A stretch of 64,000 nt of DNA from Halomonas sp. 1513 (GTDB taxonomy: Bacteria; Pseudomonadota; Gammaproteobacteria; Pseudomonadales; Halomonadaceae): NCBI GenBank assembly GCA_001971685.1, contig CP019326.1:3472001-3536000 (forward strand), written 5' to 3'. Every line of letters starts with the position of its first letter. The stretch's first letter is position 1. The position numbers and the translations under genes were made by a program. Positions 1 through 64,000 of the stretch are shown here, piece after piece. The notes beneath the pieces are model-generated. The model was given only the letters and a program-made list of their open reading frames with translations. It ran no database searches and was not told the DNA's origin.

Positions 1-417
1 GCTGATCACCGTCACCGCGCCGCCCAGCGACAGCGCCACCCCCAGCCACTGCACGACGCGGAAGCGCTCGCCGAGCAGCGCCACGCTGAACAGCAGGGTC
101 ACCACCGGGATCATGCTCTCGAGGATCGCCACGTTGGTCGCCGAGGTGTAGTTGAGCGCGGCGTAGATCAGCGCATTGAAGAACGCCACCCCGGTCAGCG
201 CCAGCCCCACCAGCGGCCGCCAGTGCTCGCGAAACAGCGGCCAGCCGCGGCGCGCCTGATGCCAGCCCAGCGGCAGCATGATCAGCAGCGCGATGAAGAC
301 CCGGCCCAGCGAGATGGTGAACGGCGGCAGCCCCGCCAGCGCCTTGCCGACCAGGATATTACCGGCGAAGATCGCCGCCACCAGCAGCAGGAAGAGATGG
401 GGTCTTAGCGCGCGAAT
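1..417 (-). CDS. EamA/DMT-family transporter, N-terminal part (runs off the window)
   Basis: An open frame runs leftwards from about 417 to the window edge (139 codons) and is strongly hydrophobic, with several predicted membrane helices. The stretches FAGNILVGKAL near the start and NYTSATNVAILES further in are typical of the first EamA half of drug/metabolite exporters in the inner membrane. The substrate cannot be told. There is no ATG, GTG or TTG upstream before a stop. An ATT at 417-415 lies 6 nt after a good AAGGAG (429-424), so I place the start there. The first GTG downstream (Val of LLLVAAIF) is the alternative but has no comparable ribosome site. It lies 37 nt after the GlxA-like regulator gene on the same strand and is probably in its operon. 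Confidence 0.8.
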   Translation of the reverse strand, partial: MRALRPHLFLLLVAAIFAGNILVGKALAGLPPFTISLGRVFIALLIMLPLGWHQARRGWPLFREHWRPLVGLALTGVAFFNALIYAALNYTSATNVAILESMIPVVTLLFSVALLGERFRVVQWLGVALSLGGAVTVIS

Positions 418-454
418 AAGCGCCTCCTTGTCACGCCCCGCAGGGCAGCCTCGA

Positions 455-1432
455 TCAGATCAAGCGCTCTTCGCGCGGGGTCATGCCGAAGTGGTTGCGA
501 TAGGCGGTGGAGAAGTGCGCCCCCGACGAGAAGCCGGTCAGCAGCGCGATATCGCCCACCGCGCGGTCGGACTCGCGCAACAGCTTGCGCGCCTCCTGCA
601 GACGCAGGTCGAGATAGTAGCGGCTGGGCACCGCCTGAAGATACTTCTTGAACAGCCGCTCGAGCTGGCGCCGCGAGATGCCCAGGTGCTCGGCCAGCTC
701 GTGGGTGGTCAGCGGTTCCTCGATATTGGCTTCCATCAGCGTGACCGCCTCCACCAGGCTCTGCGGGGCGTGGCCCAGCCGCGAGCGCAGCGGTACATGC
801 TGGGGCTCATCGCCGGGGCGGATGCGCTCGCACACGAAGTGCTCCGACACCGCCTCGGCGAGGCGCTGGCCGTGGTGCTGGCCGATCAGCGTCATCATCA
901 TGTCCATCGCCGCGGTGCCGCCGCCGCAGGTCAGCCGGTCGCGGTCGATCTCGAATAGCTGCTGGGAGAGATTGACCCGCGGATAGTCGCGGGCGAAGGC
1001 GTCGAAACGCTGCCACGGCAGGGTCGCGCGGTAGCCGTCGAGGACACCGGCACGCGCCAGCACCTCGGTGCCGCCGGCCACGCCGCCCAGTACCACGCCG
1101 CGCCCGGCAAGGCGCTTGAGCCAATCGCAGAGGTTCGGCGGCAGGCTCAGCGGCAGCGGGCTCGGTGCACAGACCAGCAGCATGTCGAGGCCGCTATCGT
1201 CCTCCCCCACCGCATGCTGCGGGGTCAGCGACAGCTCGCTGGCGCTGCGGGTATCACGCGCCTCCAGGCCATAGGTGGTCGGCACATAGAGCCGCGCGCC
1301 GGCGAGCTGGTTGGCCACCTGCAGCGGCTCCAGGGCACAGGCCTGGGCCAGCAGCGAGAATCCCGGTAGCAGCAGGAAGGCGATCTGGCGGCTGGTGCTG
1401 GGCTGGGCGCTGGCGGGTCGGAGTGCAGGCAT
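455..1432 (-). CDS. GlxA-family transcriptional regulator (DJ-1/PfpI domain plus AraC HTH)
   Basis: 325 residues. Residues about 15-190 form a DJ-1/PfpI-like ligand domain. Residues about 225-325 hold two helix-turn-helix units of the AraC type (LAEHLGISRRQLERLFKKY, then IALLTGFSSGAHFSTAYRNHF). The region around GGVAGGTEVLARAGVLDGY matches the position of the PfpI nucleophile elbow but has no cysteine, as is usual for regulators that bind rather than cleave ligands. The overall pattern is closest to the GbdR/CdhR/ArgR group that controls quaternary amine or amino-acid catabolism; the effector here is unknown. The EamA transporter gene follows 37 nt downstream on the same strand and may be its target. 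The start is the first ATG of the frame. Confidence 0.88.
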   Translation of the reverse strand: MPALRPASAQPSTSRQIAFLLLPGFSLLAQACALEPLQVANQLAGARLYVPTTYGLEARDTRSASELSLTPQHAVGEDDSGLDMLLVCAPSPLPLSLPPNLCDWLKRLAGRGVVLGGVAGGTEVLARAGVLDGYRATLPWQRFDAFARDYPRVNLSQQLFEIDRDRLTCGGGTAAMDMMMTLIGQHHGQRLAEAVSEHFVCERIRPGDEPQHVPLRSRLGHAPQSLVEAVTLMEANIEEPLTTHELAEHLGISRRQLERLFKKYLQAVPSRYYLDLRLQEARKLLRESDRAVGDIALLTGFSSGAHFSTAYRNHFGMTPREERLI

Positions 1433-1545
1433 CGCTATCGCCGTGGTGGGCTGGGAGACATATCTTACCCAATTGCCGCGTCACCGGCAGTGCCATCAGG
1501 CCCCGCTGGCGACCCTCGACGCAAGCGCGGGTCGCAGATACGCAA

Positions 1546-1570
1546 ACGCCGGGCCCAAAGGGCCCGGCGT
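1546..1570 (-). terminator. Strong stem-loop, probable terminator
   Basis: Perfect 11-bp stem ACGCCGGGCCC / GGGCCCGGCGT with an AAA loop. On the minus strand it is followed by TTTGCG, a short T run. It lies just past the end of the small membrane protein gene at 1590-1790 and before the regulator gene, so it probably ends transcription of the former. Confidence 0.6.
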
Positions 1571-1589
1571 TGCGCTGAGTCGGGAGCTG

Positions 1590-1790
1590 TCAGCGTCCCA
1601 GGAAGTGGAACGCCAGACCGGCAACCAGTACCAGAATCACGGCCACTGGCAGCAGCCTGTGCATGCCGCTGGGGGGCTTCTGGGCCTCGGGCTGACGCTG
1701 GGGCTCGGCTTCGTCGTAGTCCTCGGGAATCCGCTGGCCCATCACGTGCTCTTTCTCTTCTTCCGGGGTCTTGCTTTCCTTGGTGTCCAT
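1590..1790 (-). CDS. Small single-span membrane protein of unknown function
   Basis: 66 residues. The first 43 are charged and Glu/Gln/Pro-rich. A single hydrophobic helix (LLPVAVILVLVAGLAFHFLG) lies at the very C-terminus, which predicts a tail-anchored inner-membrane protein with a cytoplasmic N-terminus. A good ribosome site (AGGAGG, 5 nt before ATG) supports the start and the reality of the gene. It stands alone between the fabV gene (same strand, about 100 nt upstream) and a strong stem-loop. I do not recognise a family. Confidence 0.6.
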   Translation of the reverse strand: MDTKESKTPEEEKEHVMGQRIPEDYDEAEPQRQPEAQKPPSGMHRLLPVAVILVLVAGLAFHFLGR

Positions 1791-1890
1791 CGGGACCTCC
1801 TCGCTACCCAGGGGGATATTGCGCTACCCCTTAGACTAGCCCGCGGCGCTGGCGTTCACCACTGGCGCCGCGCTCGGCTCAGCGTTCGGC

Positions 1891-3102
1891 TTACAGTTCG
1901 ACCACGTCGAAGTCGGCGACCGGATCGGCGTCGGCGTCATAGTCCACGTCGTCGCGCTCGAAGCCGAACAGCTTGAGGAACTCGTGCTTGTAGCCGGCGT
2001 AGTCGGTGATCTCGAACAGGTTGTCGCTGGTGACCTTAGGCCACAGGTCCTTGCAGGCCTGCTGGACATCGTCGCGCAGCTCCCAGTCGTCGAGGCGCAG
2101 GCGACCGGCCTCGTCGGTGGAGAAGTGCCCCGCTTGTCCTTGCGAAGAGTAGAGGTGCTCGCCGAACAGCCGGTTGAGCTGATCGATGGTGCCCTCGTGG
2201 AGCCCCTGCTCCTTCATCACCCGATAGACCATGGCGATATACAGCGGCATCACCGGAATCGCCGCGCTGGCCTGGGTCACCACCGACTTGAGCACCGCCA
2301 CATTGGCCCCGCCGCCGCTGGCCCTGAGCCTGGCGTCGATCTCGCCGGCGGCGCGGTCGAGGTCCTCCTTGGCCTTGCCCAGCGCGCCGTGCCAGTAGAT
2401 CGGCCAGGTGATCTCGGTGCCGATGTAGCTGAACGCCACGCTGCGCGCGCCCGGCGCCAGCACCCCGGCCTGGTCGAGGGCGCTCATCCACAGCTCCCAG
2501 TCCTCGCCGCCCATCACCGTGATGGTGTCGTCGATCTCCTGCTGGGTAGCGGGCTCCACCTCGGCCTCGATGATGGCGTCCTTGTTGGTGTCGATGGCGG
2601 TGGCGCGATAGGTCTCGCCGATCGGCTTGAGCGCCGAGCGCTTGAGCTCGCCGCTGTCGGGCAGCTTGCGCACCGGCGAGGCCAGCGAGTAGACCACCAG
2701 GTCGATCTGGCCGAGGTCGGCCTTGATCATCTCGATGGCTTTATCCCGCGCCTCGTGGGAGAAGGCGTCGCCGTTGATCGACTTGCTGTAGAGTCCCTCG
2801 GCCTTGGCGAACTTGTCGAACGCCGCGCTGTTGTACCAGCCGGCGGTGCCGGTGCGCTTCTCGCTGCCGGGCTTCTCGAAGAACACCCCCAGGGTGTCGG
2901 CGCCATAGCCGAAGGCGGCGGTGATGCGCGCCGCCAGTCCATAGCCGCTGGAAGCGCCGATCACCAGCACCTTCTTCGGCCCGGCGCTCTTGTCGAGCCC
3001 GCGGGCGCGGGTCGCCTCGATCTGCTCGAGCACGTTCTTCTCGCAGCCGACCGGATGGGTGGTGGTACAGATGAAACCGCGGACCTTGGGTTTGATGATC
3101 AC
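1891..3102 (-). CDS. fabV: FabV-type trans-2-enoyl-CoA/enoyl-ACP reductase
   Basis: 403 residues, the usual length. FabV reduces the trans-2 double bond of enoyl-ACP (or enoyl-CoA) with NADH in the last step of fatty-acid elongation, and the family is known for resistance to triclosan. The N-terminus [16 protein letters not shown] is the family signature. The Rossmann glycine stretch GASSGYG follows near residue 55. The FabV active-site pattern Tyr-x8-Lys is present in [12 protein letters not shown] start at GTG 3102 because homologues begin exactly at this point; the frame stays open upstream but that part is not FabV-like. The gene is divergent from the 3235 gene and is probably monocistronic. 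Confidence 0.93.
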
Positions 3103-3234
3103 GTCAGACCTCGATACAACAGTGGACAGTTGGCGCCATTCTACCCACACAACGTCGACGCTGTCCGCCCTTGAGGTACGCCGCCGGGTGGGACAAGATT
3201 GCCGGCTAACGTGCGATGAACCCGCCAGGAGAGA

Positions 3235-3624
3235 ATGATGGACGCCCAGACTCTGGTCGATGAACGCGGCGAGCTGTGGCTGGCACTGGCGCCGCTGTGG
3301 TTGGATCGCGAACCCCGCGAGCGCGACTATGCGCGCATGGTCGAGGTCATCCAGCGCCACGAGCTGACCCTCACCGAACTCGAATGGATCTTCCGTATCG
3401 AGCTGGCCCCGGTGCTGTCACGCACCCAGATGTCGGTGGCCAGCGAGTGGCGCAAGTTCGACGACTATCAGCTGATGAAGCGCCTGGTGGCCCACAACTT
3501 GCGCCTGACCGGCTGGCGCCGCAAGAGCTGGGCGCTGTTCTCGGGACTGATCACCATGATGACCCGCCACCGCTGGAACGAACTGATGACGCGGGTGATG
3601 ATTGCCCGCGGCGAAGCGCCCTGA
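3235..3624 (+). CDS. Small cytoplasmic protein, probably DUF7079 family
   Basis: 129 residues, mostly helical, with no signal or membrane segment. The central pattern (elements like [25 protein letters not shown]) matches what I remember of DUF7079, small proteins often carried near immunity genes, but I cannot confirm this without a search. The start is one of two consecutive ATGs (3235/3238) directly behind AGGAGAG. It is divergent from fabV and convergent with the glutathione peroxidase gene, whose stop lies 2 nt away. Confidence 0.6.
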
Positions 3625-3626
3625 CC

Positions 3627-4139
3627 TCACACCTCGTAGGGCTGGTCGAGGGCCTCCTCCAGCGCCTCGCGCATCTGTCGCTCCCCGGCCCGCGGCCCGA
3701 AACGGCGCAGCACCCGGCCGTCGCGACCGACCAGGAACTTGGTGAAGTTCCACTTGATCAGGGTGCTGCCCAGCACCCCGGGCGCCTGGCGGCGCAGCGC
3801 AACGAACAGCGGATGGGCGCGCGGGCCGTTGACCCGCACCTTCTCCATCACCGGAAAGGTCACCGCATACTCGCGCTCGCTGAAGCTGCAGAAGGCCTTG
3901 GCCGACTCCGGCGACTGGCGGGCGAACTGGTTGCAGGGAAACGCCAGCACCGTGAAGCCCTGGCGATGGTAGTGCCGATAGAGCGCCTCCAGCTCCTTGA
4001 GCTGGGGCGTGAAGCCGCAGCGGCTGGCGACGTTGACCACCAGCAGCACCTGGCCGCGCAGCGCGCGCAGGTTGAAGGGCTCGCCGCGATGGGTACGACA
4101 GTCCAGTTCATGCAAGGGAAGTGTGGGTCGAGATGCCAT
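3627..4139 (-). CDS. Glutathione peroxidase (cysteine type)
   Basis: 170 residues from ATG 4139. It reduces hydroperoxides with thiols (glutathione or thioredoxin in bacterial cysteine forms). All four catalytic positions are visible: Cys in VASRCGFTPQ, Gln in FPCNQF, and Trp-Asn in KWNFTKF. The active residue is Cys, not selenocysteine. The frame continues upstream to GTG 4184, but that extension is not conserved-looking, so I choose 4139. There is no clear signal peptide, so it is cytoplasmic. It follows the transglutaminase gene on the same strand, about 80 nt away. Confidence 0.92.
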   Translation of the reverse strand: MASRPTLPLHELDCRTHRGEPFNLRALRGQVLLVVNVASRCGFTPQLKELEALYRHYHRQGFTVLAFPCNQFARQSPESAKAFCSFSEREYAVTFPVMEKVRVNGPRAHPLFVALRRQAPGVLGSTLIKWNFTKFLVGRDGRVLRRFGPRAGERQMREALEEALDQPYEV

Positions 4140-4220
4140 GGCCGCCGCTAGCGCTGGGTGAAAACGCAAAACCGTGGTACCCACGATGCCACGACCGGCG
4201 GCGCGGCGCCAGCCCGGGCA

Positions 4221-6275
4221 TCACCGGCGCCGCGGCCAGCGCCGCTTGATCTCGGCCAGCTGTCGCGCCAGCCGACGCCGGCGTAGGTGACGCTCGCGCG
4301 CCGAGAGCGGCGCATACAGCAGCCGCTCGATATCCTGGGCCACGCCCTCCAGGGCAGCCTGCGCCGGCCCCGCGGCGGGGGCGATACGCCGCAGGTGGGT
4401 CGCCGGCGACTCGCCGCCCTGCGGGCCCGCGCCGCGCCGTTCGAGCCAGGCCTGGAGCCGCCGCACCCGGGCCCCCTCCCCGCCGGCGCGCCGCCAGTGC
4501 CAGCTACGCCTCACCCACCACAGCAGCACCATGCCGGCGGCGACCGCGGCCAGGCGCAGCGCGTCGCCAGGGGTCAGCCGCGACCACAGCGATGCGATGC
4601 GTTCGGTGAGCCCCGCCAGCAGCGCCTCGCGGCGCTCGCGCTGATAGCCGATGACACCGCGCTGCCAGCGATATTCGGTACGCTCGACGCCGAGCCGCAG
4701 GCGATTGGCCCAGCCCAGCTCGCGCAGCCGTAGCGGCGAGAAGGGCGCATCGGCCAGGAAGTCCTCGCTGTCGCCGAGAAACGCCTCGGCGCCCTGTTCG
4801 ATGCGCTCCGGGGCGATCGCCGCGGTGGGGTCGAGGCGCTCCCAGGCGCCGTCCAACCACACCTCGATCCAGGCGTGGGCGTCGTAGTCGCGAATCGTGA
4901 AGTGGCCATCGGGGTGGCGCTCGCCGCCCTGGAAGCCCACCACCACCCGCGCCGGTATGCCCACCATCCGCGCCATCACCGCCGCCGCCGAGGCGTAGTG
5001 GGTGCAGTAGCCGGCGCGGGTGTCGAACAGGAAGTCATCGATGCGGTCGGGGCCACGCAACAGCGGTGGGCTCAGGGTGTAGCGAAACGGCGCTTCACCG
5101 AAGCGCGCCATCAGCGCCGCGAGATAGCGTCGTGGGTCCCCCTCGGCCTCGCGCCACAGCCGCTCGGCCAGGTCGCGGCTGCGCGGATTGGCGTCCTGGG
5201 GCAGCAGGCGATGCCAGGCCGGCCCGGCGGGGTCGGGGTAGCTCGGTGCCCGGGCGCTGCTGGCCACCTGCAGCAGGCCCCGCGAGGAGAGCGGCACCAG
5301 GCCCTCGAGGGTGCCGTCGGCCAGGTAGCGCTGGCGGGCATCGCTGGCCAGCGGCGTGCCCAGGCTAGGCCGCCACGGGCGGCTGTCGGGCTCCAGCAGC
5401 AGCTCGGCCACATAGCGCGGTGGGCGGTCGTCGAAGGGCGAGCGCTCGGCTTCCTGGACGAACCGCGATACTGGCTGGCCGGCACTCGCGGCGTGCTGCT
5501 CGGGGCGCAGCCGCGTCCAGCGTTCACCGTCGAACTGCGACAGGGTATAGACCCGCCAGTAGCGCTCGTCGGGCGGTGGCTCGGCGCCGTCGAAGCGCGC
5601 TCGGAAGGCCCGCGCGTCGCTGCGCGACAGCTGGGCGATATCCCCCGGGGCGATCTCGTCGCTGAGGCCGGTGGATGCCTGGTCGGCCTGGGGCAGGCTC
5701 CACAGCGGGCCGATCCGCGGCACCACCACGAACAGCAGCACCATCAGCGGCGCCGACAAAGTCAGCAGCCACAGCGCCTCGCGCCAGGCGTCGCGCCCCG
5801 CGCGGCCACCGGCCAACACCACCAGGGTTTGCAGCAGCCAGGCCGCGGCCAGCAGCGCCGCAGCGCTCATCAGCAGGCTCTGGTCGTGGAGGAAGGCCGC
5901 GGTCAGGGTGACGAAGCCGATGATGACCACCACCCGGCCGTCGCGCCGGTCGTGGGTCTCGAGCAGCTTGAGCAGATAGATCCCCAGCAGCACACCCATC
6001 AGCGCCTGCATGCCCATCAGCCCGCCGTACTGCAGCCACAGTCCGGCCAGCACCCCGACCACCGCGGTCAGGCGCAGCACCACGCCGGCCCGCGGCAAGC
6101 GGCGCCGCAGCTGCAGGAAGCGCCAGCCGGCGGCGGCCAGCGCCACGCCCAGCAGCCACGGCGGCATGAACGGCAGGTGCAAGGCCAACACCAGGCACTG
6201 GCCGATGAACAGCTGCACCAGCAGCGGCGCCGAGAGGCTGCGGCCGTCGGCGAGCAGCGCCGAGGGAGTACTCAT
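4221..6275 (-). CDS. tgpA: TgpA-like membrane transglutaminase (DUF3488 / transglutaminase core / DUF4129)
   Basis: 684 residues. The N-terminus has several membrane helices (DUF3488, residues 1 to about 180). A periplasmic transglutaminase-like core follows with the catalytic triad visible: Cys in RAGYCTHYASAAAVMARM, His in DYDAHAWIEVW, Asp in RLDPTAAI. One more membrane helix lies near residue 570 and a cytoplasmic C-terminal tail follows. In Pseudomonas the homologue TgpA is required for growth; its substrate is not settled. The start ATG 6275 overlaps the stop of the DUF58 gene by 4 nt, so the two are translationally coupled. It is the last gene of the NUDIX-moxR-DUF58-tgpA operon. Confidence 0.9.
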   Translation of the reverse strand: MSTPSALLADGRSLSAPLLVQLFIGQCLVLALHLPFMPPWLLGVALAAAGWRFLQLRRRLPRAGVVLRLTAVVGVLAGLWLQYGGLMGMQALMGVLLGIYLLKLLETHDRRDGRVVVIIGFVTLTAAFLHDQSLLMSAAALLAAAWLLQTLVVLAGGRAGRDAWREALWLLTLSAPLMVLLFVVVPRIGPLWSLPQADQASTGLSDEIAPGDIAQLSRSDARAFRARFDGAEPPPDERYWRVYTLSQFDGERWTRLRPEQHAASAGQPVSRFVQEAERSPFDDRPPRYVAELLLEPDSRPWRPSLGTPLASDARQRYLADGTLEGLVPLSSRGLLQVASSARAPSYPDPAGPAWHRLLPQDANPRSRDLAERLWREAEGDPRRYLAALMARFGEAPFRYTLSPPLLRGPDRIDDFLFDTRAGYCTHYASAAAVMARMVGIPARVVVGFQGGERHPDGHFTIRDYDAHAWIEVWLDGAWERLDPTAAIAPERIEQGAEAFLGDSEDFLADAPFSPLRLRELGWANRLRLGVERTEYRWQRGVIGYQRERREALLAGLTERIASLWSRLTPGDALRLAAVAAGMVLLWWVRRSWHWRRAGGEGARVRRLQAWLERRGAGPQGGESPATHLRRIAPAAGPAQAALEGVAQDIERLLYAPLSARERHLRRRRLARQLAEIKRRWPRRR

Positions 6276-7207
6276 GAGCCACTCCGCGATGACGGCGCGG
6301 CCCAGCGCGCCAGGGCCTGCAACGCACGGCGTCGCTGGGCCGGGCCGCTGGCCGGGGCCAGCTCGAGCCCCGGCAGGCGCAGCCCGTAGAGGTCGCCGGC
6401 ACGGTGGTAGTCGAGCAGCTGCGCGCAGAGCCGCGACAGCCGCGCCTCGGGCTCCCCGACGCAGGCGTCGTAGTCGAGCCAGCGCTGGCGCCGCGGCGGC
6501 AGGCTGAACGCCTTGGTACTCAGCACCCCGGTGCGACTCCACTGCTTCCAGGCCAGCCGCGCCGGGCTGTCGCCGGCCTCGAAGCGGCGCAGGCCGGCGA
6601 AATCCTGGGGCGCCAGCCCCTCGCCGCGGCGCCGCGCATGGGCCACGCCGGTCTCGCCCGGGGCGGGATAGACGAGCAGTTCGACGTCGCTATCGACCCA
6701 GGCCACCAGGCGCACCAGCCCCAGCGGCCAGGCGCTCTCCAGCCGCAGCGGGGGCAGCCGCCAGGTGCCGCGATGCAGGGTCGGCACGGCCAGCGGCAGC
6801 AGCAGCTCGCCGGCGCGGATCTCCCCTTCGGCGGCTGCCACCTGACCGGGGCCTGCCACCAGCACCACACGCAGGGCGCGGCGGCGGCGCGCGGCGTTCA
6901 AGCGAACGTTGAGGCGTGCCATGTCGCCGGCGAACACCTCGCCCGAGGCGCTGGCCGAGAGCCGCACGCCGTGCAGGTTGCGCCAGCCGCGCCACAGCGA
7001 CACCAGCGCCACGGCGAACAGCCAGAAGGCCAGGCCATAGGCCAGGTTGTTCTGATAATTGATGCCGAACAGCAGCAGTACCGGAATCAGCACCGCCCAG
7101 ATCACCCCGAAGCGGGTCGGCAGCAGAAACAGGCGCTGCGCGCCGAGCGGCTGGCCGGCGGCGGTCAGCCGCCGCCGCTGCCACCAGTCGCGCAGACGGG
7201 CGAGCAT
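6272..7207 (-). CDS. DUF58 membrane protein (MoxR partner)
   Basis: 311 residues. Two membrane helices near residues 30-75 are followed by a beta-rich region and a conserved block (DFAGLRRFEAGDSPARLAWKQ) that marks DUF58. DUF58 proteins are nearly always found between moxR and a transglutaminase gene and are thought to act with the MoxR ATPase on envelope or metal-cofactor assembly; the exact activity is unknown. The start ATG 7207 is 3 nt past the moxR stop, and the stop overlaps the tgpA start by 4 nt. Confidence 0.88.
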   Translation of the reverse strand: MLARLRDWWQRRRLTAAGQPLGAQRLFLLPTRFGVIWAVLIPVLLLFGINYQNNLAYGLAFWLFAVALVSLWRGWRNLHGVRLSASASGEVFAGDMARLNVRLNAARRRRALRVVLVAGPGQVAAAEGEIRAGELLLPLAVPTLHRGTWRLPPLRLESAWPLGLVRLVAWVDSDVELLVYPAPGETGVAHARRRGEGLAPQDFAGLRRFEAGDSPARLAWKQWSRTGVLSTKAFSLPPRRQRWLDYDACVGEPEARLSRLCAQLLDYHRAGDLYGLRLPGLELAPASGPAQRRRALQALARWAAPSSRSGS

Positions 7208-7210
7208 CGC

Positions 7211-8143
7211 CTAGACCGTGACCGGCACGCTGGCGAGCAGGTGGTGGGCCAGCGCCTCCCCCTCCTCGCGGCGCCCGTCGCTGAGCCGGTGGCCGACCAC
7301 CGGCACCCACACCGCCTGGACGTCCTCCGGCAGCACGTGGTCGCGGCCGGCCAGCAGTGCCCAGCCGCGGGCGGCATGCAGCAGCGCCAGCACGGCGCGG
7401 GTCGACAGCCCCCAGGCCAGCTCGGGGTGGGTGCGGCTCGCCGCGGCCAGCGCCTGAACATAGTCGAGCAGCGCATCGGCCACGTGGACCTCGGCGACCC
7501 GCGCCTGCCAGCCGCGCAGCGTCTCGGCATCCAGCCACTGGGCGAGCGTCTCCAGCTGGACCCGGCCGGCTTCCCCGCGCAGGATCTCGCGCTCGGCGCG
7601 GGTGTCGGGATAGCCCAGCGAGAGACGCATCAGGAAGCGGTCGAGCTGCGACTCCGGCAGCGCAAAGGTGCCGGCCTGCTCCTGGGGGTTCTGAGTAGCG
7701 ATGACGAAGAATGGCTCGGGCAGGCGGCGGGTCTCGCCCTCCACCGTGACCTGCCCCTCCTCCATCGCCTCGAGCAGCGCGCTCTGGGTCTTGGGGGTGG
7801 CGCGATTGATCTCGTCGGCCAGCACCAGCTGATGAAAGATCGGCCCCGGGTGAAAGTGGAAGCTGGCCCGGTGGGGGTCGAAGACCGACACGCCGAGCAC
7901 ATCGGCCGGCAGCAGGTCGCTGGTGAACTGCAGGCGCTGCATATCGAGCCCGGTGACCCGTGCCAGCGCCTGTGCCAGGGTGGTCTTGCCCAGCCCCGGC
8001 AGGTCTTCGATCAGCAGATGGCCGCGGCACAGCAGGCAGCACAGCGCCAGCCTCACCTGCCGCGACTTGCCGCGCACCACGCCCTCGAGGGCCGCCAGCA
8101 GGTCGTCCAAGCGCGGCGCGGCGAGCGGCTCGCGGCGATTCAT
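7211..8143 (-). CDS. MoxR-family AAA+ ATPase
   Basis: 310 residues. Walker A is at LPGLGKTTLAQA (residues about 49-60) and Walker B at LVLADEINRA. Sensor/arginine regions follow (FFVIATQNPQEQAGTFALPES; QLDRFLMRL), and the C-terminal lid is of the MoxR type. MoxR proteins are cytoplasmic chaperone-like ATPases that work with a neighbouring DUF58/VWA partner. Its start overlaps the NUDIX stop by 4 nt and its stop sits 3 nt before the DUF58 start, so it is the second gene of a tight four-gene operon. Confidence 0.93.
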   Translation of the reverse strand: MNRREPLAAPRLDDLLAALEGVVRGKSRQVRLALCCLLCRGHLLIEDLPGLGKTTLAQALARVTGLDMQRLQFTSDLLPADVLGVSVFDPHRASFHFHPGPIFHQLVLADEINRATPKTQSALLEAMEEGQVTVEGETRRLPEPFFVIATQNPQEQAGTFALPESQLDRFLMRLSLGYPDTRAEREILRGEAGRVQLETLAQWLDAETLRGWQARVAEVHVADALLDYVQALAAASRTHPELAWGLSTRAVLALLHAARGWALLAGRDHVLPEDVQAVWVPVVGHRLSDGRREEGEALAHHLLASVPVTV

Positions 8144-8688
8144 CGAGCCACCGCCAGCTGGCCAGCGCGGCGCAGGTGCTCCACCGCCGTGCGGGTGTCC
8201 GGCGTCACCCCCTCCAGCGCCAGGGCCTCGTCCAGCGGCAGCCAGAAGACCTCGGCGACCTCCTCGGCCTGCAGCGCCAGCGGCCCGTCATGCTGCACCC
8301 AGTACACGCTGCCAAAGATATGGTTGCCGTCGGCGGCGTAGCGAAACGCCGGGCCGTCGCGCAGCGCCACGCCGCGAATGCCGAGCTCCTCGGCCAGCTC
8401 GCGACGCGCCGCCACGTGCACCGACTCGCCGGCGCCGACCACGCCTCCCGCGGCCAGGTCGAGGCCGCCGGGGAACACCTCCTTGGTCAGGGTGCGGCGC
8501 TGCACGCAAAGCTCGCCGGCGGCGTTGAGCACCACCACATAGGTGGCGCGGTGCCAGAACTGGAAGCGCCGCATCAGCGCTCGCGGTGCACTGCCGCAGG
8601 GGCGATTGCGGGCATCCACCAGTTGGATACGCTCATCGGCGATCAGCGGCGTCGGCAACGCTACCGGCGCGGAAACCTCGGGGGGCAT
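8140..8688 (-). CDS. NUDIX hydrolase (YfcD-like)
   Basis: 182 residues. A complete Nudix box is visible: G-x5-E-x7-R-E-L-x-E-E-x-G-I (from GVVGAGESV to LAEELGI). The RFQFWHRATYVVVLNAAGELCVQRR stretch before it is typical of the YfcD/IPP-isomerase-like subgroup, which hydrolyses nucleoside-diphosphate derivatives of unknown identity. I start at ATG 8688, preceded by GGGAG, because the longer open frame upstream has no Nudix-like sequence. It overlaps the moxR start by 4 nt, which places a Nudix enzyme at the head of the moxR operon. Confidence 0.88.
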   Translation of the reverse strand: MPPEVSAPVALPTPLIADERIQLVDARNRPCGSAPRALMRRFQFWHRATYVVVLNAAGELCVQRRTLTKEVFPGGLDLAAGGVVGAGESVHVAARRELAEELGIRGVALRDGPAFRYAADGNHIFGSVYWVQHDGPLALQAEEVAEVFWLPLDEALALEGVTPDTRTAVEHLRRAGQLAVAR

Positions 8689-8820
8689 GACGGACTCCCA
8701 TGGGCAGACAGTGCTCAGCGTAACCAGTCGCGCCAGTCGCGGCCAGCGCGGCTCTCGACGTTGACCCCACGCTCGGCGCTGACCATGCTCGACCCATAGC
8801 AGCGCTGCAGGAGCCCCGCC

Positions 8821-10470
8821 ATGCACGATCATGCCCCACGCCAGCGGCTCGCCACCCACGAGGTGCTCAACCAGCCGCCCGCGGACAGCGACCTCGACCT
8901 GTTGACCCTGGATCTTCCGCTGCAGCAAGCGCTGGCCCGCGACGCCCCGGAGTGGGTGGCGCGGCGCCTGGCGCCGCTCGGCGAGCAGGTCGGCAGCCGC
9001 CGCGTTCAGGCGCTCGGCGAGCAGGCCAACCGCCATCCGCCGGAGCTGCGGCTGTTCGACCGCCACGGCCGGCGCCTCGACGAGGTGCGCTACCATCCCG
9101 CCTACCATGAGCTGATGCACCTGGCCTGCGACCAGGGCTGGCACGCCGTGGCCTGGCAGGAGGAGGCGCGCGGCGGTCACCAGGCCCACGTCGCCGCGCT
9201 CTATTTGCTGACCCAGGCCGAGCCGGGCGTCTGCTGCCCGGTCACCATGACCCACGCAGCGATGCCGGCGCTGCGCCATGCCCCCGCGGTGCTGGCCCAG
9301 TGGGCGCCGCGCCTGCTGGCCTGGGACTACGATCCACGCGCCCTGCCGTCCAGCGACAAGCCGGCGGTGACGCTGGGCATGGCGATGACCGAGAAACAGG
9401 GCGGCAGCGACGTGCGCGCCAACACCACCCGCGCCGTGGCCGGCGAAGACGGCGTGCGCCTGGTCGGCCACAAGTGGTTCTGCAGCGCGCCGATGTCGGA
9501 CGCCTTCCTGACCCTGGCCCAGAGCGATGACGGCCTGGGCTGTTTTCTGGTGCCGCGTTTCACCCCCGACGGCGAGCGCAACGCCATCGAGCTGCAGCGC
9601 CTCAAGGACAAATGCGGCAACCGTGCCAACGCCTCCGCCGAGATCGAGTACCGCCACGCCTGGGCGCAGCCGCTCGGCGACCCGGGGCGCGGCATCGCCA
9701 CCATCCTAGAGATGGTCCAGCAGACCCGCCTCGACGCCGCCATCGCGCCGGTGGGCATGATGCGCCAGGCGCTGCTGCTGGCCTGGCAGCACGTCCAGGT
9801 CCGCCACGCCTTCGGCAAGCGCCTCGCCGAGCAACCGCTGATGCGCGCGGTGATCGCCGACCTGGCCCTCGAGGTCGAGGCCGGCGTGGCGCTGTCTCTA
9901 CGCATTGCCCGCGCCTTCGACAGCCCGCACTCGGAGCACGAGCAGGGCCTGGCGCGTCTCGCCCCGGCGCTGGCCAAGTACTGGCATAACAAGCGCGCCC
10001 CCGGCTTCATGGCCGAGGCCATGGAGTGCCTGGGCGGCATCGGCTACGTCGAGGAGACGCCGCTGGCGCGGCTGTACCGCGAGGCGCCGGTCAATTCGAT
10101 CTGGGAAGGCTCGGGGAATGTGATCTGCCTGGATGTGCTGCGCGTGCTGGGCAAGCACCCCGAGGCGGTCGCCGCGCTGCGCCACGAGCTCGACGCGGCC
10201 CGCGGCCAGAATGCCCACTTCGACCACGCGCTGGGCGAGCTGGAGCGCGCACTCGGCATGCCCGGCGAGGCGCTGGTGCCCCGGGCCCGCTGGCTGACCC
10301 AGCGCCTTGCCCAGTGCCTGCAGGCATCGCTGCTGCTGCGCCATACCCCTACCGCAGTGGCCGCGACCTTCTGCCGGGCGCGGCTGGGCGAGGCCAGCCC
10401 CGCCTACGGTGTGCTGCCGGCCGATGCGCCGCTGGCGGAGATACTGGCGCGGGTGACACCGGACAGCTGA
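8821..10470 (+). CDS. AidB-like acyl-CoA dehydrogenase family flavoprotein
   Basis: 549 residues, close to AidB of E. coli (about 540). The N-terminus (ATHEVLNQPPADSDLDLL) and the C-terminal block (LGGIGYVEETPLARLYREAPVN, then IWEGSGN) match the AidB subgroup, an FAD protein of the alkylation-damage response with weak isovaleryl-CoA dehydrogenase activity. The FAD-contacting block GMAMTEKQGGSDVRAN is present. The start is ATG 8821 behind CAGGAG. It is divergent from the NUDIX gene with a 132-nt gap; nothing in that gap clearly marks an Ada site. Whether it serves DNA protection or acyl-CoA oxidation here is open. Confidence 0.88.
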   Translation: MHDHAPRQRLATHEVLNQPPADSDLDLLTLDLPLQQALARDAPEWVARRLAPLGEQVGSRRVQALGEQANRHPPELRLFDRHGRRLDEVRYHPAYHELMHLACDQGWHAVAWQEEARGGHQAHVAALYLLTQAEPGVCCPVTMTHAAMPALRHAPAVLAQWAPRLLAWDYDPRALPSSDKPAVTLGMAMTEKQGGSDVRANTTRAVAGEDGVRLVGHKWFCSAPMSDAFLTLAQSDDGLGCFLVPRFTPDGERNAIELQRLKDKCGNRANASAEIEYRHAWAQPLGDPGRGIATILEMVQQTRLDAAIAPVGMMRQALLLAWQHVQVRHAFGKRLAEQPLMRAVIADLALEVEAGVALSLRIARAFDSPHSEHEQGLARLAPALAKYWHNKRAPGFMAEAMECLGGIGYVEETPLARLYREAPVNSIWEGSGNVICLDVLRVLGKHPEAVAALRHELDAARGQNAHFDHALGELERALGMPGEALVPRARWLTQRLAQCLQASLLLRHTPTAVAATFCRARLGEASPAYGVLPADAPLAEILARVTPDS

Positions 10471-10579
10471 CGCCCCTATGCTGCCCTTGCGACAAAACGC
10501 CGCTTGGCAGCCGGCCAGGCTGTCGTAAGCTTTGGGTGACCCAAGGGTTATGCCCTACACACGACGACAAGGATTACCG

Positions 10580-11077
10580 ATGATCGCCCGCTCCGCCTCG
10601 CTCGCCTCCGCCCTGCTGCTCGGCTGCGCGCTGCTGCCGTCGCTGGCCAGCGCCCATGACTTCACCCTCGGTGACATTCGCATCGCCCACCCCTTCGCCA
10701 CGCCGACGCCGCCCGGCGCGCCCAACGGCGCCGCCTACCTGGACATCACCGCCGGCGACGAACCCGCCACCCTGGTCGGCGCCAGCAGCCCGATCAGCGG
10801 GGTGGTGGAGATTCACGACATGGTCATGGACGACGGCAACATGCAGATGCGCAAGCTCGAGGCCCTCGAGGTGGAGGCCGGCGAGACCGCGACCATGCGT
10901 CCCGGCGGCGGCTACCACCTGATGCTGCTGGGCCTGGAGGAGACCCTCGTCGAGGGCGAGAGCTTCCCGCTGACGCTGGAGTTTGCCGAGCAGGGCGAGG
11001 TCGAGGTCGAGGTGTGGGTGCAGGATGCCAACGAAGGCGGCGAGGCGGCCGACGGCCACCATCACCACGACCACTGA
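10580..11077 (+). CDS. PCu(A)C-type periplasmic copper chaperone
   Basis: 165 residues. A signal peptide (residues 1 to about 24, ending LPSLASA before HDF) sends it to the periplasm. The Met/His copper site of the family is visible: His of EIHDMVMDDG, the Met residues of NMQMRKLEAL, and the H-x-M of YHLMLLG. The C-terminus ends in a histidine-rich tail that could bind extra metal. These proteins deliver Cu(I) to the CuA site of cytochrome oxidase. I start at ATG 10580 after AAGGAT; the frame is open further upstream but without signal-peptide character. Confidence 0.88.
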   Translation: MIARSASLASALLLGCALLPSLASAHDFTLGDIRIAHPFATPTPPGAPNGAAYLDITAGDEPATLVGASSPISGVVEIHDMVMDDGNMQMRKLEALEVEAGETATMRPGGGYHLMLLGLEETLVEGESFPLTLEFAEQGEVEVEVWVQDANEGGEAADGHHHHDH

Positions 11078-11080
11078 GGA

Positions 11081-11689
11081 CTAGCCGACCACCACCCGCA
11101 GGGCGATGGCGATCAGCAACACGCCGGTAATGCGGTTGACCCAGTGCGCCCTGGCCTGCAGCAAGGGCAGCACCCGCGAGTGCGACAGCGCCACCGCCAC
11201 GATCACGTACCAGCCGCCGTCGATGACCATGGCGGTGAGCACGATCAGCGCCTTGGCCGCCACGCTCATCTCGGGGCTGACGAACTGGCTGAGCAGCGCC
11301 ACGAAGAACAGGATCAGCTTGGGATTGCCCAGCGCCACCAGCATGCCCTCGCGGGCCGCCTGAGGGCCGGTGGTGAGCACCGCGTTCGGCTCCAGCGCTG
11401 CGGCCCGCCCGGCGCGTAGCGCCTTGATGCCCAGCCAGGCCAGATAGGCCGCACCGGCCCAGGTGATGAACTGAAACAGCAGCGGCTGGCGGGCGATCAG
11501 CGCGCCCAGCCCCCATACCGTCAACAGCGCGTAGAACCCCACGCCAAGCGCGTGGGAGAGCGCCGCGACCACCCCCGGCAGGCGACCGCCGCCGAGGGTA
11601 TGGCGCAGCACCAGTGCCAGGCTGGGCCCCGGCGACATGGCACCCACCGCGCAGATCGCTACCAGCGACAACCACAGCGACAACGGCAT
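11081..11689 (-). CDS. LysE/RhtB-family amino-acid exporter
   Basis: 202 residues with about six hydrophobic helices. The signature AMSPGPSLALVLRHTLGGGR near residues 18-37 marks the LysE/RhtB superfamily of inner-membrane exporters for amino acids or related small molecules. NPKLILFF in the middle is also typical. The substrate cannot be read from the sequence. It is convergent with the copper chaperone gene, with only 3 nt between the two stops. The start is the ATG at 11689. Confidence 0.88.
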   Translation of the reverse strand: MPLSLWLSLVAICAVGAMSPGPSLALVLRHTLGGGRLPGVVAALSHALGVGFYALLTVWGLGALIARQPLLFQFITWAGAAYLAWLGIKALRAGRAAALEPNAVLTTGPQAAREGMLVALGNPKLILFFVALLSQFVSPEMSVAAKALIVLTAMVIDGGWYVIVAVALSHSRVLPLLQARAHWVNRITGVLLIAIALRVVVG

Positions 11690-11734
11690 CCGATTTCCTC
11701 GTTCAAGGGCTCAAGCAGCCTGGCCAGGCCGCTC

Positions 11735-12148
11735 TCAGCGGTGGAACTGCCCCTCACGCTCGGGCTGCCAGAGAATCGCATCGATGCGCAGCCGGGTTTC
11801 GCTGCCGTCGGGCAGCGGCCAGTCGATCACGTCGCCGACCCTGAGCCCCAGCAGCGCCGCGCCGATAGGTGCCATCACCGACAGGCCATCCTCGCTCTCG
11901 GCCAGCGAGCGCGGATAGACCAGGGTGCGCACCAGCTGGCGGCTACGCCCCAGATCGGTGAACTGCACCTGGCTGTTCATGCTGACCACGTCGGCGGGAA
12001 TCTGCTCGGGATCGACCACCTCGCCACGCTCCAGCTCGGCCTCCAGCGACTCGGCCACCGCCAGGTCCTTGTCGCTGGCGGCGTCGATCAGCCGCTGCAG
12101 CCGCTCGGCGTCCAGCCGATTGATGATGATCTTGGGGCGTGATGACAT
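11735..12148 (-). CDS. rnk: Rnk, regulator of nucleoside diphosphate kinase (GreA/GreB-like)
   Basis: 137 residues, the normal length. The N-terminal part is a short coiled coil (DAERLQRLIDAASDKDLAVAES) and residues about 50-130 form the GreA/GreB C-terminal domain (LVYPRSLAESEDGLSVMAPIGAALLGLRVGD). Rnk binds RNA polymerase and in E. coli influences ndk expression. An ndk gene lies 36 kb away in this window, so they are unlinked. The start is ATG 12148 with GGAGAG just upstream. The convergent-looking stem-loop at 12207-12227 belongs to the next gene on the same strand. Confidence 0.9.
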   Translation of the reverse strand: MSSRPKIIINRLDAERLQRLIDAASDKDLAVAESLEAELERGEVVDPEQIPADVVSMNSQVQFTDLGRSRQLVRTLVYPRSLAESEDGLSVMAPIGAALLGLRVGDVIDWPLPDGSETRLRIDAILWQPEREGQFHR

Positions 12149-12194
12149 GGGTCTCTCCTGTCCGCAAACGCTAAAACAACGTAGATACGGCCTG

Positions 12195-12227
12195 ACAACG
12201 AAAACAGCCCTTCACCCCCGAAAGGGC
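12195..12227 (-). terminator. Rho-independent terminator of the thioredoxin-like gene
   Basis: On the minus strand GCCCTT pairs with AAGGGC around a 9-nt loop (12207-12227) and is followed by TGTTTTCGTTGT. It lies 53 nt after the stop of the 12281-12781 gene and before rnk. Confidence 0.7.
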
Positions 12228-12280
12228 AAAGGACTGTGGATCGATTCACTATAAGGGTTTCGCGAAGGCTTTGACAGCCC

Positions 12281-12781
12281 TCAGCGCCGCCGCGGCCGGG
12301 GCAGGCCCTGCAGCGCGATAAAATCGGCTTCCAACTCGTCGGCTGGCACCACGCCGCGCTTGATGTCCACTACCCCGCCGCGGGCATCGAACAGCACCAA
12401 CGTACTCTGTGACACGCCGTACTCGTTGGCAAAGCGGCGACCACTGCTGCTGGCGATATTGGCGCGGCGCAGGGTCAGCTCCTCGTCCAGGCGGCTGCGC
12501 GCCTCCTGAGTCTGCTCGAGCAGCTGCTCGCAACTGGTGCAGCCCGGCTCATGCACCTGCACCACCACCGGCGCCCCCTCGCCGATCACGCTAAGGTCGC
12601 TGACTTCCCGCGCCTGGCGCGCCTCCATAGCGAACCACGCCGCCGGCACGGCGAGGATTGCCACCGCCACCAGCACGCCGCGCACCAGCCGCTTGGGGCT
12701 GAAGGGGCGCTTGCGCGGCGCTGGGCGGGTGGATGACTTCGACGGGGTGGGCTTATGACGCTTGCTCTTGCTGCGTGGCAT
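12281..12781 (-). CDS. Membrane-anchored thioredoxin-like protein with a CxxC motif
   Basis: 166 residues from ATG 12781. The N-terminal 30 residues are Lys/Arg/Pro-rich and a single membrane helix follows (LVRGVLVAVAILAVPAAWFAM), which predicts a periplasm-facing domain. That domain has a C-x-x-C in HEPGCTSCEQLL and a thioredoxin-like order, ending with RFANEYGVSQSTLVLFD, where thioredoxins have their strand before the cis-proline. The motif CTSC is unlike the CGPC of thioredoxin. It is likely a thiol redox protein; substrate and partner are unknown. A terminator follows at 12207. Confidence 0.72.
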   Translation of the reverse strand: MPRSKSKRHKPTPSKSSTRPAPRKRPFSPKRLVRGVLVAVAILAVPAAWFAMEARQAREVSDLSVIGEGAPVVVQVHEPGCTSCEQLLEQTQEARSRLDEELTLRRANIASSSGRRFANEYGVSQSTLVLFDARGGVVDIKRGVVPADELEADFIALQGLPRPRRR

Positions 12782-12863
12782 GCATGGGTTCCTCGTTGTG
12801 TCGATTCCCCCAAGACTACGCCAGCGCTGTGCCCTTGGCACCCACCGCAGCGTGGTTAGCCCC

Positions 12864-13409
12864 TCAACGGGAGCGCGTACCCGCCATGCGCGTCAGCACA
12901 TCGTGATGCGCGTAGCGGCGGTGGATCGCCACCATGGCCACATGGCCGAGGATCAGCACCAGCAGCGTCCAGCCCAGCAACCCGTGGAAGATCCTGCCCA
13001 GCGCCACCAGCCACTCGATCTCGGGCCCCTCGAAGCCCGGCATCAGCGGAATGCCGAAGGCCGACAGCGAACGTCCCGAACCGTACTGGCGCAGCAGCGC
13101 CACCAGCGGTACCACCAGCATCAGCGCATACAGCAGCAGGTGGCCGAGCTTGGCCATCACGCTCACCGATGGCGGGCGCCGCGACAGGTTGAGCAGCCCC
13201 CAGGCACCGCGCAGCAGCAGTAGCGTGAACAGCAGCACCCCGACATCGCGGTGCCACGCCCACATGAAATCGTCGAAGGCGGAGTCCTCGAACAGCACCC
13301 GCGCCGCCACGCTGGTGAACTGCCAGGCAAACAGCAGCGCCATCGCCCAATGAAAGAGACGGCTGATGCGGCCATAGTGAGTATTGGTATCGCGCAGCGG
13401 TAATGCCAT
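12864..13409 (-). CDS. Cytochrome b561 family protein
   Basis: 181 residues with four membrane helices. Histidines sit at the expected haem-b positions: RLFHWAMALLFAW in helix 1, WAWHRDVGV before helix 2, KLGHLLLYALM, and IFHGLLGWTLLVLILGHVAMVAIH in the last helices. Proteins of this group pass electrons between the quinone pool and periplasmic acceptors, and the CybB type is implicated in superoxide oxidation. I start at ATG 13409, with GGGAG upstream; an earlier ATG at 13436 in frame is possible. No redox partner gene is adjacent. Confidence 0.88.
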   Translation of the reverse strand: MALPLRDTNTHYGRISRLFHWAMALLFAWQFTSVAARVLFEDSAFDDFMWAWHRDVGVLLFTLLLLRGAWGLLNLSRRPPSVSVMAKLGHLLLYALMLVVPLVALLRQYGSGRSLSAFGIPLMPGFEGPEIEWLVALGRIFHGLLGWTLLVLILGHVAMVAIHRRYAHHDVLTRMAGTRSR

Positions 13410-13577
13410 CGCCCTGCTCCCTGTCATGGTTCCCATAGGGCCTTATGAAAGCCTTAACAGAAAGCGGTAGCAAGCGCGGCCATGCTAGCAAGCATGTGCT
13501 GATGAAATGAACTTAGATGGAAGGTGGCACCGGCTTGGCGATGAGAGTACGCCTCGATTTCACGGTTTGTGTCGCGC

Positions 13578-14621
13578 CTAGCCCTGGTGCTGGGCGCCGA
13601 TACCCTGGAAAATCTGACGCAGGTCGACGCTGGAACGCTCACCGATGGCGGCAAAATTCTCATCGAGCCAGCGCGTGGCGGTGTCACGACCGAGATCGCG
13701 CAGCTTGGTGAGAAACGTCCATTCGGCATTCATCTTCGATGAAGCACCTAACGGTTTCAGTTCCGCCTGGTTTTCCACGACATGCACCCGAACCTGGCGG
13801 TACTCATCGGCCGATAGCTTGCCCTGACGGATCAGCCGATCTACGAAATCGATGCCGCGCAGCTCCTTGAGCAGGCTGCTGTTGAAATTGATCTCGTTCA
13901 TTCGGTTCTGTATGTCCTGGCAGTTCTTTGGCGCGCCCTTGCGCTCGATCGGATTGATCTGGATCACCACGATATCGTTGGTGCCCGTCTCGTCGTGAAA
14001 GGGAAACAGCGACGGATTGCCCATGTAGCCGCCATCCCAATACGGCACGCCGTCGATCTCGACGGCTTGATAGATATGCGGCAGGCAGGATGAGGCCATC
14101 AGCACGTCCACGGTGATCTCTTCGCGGGGAAAGACCTTGATATTGCCGGTTTCCACGTTGGTGGCCGACACATAGAGCTTGAACGCAGAGCATCCACGCA
14201 CCCTGTCGAAATCGATGTTCTTCTTGACCAGATCACGCAGTGGATTGATATTCATGGGATTAAGCTGATACGGCGAGGCCATGCGCGAGAGCGCGTCCAT
14301 CGCCTGGTACATGGGGTTGTTCTGCAGGCCCCAGTTGCCGGTCAGGACGTCGTAGGGCGTGCGACGCAGCGGGCTCTTCTTGGCACCGTTGCTCATGCTT
14401 CGCCAAAACTGTTCGAGGGCCGCGCGGCCGCCCTCGGGTCCATCGCGGGTGAAGCCATCGGCCAGTGCCACCGCGTTCATCGCCCCCGCCGACGTGCCCG
14501 AGACCCCGGCGATCTGCAGCCGGCCATCCTCGAGAATCCGATCCAGAACTCCCCAGGTGAAGGCACCGTGAGCCCCGCCACCCTGAAGGGCAAGGTTAAT
14601 GAGTTTGGGTTGCTGTGCCAT
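13578..14621 (-). CDS. Patatin-like phospholipase
   Basis: 347 residues from ATG 14621. The patatin catalytic dyad is intact: the oxyanion loop LQGGGAHGAFTWG, the nucleophile in GVSGTSAGAMNAV (G-T-S-A-G), and the aspartate in YWDGGYMGNPSLFPF. The C-terminal 120 residues fit the DUF3734 extension. Such proteins hydrolyse phospholipids or acylglycerols. No secretion signal is visible, so it is probably cytoplasmic or membrane-peripheral. The ribosome site (TAGGT) is weak. The base composition is a little lower in GC than the genes before it. It stands alone between the cytochrome b561 gene and a 64-residue gene. Confidence 0.9.
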   Translation of the reverse strand: MAQQPKLINLALQGGGAHGAFTWGVLDRILEDGRLQIAGVSGTSAGAMNAVALADGFTRDGPEGGRAALEQFWRSMSNGAKKSPLRRTPYDVLTGNWGLQNNPMYQAMDALSRMASPYQLNPMNINPLRDLVKKNIDFDRVRGCSAFKLYVSATNVETGNIKVFPREEITVDVLMASSCLPHIYQAVEIDGVPYWDGGYMGNPSLFPFHDETGTNDIVVIQINPIERKGAPKNCQDIQNRMNEINFNSSLLKELRGIDFVDRLIRQGKLSADEYRQVRVHVVENQAELKPLGASSKMNAEWTFLTKLRDLGRDTATRWLDENFAAIGERSSVDLRQIFQGIGAQHQG

Positions 14622-14702
14622 GTTCAGACCTATCGGATGGGAAATGTGCGCGGCATCCAGACCGACTAGCGGGTCATGAAAATGGCTGCACGTATCAAGC
14701 AC

Positions 14703-14874
14703 TCACAGCATAACGATAGGGTACGGGAGCTATCTGTTTGCTGGCGTACACAGCCACTCATTGCGAAATAATAGAATAATCCGATGGTGATCTCGGCACC
14801 TCAAAACGGCTCGGCCGTACCGAGTCATCGGATTCTTATCCCATGAAAGCCTGACCATCTGCCGTCAACATCGG
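14703..14874. other. Intergenic stretch without a recognisable feature
   Basis: 172 nt between the patatin upstream region and the end of the 64-residue gene. It is AT-richer than its surroundings (runs such as GCGAAATAATAGAATAATCC). It probably holds the patatin promoter, but I cannot place -35/-10 boxes with confidence. Confidence 0.3.
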
Positions 14875-15069
14875 CTAGGCTTCGAGTTCCGCCAGTGCCG
14901 TGGTGATCGCCAAGGTGTACTGACCTTCCGTGAGCCCCCAGTGGCTCAGCACGTCTGGATCGGGAGCTTCATTTGTCGCCGCGCGCAGATCATCGACGTT
15001 TTTATCCTCAAAGCAGTGCTTGGCATACGTCTTCGCCTTGGTATCAGTCAGCTGATTGATGAGTTGCAT
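14875..15069 (-). CDS. Small acidic protein of unknown function
   Basis: 64 residues (begins MQLINQLTDTKAKTYAKHCF). Acidic, helical, one cysteine, no membrane segment. A clear ribosome site (AGGAAG, 4-5 nt before ATG 15069) and a normal codon pattern support a real gene. I recognise no family. It lies alone between the patatin gene and the Crp-like regulator gene, on the opposite strand to the latter. Confidence 0.6.
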   Translation of the reverse strand: MQLINQLTDTKAKTYAKHCFEDKNVDDLRAATNEAPDPDVLSHWGLTEGQYTLAITTALAELEA

Positions 15070-15491
15070 ATTGCTTCCTCATGATAAACAGATAACTCGG
15101 GGCATCGGCACGCCCGGTGACGATCTCCGAGGCCAGAATCAAGCGCGGGCCGACGAACGAGAGACTCTCGAACATGCGGCCCGCGGAGAAAAATTTGCGC
15201 TGCGTTCCATGCAGCGCATCGCGCAACGTCCTTGTTGAGGCTCTTCCTTTGCCACGCTTGAGGCAAGGATGGCCCATTCGGCACTAACTCTCTGTGCGCT
15301 GTCGAACTCAGTGCTGCTAAATCATCAGACGTTCAGGCTGCGGCCGTGTGCTTGAGCCTCCATACTCATTATCAGCCCCTCGCATCGAGCAGCTCATCGC
15401 GGGTGCTTGCCCGTGCCTTGGATTTATCTCCGCGGTCATGGGACAAGTCTACCTTGAGCGGACTAGACCCAGGGGCAGATTGTCCATGCTA

Positions 15492-15507
15492 TGTGTGCTG
15501 GCGCACA
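15492..15507. promoter_or_regulatory. Imperfect dyad upstream of the Crp/Fnr-like gene
   Basis: TGTGTGCTGGCGCACA, a 16-nt dyad with TGTG/CACA ends like Crp-family sites, 112 nt before the start of a Crp/Fnr-type regulator gene. This could be an autoregulatory site; it is inferred from symmetry and position only. The rest of 15070-15619 (550 nt) holds no gene I can support. Confidence 0.3.
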
Positions 15508-15619
15508 GAACCCCTGTGAATGTTCGATAGCGTACACAAGAGGTATGCCGATTCCACAGCGTACCAGGCGTTTGCTGCCACCCATGGGTAACTTATCCGT
15601 CAGAGGAGTGTTGTCGACT

Positions 15620-16357
15620 ATGGCCCCGCTATCTGATCCACGTCAAAATTCCATGCTAGCGGCCTTGCCGTTGGATGAATACCAACGCCTGGCGCCCCTA
15701 CTCGAACACGTAGAATTGAAGCTGGGGGGTTCGCTCGCCGAATCGGGAGAGATGATGCGTTATGTCTATTTCCCGACGGACTCCATCGTATCGCTGCTCT
15801 GCGTCATGGAAGATGGTGATTCGACGGAAATCGCCGTCGTCGGTGCCGAAGGTGTCGTCGGCATCTCGCTGTTCATGGGCGGCGAAACCACGCCTAGCCG
15901 TGCCATCGTACAAAGCGCCGGCAGCGCCTATCGGCTCGAGGGTTCACTGTTGAAGGCCGAGTTCTATCGGGCGGGCCCCCTGCAGGACCTGCTGCTGCGT
16001 TACACCCAGGCACTGATCACACAGATGGCGCAGACCGCCGTATGCAACCGGCATCACAGCTTGGATCAGCAGCTGTGCCGCTGGCTGCTGCTGAGTCTGG
16101 ATCGCTTGCCGACCAATGAGCTGCTAATGACCCAGGAACTGATCGCCAACATGCTTGGCGTGCGTCGGGAGGGTGTCACCGAGTCGGCCGGCAAGCTGCA
16201 GCGGGCCGGCCTGATTTCCTACCATCGCGGGCGCATCAACATTCTGGACAGGCCCGGCCTTGAAGCGCGGGTCTGTGAGTGCTACGCGATCGTCAAGAAG
16301 GAGTACGACCGCCTGCTAAGCTATCGTCGCCCCCCCAGGGATAAGGGGATCGGATAG
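15620..16357 (+). CDS. Crp/Fnr-family transcriptional regulator
   Basis: 245 residues from ATG 15620. Residues about 20-140 form a cyclic-nucleotide-like beta barrel (SGEMMRYVYFPTDSIVSLL ... VGAEGVVGISLFMGG). Residues about 175-235 hold the winged HTH (TQELIANMLGVRREGVTESAGKL then GLISYHRGRINILD). The N-terminus lacks the cysteine cluster of Fnr, so it is not an Fe-S oxygen sensor of that type. The barrel is of the subgroup whose members often bind no cAMP. GAGGAG lies 11 nt upstream of ATG; an in-frame GTG at 15608 and TTG at 15611 are alternative starts. Its target is unknown. The 28-residue peptide gene lies convergently just downstream. Confidence 0.85.
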   Translation: MAPLSDPRQNSMLAALPLDEYQRLAPLLEHVELKLGGSLAESGEMMRYVYFPTDSIVSLLCVMEDGDSTEIAVVGAEGVVGISLFMGGETTPSRAIVQSAGSAYRLEGSLLKAEFYRAGPLQDLLLRYTQALITQMAQTAVCNRHHSLDQQLCRWLLLSLDRLPTNELLMTQELIANMLGVRREGVTESAGKLQRAGLISYHRGRINILDRPGLEARVCECYAIVKKEYDRLLSYRRPPRDKGIG

Positions 16358-16493
16358 CGCTGACATCGGGTCATCAGTGGGGCAGGCGCACGATGAACTC
16401 GAAATGCGCTTGGCGTGCTGAATCCCGGACGCTTACGAGGTGTGGCGGACAAGGCATACCGACACCGCTTGGCTACTTTCCGGGAGATTCGTA

Positions 16494-16580
16494 CTAGAAA
16501 ATCAGCATCAGGATGCCGATAACGACTACCAATCCAATGAGAAAGATGATGCCTGCAGTACTAGCTAGAAACTTAAACAT
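16494..16580 (-). CDS. 28-residue hydrophobic membrane peptide
   Basis: An ATG at 16580 sits behind a near-perfect GGAGGTAGTC ribosome site and opens a 28-codon frame ending in TAG. The product starts MFKFLASTAGIIF and is otherwise a single long Ile/Leu/Val helix (GLVVVIGILMLIF at the end), so it is predicted to span the inner membrane. Such peptides include type I toxins, stress peptides and small regulators of membrane proteins; I cannot tell which. I see no obvious antisense RNA gene. The strength of the ribosome site makes chance unlikely. Confidence 0.6.
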   Translation of the reverse strand: MFKFLASTAGIIFLIGLVVVIGILMLIF

Positions 16581-16761
16581 GACTACCTCCGTGTATCAGC
16601 AATTCCGCATGGCTTGAGTGCGGCTATCAATGTGTTTGTAACTGTCCAACTGTTACATTACTCGGCAAAGACTTACCCAAGTACTGTTAATGGTTTTCCG
16701 GTTACTTCCTTGCACATAGCGAGTCGGAAAACGCGGACACTACAAGGAGCAACGTAGTCGC

Positions 16762-17075
16762 TTTTCCACCGGAATTGCAAGCCGGAAATGCGCCGGTCAC
16801 GAAGCCGTAGCCAAGGAGGTTACCGCAGCGATCTTCTTGTGTGATCCCTACTGCTCAGGCCAGCGTGGGAGCAACGAGAACACCAATAGCCTAGTACGGC
16901 AGGCCTTTGCCAAGGGGACGAACTTCCAGCGGGTACCGATACCGAGCTACGCAAGGTGGTCGAAAAGCTGAATGACCGCCCCCGAAAGTGCCTCGGGTAT
17001 CGGACACCGGCACAGGTGTTCTTGGGAGAATACTCAGGCGCCCTGGACACAGCAGGTGTTGCGCTCGTTGCTTGA
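16762..17075 (+). pseudogene. IS30-family transposase, C-terminal remnant with frameshift
   Basis: Translation in one frame up to about 16935 gives AGHEAVAKEV, then IFLCDPYC and RGSNENTNSLVRQAFAKGTNF. After a 1-nt shift near 16931-16936 the reading goes on as DTELRKVVEKLNDRPRKCLGYR and TPAQVF, ending in TGA at 17073-17075. These are the hallmark C-terminal blocks of IS30 transposases (SNENTNGLxRQxFPKGT, KLNxRPRKxLGYxTPxEVF). The first two thirds of the gene are missing and I see no terminal inverted repeats, so this is a dead fragment. It abuts the end of the quinone-reductase/UbiA gene. Confidence 0.82.
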
Positions 17076-17086
17076 ATTCAGGCTCG

Positions 17087-18664
17087 TCACGCCAGTCGCA
17101 ACAACGGCCACAGCCCGAACCACAACACGAAGCCGAGCGAGACGGCCATCAAACCGTCAATACGCCCGGGCGGGCGATCCGATTGAATGTGCCGGTTAAG
17201 CAACCACGCCAGCCAGGCGCCGTAAGGTACGACCACGAAGGCGATCCCGGCGAAGGCGCCGGCCGCCAGGCCCGTCAGCGACCAGGCCAACGCACAGGCG
17301 GTGGCGAGCAGGGTACAAACGAACGCGACCCGCAAGGCACCGCGGTGCCCCAGTCGCACCGCCAGGGTGCGCTTGCCGACCACGGCATCGGCCCAGAGAT
17401 CGGGAATGCCCGACAACGTGATGGACGGGAGGATCGCCAACAGCAGCGGCAGGCTCAACAGCCATGGCAGCGCATCGCGCCAATTCCCACCAAGGAACAC
17501 GTAGCCGCACAGCAGCACGCCGATGCTGTGCGTGACGGCGACATCCAGCTCCCCAAGTCCGCGATAGCTGAACATCAACGGCGGCAAGGTATAGCCGATG
17601 GCCAGGACCGCCAGCCCCCCCAGCACAGCGATAACCGTCGCCGGGGCCACCGGTGCCAGGCCGAGCAGCCAGACTGTGCTACCCACAAAGCCCAGCAATG
17701 CGGCGATGATCCCGGCCTTGACCTCACGTGGACTCAGCAGGCCCTCCACCAGTACCCGCGACCCGCCGGTGAAGGTGCTATAGAAGCGGTTGGCGCGATC
17801 GGTGCGCAGGTCGACCACCTCGTTGACCAGTACGGTGGCCACCTCGAGCAGGAACAGGCAGAGGTAGCCAAGCCAGAACACGGGGTTGCCGAACACGCCC
17901 CCACCCGGCGAAGCCGCGAGGCCGCCGACGGCATAGGCGATCCAGGTCATGGGGTAGAACTGCAGGCGCAGGGCGCGCAACCAGGCACCGGCCTTGTACT
18001 TGAGCCGTTCCACCGGGGTGATCCGGCCTCGCCCCAGCTGCCGTCCCAGGCGGTTGGCGCGCGCGAGCCAGGCCTGACGCTGCAGCGGGCTGGCTTCCTT
18101 GACAGAACCCAATGCGAGCGCACGCACCGGACGAACGCCGCAGAAGCCCAGCGTCGCCCGCGCCATGGCATTCTTGCCCGGCTCCCGATAGAGCAGACGG
18201 TGGATCAGCGGTGGCGTGTCCATGGTGGTGATCAGCTGCGCCGACCGACCGTTCAACAACCCCTGATAGCCGATCCCACCTTCACAGGTCCTGAAAGCGA
18301 ATCCGGGTGCCATGATACGGTCAAGGAAACCCTTGAGCAGCGCGGGTACCGACCCCCACCAGGTGGGGTAGACGAATACCAGATGCTCTGCCCAAGCGAC
18401 GAGATCGCGCGCATGTGAGAGGTCGGCTTCGAGGGGTTGGTCGTTGGGCGACTGCGTGTGCACGTGCGGATCGAACGCAAGTGTCGCGAGATCCAGGCGG
18501 TGCAGCTGCGTGCCCGCCGCCCGTGCGCCCTCGCAGTAGGCGTCCGCCAGGGCACCGCAAAGACTATCGCTGCGCGGGTGCCCCAGGATGACAAGCACTT
18601 TGATAGGCGACCGAGCCGGTTCTCCTTCGCCGGCCGCTGCGGCGTGCTTCCTGAACGTTGTCAT
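17087..18664 (-). CDS. Fusion of an NAD(P)H:quinone reductase-like flavodoxin domain and a UbiA prenyltransferase
   Basis: 525 residues in one uninterrupted frame. Residues about 20-200 are a flavodoxin-like reductase of the NQO1/KefF/YwrO type (VLVILGHPRSDSLCGALA; VYPTWWGSVPALLKGFLDR). Residues about 235-525 form a UbiA-type integral-membrane prenyltransferase with about eight helices. Both aspartate-rich Mg/diphosphate motifs are intact: NEVVDLRTDRANR and DLWADAVVGKR. UbiA enzymes join a polyprenyl chain to an aromatic ring, as in quinone synthesis. Physical fusion to a quinone reductase suggests that ring reduction and prenylation are coupled at the membrane; that is inference. It is divergent, with only 44 nt, from a START-like lipid-binding gene. 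Confidence 0.85.
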   Translation of the reverse strand: MTTFRKHAAAAGEGEPARSPIKVLVILGHPRSDSLCGALADAYCEGARAAGTQLHRLDLATLAFDPHVHTQSPNDQPLEADLSHARDLVAWAEHLVFVYPTWWGSVPALLKGFLDRIMAPGFAFRTCEGGIGYQGLLNGRSAQLITTMDTPPLIHRLLYREPGKNAMARATLGFCGVRPVRALALGSVKEASPLQRQAWLARANRLGRQLGRGRITPVERLKYKAGAWLRALRLQFYPMTWIAYAVGGLAASPGGGVFGNPVFWLGYLCLFLLEVATVLVNEVVDLRTDRANRFYSTFTGGSRVLVEGLLSPREVKAGIIAALLGFVGSTVWLLGLAPVAPATVIAVLGGLAVLAIGYTLPPLMFSYRGLGELDVAVTHSIGVLLCGYVFLGGNWRDALPWLLSLPLLLAILPSITLSGIPDLWADAVVGKRTLAVRLGHRGALRVAFVCTLLATACALAWSLTGLAAGAFAGIAFVVVPYGAWLAWLLNRHIQSDRPPGRIDGLMAVSLGFVLWFGLWPLLRLA

Positions 18665-18708
18665 ACCCTATTTGTCACCGCATTGACTGTCAGAGGGGCG
18701 AGAGGACC

Positions 18709-19152
18709 ATGCCTGTCATCGAACACGACGCTGAAATCGCCGCCAGCCCGGAGGAGGTGTTTGCGCTAGTCGCCAGAGTGGAAGCGTTTGCCGATTACAG
18801 CGACGCCATTGACACCATAGTTCGCCTGGATGAGCGCCGCTACCGCTGGCAGGTCCGTGTAGCCGGCCTGCCGCTGAGCTTCGACGTGGAGATCACGGAG
18901 TTCACGCCCCCCGAAGGCTTCGCCTGGCGCTCCGTGAGCGGTGTGCCCAACCACGGCGGCTTCCACTTGACCCCCATCGAGGGTGGCACCCGCATCCACC
19001 TCACTCTGGAATACCGCTTACCCTTTCCCCCGCTCGAGAAGGCTGTCAATCTCGCCGCCCAACCCATGCTGCGCGTGCTGAGTCGAGACATCATCGGCAA
19101 GGTGGAGGCACAGCTACAATCGAAACACGACGAACGAAAGCCGGGTGGCTGA
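18709..19152 (+). CDS. SRPBCC (START/COQ10-like) protein
   Basis: 147 residues. A single SRPBCC fold: N-terminal strand IEHDAEIAASPEEVFALVARVEAF, then beta strands with the EGGTRIHLTLEYRLPFPP pattern, and a long C-terminal helix. Such domains bind hydrophobic ligands; the COQ10 subgroup binds quinones and polyketide cyclases bind aromatic rings. The start is ATG 18709 (GAGAGG upstream), giving the usual short N-terminus. It shares a 44-nt divergent promoter region with the quinone-reductase/UbiA fusion gene, so a role in carrying the same lipid is plausible but not shown. Confidence 0.75.
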   Translation: MPVIEHDAEIAASPEEVFALVARVEAFADYSDAIDTIVRLDERRYRWQVRVAGLPLSFDVEITEFTPPEGFAWRSVSGVPNHGGFHLTPIEGGTRIHLTLEYRLPFPPLEKAVNLAAQPMLRVLSRDIIGKVEAQLQSKHDERKPGG

Positions 19153-19259
19153 AGAGCATGGAGGGATGAAGTGGCGCCCATCGCATCGGGAACACGGCAA
19201 GCTCGGAATGGACAGCGTCGATAAGGCCCGCGAGATGGCCCCGGGTTCTTCGCAAGCAA

Positions 19260-19530
19260 GGTCGGGCGCAGAACACCATCAACAACTACTTCCAGGTGGT
19301 TAAACGCGTGCTGAACCTTGTCTGCCGGGGATGGGGGGACTGGACTTCCCCCCTTGGGGGACAATATCCGCAAAAAATGGCGAAGAACGAACGGCACGTG
19401 TAGCTGACCATCGAGCAGGTGAGCCAGCCGCTGTTCGCACATGTGCGATGCGGGCCTGGACGATATCGGCTCCCGCCTGCCGAGCTTGAGCGGGGCCTTC
19501 TGCGACCAAACTGCGACCACGCACTAGAAA
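19260..19530 (+). pseudogene. Remnant of a tyrosine-recombinase (integrase) gene next to the left attachment site
   Basis: From 19272 one frame reads NTINNYFQVVKRVLNLV, like the core-binding domain of phage integrases (RTxNxYLxVLxxxLNxA). It passes through an in-frame TAG at about 19400 and continues LTIEQVSQ-LFAHV, like the LTxEEAxxLLxxLP block that starts the catalytic domain. Shortly after, another frame reads LDDIGSRLPSLSGAF. The catalytic R-H-R-Y residues are absent. I read this as an internally deleted, stopped integrase from an older insertion at the same tRNA gene. Recognition is by pattern only. Confidence 0.45.
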
Positions 19531-19580
19531 GAGGGAGGGTAGAAACACAAACAGCCGCTCGTAAGCGACTGTTTTCTAAC

Positions 19581-19639
19581 TGGTACCGGCGGTCGGACTC
19601 GAACCGACAAGGGCTTGCACCCGGCGGATTTTGAATCCG
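19581..19639. repeat. attL: 59-bp copy of the 3' part of tRNA-Leu(CAA)
   Basis: Identical over 59 bp to 36777-36835. In the minus sense it runs from the 5' strand of the anticodon stem to the CCA end. The 5' tRNA half is absent here, so this copy is not a tRNA gene. It marks the left end of the integrated element. Confidence 0.93.
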
Positions 19640-19687
19640 AAACATATCTTTTTAAATCAAAAAGTTATGACAACACCCTTCCTTAAA

Positions 19688-19722
19688 CCCAATACCCGCC
19701 CCAATACTTAAGCTGCACTTGG
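19688..19722 (+). repeat. Left arm-type repeats: CCCAATA x2 plus CTGCACTTGG
   Basis: CCCAATA at 19688 and 19700, then CTGCACTTGG at 19713, 49 nt inside attL. The same trio, same order and orientation, lies 57 nt inside attR (36687-36720). Placement on both sides of the core repeats is what integrase arm-binding sites look like. Confidence 0.6.
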
Positions 19723-19776
19723 GCGATAATGGGTGATCCGGCATGATGCACCGTGTCCATACTGCGGTTTACCTTC

Positions 19777-19854
19777 TGCGGATTTTGCGGATTTGCGGAT
19801 AAGGCGTAGCGACGGGGTTACCCAGCTGCGGATCATTTGCGGATGATTGCGGAT
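19777..19854 (+). repeat. Six-iteron TGCGGAT array A (left end)
   Basis: Exact TGCGGAT at 19777, 19786, 19794, 19827, 19838 and 19848: two triplets with spacings 9-8-33-11-10. A degenerate TGCGGTT lies at 19763. The array is intergenic between attL and the Xis-like gene. The same spacing recurs in arrays B (30064-30141) and C (35278-35356, reverse). Confidence 0.9.
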
Positions 19855-19927
19855 AAAATAGCCACGGTAGGGGTGGGATGGAACGTCCCATCGGCACGGT
19901 ACCCGTTGCAGGTTTGAGTAGGACGAT

Positions 19928-20122
19928 ATGGCACAGAACAAATGGGTTCTTCGGAACAAGCTGTCGGAGCTCTATGGCTACTCGCTCTCAGCGATCGACC
20001 ATAAGCGTAAGGACGGCACATGGCCTGAGGGGCGCATCTGGCGGAAGGCCCCCGATGGCAGGATTTTCTACAACGTCGAGGCCTTGGACCGCTGGGTGGA
20101 GTCGGGACCAGGTCCCCGCTGA
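19928..20122 (+). CDS. Excisionase-like small DNA-binding protein
   Basis: 64 residues. The order W-V-L-x-N-K-L-S-E-L-x-G-Y-S-x-x-A-I-x-x-K-x-x-x-G-x-W and W-R-K-A-P-D-G-R-I-F-Y-N-V-E-A-L-D-R-W-V-E matches a family of lambdoid excisionase/MerR-like winged proteins that direct excision by the integrase. It lies 290 nt inside attL, next to the iteron array and arm-like repeats, which suits a recombination directionality factor. The ribosome site is modest (TAGGAC before ATG). The integrase it would serve is at the other end of the element and meets it only in the circular form. Confidence 0.75.
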   Translation: MAQNKWVLRNKLSELYGYSLSAIDHKRKDGTWPEGRIWRKAPDGRIFYNVEALDRWVESGPGPR

Positions 20123-20254
20123 GCACATCGAAAACCAACACCAGCCACTTCCGTTCATAGCCGAGGCGAGGAGCGCCTGGAGCACCTACACAAAGGGCGG
20201 CACAGGCAGCTCGCCGGCAAGCCGACCCAATACCGGGAAATGACCAAGGCATTG

Positions 20255-20473
20255 CTACAGATCCAGAAAGCTCAAGTTGATAGTAGCCTCCTGTGGCACC
20301 GGGTCTACGCTACGCCCTCCCAGAGCCCTCAAAGCTGCCTCACGGAGTACGACCGGCCAACCGTCAGCGTTAACCCGATACGGAATGCCCATGGCTCTCA
20401 GATGATCGATCTGCTTGCGGCGCTGGGAGGCACCCGTGAGTTCTTTTAGCTCAGTCCGGCTCAACACAATCAT
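20255..20473 (-). CDS. DUF4224 protein
   Basis: 72 residues. L-S-R-T-E-L-K-E-L-T-G-A-S-Q-R-R-K-Q-I-D-H-L at the N-terminus followed by G-I-P-Y-R-V-N-A-D-G-W-P is the DUF4224 pattern, a short helix-turn-helix-like family common beside phage integrase genes. Its function is unknown and is probably DNA binding. Its ATG at 20473 overlaps the stop of the preceding 89-residue gene by 4 nt (ATGA), so the pair is co-translated. It is convergent with the Xis-like gene. Confidence 0.8.
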   Translation of the reverse strand: MIVLSRTELKELTGASQRRKQIDHLRAMGIPYRVNADGWPVVLREAALRALGGRSVDPVPQEATINLSFLDL

Positions 20474-20739
20474 GGCATGGCTCTCTCAACTGAATCGATA
20501 TACTCAGGCGCGGGATAAAAGCGCCTCTGCCTCTTGATGCCCGTCCGGCCTTGGATCCCTTCTCTCAGGCCTCCAGCCTTCATACTCTCACCCCCCCCAG
20601 CACCATCTTGAGTAATACCGCCGGCACGCGCTGCAAGGCCATCCCGGCGGGAGATGGAAATGTTACTTCTCGTATTCAAGTTCGCTTGATTCTTTGTGGG
20701 CTCATCCCTATCCTTCAGCCACACGTAGCGTGAAACCAT
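20470..20739 (-). CDS. Hypothetical protein coupled to DUF4224
   Basis: 89 residues, basic and Gly/Arg-rich in the middle, with an N-terminus (MVSRYVWLKDRDE) and a C-terminus (RRFYPAPEYIDSVERAMP) that look more ordered. It has no family I recognise. The 4-nt ATGA overlap with the DUF4224 gene is the best evidence that it is translated; its own ribosome site is weak. The 33 nt upstream separate it from the divergent Panacea gene, so both promoters must be packed in that gap or overlap coding sequence. Confidence 0.5.
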   Translation of the reverse strand: MVSRYVWLKDRDEPTKNQANLNTRSNISISRRDGLAARAGGITQDGAGGGESMKAGGLREGIQGRTGIKRQRRFYPAPEYIDSVERAMP

Positions 20740-20772
20740 TGAACGACACGGCTGCGAAGCACGGAGAGAGAT

Positions 20773-21222
20773 ATGACGACAGCGCGAGACATTGCTAACT
20801 ATCTGTTAGTTAAGGCGAATCAGGCTGAGGGTGAGGCAGCTGAGATCTCGAATCTGAAGCTGCAGAAGCTGCTCTACTATGTTCAGGGCTTTCATACCGT
20901 GCTTTTTGATCGCCCTGCATTCGATGACCGCATGGAAGCGTGGTTGCATGGCCCAGTACTCCCGTCTATCTACCGTGAGTTCCGCCAATACGGCAATGGG
21001 AACATCCCGGCGCCGCCTCCTGAGGTAGTCGACCAGATCGACGAAGATACTGCCGAGCTGGTTGATGAGGTATTTAATGTATATGCCAAGCACTCAGCGT
21101 GGCACCTGCGCAACCTGACCCACGAAGAGGATCCGTGGCTTAACAACTACGACGCTGAGACTGGCTCGCAGGAGATCACCACTGAGGATCTGGCAGAGTT
21201 TTTCCCCAGCTTGCTTGAGTGA
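20773..21222 (+). CDS. Panacea (DUF4065/SocA-like) antitoxin-domain protein
   Basis: 149 residues. D-I-A-N-Y-L-L-V-K-A-N near the start, then ISNLKLQKLLYYVQGF, EAWLHGPVLPSIYREFRQYG and a C-terminal domain: this is the Panacea domain, formerly DUF4065, shared by SocA and by phage GepA-type proteins. Panacea domains neutralise many unrelated toxins. A good ribosome site (GGAGAG) precedes ATG 20773. The next gene starts 6 nt after its stop and is the likely toxin. The lower GC and different codon use suggest recent transfer. Confidence 0.85.
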   Translation: MTTARDIANYLLVKANQAEGEAAEISNLKLQKLLYYVQGFHTVLFDRPAFDDRMEAWLHGPVLPSIYREFRQYGNGNIPAPPPEVVDQIDEDTAELVDEVFNVYAKHSAWHLRNLTHEEDPWLNNYDAETGSQEITTEDLAEFFPSLLE

Positions 21223-21228
21223 TGCAGC

Positions 21229-21660
21229 ATGGCTAATAGTGGGAAGAAGCGCCGCATCAAGGACCGTAAGGCAAGAACCAAACAGGACTTGGCGCAGCGT
21301 CGCCCGGAGAGAAAGTCTACCAATCGAGAAACCCCTTGGTTCTGTTTCAACCAGTTGCAACGGGGTCATTGCATACAGGACTGTGAGCGTGAGCAGCAGG
21401 CAGCAGTAGCGGATACCTTGCGCCGACTGAGCCAACTCACCTGGGGTGAAATTTCCCAAGCGCACCGGCATGGGCTTGGCTACGAAAAGATTTCGCGTGA
21501 TTCCTTAAAGGTGCCGATACCACCGCAAGTTACTGAAGATGCCCAACTGCTGTCATTCCGGTGTCATGCACATGCCCCAATGGTGGGTTATCGAGTTGAC
21601 CGAGTGTTCCATGTTGTCTGGGTAGATCGAGCGTTCGACGTATACAACCATGGTTCCTGA
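21229..21660 (+). CDS. Putative toxin paired with the Panacea antitoxin
   Basis: 143 residues. The first 35 are highly basic (KKRRIKDRKARTK...). A compact domain follows (PWFCFNQLQRGHC; LTWGEISQAH; LLSFRCHAHAPMVGYRVDRVF; VVWVDRAFDVYNHG). The pattern of a final beta hairpin with F-x-V-V-W-V-D and Y-N-H-G recalls RelE/ParE-sized RNA-acting folds, but I cannot assign a family. It starts 6 nt after the Panacea stop and is followed at once by a terminator, so the two form a bicistron. Toxin identity is inferred from that arrangement. Confidence 0.6.
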   Translation: MANSGKKRRIKDRKARTKQDLAQRRPERKSTNRETPWFCFNQLQRGHCIQDCEREQQAAVADTLRRLSQLTWGEISQAHRHGLGYEKISRDSLKVPIPPQVTEDAQLLSFRCHAHAPMVGYRVDRVFHVVWVDRAFDVYNHGS

Positions 21661-21661
21661 A

Positions 21662-21682
21662 CCCCGACGTCGCGGGGTTTTT
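21662..21682 (+). terminator. Rho-independent terminator after the Panacea operon
   Basis: CCCCG / CGGGG stem around ACGTCG followed by TTTTT (21678-21682), directly after the stop of the putative toxin gene. The T run overlaps the stop of the convergent doc gene. Confidence 0.8.
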
Positions 21683-22119
21683 CAGTCGTTCAGCGCTGAA
21701 GTGTCGAATTCTCGAGACCACCCGGCTAGCCAGTCAGCCAACTCCTCGGCGGTGTATTCGTGTGTTGCTACACCCTCGTAGATCGTAACCACCTCATGGC
21801 CCGGCGCGGTCAATTCCCATCCATTCAGCAAAAGAAACACATACACGCACTCCGCAGCTGTGCGCTTGTTGGCGTTTAAAAAGCAATGATTCTGAACAAG
21901 TCCCTCGCCAAGCACTGCAGCCAACGTGAATATGTCGTCGGTCTGTTCGTAATATCGGTGGGTACAGGGCCGTTGTTGAGCGCTTTCCAAAGCCCCTTGG
22001 TCAATGATGCCAAAGGGCTCCTCGGGAGTTAGCTCGAGCATGCGCCTGTTCGTGGTGACAATATCCGCCACCGGGAGGTAGCGAATGCCATCCGTATGGC
22101 TGTCACCGCAGGACGACAA
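21682..22119 (-). CDS. doc: Doc-family (Fic fold) toxin
   Basis: 145 residues. The Fic motif reads H-C-F-L-N-A-N-K-R-T-A-A, i.e. H-x-F-x-N-x-N-K-R. Canonical Doc and Fic proteins have Asp or Glu at the fifth position, so an Asn there deserves attention. The N-terminus IRYLPVADIVTTNRRML is typical of Doc, which phosphorylates elongation factor Tu. The start I give is TTG 22119; no ATG or GTG exists upstream of the conserved start. It begins 6 nt after the stop of a 56-residue gene that is the candidate antitoxin. It is convergent with the Panacea operon. Confidence 0.85.
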   Translation of the reverse strand: MSSCGDSHTDGIRYLPVADIVTTNRRMLELTPEEPFGIIDQGALESAQQRPCTHRYYEQTDDIFTLAAVLGEGLVQNHCFLNANKRTAAECVYVFLLLNGWELTAPGHEVVTIYEGVATHEYTAEELADWLAGWSREFDTSALND

Positions 22120-22125
22120 TCCGAA

Positions 22126-22296
22126 TTAGACCTTGGCTAGGTCGCGGTAGGCTTCTTTGTAGCGAGCCAGGGAGCGCTCACGCGCTTTCTCCAACTGGGC
22201 TTGGTGATCGCCAAGGCACGGGCGGGCGCTGGCCACTTCACCCTCACGACGCGCGGGGATGACGAGACGCTCTTGCTGCCTAAGTGCTTGATTCAT
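22126..22296 (-). CDS. 56-residue protein upstream of doc, candidate antitoxin
   Basis: ATG 22296 with a strong GAGGAGG ribosome site opens 56 codons ending in TAA. The product begins MNQALRQQERLVIPARR and ends in a charged helix (RERSLARYKEAYRDLAKV). It does not look like Phd, the usual Doc antitoxin, although the C-terminal helix could wrap a Fic toxin as Phd does. Position (6 nt before doc), order (antitoxin first) and a nested palindrome 21 nt upstream of its start support the antitoxin reading. Family assignment is open. Confidence 0.6.
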   Translation of the reverse strand: MNQALRQQERLVIPARREGEVASARPCLGDHQAQLEKARERSLARYKEAYRDLAKV

Positions 22297-22316
22297 GGTG
22301 ATCCCTCCTCTCTACG

Positions 22317-22371
22317 TTTCTGACGAAAACGCCCTTAGCCGCAAATGCGTTGCTAAGGACGTCGTCAGAAA
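22317..22371. promoter_or_regulatory. Nested palindrome, likely operator of the doc module
   Basis: Perfect outer repeat TTTCTGACGA (22317-22326) / TCGTCAGAAA (22362-22371) encloses a second repeat CCTTAGC (22333-22339) / GCTAAGG (22352-22358). It lies 21-75 nt upstream of the 56-residue gene. On the minus strand a possible promoter (TTGCAT, 17 nt, TACGCT) lies just upstream of it. Toxin-antitoxin operons are commonly repressed at such sites. Confidence 0.6.
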
Positions 22372-22460
22372 TCAATGAATAAAGCGTACGCGAGACCATG
22401 CGTGAATGCAATATGAGTACAGCTTCCGAAATGGTGCTACCGCAATTGCGCTGAAATCCG

Positions 22461-22625
22461 TTACGCAATTGGTACGTGGAACCTACAACAAAATTTGTAG
22501 GGCTTCACCTGGTGGGGCCTCCCTTCCAGCCGCGTCCGGTGTCGGCGGATGATAGCATCCGGATCGGTGCCAGTGCGGCGGGCAGGGTTGGTCACGATGG
22601 CTCTGCGCGGGCGGGTGACAATCAC
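22461..22625 (-). CDS. 54-residue basic protein, GTG start
   Basis: GTG at 22625 overlaps the stop of the 98-residue gene (GTGA) and is preceded by AAGGAGG at the ideal 6-nt distance. The frame gives MIVTRPRRAIVTNPARR, then a charged middle (DPDAIIRRHRTRLEG) and two cysteines near the end, stopping at TAA 22463-22461. It is Arg-rich, so nucleic-acid binding is possible. I recognise no family. The combination of ribosome site and overlap makes it very likely translated. Confidence 0.55.
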   Translation of the reverse strand: MIVTRPRRAIVTNPARRTGTDPDAIIRRHRTRLEGRPHQVKPYKFCCRFHVPIA

Positions 22626-22918
22626 GAGGCACCTCCTTCCTTACGGTTCTGCCGGTCATAGATCTTGGCGTAGTCGATGCCAGTGCTCCCCGGGGTTCTC
22701 GCGACCGGCTTGCCGTTGGCCTTGGCGTATACCGACAGCGGGTTGAGTGCAGCGCTGACGCGCTGCTGGCGGGCGCGAGCTTCGGCCTCCTCGCGTAGAC
22801 GTGCCGTCTTGGCTTCGGCCTCTTGGAGCGCGATGCGATTAAGCGCTTGCGCCCGGTAGGCGGCGCGTGCGGCAGAGTTGGCGAAGGGGCTTCTCTGGCT
22901 CTGGTGTTTCATGGTCAC
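22622..22918 (-). CDS. Hypothetical helical protein
   Basis: 98 residues, Ala/Arg/Gln-rich, with one long helix (ALNRIALQEAEAKTARLREEAEARARQQRV) and a conserved-looking tail (GIDYAKIYDRQNRKEGG). The ATG overlaps the stop of the long coiled-coil gene by 4 nt (22915-22918), and its own stop overlaps the GTG of the next gene. It belongs to the same operon as the small-terminase-like gene. Function unknown. Confidence 0.6.
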   Translation of the reverse strand: MTMKHQSQRSPFANSAARAAYRAQALNRIALQEAEAKTARLREEAEARARQQRVSAALNPLSVYAKANGKPVARTPGSTGIDYAKIYDRQNRKEGGAS

Positions 22919-24018
22919 TCCTCCCGGCCGTGGGCGGTGATCGTGAGCCCGTTATGGAGCTCATCAGCGCGGGGATGGTGGTGAAGATAGGGAAGCTTAA
23001 TTTCGATGACCGCACGTCCATAGCTGCTCTCCGGCTCGGCCTCCTCGAGGTCGGCATAGATTCGTCCCATACCGGCCAAGTGCTCCTCGAGCGCTTCCAC
23101 CTGCTCGACCAGCTTGCCTTCTAGGTCGGCCAGTTCGGCATGTCGCACACGCCCCAGCGCCTGGCGATAGGCCCGACTCAGGGTTTCCAGGCGGCTGTCG
23201 GCTTGCTCCAGCTTGCGAGCCATGCCACGGCGCGCAGCGTCCTGGCTGCGGTGTTCAGCCTGCTTCTGCTCCAGCGACTTGCTGGCCTTGTCCGCTTCGG
23301 CCTTCGCGGCTTTCACTTCCTCTGCATTGGCCTCACCCATGGCCAACAGCGCTTCCGCTTCCTCGAAGCGCTCTTGTGCGGCCCGCTCAGCTTCGCGTGC
23401 AAGCGACAGCGGGCTGTCATCGGCGGTCATGTTGTTGAGAGCGGCAACCAGGCGCTCGCGATCCTTGGTGGCGGCGTCACGCTCCTTGAGCAGCGAGGCC
23501 AGGCTGGAGGCCGAGGCCTTGGGAGCCTTGGCCTCGAGATCTTCAAGGCGCTGATCTACCTCACCGCGGATCTGTTCCAGCCTGGCGACATCATCACGCC
23601 CTTTCTCCAGGGCAGCGAGGGCCTCGCGAAGCTTGGTCGCCAGGTCCTGTATGAAGGCGCGGCGCTCCTGGGACTGGTTGCGCCAGTCGAGGCTGTGCGT
23701 GGCGCGGCTTAGCAGTCCCAGCAGATGGGTGGCTGCGGCACCAGGATCGCCGTTCTCGCCCCGCAACACGGCGCGAACGTTCTGAGCGGACTCATCGCCG
23801 CGCATGGCTGCACGGTCCAGATCAGCTGGCATGAGGCTGCTATTCCAGGCCTGGCCACACAGGTAATTGATACGGCGCTGAGCGCCTTCCAGTCGCTGGT
23901 TGGCGTCTGCCATGCCGGTGATCTCGGCGCGCTCCTCCTGGAGATGGTCGAGTTGATCCAGCCAGGCGCTCCAGCTGTCTGCCGTGGCCGCCGCTTTACC
24001 TTTGATTGCTGCCATCAT
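22915..24018 (-). CDS. Long coiled-coil protein of unknown function
   Basis: 367 residues if translation starts at ATG 24018, where GAGGAG lies 9 nt upstream; an ATG at 24096 in frame would add 26 residues but has no ribosome site. Residues about 110-340 are almost continuous heptad-like helix rich in Glu, Ala, Lys and Arg. The ends look globular (DSWSAWLDQLDHLQEERAEI at the start; PYLHHHPRADELHNGLTI at the end). It follows the small-terminase-like gene and is followed by two overlapped small genes. It could be a scaffold- or size-determining-like factor in a satellite, but nothing in the sequence proves that. Confidence 0.65.
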   Translation of the reverse strand: MMAAIKGKAAATADSWSAWLDQLDHLQEERAEITGMADANQRLEGAQRRINYLCGQAWNSSLMPADLDRAAMRGDESAQNVRAVLRGENGDPGAAATHLLGLLSRATHSLDWRNQSQERRAFIQDLATKLREALAALEKGRDDVARLEQIRGEVDQRLEDLEAKAPKASASSLASLLKERDAATKDRERLVAALNNMTADDSPLSLAREAERAAQERFEEAEALLAMGEANAEEVKAAKAEADKASKSLEQKQAEHRSQDAARRGMARKLEQADSRLETLSRAYRQALGRVRHAELADLEGKLVEQVEALEEHLAGMGRIYADLEEAEPESSYGRAVIEIKLPYLHHHPRADELHNGLTITAHGREE

Positions 24019-24064
24019 GTTGTGTTGCTCCTCTTCGATTGCCGGCGGCGCCGGCTGTGTGCCG

Positions 24065-24574
24065 TCACGCGTCGGCAGCGGCGTCTTCGTCGTCATCGAC
24101 GATTGCTTGATACATCTGCTCGCGTAAGGCGTCGGTTACGAGCTGCACCATCTCGATGGCCTCAGGCGGTAGCCCGGCATCACGCTCGAGCATGTCAGCC
24201 AAGGAATCGAGACCACTCGCCACGGCCTTGGCCAGAGCAGCCATTTCCCGCTGAACCTCGCTGTCCGGTACCAGGCTGCGTAACTCGCGCTCGAGCTTTA
24301 CCCGCTCGTTCTCGCTCTGGAACCAGGCCTTGCGGTCCTGGGGCAATAGGTCGTTGATGTCGAGCCCGTCGCCGGTGATGGCTCGGCGATCGGCTGTAAG
24401 CGCATCGACAACATCGGCGAGCCGGTATATCGGGTTACCACGCCGGGAACCTGCCGGCGGAATCGCCGCATCTTTGATCAACGTGGCCACCGTGCGCCTG
24501 TCGCGACCGATCGCTTCAGCGAGTCGGCTGATCGACCAGTGGTAGGCCTGCTCCCGTCCAATCACCTCGCCCAT
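24065..24574 (-). CDS. DUF1441-type small terminase subunit-like protein
   Basis: 169 residues. The N-terminal 60 form a winged HTH (SISRLAEAIGRDRRTVATLI, then GNPIYRLADVVDAL) like the Nu1/TerS DNA-binding domain. The middle (DINDLLPQDRKAWFQSENERVKLEREL) is the DUF1441 hallmark. The rest is helical and acidic at the end. Small terminases recognise the packaging site of the phage genome, and several satellites carry their own to steer packaging. No large terminase gene is present in the element. That the protein works as TerS here is inference from the family. Confidence 0.72.
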   Translation of the reverse strand: MGEVIGREQAYHWSISRLAEAIGRDRRTVATLIKDAAIPPAGSRRGNPIYRLADVVDALTADRRAITGDGLDINDLLPQDRKAWFQSENERVKLERELRSLVPDSEVQREMAALAKAVASGLDSLADMLERDAGLPPEAIEMVQLVTDALREQMYQAIVDDDEDAAADA

Positions 24575-24607
24575 CGTCTGCTCAGCCGCACCCGCGGCGC
24601 TCCTCCA

Positions 24608-24853
24608 TCACCTGTACATCAACGCGGCCGATCCTGGTGCCGCTATGCTCAGCTTGCACAGCTCGCATCTCCCACCGTTGCTGGGCTCGGGGCCACCTGC
24701 GGTGGAGCACCCAGGGAGCCCAAAAATTTGTCGAAATCCAGGGCTCAGCGTCCCCGTGGCCGGGGGGTGGGCGCCAGGAAGGACCCGCGATTTCTCAGCG
24801 GGAGCGTCGCCAGCAACTGAAGCCCATGGGGCGCGCGATCCATTCCGGGTCAT
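24608..24853 (-). CDS. Doubtful small protein between the tail-Z-like and small-terminase-like genes
   Basis: 81 codons. The ATG overlaps the stop of the minor-tail-Z-like gene by 4 nt, which favours translation. The product is Gly/Pro/Ser-rich (PGAHPPATGTLSPGFRQIFG) and has C-E-L-C, without a recognisable fold. The same 275-nt interval could instead be a non-coding packaging region, since small terminase genes often lie beside cos or pac. Confidence 0.35.
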   Translation of the reverse strand: MTRNGSRAPWASVAGDAPAEKSRVLPGAHPPATGTLSPGFRQIFGLPGCSTAGGPEPSNGGRCELCKLSIAAPGSAALMYR

Positions 24854-25401
24854 TTCTTTATCAGCCGTTCGGCTTCATGCGCCATCCTTTGTATCAATCG
24901 ATTTCCGGATGGAACCTGAAGGTCATCTTTCACGTCGGTGTATACTTGGCTCACGCTGGGCCCGTGGAGAATTTGCAAGCCGCCACTCCGGCCGAGGCCA
25001 GGCCCGTGCTTGGTGCGAATCGCGATCGCCTGCACGCCATTGGCGAAGGTGATGTAGAACGCCCCTGGCATACGCTTCTTTCCACCTGAGGGTTTAACCT
25101 GAACACCAATCCCGCCTCGCGCATACTTGCGGTTATCGTAGCGGGTCAGCAGCACCCCCCGGGAAGGAGTTTCGAGGCGCCCCATGGGGTTAGAAACGGT
25201 TGCCTTCCTGATGTTTAGTCGCTCTCTGACATAGCCGGCTTTCAGCTTCACCTGCTTGCGTATTTCCACTCCTGCTTCAGTCTTTGTAACGCTCAACGTG
25301 TGATTGATGGCACGGCTCATGGCGGTGCTAGAACCGTTTCTGATATGCGATAGCGCTCTCTCGACTTCTCGGATGGCGTTTACATCCATCTTTACTTTCA
25401 T
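24850..25401 (-). CDS. Minor tail protein Z-like (phage)
   Basis: 183 residues, basic. The pattern A-M-S-R-A-I-N-H-T-L-S-V-T-K-T-E-A near residue 30, then K-A-G-Y-V-R-E-R-L-N-I-R-K-A and a glycine-rich beta region (YDNRKYARGGIGVQVKPSGG) with a C-terminal helix matches the lambda gpZ/minor-tail-Z family found at the tail-head junction. It starts at ATG 25401. In lambda-like phages this gene precedes the tail tube and tape measure genes; here it comes after the tape measure gene in transcription order. Confidence 0.65.
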   Translation of the reverse strand: MKVKMDVNAIREVERALSHIRNGSSTAMSRAINHTLSVTKTEAGVEIRKQVKLKAGYVRERLNIRKATVSNPMGRLETPSRGVLLTRYDNRKYARGGIGVQVKPSGGKKRMPGAFYITFANGVQAIAIRTKHGPGLGRSGGLQILHGPSVSQVYTDVKDDLQVPSGNRLIQRMAHEAERLIKK

Positions 25402-25485
25402 GCCCGTGTTCCTCTACCTGGTATCCAGAAAGTGGTGCTGGCCGGGGGGGGAATCCGGCACCAGCCGGCGGCCGCTGGTCATCAT

Positions 25486-25926
25486 TCAGTTGGCCCCCCC
25501 TGGTCCGGGGTTATGGCCACCCTCTGACTCGGCCAGGGCCGATGCCAGCAAATGGTTAAACATCTGGAGCTCACGCTGGGCCGTGGCTTCTCTCATTACG
25601 TGGTGTTCCAGGTCGCGCGTATAGTCCATGGCCTGGTTTGCTAAGCGCGTCACCGCCTCCCCCCGGGTGTCTTCAGGTAGAGTGCGGGCGTGGTCGAGAA
25701 TGGCGTCAGCGAAGGCCATGAACGGCGCCTGCAACTCGCTACGGGTAGCTTTTGAAAGCGCAGCGCCAGCTGCTCGAACCGTTCTGCAGCCCACACCTGG
25801 GCAGCGAGCGCCGAGGGCCCTCAGGTTGGCCAGGGCCAGGTTGAATTGGCGATGGTGATAGTCCCGCCGCTGGCGGGCAGCGGCGGATCTCTCGTCAAGC
25901 TCGCGGAACAGAATCGGCGTCATCAA
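25486..25926 (-). CDS. Helical protein, probable paralogue of its upstream neighbour
   Basis: 146 residues, nearly all helix, with three cysteines (ARCPGVGCRTV is part of a loop). A middle block (FMAFADAILDHARTLPEDTRGEAV) aligns by eye with FDEFTDALIHLARKHPPGAAERDR of the neighbouring protein, and similar helix lengths follow. The start overlaps the upstream stop by 4 nt. It is downstream of the tape measure gene. No family recognised; a tail-assembly accessory role would fit the position but is not supported by sequence. Confidence 0.6.
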   Translation of the reverse strand: MMTPILFRELDERSAAARQRRDYHHRQFNLALANLRALGARCPGVGCRTVRAAGAALSKATRSELQAPFMAFADAILDHARTLPEDTRGEAVTRLANQAMDYTRDLEHHVMREATAQRELQMFNHLLASALAESEGGHNPGPGGAN

Positions 25927-26399
25927 TGAATACCTCCCCCCTGGTTACGCTCAAGGGCTCGCTGGGCGTTCGCCTCCTTGGTCAAGGTGTCGAGGCGCAG
26001 CAGAGCGCCTAGCTCGTCCCTGCGGGCCTTCTGTGCCTTCGCCATAAGCTCGGTACACTGCTCGACGATGCGCATCATGCGGTCGCGTTCCGCCGCCCCT
26101 GGTGGGTGCTTTCGCGCCAGGTGAATCAGTGCATCAGTGAATTCATCGAACAGGGCACGCCGTTGATCGGCCTGTGCGGTGGCCAAGGCGTAGCCCGAGG
26201 CAGTTATCGCCGGATCGCCAAGTGAGCTGGCTTGATGTGCCATCTGGCCGAGCGCCTCGCGCACTTGCTCCAGCGACGCTCGGGCCTGGTTCAAGGCCAC
26301 CCTGTTAATCGCTACCTTTACCGCCAGGGCTTGCAGGACAGGCGACAGCGTCGGATCGAGGCCGGGGATTACCCCCTTGCTGGCTGCTCTTTGCACCAT
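25923..26399 (-). CDS. Helical protein after the tape measure gene
   Basis: 158 residues from ATG 26399, 2 nt past the tape measure stop; ATG 26417 in frame, overlapping the tape measure gene by 17 nt, is an alternative. All-helical, with Ala/Arg/Gln-rich repeats, and a block FDEFTDALIHLARKHPPG shared by eye with the next protein, suggesting tandem duplication. The stop overlaps the next start by 4 nt. Function unknown. Confidence 0.6.
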   Translation of the reverse strand: MVQRAASKGVIPGLDPTLSPVLQALAVKVAINRVALNQARASLEQVREALGQMAHQASSLGDPAITASGYALATAQADQRRALFDEFTDALIHLARKHPPGAAERDRMMRIVEQCTELMAKAQKARRDELGALLRLDTLTKEANAQRALERNQGGGIH

Positions 26400-26400
26400 A

Positions 26401-29214
26401 TCAGGCACCCCCACCATTCAGCCCCAGCAGGAACTCCGCCCCTTCGGCGCTGGCCCTGAGCTGAACCTTCTCGATGATCTGCCACATCACCATTTCCAAG
26501 GCCGGCTCCAGGCCATCGCTGCTGATGTTGATAAGGCCGCCGCCGTTACGGATCGCATCAGTGCGAACTCGCATCTGCTCGATCTGCTCTCGAGTCAACT
26601 CGGCTTCGAGGCGCATGGCCTCATCACGCCGGGCACTCTCGCGCTGAATCTCACGCTCCAGCCCCAGCTCCTGCAGTCGCGAAATGTCGCCGGATCCCAG
26701 CACGCCATATAGCCCCTGGAGAACGTCACCCGTGTTATCGATGGTCGCGCTGATACTGTTGAACGCCGCCTCTACTCGAGCGGTGTCTGCTTCCAGTTGG
26801 GCGGTCTGCAGGCCGGCGGAGATCTCGAAGTTTTTAATGCGCTCGTTGCTCGCCAGTTCCTCCAATGAGAGCTCGTAATCCAACACCGCCTGCCGCGCCT
26901 TCAGAATGGCCTCCTGACCCTCGAGCACCTCGTTGGCCAGGTCCTGCTGCGCCTTGGCGCCGGTGTCGGCGCCGTTGCGCATGCTCTCGTAGTACGACGT
27001 CAGTTCATCGAACTGCGTCTGACTGATCAGGCCCTTGTCGAACGCGGCGCGCACCTCGGCATAGGCCGACTCAAGCTCGCCGATATTCGTGACCTGCTGG
27101 AACACGCCATCGTTGACCTGGCGCCAGGCGTTTTCCATCGGGCCAATTTCTTCGAGCACGCCGCGCAGGCCGTTGGCGGTACGCTCCTGCTCGTCGGCGA
27201 ACGCGGCGCTGTTCTTGAAGGCCTCCTCCACCACGGCGTCGAAGTCGGTGTAGCGGGCCTCGACCTCCTGCATCGCCCGCGCCTCGCGCTCGCGCTCGCG
27301 CGCCTCGGCCTGCCGGTCGATCCCGAGGATGACGTCACTGGCCTCGCGGTTCATCCGCGCCATGCGTGTCGCCAGGTCCTCCTGGGCCTCGCCGGCGGCG
27401 ACCCAGTCGCTGACAGCGAAATCCCACACCAAACGGCCATCGGCGATGGCGCGATTCTGCTCGCGCAGCTCGCGCGTCGCCTCGTCAACGTTGGCACCAA
27501 AGCCCATGATGTCGCGGCCGGCGGTGTATACCGCCGCACCGGTGATCGCTACGCCAGCGGCCAGACCAACCGGGCCGGTGAGCACGCCCACCAGGCCGGA
27601 TACCAGCGGCGCGGCCTTGGCAATCACTCCGCTGCTACCCAGCACCGGCCGCACGATTCCGTTGAACGTGATCACGGCGCTGGCCAGGGTGTTTAGCGCC
27701 AGCGAGGCGCCGCCGATCGTACCCACAACCACCGCCCAGGCTGGGTCGAGCTCCAGGGCGAACTGCACCAGGTTGGCCATCTGCTCGAGGAACGGCCCCA
27801 GCGCGGTGATCGCGCCGGCCGTGTAACCGCTGAGCGTCTCGAATGCCAGGCCGATGGTCTCGATCACGCTGGCCAGGCCCTCAGCGCTGGAGAGGTTGGC
27901 ACCGCCGAACAGCTCCGAGATGGCCTCGCGCACCATGTCGATGCCGTTGAAGAAGCTGGAGAAATCCGCACTCTCCAGCGCCTCGGGCAGGTTGCGGGCC
28001 ACATCGCTGAGCGTCTGCTCGATGCCGCCCATCATGCTCTCGAGCTGATTGACGAAGCCCTCGAGCTGGCCATCGGTGATTGACGCGCCCACTGCATTGA
28101 AGATCTCGGCGATGGCAGCCTGAATCCCGGTGAACTCGTCCAGCAGCGGGTCGCCCACCGCGATCAGCGCGCCGGTCATGGCGTTCTGGATGCGCTGCGT
28201 GCCTTGCTCCACCGTGCCCGCCATGCGGGTGTAGGCCTCTTGCGCGGCGCCGGTGCGGTTTTCCTGGTTTTCCAGGGCCACGGCGAACTTGTCGGATGCC
28301 TCGCCGGTCAGCGTTAGCACGCCCTGGAGCGCCTGCACACTGCCGAACAGCGTCGCCATTTGCTCGGTGTTGCCGCCGGTGGCCTCCGCCACAATATCCA
28401 TCATCCCGGCCAGTCCCTCGGACTCCAGGGCCGTGGCACCGAATTCGATATTCAATTCAGCGGCGAGATCCCGTGCCTGCTTCGCGGGGTTGATCATGTT
28501 GGAAATGGCGGATACAACCTGCGTTACCGCCTGCGACGTCGGCGTGCCGGTGGCCGTAATGGCAGACACTGCCGCCAGCAGTTCGCCAAACTCAATCCCA
28601 GCGTTGGCCGCCAGGCTGGTGGCCTGGGACATCGATGCCGACAGTTCAGGCAGGGTCGTGATGCCGTCGCGCACCGCTTGGAACAGGGCGTCGGCATAGT
28701 CGCCGGCTTCCTCGGCGCCAGCGCCATAGGCGTTCAGCGGACCCTCCAACGCTATCAGCGCGCTCTTGAGGTCCGACTTGCCGCCGATGGCGAGCATCTC
28801 GGCCTTGCGTACTACGTCCAGCGAGTCGGCATAATCCACGCCGGCAGAGATCGCCGAGTAGACCGCGCTGTTGATGTCGCCCAGCGACTGAGCACTCTCC
28901 CGGCCGTACTCGAGAATTTCCTGGCGGAAGCCGGCCAGGCTATCGGTCGGCTCGTCGATAAGCGTCGAGATCTCGCGGAACTGGCTATCGAAGTCGCCGG
29001 CCAGCTTGATCGCAAAGCCGGTCACCGCCACACCGGTGGCCAGCAGCGCCGTCTGGAACGCCAGTACGTTCTTGGTCAGATCCGCCATCGGCTCGGTGGC
29101 TTTCTGCACCGACCCCGCAACGCCGTCGATCTGGCGGGTGGCGCTGTCCACCCCCGCCCCCATCTGGTCGACGCCCTCGAAGATGATAGCGACGCTTTTT
29201 TCTAGATCGGCCAT
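26401..29214 (-). CDS. Phage tail tape measure protein
   Basis: 937 residues from ATG 29214. The N-terminal 350 residues are the conserved tape-measure core (NVLAFQTALLATGVAVTGFA; FDSQFREISTLID; AISAGVDYADSLDVVRKAE; YGAGAEEAGDYADALFQAV; VTQVVSAISNMINP). Hydrophobic segments lie near residues 470-580 and a long charged helical C-terminus follows. In siphophages this protein sets tail length and passes into the cell during injection. It is preceded by an AT-rich stretch and a small basic gene. No tail tube, chaperone or baseplate gene is in the element, so it would act with proteins from elsewhere. Confidence 0.88.
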   Translation of the reverse strand: MADLEKSVAIIFEGVDQMGAGVDSATRQIDGVAGSVQKATEPMADLTKNVLAFQTALLATGVAVTGFAIKLAGDFDSQFREISTLIDEPTDSLAGFRQEILEYGRESAQSLGDINSAVYSAISAGVDYADSLDVVRKAEMLAIGGKSDLKSALIALEGPLNAYGAGAEEAGDYADALFQAVRDGITTLPELSASMSQATSLAANAGIEFGELLAAVSAITATGTPTSQAVTQVVSAISNMINPAKQARDLAAELNIEFGATALESEGLAGMMDIVAEATGGNTEQMATLFGSVQALQGVLTLTGEASDKFAVALENQENRTGAAQEAYTRMAGTVEQGTQRIQNAMTGALIAVGDPLLDEFTGIQAAIAEIFNAVGASITDGQLEGFVNQLESMMGGIEQTLSDVARNLPEALESADFSSFFNGIDMVREAISELFGGANLSSAEGLASVIETIGLAFETLSGYTAGAITALGPFLEQMANLVQFALELDPAWAVVVGTIGGASLALNTLASAVITFNGIVRPVLGSSGVIAKAAPLVSGLVGVLTGPVGLAAGVAITGAAVYTAGRDIMGFGANVDEATRELREQNRAIADGRLVWDFAVSDWVAAGEAQEDLATRMARMNREASDVILGIDRQAEAREREREARAMQEVEARYTDFDAVVEEAFKNSAAFADEQERTANGLRGVLEEIGPMENAWRQVNDGVFQQVTNIGELESAYAEVRAAFDKGLISQTQFDELTSYYESMRNGADTGAKAQQDLANEVLEGQEAILKARQAVLDYELSLEELASNERIKNFEISAGLQTAQLEADTARVEAAFNSISATIDNTGDVLQGLYGVLGSGDISRLQELGLEREIQRESARRDEAMRLEAELTREQIEQMRVRTDAIRNGGGLINISSDGLEPALEMVMWQIIEKVQLRASAEGAEFLLGLNGGGA

Positions 29215-29276
29215 GTCGTAACTCTCTGTTCGTGTCTCGCCGCGGACGCACACAAAAGGCGCCTACTATGGGCGCC

Positions 29277-29453
29277 TCATTGCTGAGCCGAAGAACTCAA
29301 TGCCTTGCGCTGTTCGATCAGCAGCAAGAGCCACCCGGCGGCTTCCACGTCGCCGCTATCTGCGCGGCGATCCAGCATCTGATAGAGCTCACGCTGGCGG
29401 CGGGCTGAAGGGATGATGTTGCGTGTACGAGGCTTTCGGCTGTTCGGTGTCAT
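29277..29453 (-). CDS. 58-residue basic protein upstream of the tape measure gene
   Basis: ATG 29453 to TGA 29279: 58 residues beginning MTPNSRKPRTRNIIPSARR, then a helix (RELYQMLDRRADSGDVEAAGW) and a Leu-rich turn. Codon use is normal for the region. The ribosome site is poor, which lowers confidence. It ends 62 nt before the tape measure start, so the two may share a transcript that begins in the AT-rich stretch upstream. Confidence 0.4.
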   Translation of the reverse strand: MTPNSRKPRTRNIIPSARRQRELYQMLDRRADSGDVEAAGWLLLLIEQRKALSSSAQQ

Positions 29454-29532
29454 GATGGCACTGTCATTTTATCCAGTACCACATATGGTAGTCATATCCA
29501 TATAAATGTCCATATATTGTTATAAATCTTGC
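29454..29532. other. AT-rich stretch with short repeats, promoter or unwinding region
   Basis: Clearly the most AT-rich part of the element. It holds CCATATA twice (in TCCATATAAATG and TCCATATATTG) and a TACCA / TGGTA inverted repeat around CATA. It lies between the replication operon and the tape measure gene, 530 nt from iteron array B. It may be the tail-gene promoter or a duplex-unwinding element. Confidence 0.35.
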
Positions 29533-29557
29533 GCGGGGTTGCCTTAGGCAGCCCCGC
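29533..29557 (-). terminator. Stem-loop ending the replication operon
   Basis: On the minus strand GCGGGG and CCCCGC pair around TGCC-TAA-GGCA, which forms a second stem. It is 13 nt beyond the stop of the 242-residue gene. No long T run follows (GCAAGATTTATA). Confidence 0.5.
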
Positions 29558-29570
29558 ACCGATCTATGTC

Positions 29571-30299
29571 TTACCGGATCAGCGCCAGCAGACTGCGATT
29601 GGCTGCACAGCGCCCTCGGTTGGTCTTGCAGTGATCCTTGGGCTCTGCCTCGGCGGCCTCCTGCCAGGTAGCCACGTAGCGTCGGGCGGCACGTTCACGC
29701 GCTTTAGGGGGCAATGTTCGAAGCCTGACGCAGATGAAACGGCGGTCCTCGGGCACTAATGGGCATCGATCGGCTATCCAGTCGATCCAGTCAACACGGC
29801 CAGCCAGGCTGCCGCGTCGGGGTTGTTTGGGGATCCATACGCCCAGCAGCTTGGCCACCTCCTGTTGAGCCTCCTTGGCGTCTTTGGCCGTTTCGAAAGC
29901 GTCATCAATGGCAGCAGCCAGGATGGCGCGGGCATGCCGATCCATCGGCGCCAGCACGTCTCGCAGACGATTGGCCAAGGGCATACCAAGGTCACGACCG
30001 GCACCACTCACCAGAGCGGTAATGATCGCTTCAGTCTCGTAGGATGGCGCTGGCTCAGTAGGCTGCGGATTTTGCGGATTTGCGGATAAGCCCCCCGGCT
30101 GGGGATCGACACCTGCGGATGAACTGCGGATACCTGCGGATTCCGTCGGCGCTACCTGGCCAACTCCAGTTACCGCTGAGGCGTCGCTATCAGGTAAAAG
30201 CAGGTCTGTCGCCTGTCGTGCCTGGGTGGGTGGCTGCGCTGGGACCAGCGGGTCGTCGCCATCCCACAGGCGACGGCCAATTTCCATCAGATCGATCAT
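29571..30299 (-). CDS. Hypothetical protein whose linker region contains iteron array B
   Basis: 242 residues. The N-terminal 85 are disordered-looking and Pro/Ser/Gln-rich, and the DNA coding for that part carries six exact TGCGGAT iterons. The C-terminal 155 are helical and charged (GMPLANRLRDVLAPMDRHAR; WIDWIADRCPLVPEDRRFICVRLRTLPPKARERAARRY) and end in a CKTNRGRC motif. The start is 3 nt after the DUF3987 stop. Position at the end of the replication operon, with iterons inside, suggests a replication or partition role; no family recognised. Confidence 0.65.
   Translation of the reverse strand: MIDLMEIGRRLWDGDDPLVPAQPPTQARQATDLLLPDSDASAVTGVGQVAPTESAGIRSSSAGVDPQPGGLSANPQNPQPTEPAPSYETEAIITALVSGAGRDLGMPLANRLRDVLAPMDRHARAILAAAIDDAFETAKDAKEAQQEVAKLLGVWIPKQPRRGSLAGRVDWIDWIADRCPLVPEDRRFICVRLRTLPPKARERAARRYVATWQEAAEAEPKDHCKTNRGRCAANRSLLALIR
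30064..30141 (+). repeat. Six-iteron TGCGGAT array B (inside a coding sequence)
   Basis: Exact TGCGGAT at 30064, 30073, 30081, 30114, 30125 and 30135. The spacings 9-8-33-11-10 equal those of array A exactly. It lies inside the 5' part of the 242-residue gene, just downstream of the DUF3987 gene. Confidence 0.9.
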
Positions 30300-30302
30300 G
30301 GC

Positions 30303-31826
30303 TCATGCCTCCCCTACCAAGCGCCAGCTCGCCGGCTGTCCGCGGGGACTACTGGTGGCGATCTGGAGATGACCGGTGTCGACCAGGAAGCCCAGCAGTG
30401 GCCTGGCTTTCTTGGCGCTGCGGTACTCACTTGGCAGGCGCTTGAAGTCCTGGGCATGTAGCACGCCACCGTGCTCCTTGATCCACTCCAACAGCTCTCG
30501 AGCCTGCAGCTCCTCAGTGTCCTGCCGTGCCTCTGCACTCCGGATCGCCATTGACTCCAGGTAATAGGCCACCAGCCTGCCAGCGCGCTCAATATGCGCC
30601 ACGCAGGGGGCCTCATGGCCTTCCACCAGCGCCAGCACAGTAGCGATTCGCGCCGCGTTGTCGGCGGCCTTGCTGGCAAATGCCTGCACATCACGAAAGC
30701 GACCATCGGGCTGAACCTGCAGCTCGATAGCGTCGTGCAGACGCGCCCATGCTTCGTAAGCCTCGCCCTCAATACGCACGAGCCTGGGGGACAGTGAGCC
30801 GCTATCGTCGACCTCCAGTGGGGTGCGGATCAGGTCGGTGAGCACGGACCAGTAGCGGGCGATTGCTGGGTCATGGTGCGGCCCCTTATTGGGGTCGCGG
30901 CCTTTCAGCAGTCGCTGTCCCACTAGGCTTGGCTCTTGCACGATCAGGAAGCGTGCGAGGAAGCCCTGTCCTTGCAGCAGCGGGTCACCCAACACTTTGG
31001 CGGCGACCACCGGCTGCAGCATCAGGTGGGCAGAAAGGCGGCGGCCGGCCAAGACCCCAGACTCGCCCGCCGTGCCTCGAGTGCGAGTGATCGGGGCGCC
31101 ATCCCACAGCTTGGAGACCATCGCCACGGTGCGTCCGCGTCCTTCTTCGCTCATCCCGTGACCACCGAAGAAGCCGACACCTTCATCGGAGAACAGCCCG
31201 GCGCTCGGGTGGTTGTTCTGCAGATGGCGATAGATGCCCTCGGCGGTAGGCTCGCCAAACGTCATGCTCGGCATGGTGGGCGCTTGCGGCTCCTCAGCAT
31301 CTATGGCAGTCAACGTCTCTTGCAGATAAGCCGCCTCGCCCTCGCTCATCGCCTGCTTGCCCTTGGGCTTAGCGGCATTGACCAGGGAATCACGGCGCAT
31401 TTCCCACACCTCACGCGCTGCTTTGTGGGCGGCCAGTTCCTCAGGGTGGTGCTGGCGCTTCTCGGCCTCCAGCTCGCGGATCGGTGACAGCGCCAGCGCA
31501 TCCAGGCTCGACTTCCTCTCGCCGCTGCCGGCTACCGTCATGCAAAACAGCGATACCGGCCCCCGACCGATCTGGCCTCGAGCCACGTCTACTTGCCCCT
31601 GAATGGCCAAGGCGGCTGCAGCCAACACGGATTGGCCGGCCATGCCAGGCGGGGTCTGCACGTAGTAGGCCAAGCGCTCGGCCGCTTCACCTAATACCGG
31701 TCCCAGCGCATCAATCGGGTACTCTGGCGGCGCCTCGCGTTCAGCTAATGGTAGGGGCGCCAGCTCGATGCGGCTCCCTCGCTCGGGCGGTTGCTCGCTT
31801 TGGTGCTTCACAGCTGCCATCGTCAT
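30303..31826 (-). CDS. DUF3987 replication protein (helicase-like ATPase)
   Basis: 507 residues from ATG 31826, which overlaps the Toprim gene stop by 4 nt. The DUF3987 signature is clear: VAGSGERKSSLDALAL, a Walker-A-like GSGERKS, then PSMTFGEPTAEGIYRHL and SAGLFSDEGVGFFGGHGM as the Walker-B-like block, and LMLQPVVAAKVLGDPLLQGQGFLARFL. These proteins, next to a Toprim primase gene, serve as the replicative helicase/primase module of many satellites and integrative elements. The C-terminal 120 residues form a wHTH-like tail. Confidence 0.82.
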   Translation of the reverse strand: MTMAAVKHQSEQPPERGSRIELAPLPLAEREAPPEYPIDALGPVLGEAAERLAYYVQTPPGMAGQSVLAAAALAIQGQVDVARGQIGRGPVSLFCMTVAGSGERKSSLDALALSPIRELEAEKRQHHPEELAAHKAAREVWEMRRDSLVNAAKPKGKQAMSEGEAAYLQETLTAIDAEEPQAPTMPSMTFGEPTAEGIYRHLQNNHPSAGLFSDEGVGFFGGHGMSEEGRGRTVAMVSKLWDGAPITRTRGTAGESGVLAGRRLSAHLMLQPVVAAKVLGDPLLQGQGFLARFLIVQEPSLVGQRLLKGRDPNKGPHHDPAIARYWSVLTDLIRTPLEVDDSGSLSPRLVRIEGEAYEAWARLHDAIELQVQPDGRFRDVQAFASKAADNAARIATVLALVEGHEAPCVAHIERAGRLVAYYLESMAIRSAEARQDTEELQARELLEWIKEHGGVLHAQDFKRLPSEYRSAKKARPLLGFLVDTGHLQIATSSPRGQPASWRLVGEA

Positions 31827-32752
31827 GCGGCACCCTCCTCGAGCTGTTGGCACCGCGCCAGGTCATTGAAGTCAGTACAGGTACAGCCAACGCACGGGAA
31901 GCGAGGCCATGTCAGATCAGCGCGGATCGACTGGGCGGCGGCGCGGCCGGCCGTCATGCCTGGATTGCCTTCGGTTCGGTGGTCGTTATCAGCGGCCACG
32001 GTGATGGCCACCTCGGTCGGTAAGCGCTGGCGCAATGCGTGACCTACCGTCGCAAGGTTGTTGGCGGTCATGGCCGCCACCACAGGACTTCCGGTCGCCT
32101 CTTGCAGTGTGGCGGCGGTTGCCCAGCCTTCGCATAGGTAGACGCGCTCAGCGCCAGCCAGACGGCCCAGCAGGGAAGCGGCACCTTTGAGCCGGGCGCG
32201 TGGCAGGAATCGCTTTCCGCCATCGGGGTGGATGCGCTGCAGATTGACCAGCGCGCCAGCGCAGAACAGCGGCACCAACAGCACGTCGCCTTGCTGGCGC
32301 AAGCCATGGTGCCGAACGCGCTTGCACTGCAGGTAGGGGTGGTTTGGGCTCGCCGGCTGAGCGGAGGACCAAAGGCGGCGGGCGCGATCGGCGGCTTCGG
32401 CGTGATCTCGCTGGCGCAGGGCCTCTCGTTCTCGCCGCGCGCGCTCGGCGGCTTTCCGGGCCCCCTCTGCGGCGGCGGAGTCATGCTCGCCGGCCAGAGT
32501 AACGGTCTGCTGTTCCCCCGTGTGCCAGTAGCCGAACACTGCCACTTCAGGTGTGGGGCAGACATACCAGCCGGCCAGGTTGCCGCGGCGCTTGTCGGGG
32601 GCATCGAAGCGGTGGACTTCACCATCAGCACAGATCGACAAACCCGTGACGCCACGAGCGGCCAGGGCCTCGACCAGCGCGGTGGTGATGCTGTGGTGAT
32701 GGGTCGCCTCTGGCTGGCCTTTGTGACGATAGTCGGCTGCATGAGTCGTCAT
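31823..32752 (-). CDS. Toprim-domain primase-like protein
   Basis: 309 residues. The Toprim motifs are visible in the C-terminal half: V-Y-L-C-E-G-W-A-T-A (catalytic Glu), the strand PVVAAMTANNL, then ITVAADNDHRTEGNPG (Asp-x-Asp). The N-terminal half has a DUF-like domain and a charged helix rich in Arg and Glu. C-V-G-C-T-C near the end could bind zinc. It is the fifth link in a chain of 4-nt overlapped genes and is overlapped with the DUF3987 gene, with which it probably forms the element's primase-helicase. Confidence 0.82.
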   Translation of the reverse strand: MTTHAADYRHKGQPEATHHHSITTALVEALAARGVTGLSICADGEVHRFDAPDKRRGNLAGWYVCPTPEVAVFGYWHTGEQQTVTLAGEHDSAAAEGARKAAERARREREALRQRDHAEAADRARRLWSSAQPASPNHPYLQCKRVRHHGLRQQGDVLLVPLFCAGALVNLQRIHPDGGKRFLPRARLKGAASLLGRLAGAERVYLCEGWATAATLQEATGSPVVAAMTANNLATVGHALRQRLPTEVAITVAADNDHRTEGNPGMTAGRAAAQSIRADLTWPRFPCVGCTCTDFNDLARCQQLEEGAA

Positions 32753-33036
32753 GGTTTCCCCCCTTTGCCAGCGCGGGCGGGATGCCCGGGGGACGCCTCG
32801 AGCATTTCCAGAATGACGCCATCCAGGTAATCGGCAGCCAGCCCAACGCAGCAGGCCAAGCCGTACTCGGTTACGTCGTCCATGCGCTCCTCATCGCGGC
32901 GATGGGCGTTGTCTTCCAGCAGTCCAGCGACTGCCCGTAAGGCAGCAGCGGCCTTGTCCACGTCAGGGATGAACGCCGCGGGGGCGGCCAACGGATCCTG
33001 GTGCTCTACAGGGGTGGTTTTCGCCTTTTGGTTCAT
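32749..33036 (-). CDS. Hypothetical small protein of the replication operon
   Basis: 95 residues, acidic and helical, with a pair of cysteines in YGLACCVGLAADYLDG. It is joined to the genes on both sides by 4-nt overlaps. No family recognised. Confidence 0.6.
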   Translation of the reverse strand: MNQKAKTTPVEHQDPLAAPAAFIPDVDKAAAALRAVAGLLEDNAHRRDEERMDDVTEYGLACCVGLAADYLDGVILEMLEASPGHPARAGKGGKP

Positions 33037-33251
33037 GCCGAGCCCTCCAGAACAGCCAGCCGCCGCTCGAGCAGTTGGGTAAGGAAGCTGCGCAGCTTCT
33101 CTTGCTCCTGGTCAGTCAGCACCAACAGGCCGTAGTTGGTGGTTACCTGGCCGGCGCTCGCTGCCTGCTTACTCAGTGCGTAACGGGTGTGGTCGATAGC
33201 ATCCCCCAGGTCGCGGGCGGCTAACTCCATCACGATCTCGCTGCAAGTCAT
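33033..33251 (-). CDS. Hypothetical small protein of the replication operon
   Basis: 72 residues, helical, beginning MTCSEIVMELAARDLGDAID and ending in a helix (EQEKLRSFLTQLLERRLAVLEG). 4-nt overlaps on both sides. No family recognised. Confidence 0.6.
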   Translation of the reverse strand: MTCSEIVMELAARDLGDAIDHTRYALSKQAASAGQVTTNYGLLVLTDQEQEKLRSFLTQLLERRLAVLEGSA

Positions 33252-33514
33252 GACGTGACCTCCCGGCTCTCACCTTGGGCGTCAGGCGTATTCACAAGCT
33301 CCTCATCTTCAACGATCGACTCAGCTAGCAAGGTCGCTTGGTTGGCCAGATGGCTCATGGCAGCAAGCATGGCGCCCTGTTCGTACTCACCGAGCACGGC
33401 TTTTTCACCCTCATTTGCTCGGCGCACCAGGTCGGCTTCAAGGATCCCTGTCATTCCATATATGGCGCCAACGATGTCCTTGATGCTCTCGGCGCGAGTG
33501 TTGGGGCGGGTCAT
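33248..33514 (-). CDS. Hypothetical small protein of the replication operon
   Basis: 88 residues, acidic and helical (GILEADLVRRANEGEKAVLG; ANQATLLAESIVEDEELVN). 4-nt overlaps on both sides. No family recognised. Confidence 0.6.
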   Translation of the reverse strand: MTRPNTRAESIKDIVGAIYGMTGILEADLVRRANEGEKAVLGEYEQGAMLAAMSHLANQATLLAESIVEDEELVNTPDAQGESREVTS

Positions 33515-33765
33515 TGGGCAACCTCCTGGCCAGCGCCAGCTAAGGGAGGCCCCTCTCTTTTGTCGTATGCCTCGGCGAGCCAGCGACGTTGGTTGCCAGT
33601 AACCTCATGGCGCTGCCGGGACCGCCTATCGGCGAGGTGTGCTTCGATCTCTTGCAGGCTCCAGCCATCAGCACTGAGAACCAGGGCTGCATAGGTGTCG
33701 GAGGTGACGTCCAGTGGACGTGCCGGAAGATTACGAGGATCGATCTGCTGCAGACGTGAGTTCAT
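33511..33765 (-). CDS. Hypothetical small protein of the replication operon
   Basis: 84 residues. The part YAALVLSADGWSLQEIEAHL then ADRRSRQRHEV could be an HTH, so DNA binding is possible. 4-nt overlaps with both neighbours. No family recognised. Confidence 0.55.
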   Translation of the reverse strand: MNSRLQQIDPRNLPARPLDVTSDTYAALVLSADGWSLQEIEAHLADRRSRQRHEVTGNQRRWLAEAYDKREGPPLAGAGQEVAQ

Positions 33766-33947
33766 GACGCCACCTCCTGCTCGCTTCCGCGGGCTTCCAG
33801 GCGGCGGGCTTTCTCGATGTGGTGGTTGTAACGCTTTAGGCGGGTGCTGGCGCTGGTATCGCTGAACAGGGCAGCTCTGGCCATTGCCCGGTGAGCAGCG
33901 GCGCGCGCAGATGGGTTGCGAGTAGGGAACAGGCGGAATGACGCCAT
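33762..33947 (-). CDS. First small gene of the replication operon
   Basis: 61 residues (MASFRLFPTRNPSARAAAHRA then a basic helix). The open frame continues far upstream, but this ATG at 33947 marks the sensible start: the upstream part crosses a terminator and repeat-rich non-coding sequence. It is 4-nt overlapped with the next gene and heads a chain of seven coupled genes ending with DUF3987. No family recognised. Confidence 0.55.
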   Translation of the reverse strand: MASFRLFPTRNPSARAAAHRAMARAALFSDTSASTRLKRYNHHIEKARRLEARGSEQEVAS

Positions 33948-33956
33948 GGGTCTGAC

Positions 33957-34142
33957 TCCTATGTGATCGGAGTCGTCCCCGGCTGCGGCCAAGCAGCTGA
34001 TGGGGGCGACTGTACGCAGGTTGGCCGACCGGTCACATAGGAAACCGGCACACCCGGAGGTGTCCCGCGCACAGCCGCCATAGCACATGGCAGGCACAAA
34101 AAAAGCGCCCGACATGGTGGTGGCGCTTGTGCGCCTATGTAA
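33957..34142. promoter_or_regulatory. Repeated CCTATGTGA-type elements between alpA and the replication operon
   Basis: TCCTATGTGA at 33957-33966 has a perfect inverted copy TCACATAGGA at 34033-34042 and a near copy GCCTATGTAA at 34133-34142. CCGACCGG recurs next to the second and third. Element one is itself flanked by GACTCC / GGAGTC. This looks like an operator region controlling the operon that starts at 33947, perhaps bound by AlpA. Confidence 0.45.
34098..34127 (-). terminator. Rho-independent terminator after alpA
   Basis: On the minus strand AAGCGCC pairs with GGGCGCTT around ACCACCATGTC, followed by a run of seven T. It lies 93 nt after the alpA-like stop, so alpA and the replication operon are separate transcripts. 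Confidence 0.75.
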
Positions 34143-34219
34143 TTCCGACCGGCCAAGGTCGGCTGACGAATTTGCGCCAGCAGAAAGAGCATAGTCGGGC
34201 ACAAGGGCAGCGGTCAACA

Positions 34220-34420
34220 TCAGGCCACCTCCCCACGTCCGGCTTCCCAAGCCAGGAGATCAGCCAAGCGCCAGCGAGTGCAGTTGTCACCCAGCTTCAC
34301 GGGCTGGGGGAATTTACCTTCGCGAGCCCAACGCCAAATGGTAGGCACGCTCACGCTTTCCCGCTTCGCCACTTGGGTAGCAGTCATGAAAACGGGAGCA
34401 TCAGTGGGATGATCTGCCAT
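34220..34420 (-). CDS. AlpA-family transcriptional regulator
   Basis: 66 residues. M-T-A-T-Q-V-A-K-R-E-S-V-S-V-P-T-I-W-R-W followed by A-R-E-G-K-F-P-Q-P-V-K-L is the AlpA HTH signature, and W-R-L-A-D-L-L-A-W completes the wing. AlpA-type regulators switch on integrase or late genes in P4-like satellites and cryptic prophages. A terminator at 34098-34127 follows. It is flanked upstream by the 243-residue gene. Confidence 0.88.
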   Translation of the reverse strand: MADHPTDAPVFMTATQVAKRESVSVPTIWRWAREGKFPQPVKLGDNCTRWRLADLLAWEAGRGEVA

Positions 34421-34516
34421 AACACTTCACCTTGTCTTATGCGGTTGCAAGGTGGAGGTTGGCGGAATGGGAGGGCGGGGTATTGCTAGAATTTAGTGCG
34501 AAAATTGGAATGTTGT

Positions 34517-35248
34517 TTATTCTTCGTCGTCGACGCAGCCAATACGCTTCCCGGTGATCTCTTCGACAATCTCATGAGCTCTGCGACTACGCTTAGCCGA
34601 ATCGCTATAGTAAGCTGCTTTCAGGGTACCTGGCTTGATTCCTAGCCTTTCACCGACTTCTTCAAATAGGCCGTCATCTATCGGCTTCCCCAAATCCCTA
34701 CTAGCGAAGTAGACTTGCATCGCCGCCATAAGTTTGGAATGCCTGTGCTTATCCAGATACCCATCGATCACCAGTGGCGGTTTTGCTAACTCACCATCTT
34801 TGGCTTTTCTAGCCCGCACCAATGGCATCCCCTGCCCTTGGCCAAACCACTTTGCGCTGCCCTCCATGAAGTCATAGGCAGCACTACCCAACGTCGAAAG
34901 ATGGTAACTATCAGGGACAGTGTCTGGGTCAGAAAGTGCAGCGATTGCTGACACCAGGTGACCCACATCTTCACCGTAGGCTGCCACAAACTCATCCTCT
35001 TGCTTGGCATTATCGGCTCTACTCAGCCTGAAGAGAGTGATAACGCCATCCAGCCCCATGGGGGTGTGCGCCGTGCCGCTCGCGCCTGCATAACTGAAAA
35101 TTACGCCAGCGGCATCTTCTCTGGTCGCCCCATCCCACTCCACAACGCGCGTGCTCAGCTTGTCGCTACCCATATACTCAGCCAGCCGATCTAGCACGCT
35201 ATCTAGATCGGACTGGATTGCTTTCAGCTCGTCGTCCATATCCTTCAC
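34517..35248 (-). CDS. Hypothetical protein, low-GC accessory gene
   Basis: 243 residues, acidic and helical. Features seen are an N-terminal helix (DELKAIQSDLDSVLDRLAEY), a serine/alanine central part (VIFSYAGASGTAHTPMGLDG) and a C-terminal segment (LFEEVGERLGIKPGTLKAAYY) that may be an HTH. Base composition is clearly lower in GC than the flanking genes, which points to a separate origin. It sits between the integrase gene and alpA, a slot where satellites often carry defence or immunity cargo. I do not recognise it. Confidence 0.65.
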   Translation of the reverse strand: MKDMDDELKAIQSDLDSVLDRLAEYMGSDKLSTRVVEWDGATREDAAGVIFSYAGASGTAHTPMGLDGVITLFRLSRADNAKQEDEFVAAYGEDVGHLVSAIAALSDPDTVPDSYHLSTLGSAAYDFMEGSAKWFGQGQGMPLVRARKAKDGELAKPPLVIDGYLDKHRHSKLMAAMQVYFASRDLGKPIDDGLFEEVGERLGIKPGTLKAAYYSDSAKRSRRAHEIVEEITGKRIGCVDDEE

Positions 35249-35277
35249 CTCAGCAATAGGGCTATAGGCCAGGGATT

Positions 35278-35356
35278 ATCCGCAGCTACCCGCAGCGCTT
35301 CCGCAAGTGGCCAGGTCAGCTCTGATGCACTTTTCCGCAAATCCGCAATATCCGCA
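35278..35356 (-). repeat. Six-iteron array C (reverse orientation, degenerate)
   Basis: On the minus strand TGCGGAT-type units start at 35356, 35347, 35339, 35305, 35294 and 35284; three are exact and three have one mismatch. Spacing 9-8-34-11-10 repeats that of arrays A and B, with 1 nt more in the central gap. It is intergenic between the integrase stop and the 243-residue gene. Confidence 0.85.
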
Positions 35357-35383
35357 GGCGGGCACTTCCAGAATCTTCACAGT

Positions 35384-36676
35384 TCATCCATCGCTTGCCG
35401 CCTCGCTGGCGCTTGCCCCTCGAATGGGGGCCACCTTACCGGTACCGATCGGCGAGGCCAGGAAAACGGCCCACTGCTTCATCAGCCTGGCACGCTTGGC
35501 CAGTAGATCGCCGCGGCGGTAGGCAGCCTCAGCTTGGTTACCAATGATGTGGGCAAGGGCCATCTCCGCCACGTCATGAGGGGTGGCGGTGCGCTCTGCC
35601 ATCCAATCGCGAAATGTGGATCTCATACCGTGAACCGTGGCCCGTTCCTTCTCACCCATGGCAGCCAGCAGGTCAGTCATTGCCCTGTCGGCAAGCTTGC
35701 GCTCTTTACCTCGGGTGAAGACCATCCCTTCCTTTGCCTGGGGCAGCGAGCGCAACAGCTTCACGGCCGCTGGCGCCAGCGGCACACGATGCTCACGGCG
35801 GCCCTTCATTCGCTCTCCTGGAATGATCCAGACCTGATTTACCAGGTCGATCTCTTCCCAGCGGGCGCCCAGCACCTCGCCCGATCGGCAACCAGTCAGG
35901 ATGGTGAAGGCAAGCGCCTTGGCCGGCATGTCGTCCCGATCTCGCAGCCTTGCCCAAAACTCCGGCATAGCGTCGATGGGCATGGCCCGGTGGTGAACCT
36001 TCTTCTTGATCTTGGCTGGCGCTGGCAGCACAGCATCCAGGTTGCCTTTCCAGGCGGCCGGGTTGGGGCCGGAACGGTGACCGTGGGCCGTTGCCCATCC
36101 CAGAACGGACTCGATGCGCTGACGCACGCGGGCGGCGGTGGTGGGCTTGCTCTCCCAGATGGGCTCGAGGCTTTGCTTAACGTGGACCAGCTCAATATCG
36201 GCCACGGACATGGAGCCAAGGATGGGCAAAGCATAGCTCTCCAGGCTCTGCCGCCACTGGTGGGCATGCTTGGGGTTACTAGCCTCGGCCTGCTTCACCT
36301 TGATCACAGCTTCTGCAGCTTGGGCAAACGTCAGGCGGCGTAGCTCAGCAGCCAGGAGCGCTTGTTTGGCTTCGCGGCGCTCTACCAGGGGATCAACGCC
36401 CCGGGCCAGCTTGGCGCGGAATGCATGACCCTTCTCACGAGCTATAGCCAATGTGGTATTGGGATAGCTACCAAGGCCAACATCACGATAGACGGCAAAC
36501 GGCTTGCCATTAGCGGATTGGCGCTTCTCTCCGGTCGGATAGCGAAGAATCCATGACCGGCTGCCGGTCTGAGTCACACGCAAGAACAAGCCATCGACTC
36601 CACCCACGGCGTACCGGCCGGGGGTAGTCAGGCGCTTCACTTCAAGGGGAGAGAGTTCACGAGCTTTTCGTGGCAT
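35384..36676 (-). CDS. int: P4-type tyrosine integrase (DUF4102 arm domain)
   Basis: 430 residues from ATG 36676. The N-terminus (L-S-P-L-E-V-K-R-L then GRYAVGGVDGLFLRV and WILRYPTGEKRQ) is the DUF4102 arm-binding domain of P4-like integrases. The catalytic set is complete: R in TGCRSGEVLGARW, H-x-x-R in VHGMRSTFRDW, H in LAHIIGN and Y in AAYRRGD. It recombines the element into the tRNA-Leu gene. Its start lies 11 nt from the right arm-like repeats and about 100 nt from attR, so integrase binding could repress its own promoter. It appears functional. Confidence 0.93.
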   Translation of the reverse strand: MPRKARELSPLEVKRLTTPGRYAVGGVDGLFLRVTQTGSRSWILRYPTGEKRQSANGKPFAVYRDVGLGSYPNTTLAIAREKGHAFRAKLARGVDPLVERREAKQALLAAELRRLTFAQAAEAVIKVKQAEASNPKHAHQWRQSLESYALPILGSMSVADIELVHVKQSLEPIWESKPTTAARVRQRIESVLGWATAHGHRSGPNPAAWKGNLDAVLPAPAKIKKKVHHRAMPIDAMPEFWARLRDRDDMPAKALAFTILTGCRSGEVLGARWEEIDLVNQVWIIPGERMKGRREHRVPLAPAAVKLLRSLPQAKEGMVFTRGKERKLADRAMTDLLAAMGEKERATVHGMRSTFRDWMAERTATPHDVAEMALAHIIGNQAEAAYRRGDLLAKRARLMKQWAVFLASPIGTGKVAPIRGASASEAASDG

Positions 36677-36686
36677 ATCGGCTTGT

Positions 36687-36720
36687 CCCAATACCCGTCC
36701 CAATAAGGAACTGCACTTGG
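36687..36720 (+). repeat. Right arm-type repeats: CCCAATA x2 plus CTGCACTTGG
   Basis: CCCAATA at 36687 and 36699, then CTGCACTTGG at 36711; same order and direction as at 19688-19722. It lies between the integrase start and attR. Confidence 0.6.
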
Positions 36721-36776
36721 AAGATATGCCTTGATATTAGATGATGCAAGGGGCAACACCTAACCTATTGATTTAT

Positions 36777-36835
36777 TGGTACCGGCGGTCGGACTCGAAC
36801 CGACAAGGGCTTGCACCCGGCGGATTTTGAATCCG
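36777..36835. repeat. attR: 59-bp 3' part of the intact tRNA-Leu
   Basis: Identical to 19581-19639. It covers the CCA end up to the 5' strand of the anticodon stem and keeps the tRNA intact. Confidence 0.93.
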
Positions 36836-36863
36836 CTGCGTCTACCAATTCCGCCACGCCGGC
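36777..36863 (-). tRNA. tRNA-Leu(CAA)
   Basis: 87 nt including the encoded CCA. The acceptor stem GCCGGCG / CGCCGGT (one wobble at the end) closes, a class II variable arm is present (CGGGTGCAAGCCCTTG), and the T arm reads GTCGGTTCGAGTCCGAC. The anticodon loop TTCAAAA between GCGGA and TCCGC gives CAA. This is the counterpart of leuX, a known integration hotspot. Confidence 0.95.
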
Positions 36864-37019
36864 AACGCGCGATGCATTATACGTGGGCCGCTTGGCAGGT
36901 CAATCGGGCGGCCTGACTTTGCGCGGTGAAACGGGTATCCTGTGCCGCTTGTCCAGGCGGTCGAGTCGGCGGCTGTGGGCAAGGTATCGATGCCACTATC
37001 ACTGCGAGTCATGGCCTTC

Positions 37020-38060
37020 ATGCTGCGTGCCGATTTCCATTACGACCTCCCCGAGGAGCTGATCGCTCGCTACCCCTCCGAGCAGCGCAGCGACTGTCGT
37101 CTGCTGTGCGTCGACGGTGCCAGCGGGGCGCTCAGCCACCGCCGCTTTCCCGACCTGCTCGAGCTGCTCGAGCCCGGCGACCTGCTGGTATTCAACGACA
37201 CCCGGGTGATTCCGGCGCGCCTGCACGGCCACAAGGCCAGCGGCGGCAAGGTGGAGATGCTGCTGGAGCGCCCGCTGGACGCTCACCGCGGCCTGGCGCA
37301 TATCCGCGCCAGCAAGTCGCCCAAGCCGGGCACCGAGCTGATCTTCGAGGGCGACGTGCGCGCGGTGGTCGAGGGCCGCCGCGAGGCGCTGTTCGAGCTG
37401 CGCTTCCTGGGCGAGACGCCAATGATCACGCTGCTCGAGCGCCACGGCCATATGCCGCTGCCGCCTTATATCACCCGCGAGGACGAGCTCGCCGACCGCG
37501 AACGCTACCAGACCGTCTATGCGCGCCGCGATGGCGCGGTGGCGGCGCCCACCGCGGGGCTGCACTTCGATGAGCCGCTGCTCGAAGCGCTGGCCGACAA
37601 GGGCGTGGAGAGCGCCTTCGTGACCCTGCACGTCGGCGCCGGCACCTTCCAGCCGGTGCGCGCCGACGATATCCGCGACCACCATATGCACAGCGAGTGG
37701 ATCGAGGTCGACGAAGCCGCCTGCGCCAAGGTGCAGGCGGCCCGCGCCGCCGGCCGGCGGGTGATAGCGGTGGGCACCACCAGCGTGCGCTGCCTGGAGT
37801 CGGCGTGCCAGAAGAGCGGCAGCGGCGAGATCGCCCCCTATCGCGGCGAGACCGATATCTTCATCTACCCCGGCTATGAGTGGCTGTGCGTCGACGCCTT
37901 AATCACCAACTTCCACCTGCCGGAGTCGACGCTGCTGATGCTGGTATCGTCCTTTACCGGCTATGACACCATGATGGCCGCCTACCGCGAGGCGGTGGCC
38001 GAGCGCTACGCCTTCTTCAGCTACGGCGATGCCATGCTGTTGACGCGCCAGGCGCGTTGA
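37020..38060 (+). CDS. queA: S-adenosylmethionine:tRNA ribosyltransferase-isomerase
   Basis: 346 residues from ATG 37020 ([11 protein letters not shown]); E. coli QueA is 356. It builds epoxyqueuosine from preQ1 in tRNA wobble position 34, using the ribosyl group of SAM. Family blocks visible: [38 protein letters not shown] and the C-terminal [20 protein letters not shown]. An ATG at 37011 in frame is an alternative start. It is the first gene of queA-tgt-yajC-secD-secF, the conserved order in gammaproteobacteria, and lies 157 nt from the tRNA-Leu gene, divergent from it. Confidence 0.95.
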
Positions 38061-38080
38061 GTCGCCGAGCCGCTCAGTGA

Positions 38081-39235
<1,155 letters not shown>

Positions 39236-39288
39236 CGCGGCGCGCTAACCCTTGTCGTAACCTTTCGTTTCTCAGGAGATAACGTCTC

Positions 39289-39621
39289 ATGCTGGACTTC
39301 TTCATCTCGCCGGCCTATGCCGAAGGCGGCGCCGCCGGTGGCGGTATGGCCCAGATCATCATGCTGGTCGGTTTCGTGGCCATCTTCTACTTCCTGCTGT
39401 GGCGCCCGCAGGCCAAGCGTGCCAAGCAGCACAAGCAGCTGGTCTCGAGCCTCTCCAAGGGCGATGAAGTGGTGATCGGCGGCGGCGTGCTCGGCCGCAT
39501 CACCAAGGTCAGCGACGACAGCGAGTTCTTCACCATGGAAGTCGCCGAAGGCACCGAGATCAACGTTCAGAAGAACGCCGTGGCTGCCGTGCTGCCCAAG
39601 GGCACCCTCAAGTCCATCTGA
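39289..39621 (+). CDS. yajC: YajC, Sec translocase accessory subunit
   Basis: 110 residues. One membrane helix near residues 20-40 (AQIIMLVGFVAIFYFLLWRPQAKR) is followed by a cytoplasmic beta domain (KGDEVVIGGGVLGRITKV). YajC joins SecD and SecF in the SecDF-YajC complex of the inner membrane. CAGGAG precedes the ATG. Position directly before secD confirms it. Confidence 0.95.
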   Translation: MLDFFISPAYAEGGAAGGGMAQIIMLVGFVAIFYFLLWRPQAKRAKQHKQLVSSLSKGDEVVIGGGVLGRITKVSDDSEFFTMEVAEGTEINVQKNAVAAVLPKGTLKSI

Positions 39622-39640
39622 TTTGCGGGGCAGTGACTGC

Positions 39641-39674
39641 ACGCCGCGTCCGAGCGAACCCTCGGGCGCGGCGT
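39641..39674 (+). terminator. Long stem-loop between yajC and secD
   Basis: A 14-bp stem ACGCCGCGTCCGAG / CTCGGGCGCGGCGT (one T-G pair) with loop CGAACC. No T run follows, so it may attenuate or protect the message rather than end it. Confidence 0.5.
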
Positions 39675-39756
39675 CTGTCGAAGCGCCGAACCCTTCTGGT
39701 ATACGCCACGTCACTGCGTCAGCGTCGCCGTTAGTCAGCTACAAGGCAGGGCCTGC

Positions 39757-41610
39757 ATGCTCAACCGATATCCCCTGTGGAAGTATCTGCTCATACTTCT
39801 CGTGCTCGTCGTGGGCCTGATCTATTCGCTGCCCAATCTGTTCCAGGCGGACCCCGCCGTACAGATCAGCAGCGCCCGCAGCGAAGCCCCGCTCAGCGAG
39901 CAACAGCTGGAACAGATCCAGTCCGCACTCGATGACGCCGGTATCCGCGTCAGCGCCACCGACGTTGCTGACGACGGCGTGCTGTTTCGCCTCGCCGACG
40001 CCGATGATCAGCTCGCCGCCCGCGATCTGATCGGCGATATGCTCGATGGCGATGACTACGTGATCGCCATCAATCTCGCCGAATCCACCCCCCAGTGGTT
40101 GCAGAGCCTGGCCGCCTCGCCGATGACCCTCGGCCTCGACCTGCGCGGCGGGGTGCACTTCCTGCTCGAGGTCGACATGGACGCCGCCGTGGAGCAGCGC
40201 CTCGAGGTCAACGCCAGCGCCATGCGCGAGATGCTGCGCGGCGAGCGGATTCGCTACCGCAATACCGAGATCGACGGCCGCGACCTGACGCTGACCTTCA
40301 TCAACGATGAAGACCGCGACCGCGCGCGCACCCTGATCAGCCGCGAGTTCCCCGACTTCGACTACAGCAACCAGGGTGACGGCCGCGGCGCCAGCCTGGT
40401 GATGACCATGACCGACCAGGCGGTCAATGAGCTGCAGGACTACGCGGTCAACCAGAACCTGACCACCCTGCGCAACCGCGTCGACGAACTCGGCGTGGCC
40501 GAGCCGATGGTGCAGCGCCAGGGGCCGGATCGCATCGTGGTCGAGCTGCCCGGCGTGCAGGACACCGCCGCCGCCAAGCGCGTGGTGGGTGCCACCGCCA
40601 ACCTCGAGTTCCGCCTCGAGGCGCGTTCCGACACGCCGGACAACGAGATCGAGACGTTCAGCTTCCGCAACGACGAGTCACGCACCGCCGACCTGATGCG
40701 CGACGTGATCATCACCGGCGACAGCGTCTCCAATGCCAACCGCAGCTTCGACGAGAACGGCCGCCCGCAGGTCAACATCAACCTCGACGGCACCGGCGGC
40801 ACGCTGATGAACCGCGCCACGCGCACCAATATCGGCCGCAACATGGCGGTGCTGTTCATCGAGCACAACACCCGTACCACCACGGTGATCGAAGACGGCG
40901 AAGAGGTGGAGGTGCGCGAGCCCTACACCGAGCGCGGCCTGATCAGCCTGGCCACCATCCAGAGCGCGCTGGGCAACAGCTTCCGCATCACCGGGCTCGA
41001 CTCGCCCACCGAGGCCGCCGACCTGGCCCTGCTGCTGCGCTCCGGCTCGCTGGCCGCGCCGATCTACTTCGTGCAGGAGCGCACCATCGGGCCGAGCCTT
41101 GGCCAGGACAACATCGACCGCGGGGTGACCTCGATCATGGTCGGCCTGGCACTGGTGGTGCTGTTCATGCTGGTGCGCTACAAGGTGTTCGGGGTGATCG
41201 CCAACATCGCCCTGACCATCAACCTGACCCTGCTGGTGGCGGCGATGTCGATGCTCGGCGCCACCCTGACGCTGCCCGGCATTGCCGGCATGGTCCTCAC
41301 GCTGGGCATGGCGGTCGACGCCAACGTCTTGATATTCGAGCGAATACGCGAAGAGCTGCGCGGCGGCCTGTCGGTACAGCAGGCCATCCATGCCGGCTAT
41401 GAGCGCGCCTTCACCTCGATCATCGATGCCAATATCACCACCCTGCTGGTGGCGGTGATCCTGTTCTCGATCGGCACCGGGCCGGTCAAGGGCTTCGCCG
41501 TCACCCTGTCACTGGGCATCATGACCTCGATGTTCACCGCCCTGCTGGTCACCCGCGCCATGGTCAATCTGACCTACGGCGGCAAGCCGGTGAAGAAGAT
41601 CTCGATATGA
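39757..41610 (+). CDS. secD: SecD, protein translocase subunit
   Basis: 617 residues; E. coli SecD has 615. An N-terminal membrane helix (residues 7-25) is followed by a large periplasmic region with GLDLRGGVHFLLEVDMD and the SecD P1 repeats, and a C-terminal five-helix RND-like domain (ITSIMVGLALVVLFMLVRYK, AGMVLTLGMAVDANVLIFERI). It uses the proton motive force to pull exported proteins out of SecYEG. Its TGA is followed 11 nt later by the secF start. Confidence 0.97.
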   Translation: MLNRYPLWKYLLILLVLVVGLIYSLPNLFQADPAVQISSARSEAPLSEQQLEQIQSALDDAGIRVSATDVADDGVLFRLADADDQLAARDLIGDMLDGDDYVIAINLAESTPQWLQSLAASPMTLGLDLRGGVHFLLEVDMDAAVEQRLEVNASAMREMLRGERIRYRNTEIDGRDLTLTFINDEDRDRARTLISREFPDFDYSNQGDGRGASLVMTMTDQAVNELQDYAVNQNLTTLRNRVDELGVAEPMVQRQGPDRIVVELPGVQDTAAAKRVVGATANLEFRLEARSDTPDNEIETFSFRNDESRTADLMRDVIITGDSVSNANRSFDENGRPQVNINLDGTGGTLMNRATRTNIGRNMAVLFIEHNTRTTTVIEDGEEVEVREPYTERGLISLATIQSALGNSFRITGLDSPTEAADLALLLRSGSLAAPIYFVQERTIGPSLGQDNIDRGVTSIMVGLALVVLFMLVRYKVFGVIANIALTINLTLLVAAMSMLGATLTLPGIAGMVLTLGMAVDANVLIFERIREELRGGLSVQQAIHAGYERAFTSIIDANITTLLVAVILFSIGTGPVKGFAVTLSLGIMTSMFTALLVTRAMVNLTYGGKPVKKISI

Positions 41611-41621
41611 GGAGCCTCGCG

Positions 41622-42539
41622 ATGCGACAGTTCGATTTCATGGGCAAGCGCCGCCTGGCCTTCATCGTCTCAGCGATCCTGCTGCTGGTGTCGATCGGCT
41701 CGCTGGTGGTGCAGCAGCTCAACCTCGGCCTCGACTTCACCGGCGGCACGCTGGTCGAGGTGCGCTATGCCACGGCCCCAGCGCTGGACACGGTGCGCCA
41801 GGCCCTGGAAGGCGAAGGCTTCCGCGACGTCTCGGTGCAGACCTTCGGGGCCTCCAACGAGATCCTGATCCGCCTGCAGCAGGACTTCGACCCCGACGTC
41901 GGCCAGCAGGTGGTCAGCCTGCTGCGCGGCGACGGCGCCGAGGTCGAGCTGATCCGCGCCGAGTTCGTCGGCGCCCAGGTCGGCGAGCAGCTGCGCGACC
42001 AGAGCGGCATGGGCATGCTGGTGGCGCTCGGTATCGTGATGCTCTACGTGGCCTTCCGCTTCCAGTACAAGTTCGCCATCGGCGCGCTGCTGGCGCTGGT
42101 CCACGACGTGATCATCGTGGTCGGGATCTTCTCGCTGTTCCAGCTCGACTTCGACCTCACCGTGCTGGCCGCGCTGCTGGCGGTGATCGGCTACTCGCTG
42201 AACGATACCATCGTGGTCTACGACCGGATCCGCGAGACGATACGCAAGTCGCGAATCGACGATATGCCGGCGATCTTCAACGAAGCGATCAACATGACCC
42301 TGTCGCGCACGCTGGCGACGTCTGGTACCACCTTGCTGGTGCTGATGGCGCTGCTGCTGCTCGGCGGCGACATGATCCACTACTTCTCCATCGCCCTGAT
42401 CATCGGCGTGATCGCGGGTACCTTCTCGTCGATCTACGTGGCCGCGGCCCTGCTGCTGCTGGTCAAGCTACAGCGCCAGGACCTGATCCCGGCCAAGAAG
42501 GAAGACCCCGAGGAAGAGGGCGAAGAGCAGCTGCCCTAG
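41622..42539 (+). CDS. secF: SecF, protein translocase subunit
   Basis: 305 residues from ATG 41622, which has GAGGAG at the right distance; an upstream in-frame ATG at 41607 overlaps the secD stop and is less likely. One N-terminal helix, a periplasmic loop with GLDFTGGTLVEVRY, then five helices with VIGYSLNDTIVVYDRIRE. Works with SecD and YajC. The C-terminus is acidic (KKEDPEEEGEEQ). The strong terminator at 42591-42626 ends this operon. Confidence 0.97.
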   Translation: MRQFDFMGKRRLAFIVSAILLLVSIGSLVVQQLNLGLDFTGGTLVEVRYATAPALDTVRQALEGEGFRDVSVQTFGASNEILIRLQQDFDPDVGQQVVSLLRGDGAEVELIRAEFVGAQVGEQLRDQSGMGMLVALGIVMLYVAFRFQYKFAIGALLALVHDVIIVVGIFSLFQLDFDLTVLAALLAVIGYSLNDTIVVYDRIRETIRKSRIDDMPAIFNEAINMTLSRTLATSGTTLLVLMALLLLGGDMIHYFSIALIIGVIAGTFSSIYVAAALLLLVKLQRQDLIPAKKEDPEEEGEEQLP

Positions 42540-42590
42540 TTAGCGCCAAGCGCCGCAGGATGCTAACGACACTCTCACGAGTGCCCACAA

Positions 42591-42626
42591 AAAACCCCCG
42601 TCGGATTCAAAATCCGACGGGGGTTT
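42591..42626. terminator. Bidirectional terminator between secF and suhB
   Basis: CCCCCGTCGGATT pairs with AATCCGACGGGGG across a tiny loop, flanked by an A run on the left and TTTT on the right, so it can end both the secF and the suhB transcripts. It has one of the best stems in the window. Confidence 0.92.
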
Positions 42627-42651
42627 TCGTTTGGTGCTAGGCGCTGGGCGC

Positions 42652-43449
42652 TTATGAAAAGTGCGGTGCCAGCTGCTGCACCAGCGCCTTGTAGAGGCGC
42701 GGGCTGGCGGCCATCAGCTGGCCTTCGGTGTCGACGCTGGGGCGGCCGTCGAGGCTGCCCATCAGCGCGCCGGCTTCCTTGAGCAGCAGCGACCCGACCA
42801 GCTTGTCCTGCTCCTCGAGGCCCAGCACGAAGGCGGCATCGGCACGGCCCGAGGCCAGTTCGGCGATATCCAGCAGGCCGCTGCCGGTGGCGCGCTGCAC
42901 CTCGATCTGCGGGCCGAGCTGCTGAATCAGCGTCAGGTAGGCCGGCAGATGGCGCGGACGCAGCCAGCTCTCGGGCAGGCTCATGGCAACGCGCGCGCCG
43001 CCGATCGCCGAGGTCTTGGGCACGCGGATGCGCTTGCCGTTGTACTGGGCACCACGACCGCGGCTGGCCAGGTATTCGTCATCGCTGAACGGGCAGATCA
43101 CCACGGCATGTTCGGGGCGCCCCTTGACCAGGCACACCAGCGACAGGGCGAAGCCGGCGCTGGCCACGCTGAGGTTGGAATAGCCGTGGAAGGGTTCGAT
43201 CACCCACTGCACGTCGCGGCCTTCCCCTTCGCCTTCGCGATAAGGGGTGTAGCGGCCTGAGATTCCGTGCTGCGGGTAGCCGCGCGTCAACTGGCGGGCA
43301 ATCAGGGTCTCGGCGTTGCGAGCGGTGTCTTCCAGCAGACGCTCGAGATTGTGTTCTTCGTGGGCGTTTTCGATACGCTCACGAATGCGCAGAAACTGTT
43401 CGGCGGCGCTGCGCGCAGCGCGCAACCCGAATTGGACCATCGGATGCAT
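42652..43449 (-). CDS. suhB: SuhB-like inositol-monophosphatase-family protein with a degraded active site
   Basis: 265 residues, full length, starting MHPMVQFGLRAARSAAEQFL like SuhB. The fold markers are kept (GRGAQYNGKRIRVPKT; RATGSGLLDIAELASGRADAAF). The metal and catalytic motifs are not: the EE(S/G)G loop is replaced by ISGRYTPYRE, DPLDGTT by EPFHGYS, and WDxAAG by QDKLVG, so most Mg ligands are gone. In E. coli SuhB also acts as a structural part of the rRNA antitermination complex, which needs no phosphatase activity. The neighbours trmJ and cysE-iscR keep the classic suhB-trmJ-isc synteny. I infer a non-enzymatic SuhB. Confidence 0.85.
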   Translation of the reverse strand: MHPMVQFGLRAARSAAEQFLRIRERIENAHEEHNLERLLEDTARNAETLIARQLTRGYPQHGISGRYTPYREGEGEGRDVQWVIEPFHGYSNLSVASAGFALSLVCLVKGRPEHAVVICPFSDDEYLASRGRGAQYNGKRIRVPKTSAIGGARVAMSLPESWLRPRHLPAYLTLIQQLGPQIEVQRATGSGLLDIAELASGRADAAFVLGLEEQDKLVGSLLLKEAGALMGSLDGRPSVDTEGQLMAASPRLYKALVQQLAPHFS

Positions 43450-43668
43450 GATCGGGCCTTGAGGAGTCGGTAGCTGTTAAAGAACATGTTGCACGATCGA
43501 GCCGCGGTGAGGCTAGGCTGACGGGCGACGCCGCGCATGCTAGCAGAAAGCACCGCCGCGGGCCATCGCCAACGCCTCCCGACCTGCGCAGCGCGCCGTG
43601 CCCATGCTAGACTAGTCGGCCGCTATGCAGCGCCTCACGCACTCGCTCAACCATCGCCAAGGCTCCCC

Positions 43669-44445
43669 ATGCTCGACTCCATCCGCATCGTGCTGATCGG
43701 CACCAGTCACCCCGGCAATATCGGCGGCACCGCGCGCGCCATGAAGAACATGGGGCTCGCCGATCTGGTGCTGGTGGCTCCGCGCAGCGAGCACCGCTCG
43801 GCAGAGGCTATTTCGCGCGCCTCCGGCGCCGATACCATCCTCGCCGCGGCGCGCCGCGTCGAGTCGCTGGAGGAAGCGGTGGGCGACTGCAGCCTGGTGG
43901 TGGGCGCCAGCGCCCGCTCGCGCACCCTGCCATGGCCAATGCTGACGCCGCGCCAGCTCGGCGAGCGCCTGCCCGGCGAGCTGGCCGGCGAAGGTGCTCG
44001 GGTAGCACTGGTCTTCGGCCGCGAGGACAGCGGCCTGACCAACGCCGAACTGCAGCGCTGCCACGCCCACGTGCATATCCCCTCCAACCCCGATTTCAGC
44101 TCGCTCAATCTGGTCACCGCGGTGCAGGTGCTGGCCTACGAGTGTCGCCTGGCATGGCTCGCCGCCGAGCACGGCGAGGCGCCGGAGGTCATCGAGCAGG
44201 ACCAGCCGTTCGGCGTGGCCTGGGACAACCCGCCCGCCCAGCACGCCGATCTCGAGCGCTTCTTCGAGCACCTCGAGCGGGTACTGATCGACGTCGACTT
44301 CCACGATCCGGCCAAGCCGCGCCACCTGATGGCGCGGCTACGGCGCCTGTATCTGCGCGCCCGACCCGACCAGATGGAAGTCAATATCCTGCGCGGCATG
44401 CTCAGCGCGGTGGAGAAGCGCTGTAGCGAGCCCCCGCGAGGCTAG
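43669..44445 (+). CDS. trmJ: TrmJ, tRNA (cytidine/uridine-2'-O-)-methyltransferase
   Basis: 258 residues from ATG 43669. SPOUT-class knot: the N-terminus [26 protein letters not shown] and the SAM-binding block [20 protein letters not shown], with the knot [18 protein letters not shown]. It methylates position 32 of several tRNAs. The long open frame upstream is not conserved. AAGG lies upstream of the ATG. Divergent from suhB, as in many gammaproteobacteria, and followed by cysE. Confidence 0.93.
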
Positions 44446-44545
44446 CCCGCGCTGCCTTGCAGGGGGCCGACCCCAGCCCAATAATGAACTCAGCCGCCAA
44501 CGGCCGCGCCTGCGCGACCGGCCACCGTCATTCAAGGATTGCCGC

Positions 44546-45388
44546 ATGTTTGCCCGACTGCGTGAAGACATCAACAGCGTATTCGCCCGCGATCCCGCGG
44601 CGCGCAACTTCCTCGAGGTACTCACCAACTACCCCGGCCTGCACGCCCTGCTGCTGCACCGCTGCGGCCACTGGCTGTGGCAGAAGAACCTCAAGTGGCT
44701 GGCGCGCACCCTATCGACCTTCTCGCGCTGGCTGACCGGCATCGAGATCCACCCCGGCGCGACCATCGGCCGGCGCTTCTTCATCGACCACGGCATGGGT
44801 GTGGTGATCGGCGAGACCGCCCTGGTCGGTGACGATGTCACCCTCTACCAAGGTGTCACCCTGGGCGGCACCAGTTGGAACAAGGGCAAGCGTCACCCGA
44901 CGCTGGGCGACGGCGTGATCGTCGGCGCCGGCGCCAAGATCCTCGGCCCCTTCACCGTCGGCGCCGGCGCCAAGGTGGGCTCCAACGCGGTGGTCACCAA
45001 GGAGGTCCCGGCCGGTGCCACGGTGGTCGGCATCCCCGGCAAGATCGTCAAGCGCGCCGACCCCGATGTCGAGGCCGTGCTCGACGTCGACCCGGCGCGC
45101 CGCGAGGCGATCTGCCAGAAGTTTGGCTTCGATGCCTACGGCGTCAGCCAGGACATGCCCGACCCGGTGGCGCGCTCGATGCAGGCCATGCTCGACCATA
45201 TGCACGCCGTCGACGAGCGCATCGAGCAGATGTGCGGCACGCTGCGCAAGCTCGACGCCAGCTATCGCGATGGCCGCCTGCCGGAACTGCGCGACGAGGA
45301 CTTCGCCGAGATACTCGACGATGTCGACAGCTGCTGCCCGCCCCGCGACGAGCAGCCGCCTCGCGAAGGCGGTGGCGATAGCCGCTGA
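44546..45388 (+). CDS. cysE: Serine O-acetyltransferase (EpsC type)
   Basis: 280 residues. Short N-terminal helical part, then the left-handed beta helix ([70 protein letters not shown]). The catalytic His-Gly is HG of IDHGMG. The enzyme makes O-acetylserine for cysteine synthesis. Its C-terminal 90 residues form an extra helical tail. It directly precedes the isc genes, linking cysteine supply with Fe-S cluster assembly, a common arrangement. Confidence 0.94.
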
Positions 45389-45407
45389 GCCAGCCCGACG
45401 GCTAAAG

Positions 45408-45437
45408 TTGACCGGGGCGCTGGGTTTTTCCCATAAT
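45408..45437 (+). promoter_or_regulatory. Sigma-70 promoter of iscR
   Basis: TTGACC, 18 nt, CATAAT, about 38 nt before the iscR start. It lies between cysE and iscR, so iscR can be expressed without cysE. Confidence 0.55.
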
Positions 45438-45474
45438 GGCGTTTTGCGATCCGCCATCAGGCAGCGATGACCCT

Positions 45475-45945
45475 ATGCGCTTGACCACCAAAGGACGCTA
45501 CGCCGTCACCGCCATGCTCGACCTGGCCCTCAATGCCGGGCAAGGGCCGACGTGCCTGGCCGAGATCTCCAAGCGCCAGGAGATCTCGCTGTCCTACCTA
45601 GAGCAGCTGTTCGCCCGCCTGCGCCGCGCGCAGCTGGTCAAGAGCGTGCGCGGCCCAGGCGGCGGCTACCAACTGGCTCAGCCGCCGGCCGATATCTCGG
45701 TGGCGCGGGTCATCGATGCGGTCAACGAGTCGGTGGATGCCACCCGCTGTCAGGGCCTGTCCGACTGCCAGCGCGGCGATGTCTGCCTGACCCACCACCT
45801 GTGGTGCGAGCTGTCACAGGAGATCCACGGCTTTCTCGACGGCATCACCCTCGGCACCCTGGTCGAGCGCCACGAGGTGCAGCATATCGCCGCGCGCCAG
45901 CGGCGTCGCACCGACGATGCCACCATTGCGGTGTCGCCCTCTTGA
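45475..45945 (+). CDS. iscR: IscR, Rrf2-family Fe-S regulator
   Basis: 156 residues from ATG 45475. Winged [21 protein letters not shown] and [31 protein letters not shown]. The three cysteine ligands of the [2Fe-2S] cluster are in [13 protein letters not shown], with the His of LTHH nearby as fourth ligand. Holo-IscR represses its own operon. The operon following it is short: iscS and an A-type carrier only. Confidence 0.94.
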
Positions 45946-45994
45946 ACGCCAGGTCATCGCGCCCCGCTACCGTTACCAGTGAAGTCATCGCCAC

Positions 45995-47143
45995 ATGAAC
46001 ACGCCGGTCTATCTCGATTACGCCGCCACCACCCCGGTCGACCCCCGCGTCGCCGAGGTCATGGCGCGCCACCTCACCCAGGACGGCACCTTCGCCAACC
46101 CCGCCTCGCGCAGCCATATGCTCGGCTGGCTGGCGGAGCAAGCGGTGGAGGGCGCGCGCCGCCAGGTCGCCGACCTGTTGAACGCCGACCCCCGCGAAAT
46201 CGTCTGGACCAGCGGCGCCACCGAGGCCGACAATCTGGCGCTGATCGGCTTCATGCGCGCCAACCGCGCCCGCGGCCGCCATCTGGTGACCTCGCGCATC
46301 GAACACAAGGCAATCGTCGACACCGCCAAGGCACTCGAGGCCGAAGGCTTCGAGGTGACCTGGCTCGACCCGCAGCCCGACGGGCGCATCTCGCCCACCC
46401 AGCTGGCCGAGGCGCTGCGTGACGACACCGTGCTGGTGTCGCTGATGGCGGTCAACAACGAGCTCGGGGTGATCCACGACCTGGCAGCGCTGGCCGAGGT
46501 CATCCATGCCCGCGGCGCAGCCTTCCACGTCGACGCCGCCCAGGCCGCCGGCAAGCTGCCGCTGGACGTTGCCGCCATGGGCATCGACCTGCTGTCGCTG
46601 TCGGCGCACAAGCTCTACGGCCCCAAGGGCATCGGTGCGCTCTACGTGCGGCGCAGCCCGGATATACGCCTCGAGGCGCTGATCCACGGCGGCGGCCACG
46701 AGCGCGGCATGCGTTCGGGCACGCTGGCCACCCACCAGATCGTCGGCATGGGCGAGGCCTTCGCCCTGGCCGCCGCCGAAGGCGAGGCCGACCAGCGCCA
46801 TATCACCGAGCTGCGCGACCGCTTCCTGGCCGGCCTGGCCGACCTCGACGGCGTGCATTTCAATAGCGCCGTCGAGGTGGCGGTGCCCAACATCGTCAAC
46901 CTGGCCTTCGACGGCGTCGACGGCGAGTCGCTGCTGATGGCGCTCCGCCATCTGGCGATCTCCACCGGCTCGGCCTGCAACTCGGCGAGCGTCGAGCCGT
47001 CTTACGTGTTGAAGGGCATCGGCGTGCCGCGCGCCCGGGCACTGGCCTCGCTGCGCTTCAGCTTCGGCCGCTTCACCCGGCGCGAGGATGTCGACACCGC
47101 CATCGACGAGCTGCGCCACGCCATCACCGCGCTGCGCCGCTGA
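45995..47143 (+). CDS. iscS: Cysteine desulfurase IscS
   Basis: 382 residues. PLP-lysine in [18 protein letters not shown], active-site Cys in [21 protein letters not shown], and the N-terminal [18 protein letters not shown] all match IscS. It takes sulfur from cysteine for Fe-S clusters and tRNA thiolation. E. coli IscS is 404 residues; this one ends after ITALRR and so lacks the last 20-odd residues (the LSPLWEMY... tail), a part linked to IscU binding in well-studied IscS proteins. No iscU follows. The spacing to iscR is 49 nt, so one operon. Confidence 0.94.
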
Positions 47144-47227
47144 GCGGCGAGTCGCCGACGACTTATTACTACGCCCTTTATGCTAGAGTGGCTGCCAACG
47201 GGCAGCGTTTCTCAAGGAGGCAACATC

Positions 47228-47554
47228 ATGGCCCATCTTTCGATCACTACCGCCGCCGCCGAGCAAATCCAGCAGGTGCTGGACGAGCGTGGTCAGGGCC
47301 TTGGCCTGCGCGTCACGGTCAAGCCCAGCGGCTGCTCGGGCTACAGCTACGTGCTCGACTTCGCCGACGAGGCCGCCGCCAACGACGTGGCCTTCGAAGA
47401 GCACGGCGCCCGCGTGTTCGTCGCCCCGGAGGCCCTGGAGATGCTCGACGGCAGCGAAGTCGACTACGTCTCGGAAGGGCTCAACCGCTTCTTTCGCTTC
47501 AACAATCCCAACGTCAAGGATCAGTGTGGCTGCGGCGAGAGCTTTACCGTATAA
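47228..47554 (+). CDS. iscA: IscA/ErpA-type A-type Fe-S carrier
   Basis: 108 residues from ATG 47228, preceded by AAGGAGG. The three conserved cysteines are in PSGCSGYSYVLDFA and in CGCGESF near the C-terminus. A-type carriers accept Fe-S clusters from a scaffold and pass them to apo-proteins. It is the last gene of the short isc operon, 84 nt after iscS. Whether it should be called iscA or erpA cannot be settled here. Confidence 0.9.
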   Translation: MAHLSITTAAAEQIQQVLDERGQGLGLRVTVKPSGCSGYSYVLDFADEAAANDVAFEEHGARVFVAPEALEMLDGSEVDYVSEGLNRFFRFNNPNVKDQCGCGESFTV

Positions 47555-47573
47555 GGCGCCTGCGGCGCGATGA

Positions 47574-47603
47574 TTGTTCGATGCCGCTGGAAGGCGCTAT
47601 AAT
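47574..47603 (+). promoter_or_regulatory. Sigma-70 promoter of ndk
   Basis: TTGTTC, 18 nt, TATAAT (47598-47603), a perfect -10 box. It lies 19 nt after the iscA stop and about 165 nt before ndk, leaving a leader of some 155 nt. Confidence 0.7.
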
Positions 47604-47767
47604 ACGCGGCCAATCGGCACCGGCACCGCCGACTCGTGCGCCGATCCTGACTCACGTCGCGCCGCCCGAGGCCCCATGCTCGCCATGGTTGCCCGGGCGG
47701 CGCGCTGTCATCCGCGATGACCCGACTTCATTCCACGGTTTCACCCTGCCCAACGGAGACACGTCCC

Positions 47768-48193
47768 ATGGCTACCGAACGCACCCTTTCCATCATCAAG
47801 CCCGATGCCGTCGCCAAGAACGCCATCGGCGAGATCATCGCGCGCTTCGAGAAGGCCGGCCTGAAGGTCGTTGCCGCCAAGATGCTGCAGCTCGACGAGG
47901 CCAAGGCCGGCGGTTTCTACGCCGAGCACAAGGAGCGTCCCTTCTTCGGTGACCTGGTCGGCTTCATGACCTCCGGTCCGGTGGTGGTGCAGGTGCTCGA
48001 AGGCGACGATGCCATCGCCAAGAACCGCGAACTGATGGGCGCCACCAACCCCAAGGAAGCCGCCGCCGGCACCATCCGCGCCGACTTCGCCCAGTCCATC
48101 GACGCCAATGCCGTGCACGGCTCCGACTCCGCCGCTTCGGCCGAGCGTGAAATCGCCTACTTCTTTGGTGCCGACGAGCTCTGCCCGCGCTAA
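47768..48193 (+). CDS. ndk: Nucleoside diphosphate kinase
   Basis: 141 residues. The phospho-histidine lies in [20 protein letters not shown] and the N-terminal [16 protein letters not shown] and the [12 protein letters not shown] block are typical. It balances the nucleoside triphosphate pools. The start ATG 47768 follows GGAGAC. A stem-loop follows it at 48215. It sits between the isc operon and rlmN, as in many relatives. Confidence 0.96.
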
Positions 48194-48214
48194 GGCAAGC
48201 TGACACGCCCTCCC

Positions 48215-48237
48215 GCAGGGGCGCCCCGCGCCCCTGC
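48215..48237 (+). terminator. Stem-loop between ndk and rlmN
   Basis: A perfect 10-bp stem GCAGGGGCGC / GCGCCCCTGC with a CCC loop and no T run, 22 nt after ndk. It is a weak terminator or processing site. Confidence 0.5.
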
Positions 48238-48259
48238 TCAAACGACCCGCTGACCGCCC

Positions 48260-49387
48260 ATGACTGCCACTACCGCTCCCCAACGCACCAATCTGCTGGG
48301 CCTGTCTCGTGAGCAGATGGAGGCCTTCTTTCTCTCCATCGGCGAGAAGAAGTTTCGTGCCGCCCAGGTCATGAAGTGGATTCACCACGAAGGCTGCGAC
48401 GACTTCGAGGCGATGACCAACCTGTCCAAGGCGCTGCGCGCACGGCTGGCCGAGGTCGCCGAGATTCGCGGGCCGGGCGTCGTCTACGAAGGCACCTCCA
48501 GCGATGGCACCCGCAAATGGGTACTCGAGGTGGAGGACGGCAGCTACGTCGAGACCGTGCTGATCCCCGCCGACAACGGCTCGCGCCGCACCCTGTGCGT
48601 GTCGTCCCAGGTCGGCTGCTCGCTGGACTGCAGCTTTTGCTCTACCGGCAAGCAGGGCTTTCAGCGCAACCTCACCGCCGCCGAGATCATCGGCCAGGTG
48701 TGGGTCGCCAGCCGCAGCGCCGGGCCTCAGAAAGACACCGCCCAGCGCGCCGTGACCAACGTGGTGATGATGGGCATGGGCGAGCCGCTGATGAACTACG
48801 ACAACGTGGTGCCGGCGATGAAGCTGATGCTCGACGACAGCGCCTACGGCCTCTCCAAGCGCCGCGTCACGCTGTCCACCTCGGGCGTGGTGCCGATGCT
48901 CGACAAGCTGGGTGACGACATCGACGTGAGCCTGGCGATCTCGCTGCATGCCGCCACCGACGAGCTGCGCAGCGAACTAGTGCCGATCAACCGCAAGTAC
49001 AACATCCGCGCCCTGCTCGACGCCTGCCATCGCTACCTGGCCAAGTGCGACAGCGCCCGCGTGGTGACCATCGAATACACCCTGATCAAGGACGTCAACG
49101 ACCAGCAGCAGCACGCCACCCAGCTGGCCGAACTGCTGCGCGAGCTGCCGTGCAAGATCAACCTGATCCCGTTCAACCCGTTCCCCCACTCGGGGTATGA
49201 GAAGCCGTCGCGCAACCAGGTGATGCGCTTCCAGCAGTGGCTCTACGAGCTCGGCTACAACGCGCCGGTTCGCACCACGCGCGGTGACGACATCGACGCC
49301 GCCTGCGGTCAGCTGGTGGGACGCGTCAAGGATCGCACCAAGCGCCATGCGCGCTACATTCAATCGATTCAGCTCGACGCCGACTGA
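48260..49387 (+). CDS. rlmN: RlmN, 23S rRNA/tRNA adenine-C2 methyltransferase
   Basis: 375 residues. The radical-SAM cysteines are in [14 protein letters not shown] (C-x3-C-x2-C with the preceding Cys), and the conserved second Cys pair is near AIAVR-like [11 protein letters not shown] at the C-terminus. The N-terminal helical domain ([17 protein letters not shown]) fits RlmN. It methylates A2503 of 23S rRNA and A37 of some tRNAs. Next to ndk and pilF in the conserved order. Confidence 0.95.
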
Positions 49388-49517
49388 GGCGGGTGGCGAC
49401 CTTGACTTCAACCGGACACAGCGCTTTGATGGGTAGGTTTTTCAAGCTGTTGTTGCATCTTGCTGCGCCGGTTCAGCTGCCTGATGCCGCCTCCATCTCA
49501 TGCACCGAGAGGACTCG

Positions 49518-50264
49518 ATGATTCGTCGTCACGCCTTGTCTGGATGCCGCCCGCTACGGCCATTGCTGATTGGCCTGTTAGGCGCTGCCTGGCTGGCCGG
49601 CTGCACCAGCCAGGCGGTGCAGCCGGAGAGCGGCACCAACCCGGCCGAGGCCTATACCCAGCTGGGCATGGCGTATCTCGAACGCGACAACCTGCCGCGC
49701 GCCCAGGGCGCCTTGAACCGCGCCCTGGCAGTGGCCCCCAACGACGCCGAGACGCTCCAGGCGCTGGCCATGGTCTATCAGCGCCAGGGCGAGAGTCAGC
49801 TCGCCGACGAACACTTCCAGCGTGCCCTATCCGCCGACGCCGGCTATACCCGGGCACGCAACAACTACGCGGCCTTCCTGTATGATCAAGGCCGCTTGAG
49901 AGAGGCCTGCGCCGAGCTAGAGCAGGCCACCCAGGACACCCAATACGACAACCGCGCCCAGCTGTTTGCCAACCTGGGCCAGTGCCAGCGGGAAATGGGC
50001 GATCTCGACGCAGCGGTCGCCAGCCTCGAGCGCGCTCAAGCCATCGACTCGCGCAGTGCGCGCAGCTATTTCACGCTAGCCGACATCGAACATGCCCGGG
50101 GCAATCACGGCAGGGCCTGGGAGCAGCTGCAATCGTTCATGCGCCTGGCCGGCGCCACGCCGGCGAGTCTCGAACTGGCCCGCGACATCGCCGATGCCCG
50201 CGGCGACGTCGAGAACCGGCGTTTCTTTACCGAGCAGCTCAATGCCCTGGGCAATGCGCCCTGA
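49518..50264 (+). CDS. pilF: PilF/PilW-type lipoprotein with TPR repeats
   Basis: 248 residues from ATG 49518 (GAGAGG upstream). A lipoprotein signal ends LAGC, so it is attached to a membrane, most likely the outer one. At least four TPR units follow (AYTQLGMAYLERDNLPRAQGALNRAL and successors). The homologue PilF/PilW is the pilotin for the PilQ secretin of type IV pili. The neighbours rlmN and rodZ are the usual ones. Confidence 0.9.
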   Translation: MIRRHALSGCRPLRPLLIGLLGAAWLAGCTSQAVQPESGTNPAEAYTQLGMAYLERDNLPRAQGALNRALAVAPNDAETLQALAMVYQRQGESQLADEHFQRALSADAGYTRARNNYAAFLYDQGRLREACAELEQATQDTQYDNRAQLFANLGQCQREMGDLDAAVASLERAQAIDSRSARSYFTLADIEHARGNHGRAWEQLQSFMRLAGATPASLELARDIADARGDVENRRFFTEQLNALGNAP

Positions 50265-50294
50265 TCACCGAATCTTGACGAAGGATGCTCAGCC

Positions 50295-51356
50295 ATGAGC
50301 GACATTCACGATAACGACGTAGCGGACTTTGCCACCCAATCGTCACCCGGCGACCTGCTCAAGCGCGAACGCGAACGCCAGGGCATGCCGCTCGACGAGG
50401 TAGCCACCGCCCTCAACCTGCGCCCCGCGGTGGTGCGCGGCCTGGAGGGCGACAATTACGACGAGGTACCGGTAGCCGCCTATCGCCGCGGCTACCTGCG
50501 CGCCTACTCGCGGCTGCTCGGCATCGACGACAAGCCGATCATCGCCGCCTACAACAACCGCTTCGGCAGCGCCGAGACCGAGCGCAAGGTGACCCCGGTA
50601 CACGTCACCAAGCCGCCCTCCAAGCTCGGCGCCTGGCTGTTCAAGCTGGTCACCCTGCTGGTGATCCTGGCCCTGCTCGCCCTCACCCTGCTGTGGTGGC
50701 AGAGTCGCGAGGGCACCGACCTATTGGGCATGGGCGGCGGTGAACCGGTGGCCGTGGATACCCTCGACGGCACCACCATTACCGAGGGCGAAGAGGACCC
50801 CAGCGTCGACAGCGAGCCGCTGCCGCCGCTGCCAGACGACGAGAGCGATCTGGGCCTGGTCGACGACGCTCCGCTCGATGGCCCCACCGGCGTTGACCCG
50901 CTGCTCCCCGAAGAGCCGCTGCTCGACGCCCCCGCCGATGAACCGACCGCCGAGCCGTTGGTCGAAGATCCGGCACTGGCCGAGGCCCCCGGCGACATGG
51001 ATGCCGCTGACGATGCCGCGAGCGACGACGAACCGGCCGTGGGCGATCTGGCCGAGGCGGCCAGCGCCGAGGTCGAGGAAGCCGATGCCGCAGACGACGC
51101 CGGCGCCGCCGACCCGGGCGTGCTGCAGCTGACCTTCAACGAGCAGTCGTGGACCGAGATCTTCGACGCCGGCAACCAGCGCGTGTTCGTCGGCCTGCAG
51201 GAGCCCGGCACCCAGGCCACCGTCGAGGGCGAACCGCCCTTCCGTCTCACCGTGGGCAATGCCACCGGGGTCGAACTGCGCTATCTCGGCGAGCAGGTCG
51301 ACCTGGTCGGCTATGCCGGCAGTAACAACGTTGCCCGCTTCACTCTGGGAGAATGA
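50295..51356 (+). CDS. rodZ: RodZ-like cytoskeletal protein
   Basis: 353 residues. An N-terminal HTH of the Cro/C1 type ([31 protein letters not shown], residues about 20-80) is followed by one membrane helix near residues 115-135, a long acidic, Asp/Pro-rich periplasmic linker, and a C-terminal DUF4115 domain ([24 protein letters not shown]). RodZ links MreB to the cell-wall machinery and keeps rod shape. The acidic linker, rich in Asp and Glu, is long, a feature common in salt-adapted bacteria. Confidence 0.9.
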
Positions 51357-51366
51357 CCTAGTCACC

Positions 51367-52482
51367 ATGCACGCTCAGTCTCCAATCAAACGCCGCCAGT
51401 CGCGCCAGATTCACGTCGGCGCAGTCCCGGTGGGCGGCGGCGCACCGATCTCGGTGCAGAGCATGACCAACACCGACACCCTCGACGTGGCCGCCACGGT
51501 GGCGCAGATCCGCCAGCTGGAGGCCGCCGGCGCCGATATCGTGCGCGTCTCGGTCCCCGACATGGACGCCGCCGAGGCCTTCGGCAAGATCAAACGCGAA
51601 GTAGCGGTACCGCTGGTCGCCGACATCCACTTCGACTACAAGATCGCCCTGCGCGTCGCCGAACTGGGCGTCGACTGCCTACGCATCAACCCCGGCAATA
51701 TCGGCCGCGAGGAGCGGGTGCGGGCGGTGGTCTCGGCGGCCCGCGACAACGGCATCCCGATCCGCATCGGCGTCAACGCCGGCTCGCTGGAGAAGGACCT
51801 GCAGAAGAAGTACGGCGAACCGACCCCGGCGGCATTGGTCGAGTCGGCGATGCGCCATATCGACCACCTCGAGCGCCTCGACTTTCCCGACTTCAAGGTC
51901 AGCGTCAAGGCCTCCGACGTGTTCATGGCGGTGGCCGCCTACCGCGACCTCGCCGGCCGCATCGAGCAGCCGCTGCACCTCGGCATCACCGAAGCCGGCG
52001 GCCTCCGCTCGGGCACCGTCAAGTCATCGATCGGCCTGGGCATGCTGCTGATGGACGGCATCGGCGACACCATCCGCGTGTCGCTGGCCGCCGACCCGGT
52101 CGAGGAGATCAAGGTCGGCTTCGACATGCTCAAGAGCCTGCGGCTGCGCAGCAAGGGCATCAACTTCATCGCCTGCCCCAGCTGCTCGCGCCAGAACTTC
52201 GACGTGATCGGTACCATGAACGCCCTCGAGGAGCGCCTCGAAGACGTCATGACGCCGCTCGACGTGTCGGTGATCGGCTGCGTGGTCAACGGCCCCGGCG
52301 AGGCCAAGGAAGTCGATGTCGGCCTGACCGGCGGCAGCCCCGCCAACCTGGTATATATCGACGGCAAACCCGCCAGCAAGCTGCGTAACGACCACCTGGT
52401 CGACGACCTCGAGCGTCTGATCCGGGAACGCGTACGCCTCAAAGAGCAGGCCGAACAGGACGTGATCGCACGGGACCTCTGA
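51367..52482 (+). CDS. ispG: IspG, 4-hydroxy-3-methylbut-2-enyl diphosphate synthase
   Basis: 371 residues from ATG 51367. Penultimate step of the MEP isoprenoid pathway. The TIM-barrel part ([41 protein letters not shown]) is clear. The [4Fe-4S] ligands are two Cys in [13 protein letters not shown] and the Cys in [14 protein letters not shown]. It starts 10 nt after rodZ and is followed by hisS after 28 nt: one operon with bamB and der. Confidence 0.96.
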
Positions 52483-52510
52483 ATGCCCTGCGATGAGTAA
52501 GGAGCAAGCG

Positions 52511-53800
52511 TTGAGCGACAAGAAGATCCAGGCCATTCGTGGCATGAATGACCTGCTGCCTGACCAGTCGCCGTACTGGCAGTATTTCGAGGCCCAGGTG
52601 CAGACCCTGATGCAGCGCTACGGCTATGCCGAGGTGCGCATGCCGATCGTCGAGCAGACCGCACTGTTCGCACGCTCCATCGGCGAGGTCACCGACATCG
52701 TCGAGAAGGAGATGTACACTTTCGACGACCGCAACGGCGACAGCCTCACCCTGCGCCCGGAAGGCACCGCCAGCTGCGTGCGCGCCGCCATGCAGCACGG
52801 CCTGCTGCACAATCAGACCCAGCGGCTCTGGTACCAGGGCCCGATGTTTCGCCACGAGCGCCCGCAGAAGGGACGCTATCGGCAGTTTCATCAGGTCGGT
52901 GTAGAGACCTTCGGCCTCGAAGGGCCTGACATCGATGCCGAGCTGATCCTGCTCTCGGCACGGCTGTGGAAGCAGCTCGGCCTGCTCGAACATGTCACCC
53001 TGGAGCTCAATTCGCTGGGCTCGCTCGAGGCCCGCGCCGCCTATCGCGAGACCCTGGTGGCCTACTTCGAGCAGCACCTCGAGCTACTCGACAATGACTC
53101 CCTGCGGCGCCTGACCAGCAACCCGCTGCGCATCCTCGACTCGAAGAACCCCGACATGGCCGCGATGCTCGACGCCGCACCGCAGCTGATGGATCACCTC
53201 GACGCCGAGTCCCGCCAGCACTTCGCCGCGCTTACCGCGATCCTCGATGCCGCCGGCATCGGCTATGTGATCAACCCGCGGCTGGTGCGCGGCCTCGACT
53301 ACTACTCGCGCACGGTGTTCGAGTGGACCACCACGGCGCTCGGCAGCCAGGGTACGGTGTGCGCCGGCGGTCGCTACGACGGGCTGGTCGAGCAGTTGGG
53401 CGGCAAGCCGACCCCGGCGGTGGGCTTTGCCATGGGCATCGAGCGGCTGATCCTGCTGCTCGAGACTCTCGATCTGGTGCCCGCCGAGGCCACCCCGGCG
53501 CTCGATCTCTACCTGCTGGGGATGGATGCCGACGCTTCGCGCCAGGCCCTGCTGCTCGGCGAGACCCTGCGCGACGCGCTGCCTGGCCTACGCATCCAGG
53601 TGCACTGCGGCGGTGGCAGCTTCAAGAGCCAGATCAAGAAGGCCGACAAGAGCGGTGCGCAACTGGCGCTGCTGCTGGGCGAGGATGAACTCGCCGAGGG
53701 CACCGTGACCGTGAAATTCCTGCGCGACGATCGCCAACAGTGCAGCCTGCCGCGCGACGGCCTGGCCGCGGCGCTGTGCGAACTGCTGAGCGTCGCTTGA
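52511..53800 (+). CDS. hisS: Histidyl-tRNA synthetase
   Basis: 429 residues from TTG 52511. I prefer this start because AAGGAG lies exactly 6 nt upstream, and translation from it gives [17 protein letters not shown], which aligns with the family N-terminus; the earlier ATG 52493 would place six residues encoded by the ribosome site itself. The class II motifs are present (YRYNAELRP-like [45 protein letters not shown]). It charges tRNA-His. Confidence 0.96.
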
Positions 53801-53804
53801 CCGC

Positions 53805-53826
53805 CCGCCGCGCACGAGCGCGGCGG
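53805..53826 (+). terminator. Stem-loop between hisS and yfgM
   Basis: A perfect 9-bp stem CCGCCGCGC / GCGCGGCGG with loop ACGA and no T run. It is probably an attenuating or processing hairpin within the operon. Confidence 0.45.
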
Positions 53827-53855
53827 CACGCATTCCGAATCAGAGGAGACCGCCC

Positions 53856-54515
53856 GTGGCGGAGCTGAGAAGCGAAGAAGAACAGCTTGATGCCATCAAG
53901 GCCTGGTGGAAGCAGAATGGCACCTCGCTGATTGCCGGGGTGGTGATCGCCATCTCCGGCGTACTGGGCTGGAACGCCTGGCAGAACTATCAGGAGAACC
54001 AGGCCGAGGCCGCCTCGCTGCGCTATCAGCAGCTGCTCAGCCTGGCCGCCGACCCCGAGCTCGACGAAGGCGGTCGGGCCGAGGCGCGCGGGCTGATCGA
54101 CGAGATCACCGACAACCATGGCCGCACCCTCTACGCCGACTTGGCACAGCTGATCGAGGCGCGACTGGCAGTGGCCGAGGGCGACCTGGCGGCGGCGCGT
54201 GCCGCGCTCGGCGACGTCGTCGACGGCAATGCACGCGACTATATCCAGGCCCTGGCGCGGCTGCGCCTGGCACGGGTACAGATCGCCGACGGCAACCCCG
54301 AGGCGGCCCTCGATGTCCTCGGCAGCGGCATTCCCGACTCGCTGTCGGCGCAGCGCGAGGACATTCGCGGCGACGCCTTCGTGGCCCTGGAGCGCGACGA
54401 CGACGCCCGCAACGCCTACCGCCAGGCCATGGCACTGGCCGTGGAACACGGCCAGTCGCTGTACGGCGTACAACTCAAGCTCGACAACCTCGGCGCGGAG
54501 GATGCCACCCTATGA
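53856..54515 (+). CDS. yfgM: YfgM, periplasmic chaperone-associated TPR protein
   Basis: 219 residues, GTG start behind AGAGGAG. One N-terminal membrane helix (residues 22-45, SLIAGVVIAISGVLGWNAWQNY) anchors a periplasmic TPR-like domain. In E. coli YfgM partners with the Sec translocon and PpiD. The stop overlaps the bamB start by 4 nt. Confidence 0.92.
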   Translation: MAELRSEEEQLDAIKAWWKQNGTSLIAGVVIAISGVLGWNAWQNYQENQAEAASLRYQQLLSLAADPELDEGGRAEARGLIDEITDNHGRTLYADLAQLIEARLAVAEGDLAAARAALGDVVDGNARDYIQALARLRLARVQIADGNPEAALDVLGSGIPDSLSAQREDIRGDAFVALERDDDARNAYRQAMALAVEHGQSLYGVQLKLDNLGAEDATL

Positions 54516-55663
54516 AACCGACTCTCGTGATCGCCGCCGCGGCGCTGGCCCTGCTGGCCGGCTGTGCCGGCAAGGTGGAGCCGCAGTATCCGCCCAAGGA
54601 CCTGACCAGCTTCGATGAGCAGGCCAACCTGAACACCGCCTGGAGCCAGCGCGTCGGCCGCGGCCTGGGCCGGGCCACCTATCCCATCGCGCCGTCCCGC
54701 GAAGACGGCGTGATCTATGCCGCCGACGAGCGTGGCCAGGTCTACGCCATGGACGCCGAGAGCGGCGACACGGTGTGGCGCACGGATCTCGACACCCCGG
54801 TCTCCAGCGGTCTCAACGCGATTGGCGGCCAGATCTACCTGGGTACCCGCAACGGCGAAGTGCTGGCGCTGAGCCAGAGCGATGGCGAGGTCGTGTGGCG
54901 CACCCGGGTCTCCAGCGAAGTGCTTGCCGCCCCCCAGGCCAACCAGCAGCTGCTCGTGGTGCAGAGCGTCGACGGCAACGTCACCGCCCTGGACCGCAGC
55001 AGCGGCAATGAAGTCTGGGTGCACTCCAGCTCCCAGCCTGCGCTGACCCTGCGCGGCACCGGCACGCCGCAGGTCATCGACCCGGTGACCTTCGTCGGCT
55101 TTGCCAACGGCCGCCTGGCGACCCTCGACAACCGCAGCGGCCAGCCGCTGATGGAGATGCGCGTCGCCGTGCCCCAGGGCCGCACCGAGGTCGACCGTCT
55201 GGTGGACCTCGACGGTCAGCCGCTGCTGACCCCCGACGGGCGTCTCTACGTGACCAGCTACAACGGCCGCCTGCTGGCCATGGAGGCCACCTCAGGCGAA
55301 ATCCTGTGGGAGCGCGAGCACTCCAGCTACCTCTCGCCGCTGCTGGTAGGGGATACCCTCTACACGGTCAATGAAGCCAGCCACATCCTCGCCCTCGACG
55401 CCCTCTCCGGCCGTCTGCTGTGGCGCTCCGAAGACTTCGAGGGCCGCTGGATCACCGCCCCGGCGCTGGCCGACAACAAGCTGGTATTTGGCGATTTCGA
55501 GGGCTATGTGCACCTCCTCGACCGCAACGACGGCGACGTCGTCGGCCGTACCCGGGTCAACCGCTCGGGCATCAGCCTGCGCCCGCTCACCGACGGCCGC
55601 TGGGTCTACGCCCTGGCCAATGACGGGCGCCTAGAAGCCCTGCAGATTCGCGAGACACAATGA
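54512..55663 (+). CDS. bamB: BamB, outer-membrane assembly lipoprotein
   Basis: 383 residues. The signal ends LLAGC (lipoprotein), and about eight PQQ-like beta-propeller repeats follow ([25 protein letters not shown] and others). BamB is part of the BAM complex that inserts outer-membrane proteins. Overlaps of 4 nt with yfgM before it and der after it show translational coupling. Confidence 0.95.
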
Positions 55664-57063
55664 ACCCAGTCATCGCTCTGGTCGGCCGGCCCAATGTCGG
55701 CAAGTCCACGCTGTTCAACCGCCTGACCCGCTCGCGGGACGCTCTGGTGGCCGATTTCCCGGGCCTCACCCGCGACCGCAAGTACGGTAACGGCGCGCTC
55801 GGCGACAAGACCTACACGGTCATCGACACCGGCGGCATCAGCGGCGACGAGGACGGCATCGACGCGGCCATGGCCGAGCAGTCGCTGCTGGCCATCGACG
55901 AGGCCGACATCGTGCTGTTCATGGTCGACGCCCGCGCCGGCCTGATCGCCGCCGACGAGGCGATCGCCAACCACCTGCGGGTCAACCAGAAGAAGACCTG
56001 GCTGGTGGTCAACAAGACCGACGGCCTCGAAGAGCACTCGGCGATGGCCGACTTCTGGCAGCTGGGAATCGGCGATCCGCACCCCATCGCCGCCGCCCAC
56101 GGCCGCAACGTCACCACCTTGATCGACGAAGTGCTGGCGCCGTTTCCCGAGCGCGAGGCCAACGCCGCTCCGGCGGATATCAGCAACGGTGTCCGCATCG
56201 GCGTGATCGGCCGCCCCAACGTCGGCAAGTCGACCCTGGTCAATCGTCTGCTCGGCGAGGAGCGGGTGGTGGTCTTCGATGAGGCCGGCACCACCCGCGA
56301 CGCCATCGAGATCCCCTTCGAGCGCCGCGGCAAGCCCTATGTGCTGGTGGATACCGCCGGCGTCAGGCGGCGCAAGAACGTCAGCCAGATCGCCGAGAAA
56401 TTCTCGATCATCAAGACCCTCGAGGCGATCAAGGAGTGTCACGTCGCGATCATGGTGCTCGACGCCCGCGGCGGCCTGGTCGAACAGGACCTGCATTTGC
56501 TCGACTACGTGCTGAGCAGCGGCCGGGCGCTGGTACTGGCGGTCAACAAGTGGGACGGCCTGGAGGCCGAGGCCAAGGACAAGATGCGCGCCGAGATCAA
56601 GCGCCGCCTGGGCTTCGCCGACTACGCCGAGCTGCACTTCATCTCGGCGCTGCACGGCACCGCGGTGGGCGACCTCTACCCCTCCATCGACCGCGCCTTC
56701 GCCTCGGCCAACAGCCACTGGTCGACCAATCGCCTCACCAGCATCCTCCAGGATGCGGTCGGCGAGCACCAGCCGCCACTCGTCCACGGCCGCCGCATCA
56801 AGCTGCGCATGGCCCACCAGGGCGGCAGCAATCCGCCGATCATCGTGGTCCACGGCAACCAGACCGAGTCACTGCCGGATGCCTACAAGCGCTACCTGAC
56901 CAACACCTTCCGCAAGGTGCTCAAGGTACGCGGCACGCCGATCCGCTTCGAGTTCCGCTCGGGCAAGAACCCCTTCGACAGCAACGCCGGGGCCAGCGAC
57001 CGCGAGAAAGCCAAGAAGCGCGAGCTGGGCCGCACCAAGGAAGCGCGCAAGAACCGCCGCTGA
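55660..57063 (+). CDS. der: Der, double-domain ribosome-assembly GTPase
   Basis: 467 residues. Two G domains, each with [10 protein letters not shown] (residues about 8 and 186), DTGG / DTAG and NKTD / NKWD motifs, and a C-terminal KH-like domain. Essential for 50S subunit assembly. Its ATG overlaps the bamB stop by 4 nt. The C-terminal tail is basic ([16 protein letters not shown]). A strong bidirectional terminator follows. Confidence 0.97.
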
Positions 57064-57087
57064 CGGTTGCTGGTCATGTTCGATTGC

Positions 57088-57115
57088 CGAGGGGCGCCTA
57101 TTCAGGCGCCCCTCG
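57088..57115. terminator. Bidirectional terminator after der
   Basis: A 12-bp perfect stem CGAGGGGCGCCT / AGGCGCCCCTCG with loop ATTC, between the convergent der and sugar-dehydrogenase genes. ACGTTTGT follows on the plus strand. Confidence 0.75.
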
Positions 57116-57122
57116 ACGTTTG

Positions 57123-58214
57123 TCACGACGCAGGCACCACCCGTATCAGCGCCCCGTCGGCGTGATCGGTGAGCAGGTAGAGATAGCCGTCGGGGCCGAC
57201 ACGCACGTCGCGGATACGCGCCTCGAGCTCCTCGAACAGTACCTGCTGGTCGACCACCCGACCCTGCTCGCGAATCAGCCGGCGCACCTGCTGACCGGCC
57301 AGCGCCGAGACGAACAGGTCGCCCTGCCAGTCGGGGAAGGCGTCACCGCGGTAGAGCGCCATGCCCGACGGGGCGATCGACGGCGTCCAGTGCAGCAGCG
57401 GCGGCGTGAACGCCGGCAGTTCGCGGAACGGCGTGATCCGCGCGCCGGTGTAGTCGACGCCGTGGGTGGTCAGCGGCCAGCCGTAGTTGGCGCCGGGCTG
57501 AATGCGGTTGAGCTCATCGCCGCCACGGGGGCCGTGCTCGTTGATCAGCAGCTCGTCGCGCTCGACATCGAAGACGATACCCTGCACGTTGCGATGGCCG
57601 ATGCTGTAGAGCTCGGGGCGGGCGCTGTCGTCACCCAGAAAGGGATTATCGTCGGGCACCCGCCCGTCGAGGGTCAGCCGCACCAGGCTGCCCAGGTGGT
57701 TGGCAGCGTTCTGCGCCTGCTCGCGATAGTCGAAACCATCGCCGAGGGTCAACACCAGGGTGTCGTCGCCCAGCAGTGCCAGACGGCCACCGTAGTGCGC
57801 CGCGCCGCGCTTGGCGGGGGAGGCACAGAACAGCACCTCGCCGCCGCTGAGCCCCTCGCCGTTGAAGCGCGCCCGACCCAGGCAGGTGTTGTTGGCGGTG
57901 ATATCGCCGTAGGCGTAGCTCAGATACAGCAAGCCGCTGTCGGCGAAGTCCGGCGCCAGCATCACCTCGAACAGCCCCGCCTGGGCCTCGGCGAACACCT
58001 CTGGCACACCGCTCAGCGGCGCTTCGCGCAGCGTGCCGTCAGCCTCGATCACGCGCAGCCGCCCCGGCCGCTCGGTGACCAGCATGCCGCCATCGGGCAG
58101 GAACGCCAGCGACCAGGGGTGCTCGAGGCCTTCGGCCACGGTCTCGAGGCGATAGTCGGCGTGGGCCAACCCTGCCAGCAGCGGCGCGGCAAGCCATAGA
58201 CTCAAGCGTTTCAT
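57123..58214 (-). CDS. PQQ-dependent aldose/sorbosone-type sugar dehydrogenase
   Basis: 363 residues. A signal peptide (residues 1-20, ending LAGLAHA) directs it to the periplasm. A six-bladed propeller of the soluble quinoprotein glucose-dehydrogenase family follows (ETVAEGLEHPWSLAFLPDGGMLVTER; LYSIGHRNVQGIVFD; NEHGPRGGDELNRI; GANYGWPL). Similar to YliI/Asd, which oxidises aldose sugars with PQQ and Ca. Its ATG overlaps the stop of the upstream small membrane gene by 4 nt. No PQQ-synthesis genes are in the window, so PQQ supply is unknown. Confidence 0.9.
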   Translation of the reverse strand: MKRLSLWLAAPLLAGLAHADYRLETVAEGLEHPWSLAFLPDGGMLVTERPGRLRVIEADGTLREAPLSGVPEVFAEAQAGLFEVMLAPDFADSGLLYLSYAYGDITANNTCLGRARFNGEGLSGGEVLFCASPAKRGAAHYGGRLALLGDDTLVLTLGDGFDYREQAQNAANHLGSLVRLTLDGRVPDDNPFLGDDSARPELYSIGHRNVQGIVFDVERDELLINEHGPRGGDELNRIQPGANYGWPLTTHGVDYTGARITPFRELPAFTPPLLHWTPSIAPSGMALYRGDAFPDWQGDLFVSALAGQQVRRLIREQGRVVDQQVLFEELEARIRDVRVGPDGYLYLLTDHADGALIRVVPAS

Positions 58215-58660
58215 GACGTCCTCCCGGCACGGCAGCAGGCATATACCAGGCCACCCAGGGCAGCACCGCCGAGCATCGCCAGCGTCCCCGAGAGACTCCG
58301 CGTTGCGGCAATCAGGGTCGGCATCGGCGCCAGGGCGTCGGCGACCAGCAGCGCCAGCCACAGGCCCAGCGCGGCGGCCAGGGGGTACAGCAAGACGGGC
58401 GGCAGCGCTAGCCAGCGCCGGCTCAGCGCCGCCAACGGTATCGATGCGGCCAGCGACAGCACCACCATGCCAGCATACAGCGGGGCGAAGCCAAGCAGAT
58501 CCTGCAGGCTGGTCGTCAGCCGCGTGCTCAGGCTGATCTCGGCACCTAATGCCGCGAGTGCCGCCAGATTGAACTGGGTCTGGATCAGCGACCCGCTAAG
58601 GGTCGTCACCAGCAGGGCCAGGACGAAGCCCATCAGCCGTATTTTCCACTTTTCTATCAT
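58211..58660 (-). CDS. Small four-helix membrane protein of unknown function
   Basis: 149 residues from ATG 58660, where AAGGA lies 6 nt upstream; an in-frame ATG at 58666 is directly behind that site and less likely. Four hydrophobic helices. No family recognised. The 4-nt overlap with the sugar dehydrogenase suggests they work together, perhaps as a membrane anchor or electron-transfer partner; that is inference from context only. Confidence 0.7.
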   Translation of the reverse strand: MIEKWKIRLMGFVLALLVTTLSGSLIQTQFNLAALAALGAEISLSTRLTTSLQDLLGFAPLYAGMVVLSLAASIPLAALSRRWLALPPVLLYPLAAALGLWLALLVADALAPMPTLIAATRSLSGTLAMLGGAALGGLVYACCRAGRTS

Positions 58661-58804
58661 CGGCATTCCTTGGCAAAGCAACGGCGGTGGCGGCGTGCGC
58701 GAAATTGCTTGGCAGCCAGCTACACTGGCCCTAGAATGCGCGCGCCCCGCGACCGCTCCCGGGAGCATACCCGGCCATTATTCCATGCCCAGGAGTCCGT
58801 GATC

Positions 58805-59428
58805 ATGTCGATTGTTGCCCTTCGTCTGCGCCGCCGTTGGCGCCTGCTGCTGCCCACCGGCCTGGCGCTGCTGCTCGCCGGCTGCCTGGCGATGCCCCAG
58901 ACCAGCCTGTTCGCGATGCGCCTGGCGGTCACCTCGCTGGGCGTGGAGGACGTGCGCATCGGCCCCTACGCCATCCGTGCCGGCCTCGACACCTCCGATA
59001 TCACCTCGCTGATCGCCTCCAGTCTCGGCACCGGTAGCCTTCCGGTACAGGCGACCCTGGCCATGGGCCTGGGGCTACCGCGGGGCATGCCGCCGGTGGA
59101 GCTCAACGGCTTCCGCTGGACCCTCGACGTGCCCGACGCCGAGCCAATCAGCGGCAACTACGACGAGCGCGTGGCGCTGACGCCGGGCGACGACGCCGAC
59201 CTGCGCCTGCCGGTGAGCTTCGACGTGCTCGGCGACCGCCAGCGCTTCGCGCCGATGGTGCAGCTGGCCAGCCAGCTGGCCAACCGCGGCGAGCTGCCGC
59301 CGGGCAGCGAGCTTGCCATCACCCCCGGCGGCGTCCGCGGGCTAGGGGTCACGCTACCGCCGGGCCTGTGGATGCCGACGGTGCGCTTTAGCGTCAATCC
59401 GGACGGCAGCCTGACGCCCGCTTCCTAA
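58805..59428 (+). CDS. Putative lipoprotein of unknown function
   Basis: 207 residues. The signal ends in LLAGC (residues about 17-22) with Leu after the Cys, so it is probably a lipoprotein of the outer membrane. The mature part looks like one beta-rich domain, resembling LEA-type/WHy-like lipoproteins (GFRWTLDVPDAEPISGNY; ADLRLPVSFDVLG). The start is ATG 58805 after CAGGAG. Convergent with the DUF815 gene, 2 nt apart. Confidence 0.7.
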   Translation: MSIVALRLRRRWRLLLPTGLALLLAGCLAMPQTSLFAMRLAVTSLGVEDVRIGPYAIRAGLDTSDITSLIASSLGTGSLPVQATLAMGLGLPRGMPPVELNGFRWTLDVPDAEPISGNYDERVALTPGDDADLRLPVSFDVLGDRQRFAPMVQLASQLANRGELPPGSELAITPGGVRGLGVTLPPGLWMPTVRFSVNPDGSLTPAS

Positions 59429-59430
59429 GG

Positions 59431-60300
59431 CTAGCGCTTCGCGTCCAGGCGCTGCTCACCGATCCACTGGCAGGCGAACTGCCAGGCGGCGCGGCCGCTG
59501 CGGCCGCCGCGCAGGGTGGCGAAACGGATCGCCGCCTCGCGGGCCTCGGCATGCCAGTCCTCGCCGCTGCCGAGCCGCGTCACCCAGTGCTCGCAGACCT
59601 CGAGGTAGGTGGCCTGGTTGAAGGGGTAAAACGCCAGCCACAGGCCGAAGCGATCCGACAGCGAGATCTTCTCCTCCACCGCATCGCCGTGGTGCAGCTC
59701 ATCGCCCACCAGGTGGCTCTCCTGGTTGTCGGACAGCGACTCGGGGAGCAGATGGCGGCGATTGGAGGTGGCGTAGAGCAGCACGTTGTCGGGCGGCCCG
59801 GTCAAGGTGCCATCGAGCACGCTCTTGAGCGCCTTGTAGGCGTCGTCGTTGGCCTCGAACGACAGGTCATCGCAGTAGACCACGAAGCGCTGGGGCTGGT
59901 CGCGCAGCTGCTGGACCAGGCCCGGCAGACCGGCCAGATCGTGCCGGTCGACCTGGATCAGGCGCAGGCCTTCGCCGGCCAGGGTATTGAGCAGCGCACG
60001 CACCATCGATGACTTGCCGCTGCCCCGTGAGCCCCACAGCAGGGCGTGGTTGGCCGGCAGGCCCTGCAGGAAGGCGCGGCTGTTGGCGAGCAGCGCGCGT
60101 TTCTGGCGCTCGACGCCGAGCAGGTCATCGAGGGTCGCGGCATCGCGAACCGGCACCGGCAGGAGTTGTCCACCCAGTGGGTGGCGTTGCCACAGCGCCG
60201 CCACGTCACGCGACCAGTCGATCCGCGGTGGTGCAGGCGGCAAGAAGGCTTCGACGCGGTCGAGCAGCTTGGCGAGTCGCGCGGACAGCTCGGCATCCAT
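59431..60300 (-). CDS. DUF815 AAA+-like ATPase
   Basis: 289 residues from ATG 60300. Walker A in LLWGSRGSGKSSMVRALL (residues about 85-102), Walker B in RFVVYCDDLSFE, and the later blocks LYATSNRRHLLPES and DRFGLWLAFYPFNQATYL are the DUF815 family pattern. The function is unknown. The remaining sequence fits the family well. Confidence 0.88.
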   Translation of the reverse strand: MDAELSARLAKLLDRVEAFLPPAPPRIDWSRDVAALWQRHPLGGQLLPVPVRDAATLDDLLGVERQKRALLANSRAFLQGLPANHALLWGSRGSGKSSMVRALLNTLAGEGLRLIQVDRHDLAGLPGLVQQLRDQPQRFVVYCDDLSFEANDDAYKALKSVLDGTLTGPPDNVLLYATSNRRHLLPESLSDNQESHLVGDELHHGDAVEEKISLSDRFGLWLAFYPFNQATYLEVCEHWVTRLGSGEDWHAEAREAAIRFATLRGGRSGRAAWQFACQWIGEQRLDAKR

Positions 60301-60405
60301 TGACGGTGTCTCCCTCTGGTTGACCTTGATGGGCATCCGGGTATCTTGTGGCAGGTCAGTGGCTTTCGTCCACTGCCCACGGACGAATTACGAGGACGCT
60401 AGATC

Positions 60406-61209
60406 ATGCGCTGGATCCCCCGACTCGCCATTGGCGCGCTGTGCGTATCGCTGGCCGCCTGCGCCAGCTCTCCCACCGGACGGCAGCAGTTCACCCTCTA
60501 TTCGGAGGAGCAACTCAACCAGATGGGGCAGCAGGCCTTCGAACAGTATCAGGAGGACCTGACGGTGGTCGGCGGTGCCCATGCCCGCTACGCCGAGTGC
60601 ATCGCCGATGCGCTAGTGGCCGAGCTGTCGGGTCGCGACCGCGACTACAACTGGCAGATCCGCGTCTTCGAGGACGACTCGGCCAACGCCTTCGCCCTGC
60701 CCGGCGGCTACATGGGCATCCACACCGGGCTGCTCGACATCGCCACCGACCAGGATCAGGTCGCCGCGGTCGTCGGCCACGAGATGGGCCACGTGATGGC
60801 CAACCACGCCAACGAGCGGGTCTCGACCCAGTCGGCGACCCAGGTCGGCATGTCGGTGCTCTCTTCGGTGGCCGGCCTGCAGGGCCCCCAGGGCGAGCAG
60901 ATGCTCGGCCTGCTCGGCGCCGGCGCCCAGTACGGCATCCTGCTGCCCTTCTCGCGTCGCCACGAGAGCGAGGCCGACGTGATCGGCCTGCGGCTGATGG
61001 CCGAGGCCGGCTTCGACCCGCGCGCCAGCGTGACGCTGTGGGAGAACATGCAGGCCGCCAGCGGCGGTCAGCCGCCGGTGTGGATGTCCACCCACCCCAG
61101 CCAGGGCCAGCGGATGGCCGGCCTCGAGGCCAACATGGACGACGCCATGGCGCGCTACGAGCAGGCGCGCAGCGCCGGACGTCAACCCAACTGCCAGCGC
61201 CCTGGCTAA
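60406..61209 (+). CDS. M48-family zinc metallopeptidase lipoprotein (LoiP-like)
   Basis: 267 residues. A lipoprotein signal ends LAAC; the zinc motif HEMGHV is in VVGHEMGHVMANHANERV, and the third ligand is Glu of ESEADVIGLRLMAEAGFD. M48 lipoproteins such as LoiP and BepA degrade or refold misassembled outer-membrane proteins. Starts ATG 60406; divergent from the DUF815 gene. Confidence 0.9.
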   Translation: MRWIPRLAIGALCVSLAACASSPTGRQQFTLYSEEQLNQMGQQAFEQYQEDLTVVGGAHARYAECIADALVAELSGRDRDYNWQIRVFEDDSANAFALPGGYMGIHTGLLDIATDQDQVAAVVGHEMGHVMANHANERVSTQSATQVGMSVLSSVAGLQGPQGEQMLGLLGAGAQYGILLPFSRRHESEADVIGLRLMAEAGFDPRASVTLWENMQAASGGQPPVWMSTHPSQGQRMAGLEANMDDAMARYEQARSAGRQPNCQRPG

Positions 61210-61224
61210 GACGCTCCCGACCCG

Positions 61225-61482
61225 ATGCTACGACTTGGACTACTGCTACTGATCGTGCCCGTCATCGTACTGATGGGCGTGTATTTCTGGGAACTCGGCG
61301 ACGTGCGCGAGTGCACCCTCTCGGGCGGCTACTGGGACTACCTGGACGGCGTATGCCGCGACACCCCACAGCCGTTCGTCTCCTGGCTGGAGCGCTACCC
61401 GCTGCTGGTCAACGGCGGCATGCTGCTGTCGGTACTCGGCCTGGTGCTGTGCATGGTGGGGTTCTACGTCAAGCAGCGCTGA
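61225..61482 (+). CDS. Small two-helix membrane protein of unknown function
   Basis: 85 residues with two hydrophobic helices (residues 2-22 and 60-80) and a loop containing two cysteines (VRECTLSGGYWDYLDGVCRD) that could form a disulfide in the periplasm. It lies 15 nt after the metallopeptidase gene, so probably in its operon. No family recognised. Confidence 0.65.
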   Translation: MLRLGLLLLIVPVIVLMGVYFWELGDVRECTLSGGYWDYLDGVCRDTPQPFVSWLERYPLLVNGGMLLSVLGLVLCMVGFYVKQR

Positions 61483-61496
61483 GCCCCCATCCCCGA

Positions 61497-61522
61497 CGCC
61501 CCGCAAGCCCAGCTGCGGGGCG
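61497..61522. terminator. Stem-loop between convergent genes
   Basis: CGCCCCGCA pairs with TGCGGGGCG around an 8-nt loop. It lies between the converging 61482 and 61529 stops. No T run, but the position suits a shared terminator. Confidence 0.5.
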
Positions 61523-61528
61523 CCGGCC

Positions 61529-63847
61529 TTAGCACACGGGGTCGACCTCCTCCTCATACAGGTAGCAGGCCACGCTGTGCTCGCGGGCAATCAGCCGCCG
61601 CTTTGGCGAGGCCTGGGCGGTGAACGCCACGCCGAGACTCGCGTCCCGGACCTCGACCTGGGCCGCCTGCCATAGCGACGGATGCTTGGCCGAGAGAATC
61701 GTTTCGAGCTCCTCGCGCGCCGCCGCCGCATCACTGCCTTCCGCCAACGCCAGCTGGGCGGCAAGACCCGTCACGCTGGCGTTGCCCAGGTGACGTATCT
61801 CACCACCGCGAATCCGCCATTCGCTGAGCGCCGTGGCCACGTCACGCCCCTCCCAGCCGCAGTGGGCCATGGCCTTGGGGCAGCGGGTGTGAAAATGGCA
61901 GCCGTTGGGCGGCTCCACGGCGCTGGGAATTTCGCCGGCGCTCTCCAGCGGCGGCTTGACCACCGCCGGGTCCGGCTCGGGGCTGGCGTCGAGCAGCAGC
62001 TGGGTATAGGGGTGCTTGCGTTCGCGGATCAGGGTATCAGTGGGCCCCACCTCGACGATCTCGCCGAGGTACATGATCGCGGTGCGGTCGGCGACATAGC
62101 GAATGGTCGGTAGATCGTGGCTGACGTAGACGAAGGAGATGCCCAGCTCGTTGCGGAAGCGCCGCATCAGGTTGAGCACCCCGGCACGGATCGATACATC
62201 GAGCATCGACACCGGCTCGTCAGCGACCATGAAGCGCGGCTCGAGGATGATCCCGCGGGCGATCGCCACCCGCTGCCGTTGGCCCCCAGAGAGCTCGTGG
62301 GGGAAGCGGTCCTGGTAGGCGCTGGCCGGCTTGAGCCCGGCGCGCTCCAGCGACTCGACCACGCGCTGCTCCAGCGCCTCGCCCTCGGCCAGGCGGTGGA
62401 TGATCAGCGGCTCGGCGACGATATCGTGAATGGTGAAGCGCGGATTGAGGGTCTGATAGGGATCCTGGAAGATCATCTGCGCGCTGCGCCGGAAGGCCTT
62501 GAGCGCCGGCCCCTTGAGCGCCGCAATGTTGACGCCGTCGAAGCGGATCTCGCCGGCGGTGACATCCTGCAGGCGCACCAGCATCTCGCCGGTGGTGGTC
62601 TTGCCCGAGCCCGACTCGCCGGCCAGTCCCAGGATTTCGCCCTCGCGCAGGTCGAAGTCGATAGCGTCGACGGCGTGGACCTTGCGCTCCTTGTGCTTGC
62701 CGCGCAGGCCATCGAGGAAGCCCTGCTCCACCGGGAAGTACTTCTTGAGCCCCTCGACCTCGAGAATCGGCGTCTCGCTCATGCGCCGCTCGAGGCTGCC
62801 CGCCCCCTGGACCTGCTCGCCGAGGCGCTCACCGGCGATCTGCCAGGTGGCGTTCTGGGCCGCCCGCTGGCGGAAATCCACCGCCTGCTCGGGGTAGTGG
62901 CAGGCCGCATGACGCCCGTCACCGACCTCGGCCAGCGCCGGCGTTTCACGGGTGCAGCGCTGGGTGGCAAAGGGGCAGCGCTCGGCGAAACGACAGCCCG
63001 ACGGCGGGTCGAGCAGGTCCGGCGGGCTGCCGGGAATCGAGATCAGCTCGCGCTGGGCCCCCTCGAGGGTCGGGAAGGCGTTGGTCAGGCCCATGGTGTA
63101 GGGGTGGAAGGGGCTGGCGAAGACCTCGCGCACCGGCCCGGTCTCCATGATCTGGCCGCCGTACATCACCGCTACTCGGTCGCAGGTCTGCACCACCACC
63201 GAGATGTCGTGGGTGATGAACATCAGCGCCAGGCCGCGTTCGCGACGCAGCTTGGTCAGCCGCGACAGGATCTGCGCCTGGGTCACCACGTCCAGCGCCG
63301 TGGTCGGCTCGTCGGCGACGATCAGCTGCGGATCCAGTGCCAGCGCCATGGCGATCACCGCGCGCTGCTTCATGCCGCCGCTCATCTCGTGGGGATAGGC
63401 GGAGAGCCGCCCGGGATCGATGCCGACGTCGCGGAACAGCTGCTCGGCGTGGGCCCAGGCGGCCTTGCGCTCGATCTTGCGGTGCGCGCTCATCGCCTCG
63501 AGGATCTGGTCGCCGACGGTATAGACCGGATCCAGGGCGTTCATCGCCGCCTGGGAGATCCAGGCGATCTCGTCCCAGCGCACGCGACGCATGGCCTCGG
63601 GTTCGAGGCCGAGCAGATCGCGGCCGGCGAAATCGATGCGCCCCCGCGGCACCTGGCCGTTGGGCGGCAGCAGCCGCAGCATGGCCTTGGCCGCGGTGGT
63701 CTTGCCGCAGCCGGACTCGCCCACCAGCCCCAGCGCCTCGCCGGGCTTGAGGGCGAAGCTTACGCCGTCCACGGCCTGCACCGGGCCGGCGCCGGTCTGG
63801 TAGTGAATGGCCAGGTCATCGACGGTCAGTAAGGGAGATGTGCTCAT
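61529..63847 (-). CDS. Fused peptide-type ABC transporter ATPase (DppD-DppF/GsiA-like)
   Basis: 772 residues in one frame from ATG 63847. The first ATPase has Walker A GESGCGKTT and signature MSGGMKQRA; the second, after an internal methionine (MSETPILEVEGLKKYF), has GESGSGKTT and LSGGQRQRV. Each half ends in an oligo_HPY region with a cysteine set (GCRFAERCPFATQRC and GCHFHTRCPKAMAHC). The fusion is common in YejF/GsiA-type transporters. It energises import of oligopeptides, dipeptides or similar solutes. The start overlaps the permease stop by 4 nt. Confidence 0.92.
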   Translation of the reverse strand: MSTSPLLTVDDLAIHYQTGAGPVQAVDGVSFALKPGEALGLVGESGCGKTTAAKAMLRLLPPNGQVPRGRIDFAGRDLLGLEPEAMRRVRWDEIAWISQAAMNALDPVYTVGDQILEAMSAHRKIERKAAWAHAEQLFRDVGIDPGRLSAYPHEMSGGMKQRAVIAMALALDPQLIVADEPTTALDVVTQAQILSRLTKLRRERGLALMFITHDISVVVQTCDRVAVMYGGQIMETGPVREVFASPFHPYTMGLTNAFPTLEGAQRELISIPGSPPDLLDPPSGCRFAERCPFATQRCTRETPALAEVGDGRHAACHYPEQAVDFRQRAAQNATWQIAGERLGEQVQGAGSLERRMSETPILEVEGLKKYFPVEQGFLDGLRGKHKERKVHAVDAIDFDLREGEILGLAGESGSGKTTTGEMLVRLQDVTAGEIRFDGVNIAALKGPALKAFRRSAQMIFQDPYQTLNPRFTIHDIVAEPLIIHRLAEGEALEQRVVESLERAGLKPASAYQDRFPHELSGGQRQRVAIARGIILEPRFMVADEPVSMLDVSIRAGVLNLMRRFRNELGISFVYVSHDLPTIRYVADRTAIMYLGEIVEVGPTDTLIRERKHPYTQLLLDASPEPDPAVVKPPLESAGEIPSAVEPPNGCHFHTRCPKAMAHCGWEGRDVATALSEWRIRGGEIRHLGNASVTGLAAQLALAEGSDAAAAREELETILSAKHPSLWQAAQVEVRDASLGVAFTAQASPKRRLIAREHSVACYLYEEEVDPVC

Positions 63848-64000
63848 CGACGTGCCCTCAGTCGCGGATTGGCCACCAGCTCGAGTGAGCGGGAGATGAA
63901 GAACACGGAGAGCACCGTGATCATGATCAGCAGTCCCGGCGGCAGGTTCCACCACCAGGCCTCGCGCCAGGCCCCGGAGAGCCGCGCGTTGTGCAGGATG
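63844..64000 (-). CDS. ABC transporter permease, C-terminal end (runs off the window)
   Basis: The last about 51 residues of an inner-membrane permease of the peptide/nickel class. The stretch WWNLPPGLLIMITVLSVFFISRS with a final charged tail (LVANPRLRAR) is typical of DppC-like permeases. The stop overlaps the ATG of the fused ATPase by 4 nt. Confidence 0.8.
   Translation of the reverse strand, partial: ILHNARLSGAWREAWWWNLPPGLLIMITVLSVFFISRSLELVANPRLRARR

Follow-up and report, generated by a model that had tools for sequence, protein, structure and literature searches.

Iteron arrays as candidate initiator-binding sites of a Toprim/DUF3987 replication module in a phage-satellite-like element of Halomonas

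Genes and arrays of the integrated element

The window, a 64,000-nucleotide stretch of Halomonas sp. 1513 contig CP019326.1, contains a 17.2-kb element in tRNA-Leu, and the three arrays studied here, A, B and C, all lie within it. An identical 59-bp direct repeat (19581-19639 = 36777-36835) marks attL and attR, and separate CCCAATA repeats occur near both att sites. In its gene content the element resembles a phage satellite, carrying int, xis, an AlpA-like gene, neck and tape-measure-like genes and a gene for a small-terminase-like DUF1441 protein (phrog_141 small terminase, E 1.8e-48). The features are as follows.

19581..19639, no strand: attL, 59-bp copy of the 3' part of tRNA-Leu(caa)
19777..19854, plus strand: array A, six exact TGCGGAT iterons, steps 9-8-33-11-10
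19928..20122, plus strand: xis, excisionase of 64 aa, downstream of array A (phrog_539, E 2.5e-15)
29571..30299, minus strand: geneB, 242 aa, frame starting 6 bases after the DUF3987 open frame ends
30064..30141, plus strand: array B, six exact TGCGGAT iterons, steps 9-8-33-11-10
30303..31853, minus strand: DUF3987 protein (PF13148, E 1.9e-83; phrog_2373 'DNA helicase', E 1.8e-58)
31823..32752, minus strand: Toprim primase, a homologue of the primase portion at the N terminus of P4 alpha
34220..34423, minus strand: AlpA/excisionase-like regulator (phrog_66, E 6e-13)
34517..35248, minus strand: geneC, hypothetical
35278..35356, minus strand: array C, six iterons, three exact and three with one mismatch, steps 9-8-34-11-10
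35384..36703, minus strand: tyrosine integrase (int) of the element
36777..36835, no strand: attR, 59-bp repeat inside tRNA-Leu(caa) 36777-36863

On the plus strand, units start at 19777, 19786, 19794, 19827, 19838 and 19848 in array A and at 30064, 30073, 30081, 30114, 30125 and 30135 in array B, and these word positions bear out the original prediction of six exact units with the same steps in both. Minus-strand scoring likewise confirmed that C is reversed, with exact units at 35278, 35341 and 35350 and the mismatched units TGCGGGT, TGCGGAA and TGCGGAA. The predicted placements were also correct. Array A lies between attL, which is near, and the excisionase gene, 73 bp upstream of xis. Array B falls in a frame beside DUF3987, ~160 bp 3' of its stop codon, within a variable linker of geneB (encoding ...IRSSSAG...LSANPQNPQ...). 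Array C is directly 3' of int and 29 bp upstream of geneC.

TGCGGAT alone is not rare: the window has 23 occurrences, compared with a mean of 13.3 in shuffles. No full array or triplet, however, appeared in 60 block-of-two shuffles of the 23-kb region at the thresholds used. In the 4.13-Mb own genome the pattern TGCGGATN{1,5}TGCGGAT occurs 10 times, 9 of them within A, B and C, and the reversed control pattern not once. Together, the shuffles and the genome-wide counts rule out a chance origin. Comparison of the three arrays gives identities of 31-50% for the inter-triplet spacers and 20-53% for the flanks, so that the arrays are unlike recent copies of one segment, and recent duplication was rejected.

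The AT maximum of 60-mers near the arrays is 0.73 at A (the att region), 0.47 at B and 0.53 at C; A adjoins one of the element's two most AT-rich 60-mers. No AT-rich unwinding element lies consistently beside the arrays of the window, Salinicola (0.45-0.52) or Oceanospirillum sanctuarii, where only one array reaches 0.70 (60-mer). A terminator scan gave nothing useful.

The positions of A and C just upstream of xis and geneC raise the alternative of operators, in which a regulator encoded by the element, or Rep, would bind A and C to control these genes and B to control the rep/geneB region, with replication not directly involved. Rep autoregulation through iterons is common. Against this, a weak test found no sigma-70-like promoter at A or C, and B is 3' of DUF3987 inside a gene, a 3' placement that is the constant one in relatives. 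Outside the window, Salinicola is the one clear case of xis, and there the nearest array is 3.9 kb away (a 21-aa match in locus L049, E 0.018, was taken as chance). Among 13 pieces, geneC recurs in Chromohalobacter alone, and an array does lie ahead of it there. The facing pairs of 3+3 arrays found in some relatives also exceed an ordinary operator. We regard operators as unlikely, and what is left of this reading concerns A and C.

Arrays and DUF3987 in related and distant loci

An array lies at most 0.5 kb 3' of DUF3987 in the window, Halomonas lysinitropha, Salinicola, O. sanctuarii and three Marinobacter, Granulosicoccaceae, Haliea and Parahaliea pieces, where DUF3987 identity to the window's protein falls to 37%. 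The array is incomplete in Haliea/Parahaliea, and Chromohalobacter keeps the first triplet 3' of DUF3987 and has lost the second in three of its four arrays. The layout 9-8-33/34-11-10/11 is kept in 13 arrays whose spacers are on average 40% identical. Placement was left out for M. excellens (L058) and for the int-side array of H. lysinitropha (L050), each at a contig end with DUF3987 on another contig.

Within the order, 5 of 293 genomes contain the triplet pattern and the other 288 do not. The same five are those with a best DUF3987 match below 1e-200 to profile A1, which was built from array-bearing loci, so that its E-values favour those loci (it includes proteins from four of the five, and only G162 is independent). 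Reached instead by DNA pattern, genomes with genuine arrays have DUF3987 in 11 of 12 cases, against 0 of 2 for chance-match genomes. O. beijerinckii has an array and no DUF3987, and we take this array to be a remnant. A family-wide pattern search hit 6 of 275 genomes and added no element beyond those already found.

In five Halomonas/Oceanospirillum-type pieces all 15 arrays point toward DUF3987, although these are not 15 independent events. Marinobacter elements carry two facing arrays each, and in six pieces with facing pairs 6 of the 12 arrays point toward DUF3987 and 6 away. As with B and C in the window, arrays lie on both sides of the rep genes in Salinicola, Chromohalobacter and O. sanctuarii, one of them 3' of DUF3987. 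The original prediction had read strong selection from the position of B in a reading frame; B does lie in a reading frame, but this is not peculiar to the element, as by coordinates arrays overlap the frame following DUF3987 in 18 of 28 loci.

These relatives also bear on other possible binders. Recombination control, with the arrays as arm or accessory sites of integrase or excisionase, would fit the location of A near attL and of C beside int. Yet 6 of 13 array-bearing pieces have integrases with 27-62% identity to that of the window, none was detected with it in the others, and the pieces lie near different tRNA genes while word and layout are common to them. In addition, B is 5.2 kb from int, and the CCCAATA repeats near the att sites are a separate set. 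Because the arrays do not co-vary with integrase or att site, integrase arm sites were rejected, and recombination control in general seems very improbable. A packaging site read by the phrog_141-type protein that the element encodes is less probable still. Small terminase was not detected in the 13 array-bearing pieces (some cut by contig ends), and three packaging sites would cut the element. Excisionase and terminase sites were both rejected. Plasmid centromeres are typically spaced direct repeats in several copies, and the arrays might in principle form a centromere-like partition or incompatibility site of the excised circle. This is highly unlikely given that the arrays associate with DUF3987/Toprim and that no ParA/ParB-like gene was found among the element proteins searched, a subset of its genes. 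The arrays track DUF3987 rather than integrase, excisionase, AlpA or small terminase, and a common binder and a replication origin are therefore the best supported of the options first put forward.

In more distant loci the repeat word changes. In a word-agnostic scan, 24 of 110 loci scored at least 37 downstream of DUF3987, against 0 of 102 upstream regions and 0 of 1320 block-of-two shuffles; this threshold was set after seeing the null (maximum 36 in shuffles, 35 upstream). The sample began as 129 DUF3987 loci, of which 111 remained at 90% identity and one was too short; dereplication dropped the Salinicola locus, with its perfect array B, and Chromohalobacter (score 34) stayed. Of these 24 loci, L155 scores with a word of low complexity, and the origins carried by L143 and L144 are almost identical. 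Distant relatives have the words CTGTGCAA, GGTGCAA, TGCGACA and TGCTTAA and keep the triplet-gap-triplet, with steps of exactly 9-9-34-11-10 in L118 (CTGTGCAA) and L136 (GGTGCAA). Facing pairs occur in these two loci, Marinobacter and Psychrobacter. For 16 arrays in the scan the best word was not TGCGGAT; 5 of them have a gap of 33-35, and in the others it ranges from 29 to 57. The other 86 of the 110 dereplicated loci score below 37, and three enterobacterial YfjI loci have no array. The original prediction had staked itself on relatives sharing the arrays and their spacing. This holds in the close clade, save for the lost and incomplete triplets of Chromohalobacter and Haliea/Parahaliea, and fails in part in distant loci, which mostly have no array or another gap.

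Likeness to known origins

The Toprim protein aligns with P4 alpha residues 15-295 (hhalign 99.4%, E 6.8e-22), and neither DUF3987 nor its C-terminal part has profile similarity to alpha. DUF3987 has been predicted as a helicase (PMC5862659, in part). All 26 chosen DUF3987 C-terminal domains, mostly from array-bearing loci, share one invariant arginine; Pfam gave only weak winged-helix matches for this domain, and PDB profile searches were unproductive. We infer that DUF3987 is a self-loading replicative helicase whose C-terminal winged-helix-like domain would read the iterons. DUF3987 as the sole replication gene of a Psychrobacter plasmid was rejected: the full record also holds repM, and with RepM encoded there the plasmid is no proof that DUF3987 drives replication. 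Separately, a 19-kb circular record of P. putida has no other named replication gene in its incomplete gene table.

P4 resembles this locus in more than the homology of Toprim to the N terminus of alpha. The annotated P4 crr is directly 3' of alpha, with ori on the other side; here, B is 3' of rep and matches crr in place, and C, several kb away on the opposite side and pointing back at the rep genes, matches ori. The minus-strand type 1 repeats of P4 ori have steps 10-65-11-10, giving the 11-10 triplet and a gap of 55 if a third outer unit is degenerate, a match at 5 of 6 sites found after the fact. Primase and helicase/DNA-binding part are fused in alpha, whereas here they are separate proteins and DUF3987 has no detectable alpha similarity. 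The repeat word differs, and P4 ori additionally contains type 2 repeats and one repeat on the plus strand. The crr consists of two 120-bp repeats of mixed orientation without the ruler, in contrast to the three single arrays here, which have no consistent AT-rich tract. In the phage lambda ori, iterons occupy a coding linker inside the initiator gene O itself; array B also lies within a coding linker, but in the gene after that of the proposed initiator.

SaPI Rep helicases recognise directly downstream iterons through their C-terminal domain (PMC7581432, in part), and the PICI ori, which has two sets of iterons, lies 3' of rep (PMC6092414, in part). In such origins, including that of SCC Cch2, iterons in two sets directly follow the gene of a self-loading helicase, and binding by two hexamers has been proposed (excerpts of PMC7581432, PMC6092414); the present loci would share this order of helicase gene and iterons. 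Array B, ~160 bp past the DUF3987 stop, has this SaPI-like trait if DUF3987 is the initiator, and corresponds in place to the SaPI/PICI origin directly 3' of the rep gene. However, the helicase families there are DUF927 and D5/Primase_Cterm, and the same excerpts do not describe a six-site ruler, a two-turn variant or dispersed copies. The two PICI sets flank an AT-rich region, whereas here facing sets occur in Marinobacter and others, and B is a single set that is not AT-rich. The PICMI satellites of Vibrionaceae have int, AlpA and a 'prim' gene, of a class modelled by DUF3987/DUF5906, whose deletion lowers satellite copy number and which is needed for full copy number (PMC10803314, in part). 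Compared by description only, they are ~6 kb and next to fis, with no origin described in that part of the source. We see in the arrays a candidate variant of the P4/SaPI kind of origin.

A model for the three arrays

Sequence comparison shows that the arrays accompany the Toprim/DUF3987 module, that they retain their layout as the spacers drift, and that in Halomonas-type elements they all point toward DUF3987. We think it probable that A, B and C are iteron arrays, candidate initiator-binding sites of this replication module in a phage-satellite-like integrative element. Binding, helicase activity and origin function would all belong to the module.

In the model we propose, DUF3987 would form a self-loading helicase ring and read the repeat word with its C-terminal winged-helix-like domain. 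Several subunits would dock on the two triplets, with 3+3 sites ~3 helical turns apart (~5 in Marinobacter). Wrapping or bending of the array DNA could then place the ring in a set direction, and the Toprim partner would prime after helicase loading. The likeliest account of the three copies is a P4-like ori plus crr arrangement, in which A may be an additional site of the B type, placed at the end of the element. Once the element is excised, the sites may cooperate, by looping or by loading of facing helicases, to start replication.

It is tempting, if distinctly doubtful, to extend this model further. DUF3987 might represent a widespread class of self-loading initiators that read a six-site ruler, its spacing more conserved than its sequence and its gaps (33/34 versus 55) differing by full turns of the helix. 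P4 ori would have the same ruler even though the helicases are not detectably related. In Halomonas-type elements the origin would have been divided into halves, facing one another with the rep operon between them, which need to pair across kilobases before firing.

In a broader context, a DUF family without an assigned function gains a concrete candidate role and DNA target. The arrays also provide a search signature for satellite and phage origins: 3' of the gene, triplet-gap-triplet, with the word left free. If the spacing does outlive the repeat word, then the initiator's geometry, rather than its sequence preference, would be what these origins conserve. Likewise, the natural series from one facing pair to dispersed arrays bears on how bipartite origins like P4 ori/crr arise.

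Arrays and their host element

Three six-unit TGCGGAT arrays had been proposed, A (19777-19854, +), B (30064-30141, +) and C (35278-35356, -), with steps of 9-8-33-11-10 in A and B and 9-8-34-11-10 in C; our check of the sequence bore out these positions and steps. The word itself is common but its arrangement is not: of ten closely spaced TGCGGAT pairs in the whole genome (4.13 Mb), nine fall in A, B or C, and none of 60 shuffles of the region produced anything resembling the arrays. The arrays lie in an element with the following bounds:

19581-19639: attL, 59 bp, identical to attR, a copy of the tRNA-Leu(caa) end
36777-36835: attR, 59 bp, identical to attL, the end of tRNA-Leu(caa)

The element encodes a tyrosine integrase, an excisionase, an AlpA-like protein, a Toprim primase (31823-32752, -), the helicase-like DUF3987 protein (30303-31853, -), and small-terminase, neck and tape-measure-like proteins. 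These last three are phrog_141, phrog_27 and PF10145 proteins (24065-29253); no capsid or large-terminase gene was seen among the element proteins searched, and the 17-kb element may be either a satellite with tail genes or a shrunken prophage. Near its left end are genes for a SocA/Panacea-type antitoxin and a Doc-type toxin (20773-22119). CCCAATA direct repeats in like arrangement close to both ends (19688-19706 and 36687-36705) are candidate integrase arm sites, separate from the TGCGGAT arrays. An inverted repeat, GGGATGG..CCATC, lies 3' of A (19875-19892), and one resembling it comes after an array in Chromohalobacter (L033, beside the array at 2187-2208).

Related arrays and the genes that accompany them

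A 22-base triplet pattern run on 84,980 species genomes returned 35 stretches, every one of which was inspected; matches in Streptomyces and elsewhere were set aside as chance or coding. A coherent gammaproteobacterial group comprises Halomonas, Salinicola, Chromohalobacter, Oceanospirillum, Marinobacter, Granulosicoccaceae, Haliea and Parahaliea, with a gap to the second triplet of 33 or 34 bases in the Halomonas type and 55 in the Marinobacter type, and second-triplet steps of 11-10, 10-10 or 11-11. Exceptions are Chromohalobacter, with one complete array and three in which the first triplet alone is intact, and Haliea and Parahaliea, whose second triplet is incomplete. Among 13 complete Halomonas/Oceanospirillum-type arrays, picked by likeness to the TGCGGAT word, the two outermost units (1 and 6) match it exactly in all 13, and unit 3 does so in six. 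Compared over 78 pairs, their spacers are on average 40% identical, and thus distance is kept while sequence is not.

We searched 13 pieces of at most 20 kb around arrays with the window's element genes (tblastn). DUF3987 and Toprim are present together in ten; two pieces without them (L050, L058) stop at contig ends, and both genomes encode DUF3987 on another contig. The integrase ranges from 62% identity to the window's to undetected, adjoining tRNA genes differ from piece to piece, and none of the 13 yielded the small terminase. The third piece without DUF3987 is from O. beijerinckii, whose genome has no DUF3987 anywhere; it holds a solitary six-unit array (L051:11591-11669) 0.26 kb from tRNA-Arg, where a decayed element would leave it, and this array is probably the remnant of a lost element.

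Within the order, the triplet pattern occurs in five of 293 genomes and none of the remaining 288; the five are those with a DUF3987 match below 1e-200, a ranking partly built in, since the profile contains proteins from four of them (G162 is independent). A family-wide search found the pattern in 6 of 275 genomes, none of them new. The pattern led to 12 array genomes; 11 of these encode DUF3987, and neither of two chance-match genomes does. The main rival to an iteron role is that A and C serve as operators; C lies beside a gene at 34517-35248 (-), which in Chromohalobacter too is preceded by an array. In view of this, and of the partial circularity of the co-occurrence test, we raise the operator reading slightly and lower the iteron reading slightly.

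Layout beside DUF3987

Twelve DUF3987 loci were read as sequence together with an array inventory. Two facing repeat sets, beginning tens of bases past the DUF3987 stop, occur in Marinobacter, Granulosicoccaceae, L118, L136, L093, L086 and Psychrobacter, and are absent on sequence inspection at L142 and L101. By coordinate comparison, arrays overlap the frame after DUF3987 in 18 of 28 loci; the encoded reading varies with the word (SANPQNPQ, VQSVQSVQ or VSQVSQVSQ), and the Psychrobacter repeats are non-coding. The Halomonas type has a single array at DUF3987 (B in the window; two in O. sanctuarii) and more on both sides of the putative replication genes; every one of the 15 arrays found in five pieces of this type is oriented toward DUF3987. 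Three elements, those of the window, of Salinicola and of H. lysinitropha (where the array side is inferred from a second contig), have a gap of 33 on the 3' side and of 34 on the 5' or integrase side, which suggests distinct site types; in O. sanctuarii the gap is 34 in all three arrays.

Eleven DUF3987 proteins were aligned and, with plasmid and phage matches, gave 129 loci, 111 once dereplicated. A word-free scan for any six 7-mers over a grid of spacings, in 0.9 kb around and past the DUF3987 stop, scored at least 37 in 24 of 110 loci, against 0 of 102 upstream regions and 0 of 1,320 shuffles; most of the distant loci gave nothing at this threshold. Steps are exactly 9-9-34-11-10 in L118 (word CTGTGCAA) and L136 (GGTGCAA), and 9-9-34-11-9 in a circular P. 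putida record (TGGCGAC; L191, NZ_CP043577.1). Further words (TGCGACA, TGCTACA, TGCTTAA) have 9-9 or 9-10 triplets with different gaps. The triplet-gap-triplet theme beside DUF3987 therefore recurs under other words, most members of the TGCGG clade keeping the exact ruler strictly and a few other loci having it too.

The P. putida record is a 19-kb circle with genes for DUF3987, Dcm/Vsr, an HNH nuclease, a DEAD helicase and an OmpA-family protein, and may be the circular form of a defence island. Psychrobacter plasmid pA37P2 (L190, NZ_MN657074.1) carries repM alongside genes for an integrase and antiterminator Q, as well as a DUF3987 module whose TGCTTAA repeats face each other. Its DUF3987 region recurs in pA52P5 (loci L190 and L144), and both plasmids are possible plasmid-satellite fusions.

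A putative replication system

The window's Toprim protein aligns with residues 15-295 of the phage P4 replication protein alpha, whereas DUF3987 has no match to it. In the P4 record, crr lies directly 3' of alpha and ori on the opposite side; ori carries minus-strand type 1 repeats with steps of 10-65-11-10, and the ruler was not seen in crr. In SaPI and PICI elements the origin is found directly 3' of rep, and the C-terminal domain of SaPI Rep reads it (PMC7581432, PMC6092414). DUF3987 has been predicted as a mobile-element helicase (PMC5862659), and PICMI satellites require prim, a gene class modelled by DUF3987 + DUF5906, for full copy number (PMC10803314). The literature searched yielded no paper linking DUF3987 with iterons, and excerpts on DUF3987 that mention repeats and origin describe no origin adjoining it.

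We consider it likely that the arrays are iterons through which DUF3987 would act as a self-loading helicase, partnered by a P4-type primase (Toprim). B would be the crr/SaPI-like site, C the facing site that partners it, and A an additional site of B type. Against this reading, an AT-rich tract is not consistently beside the arrays, the Chromohalobacter arrays are degenerate, and a winged-helix search gave no strong match.

L118 and L136 are two DUF3987 elements within one genome (G035), and their differing words on a common layout are as incompatibility avoidance would predict.
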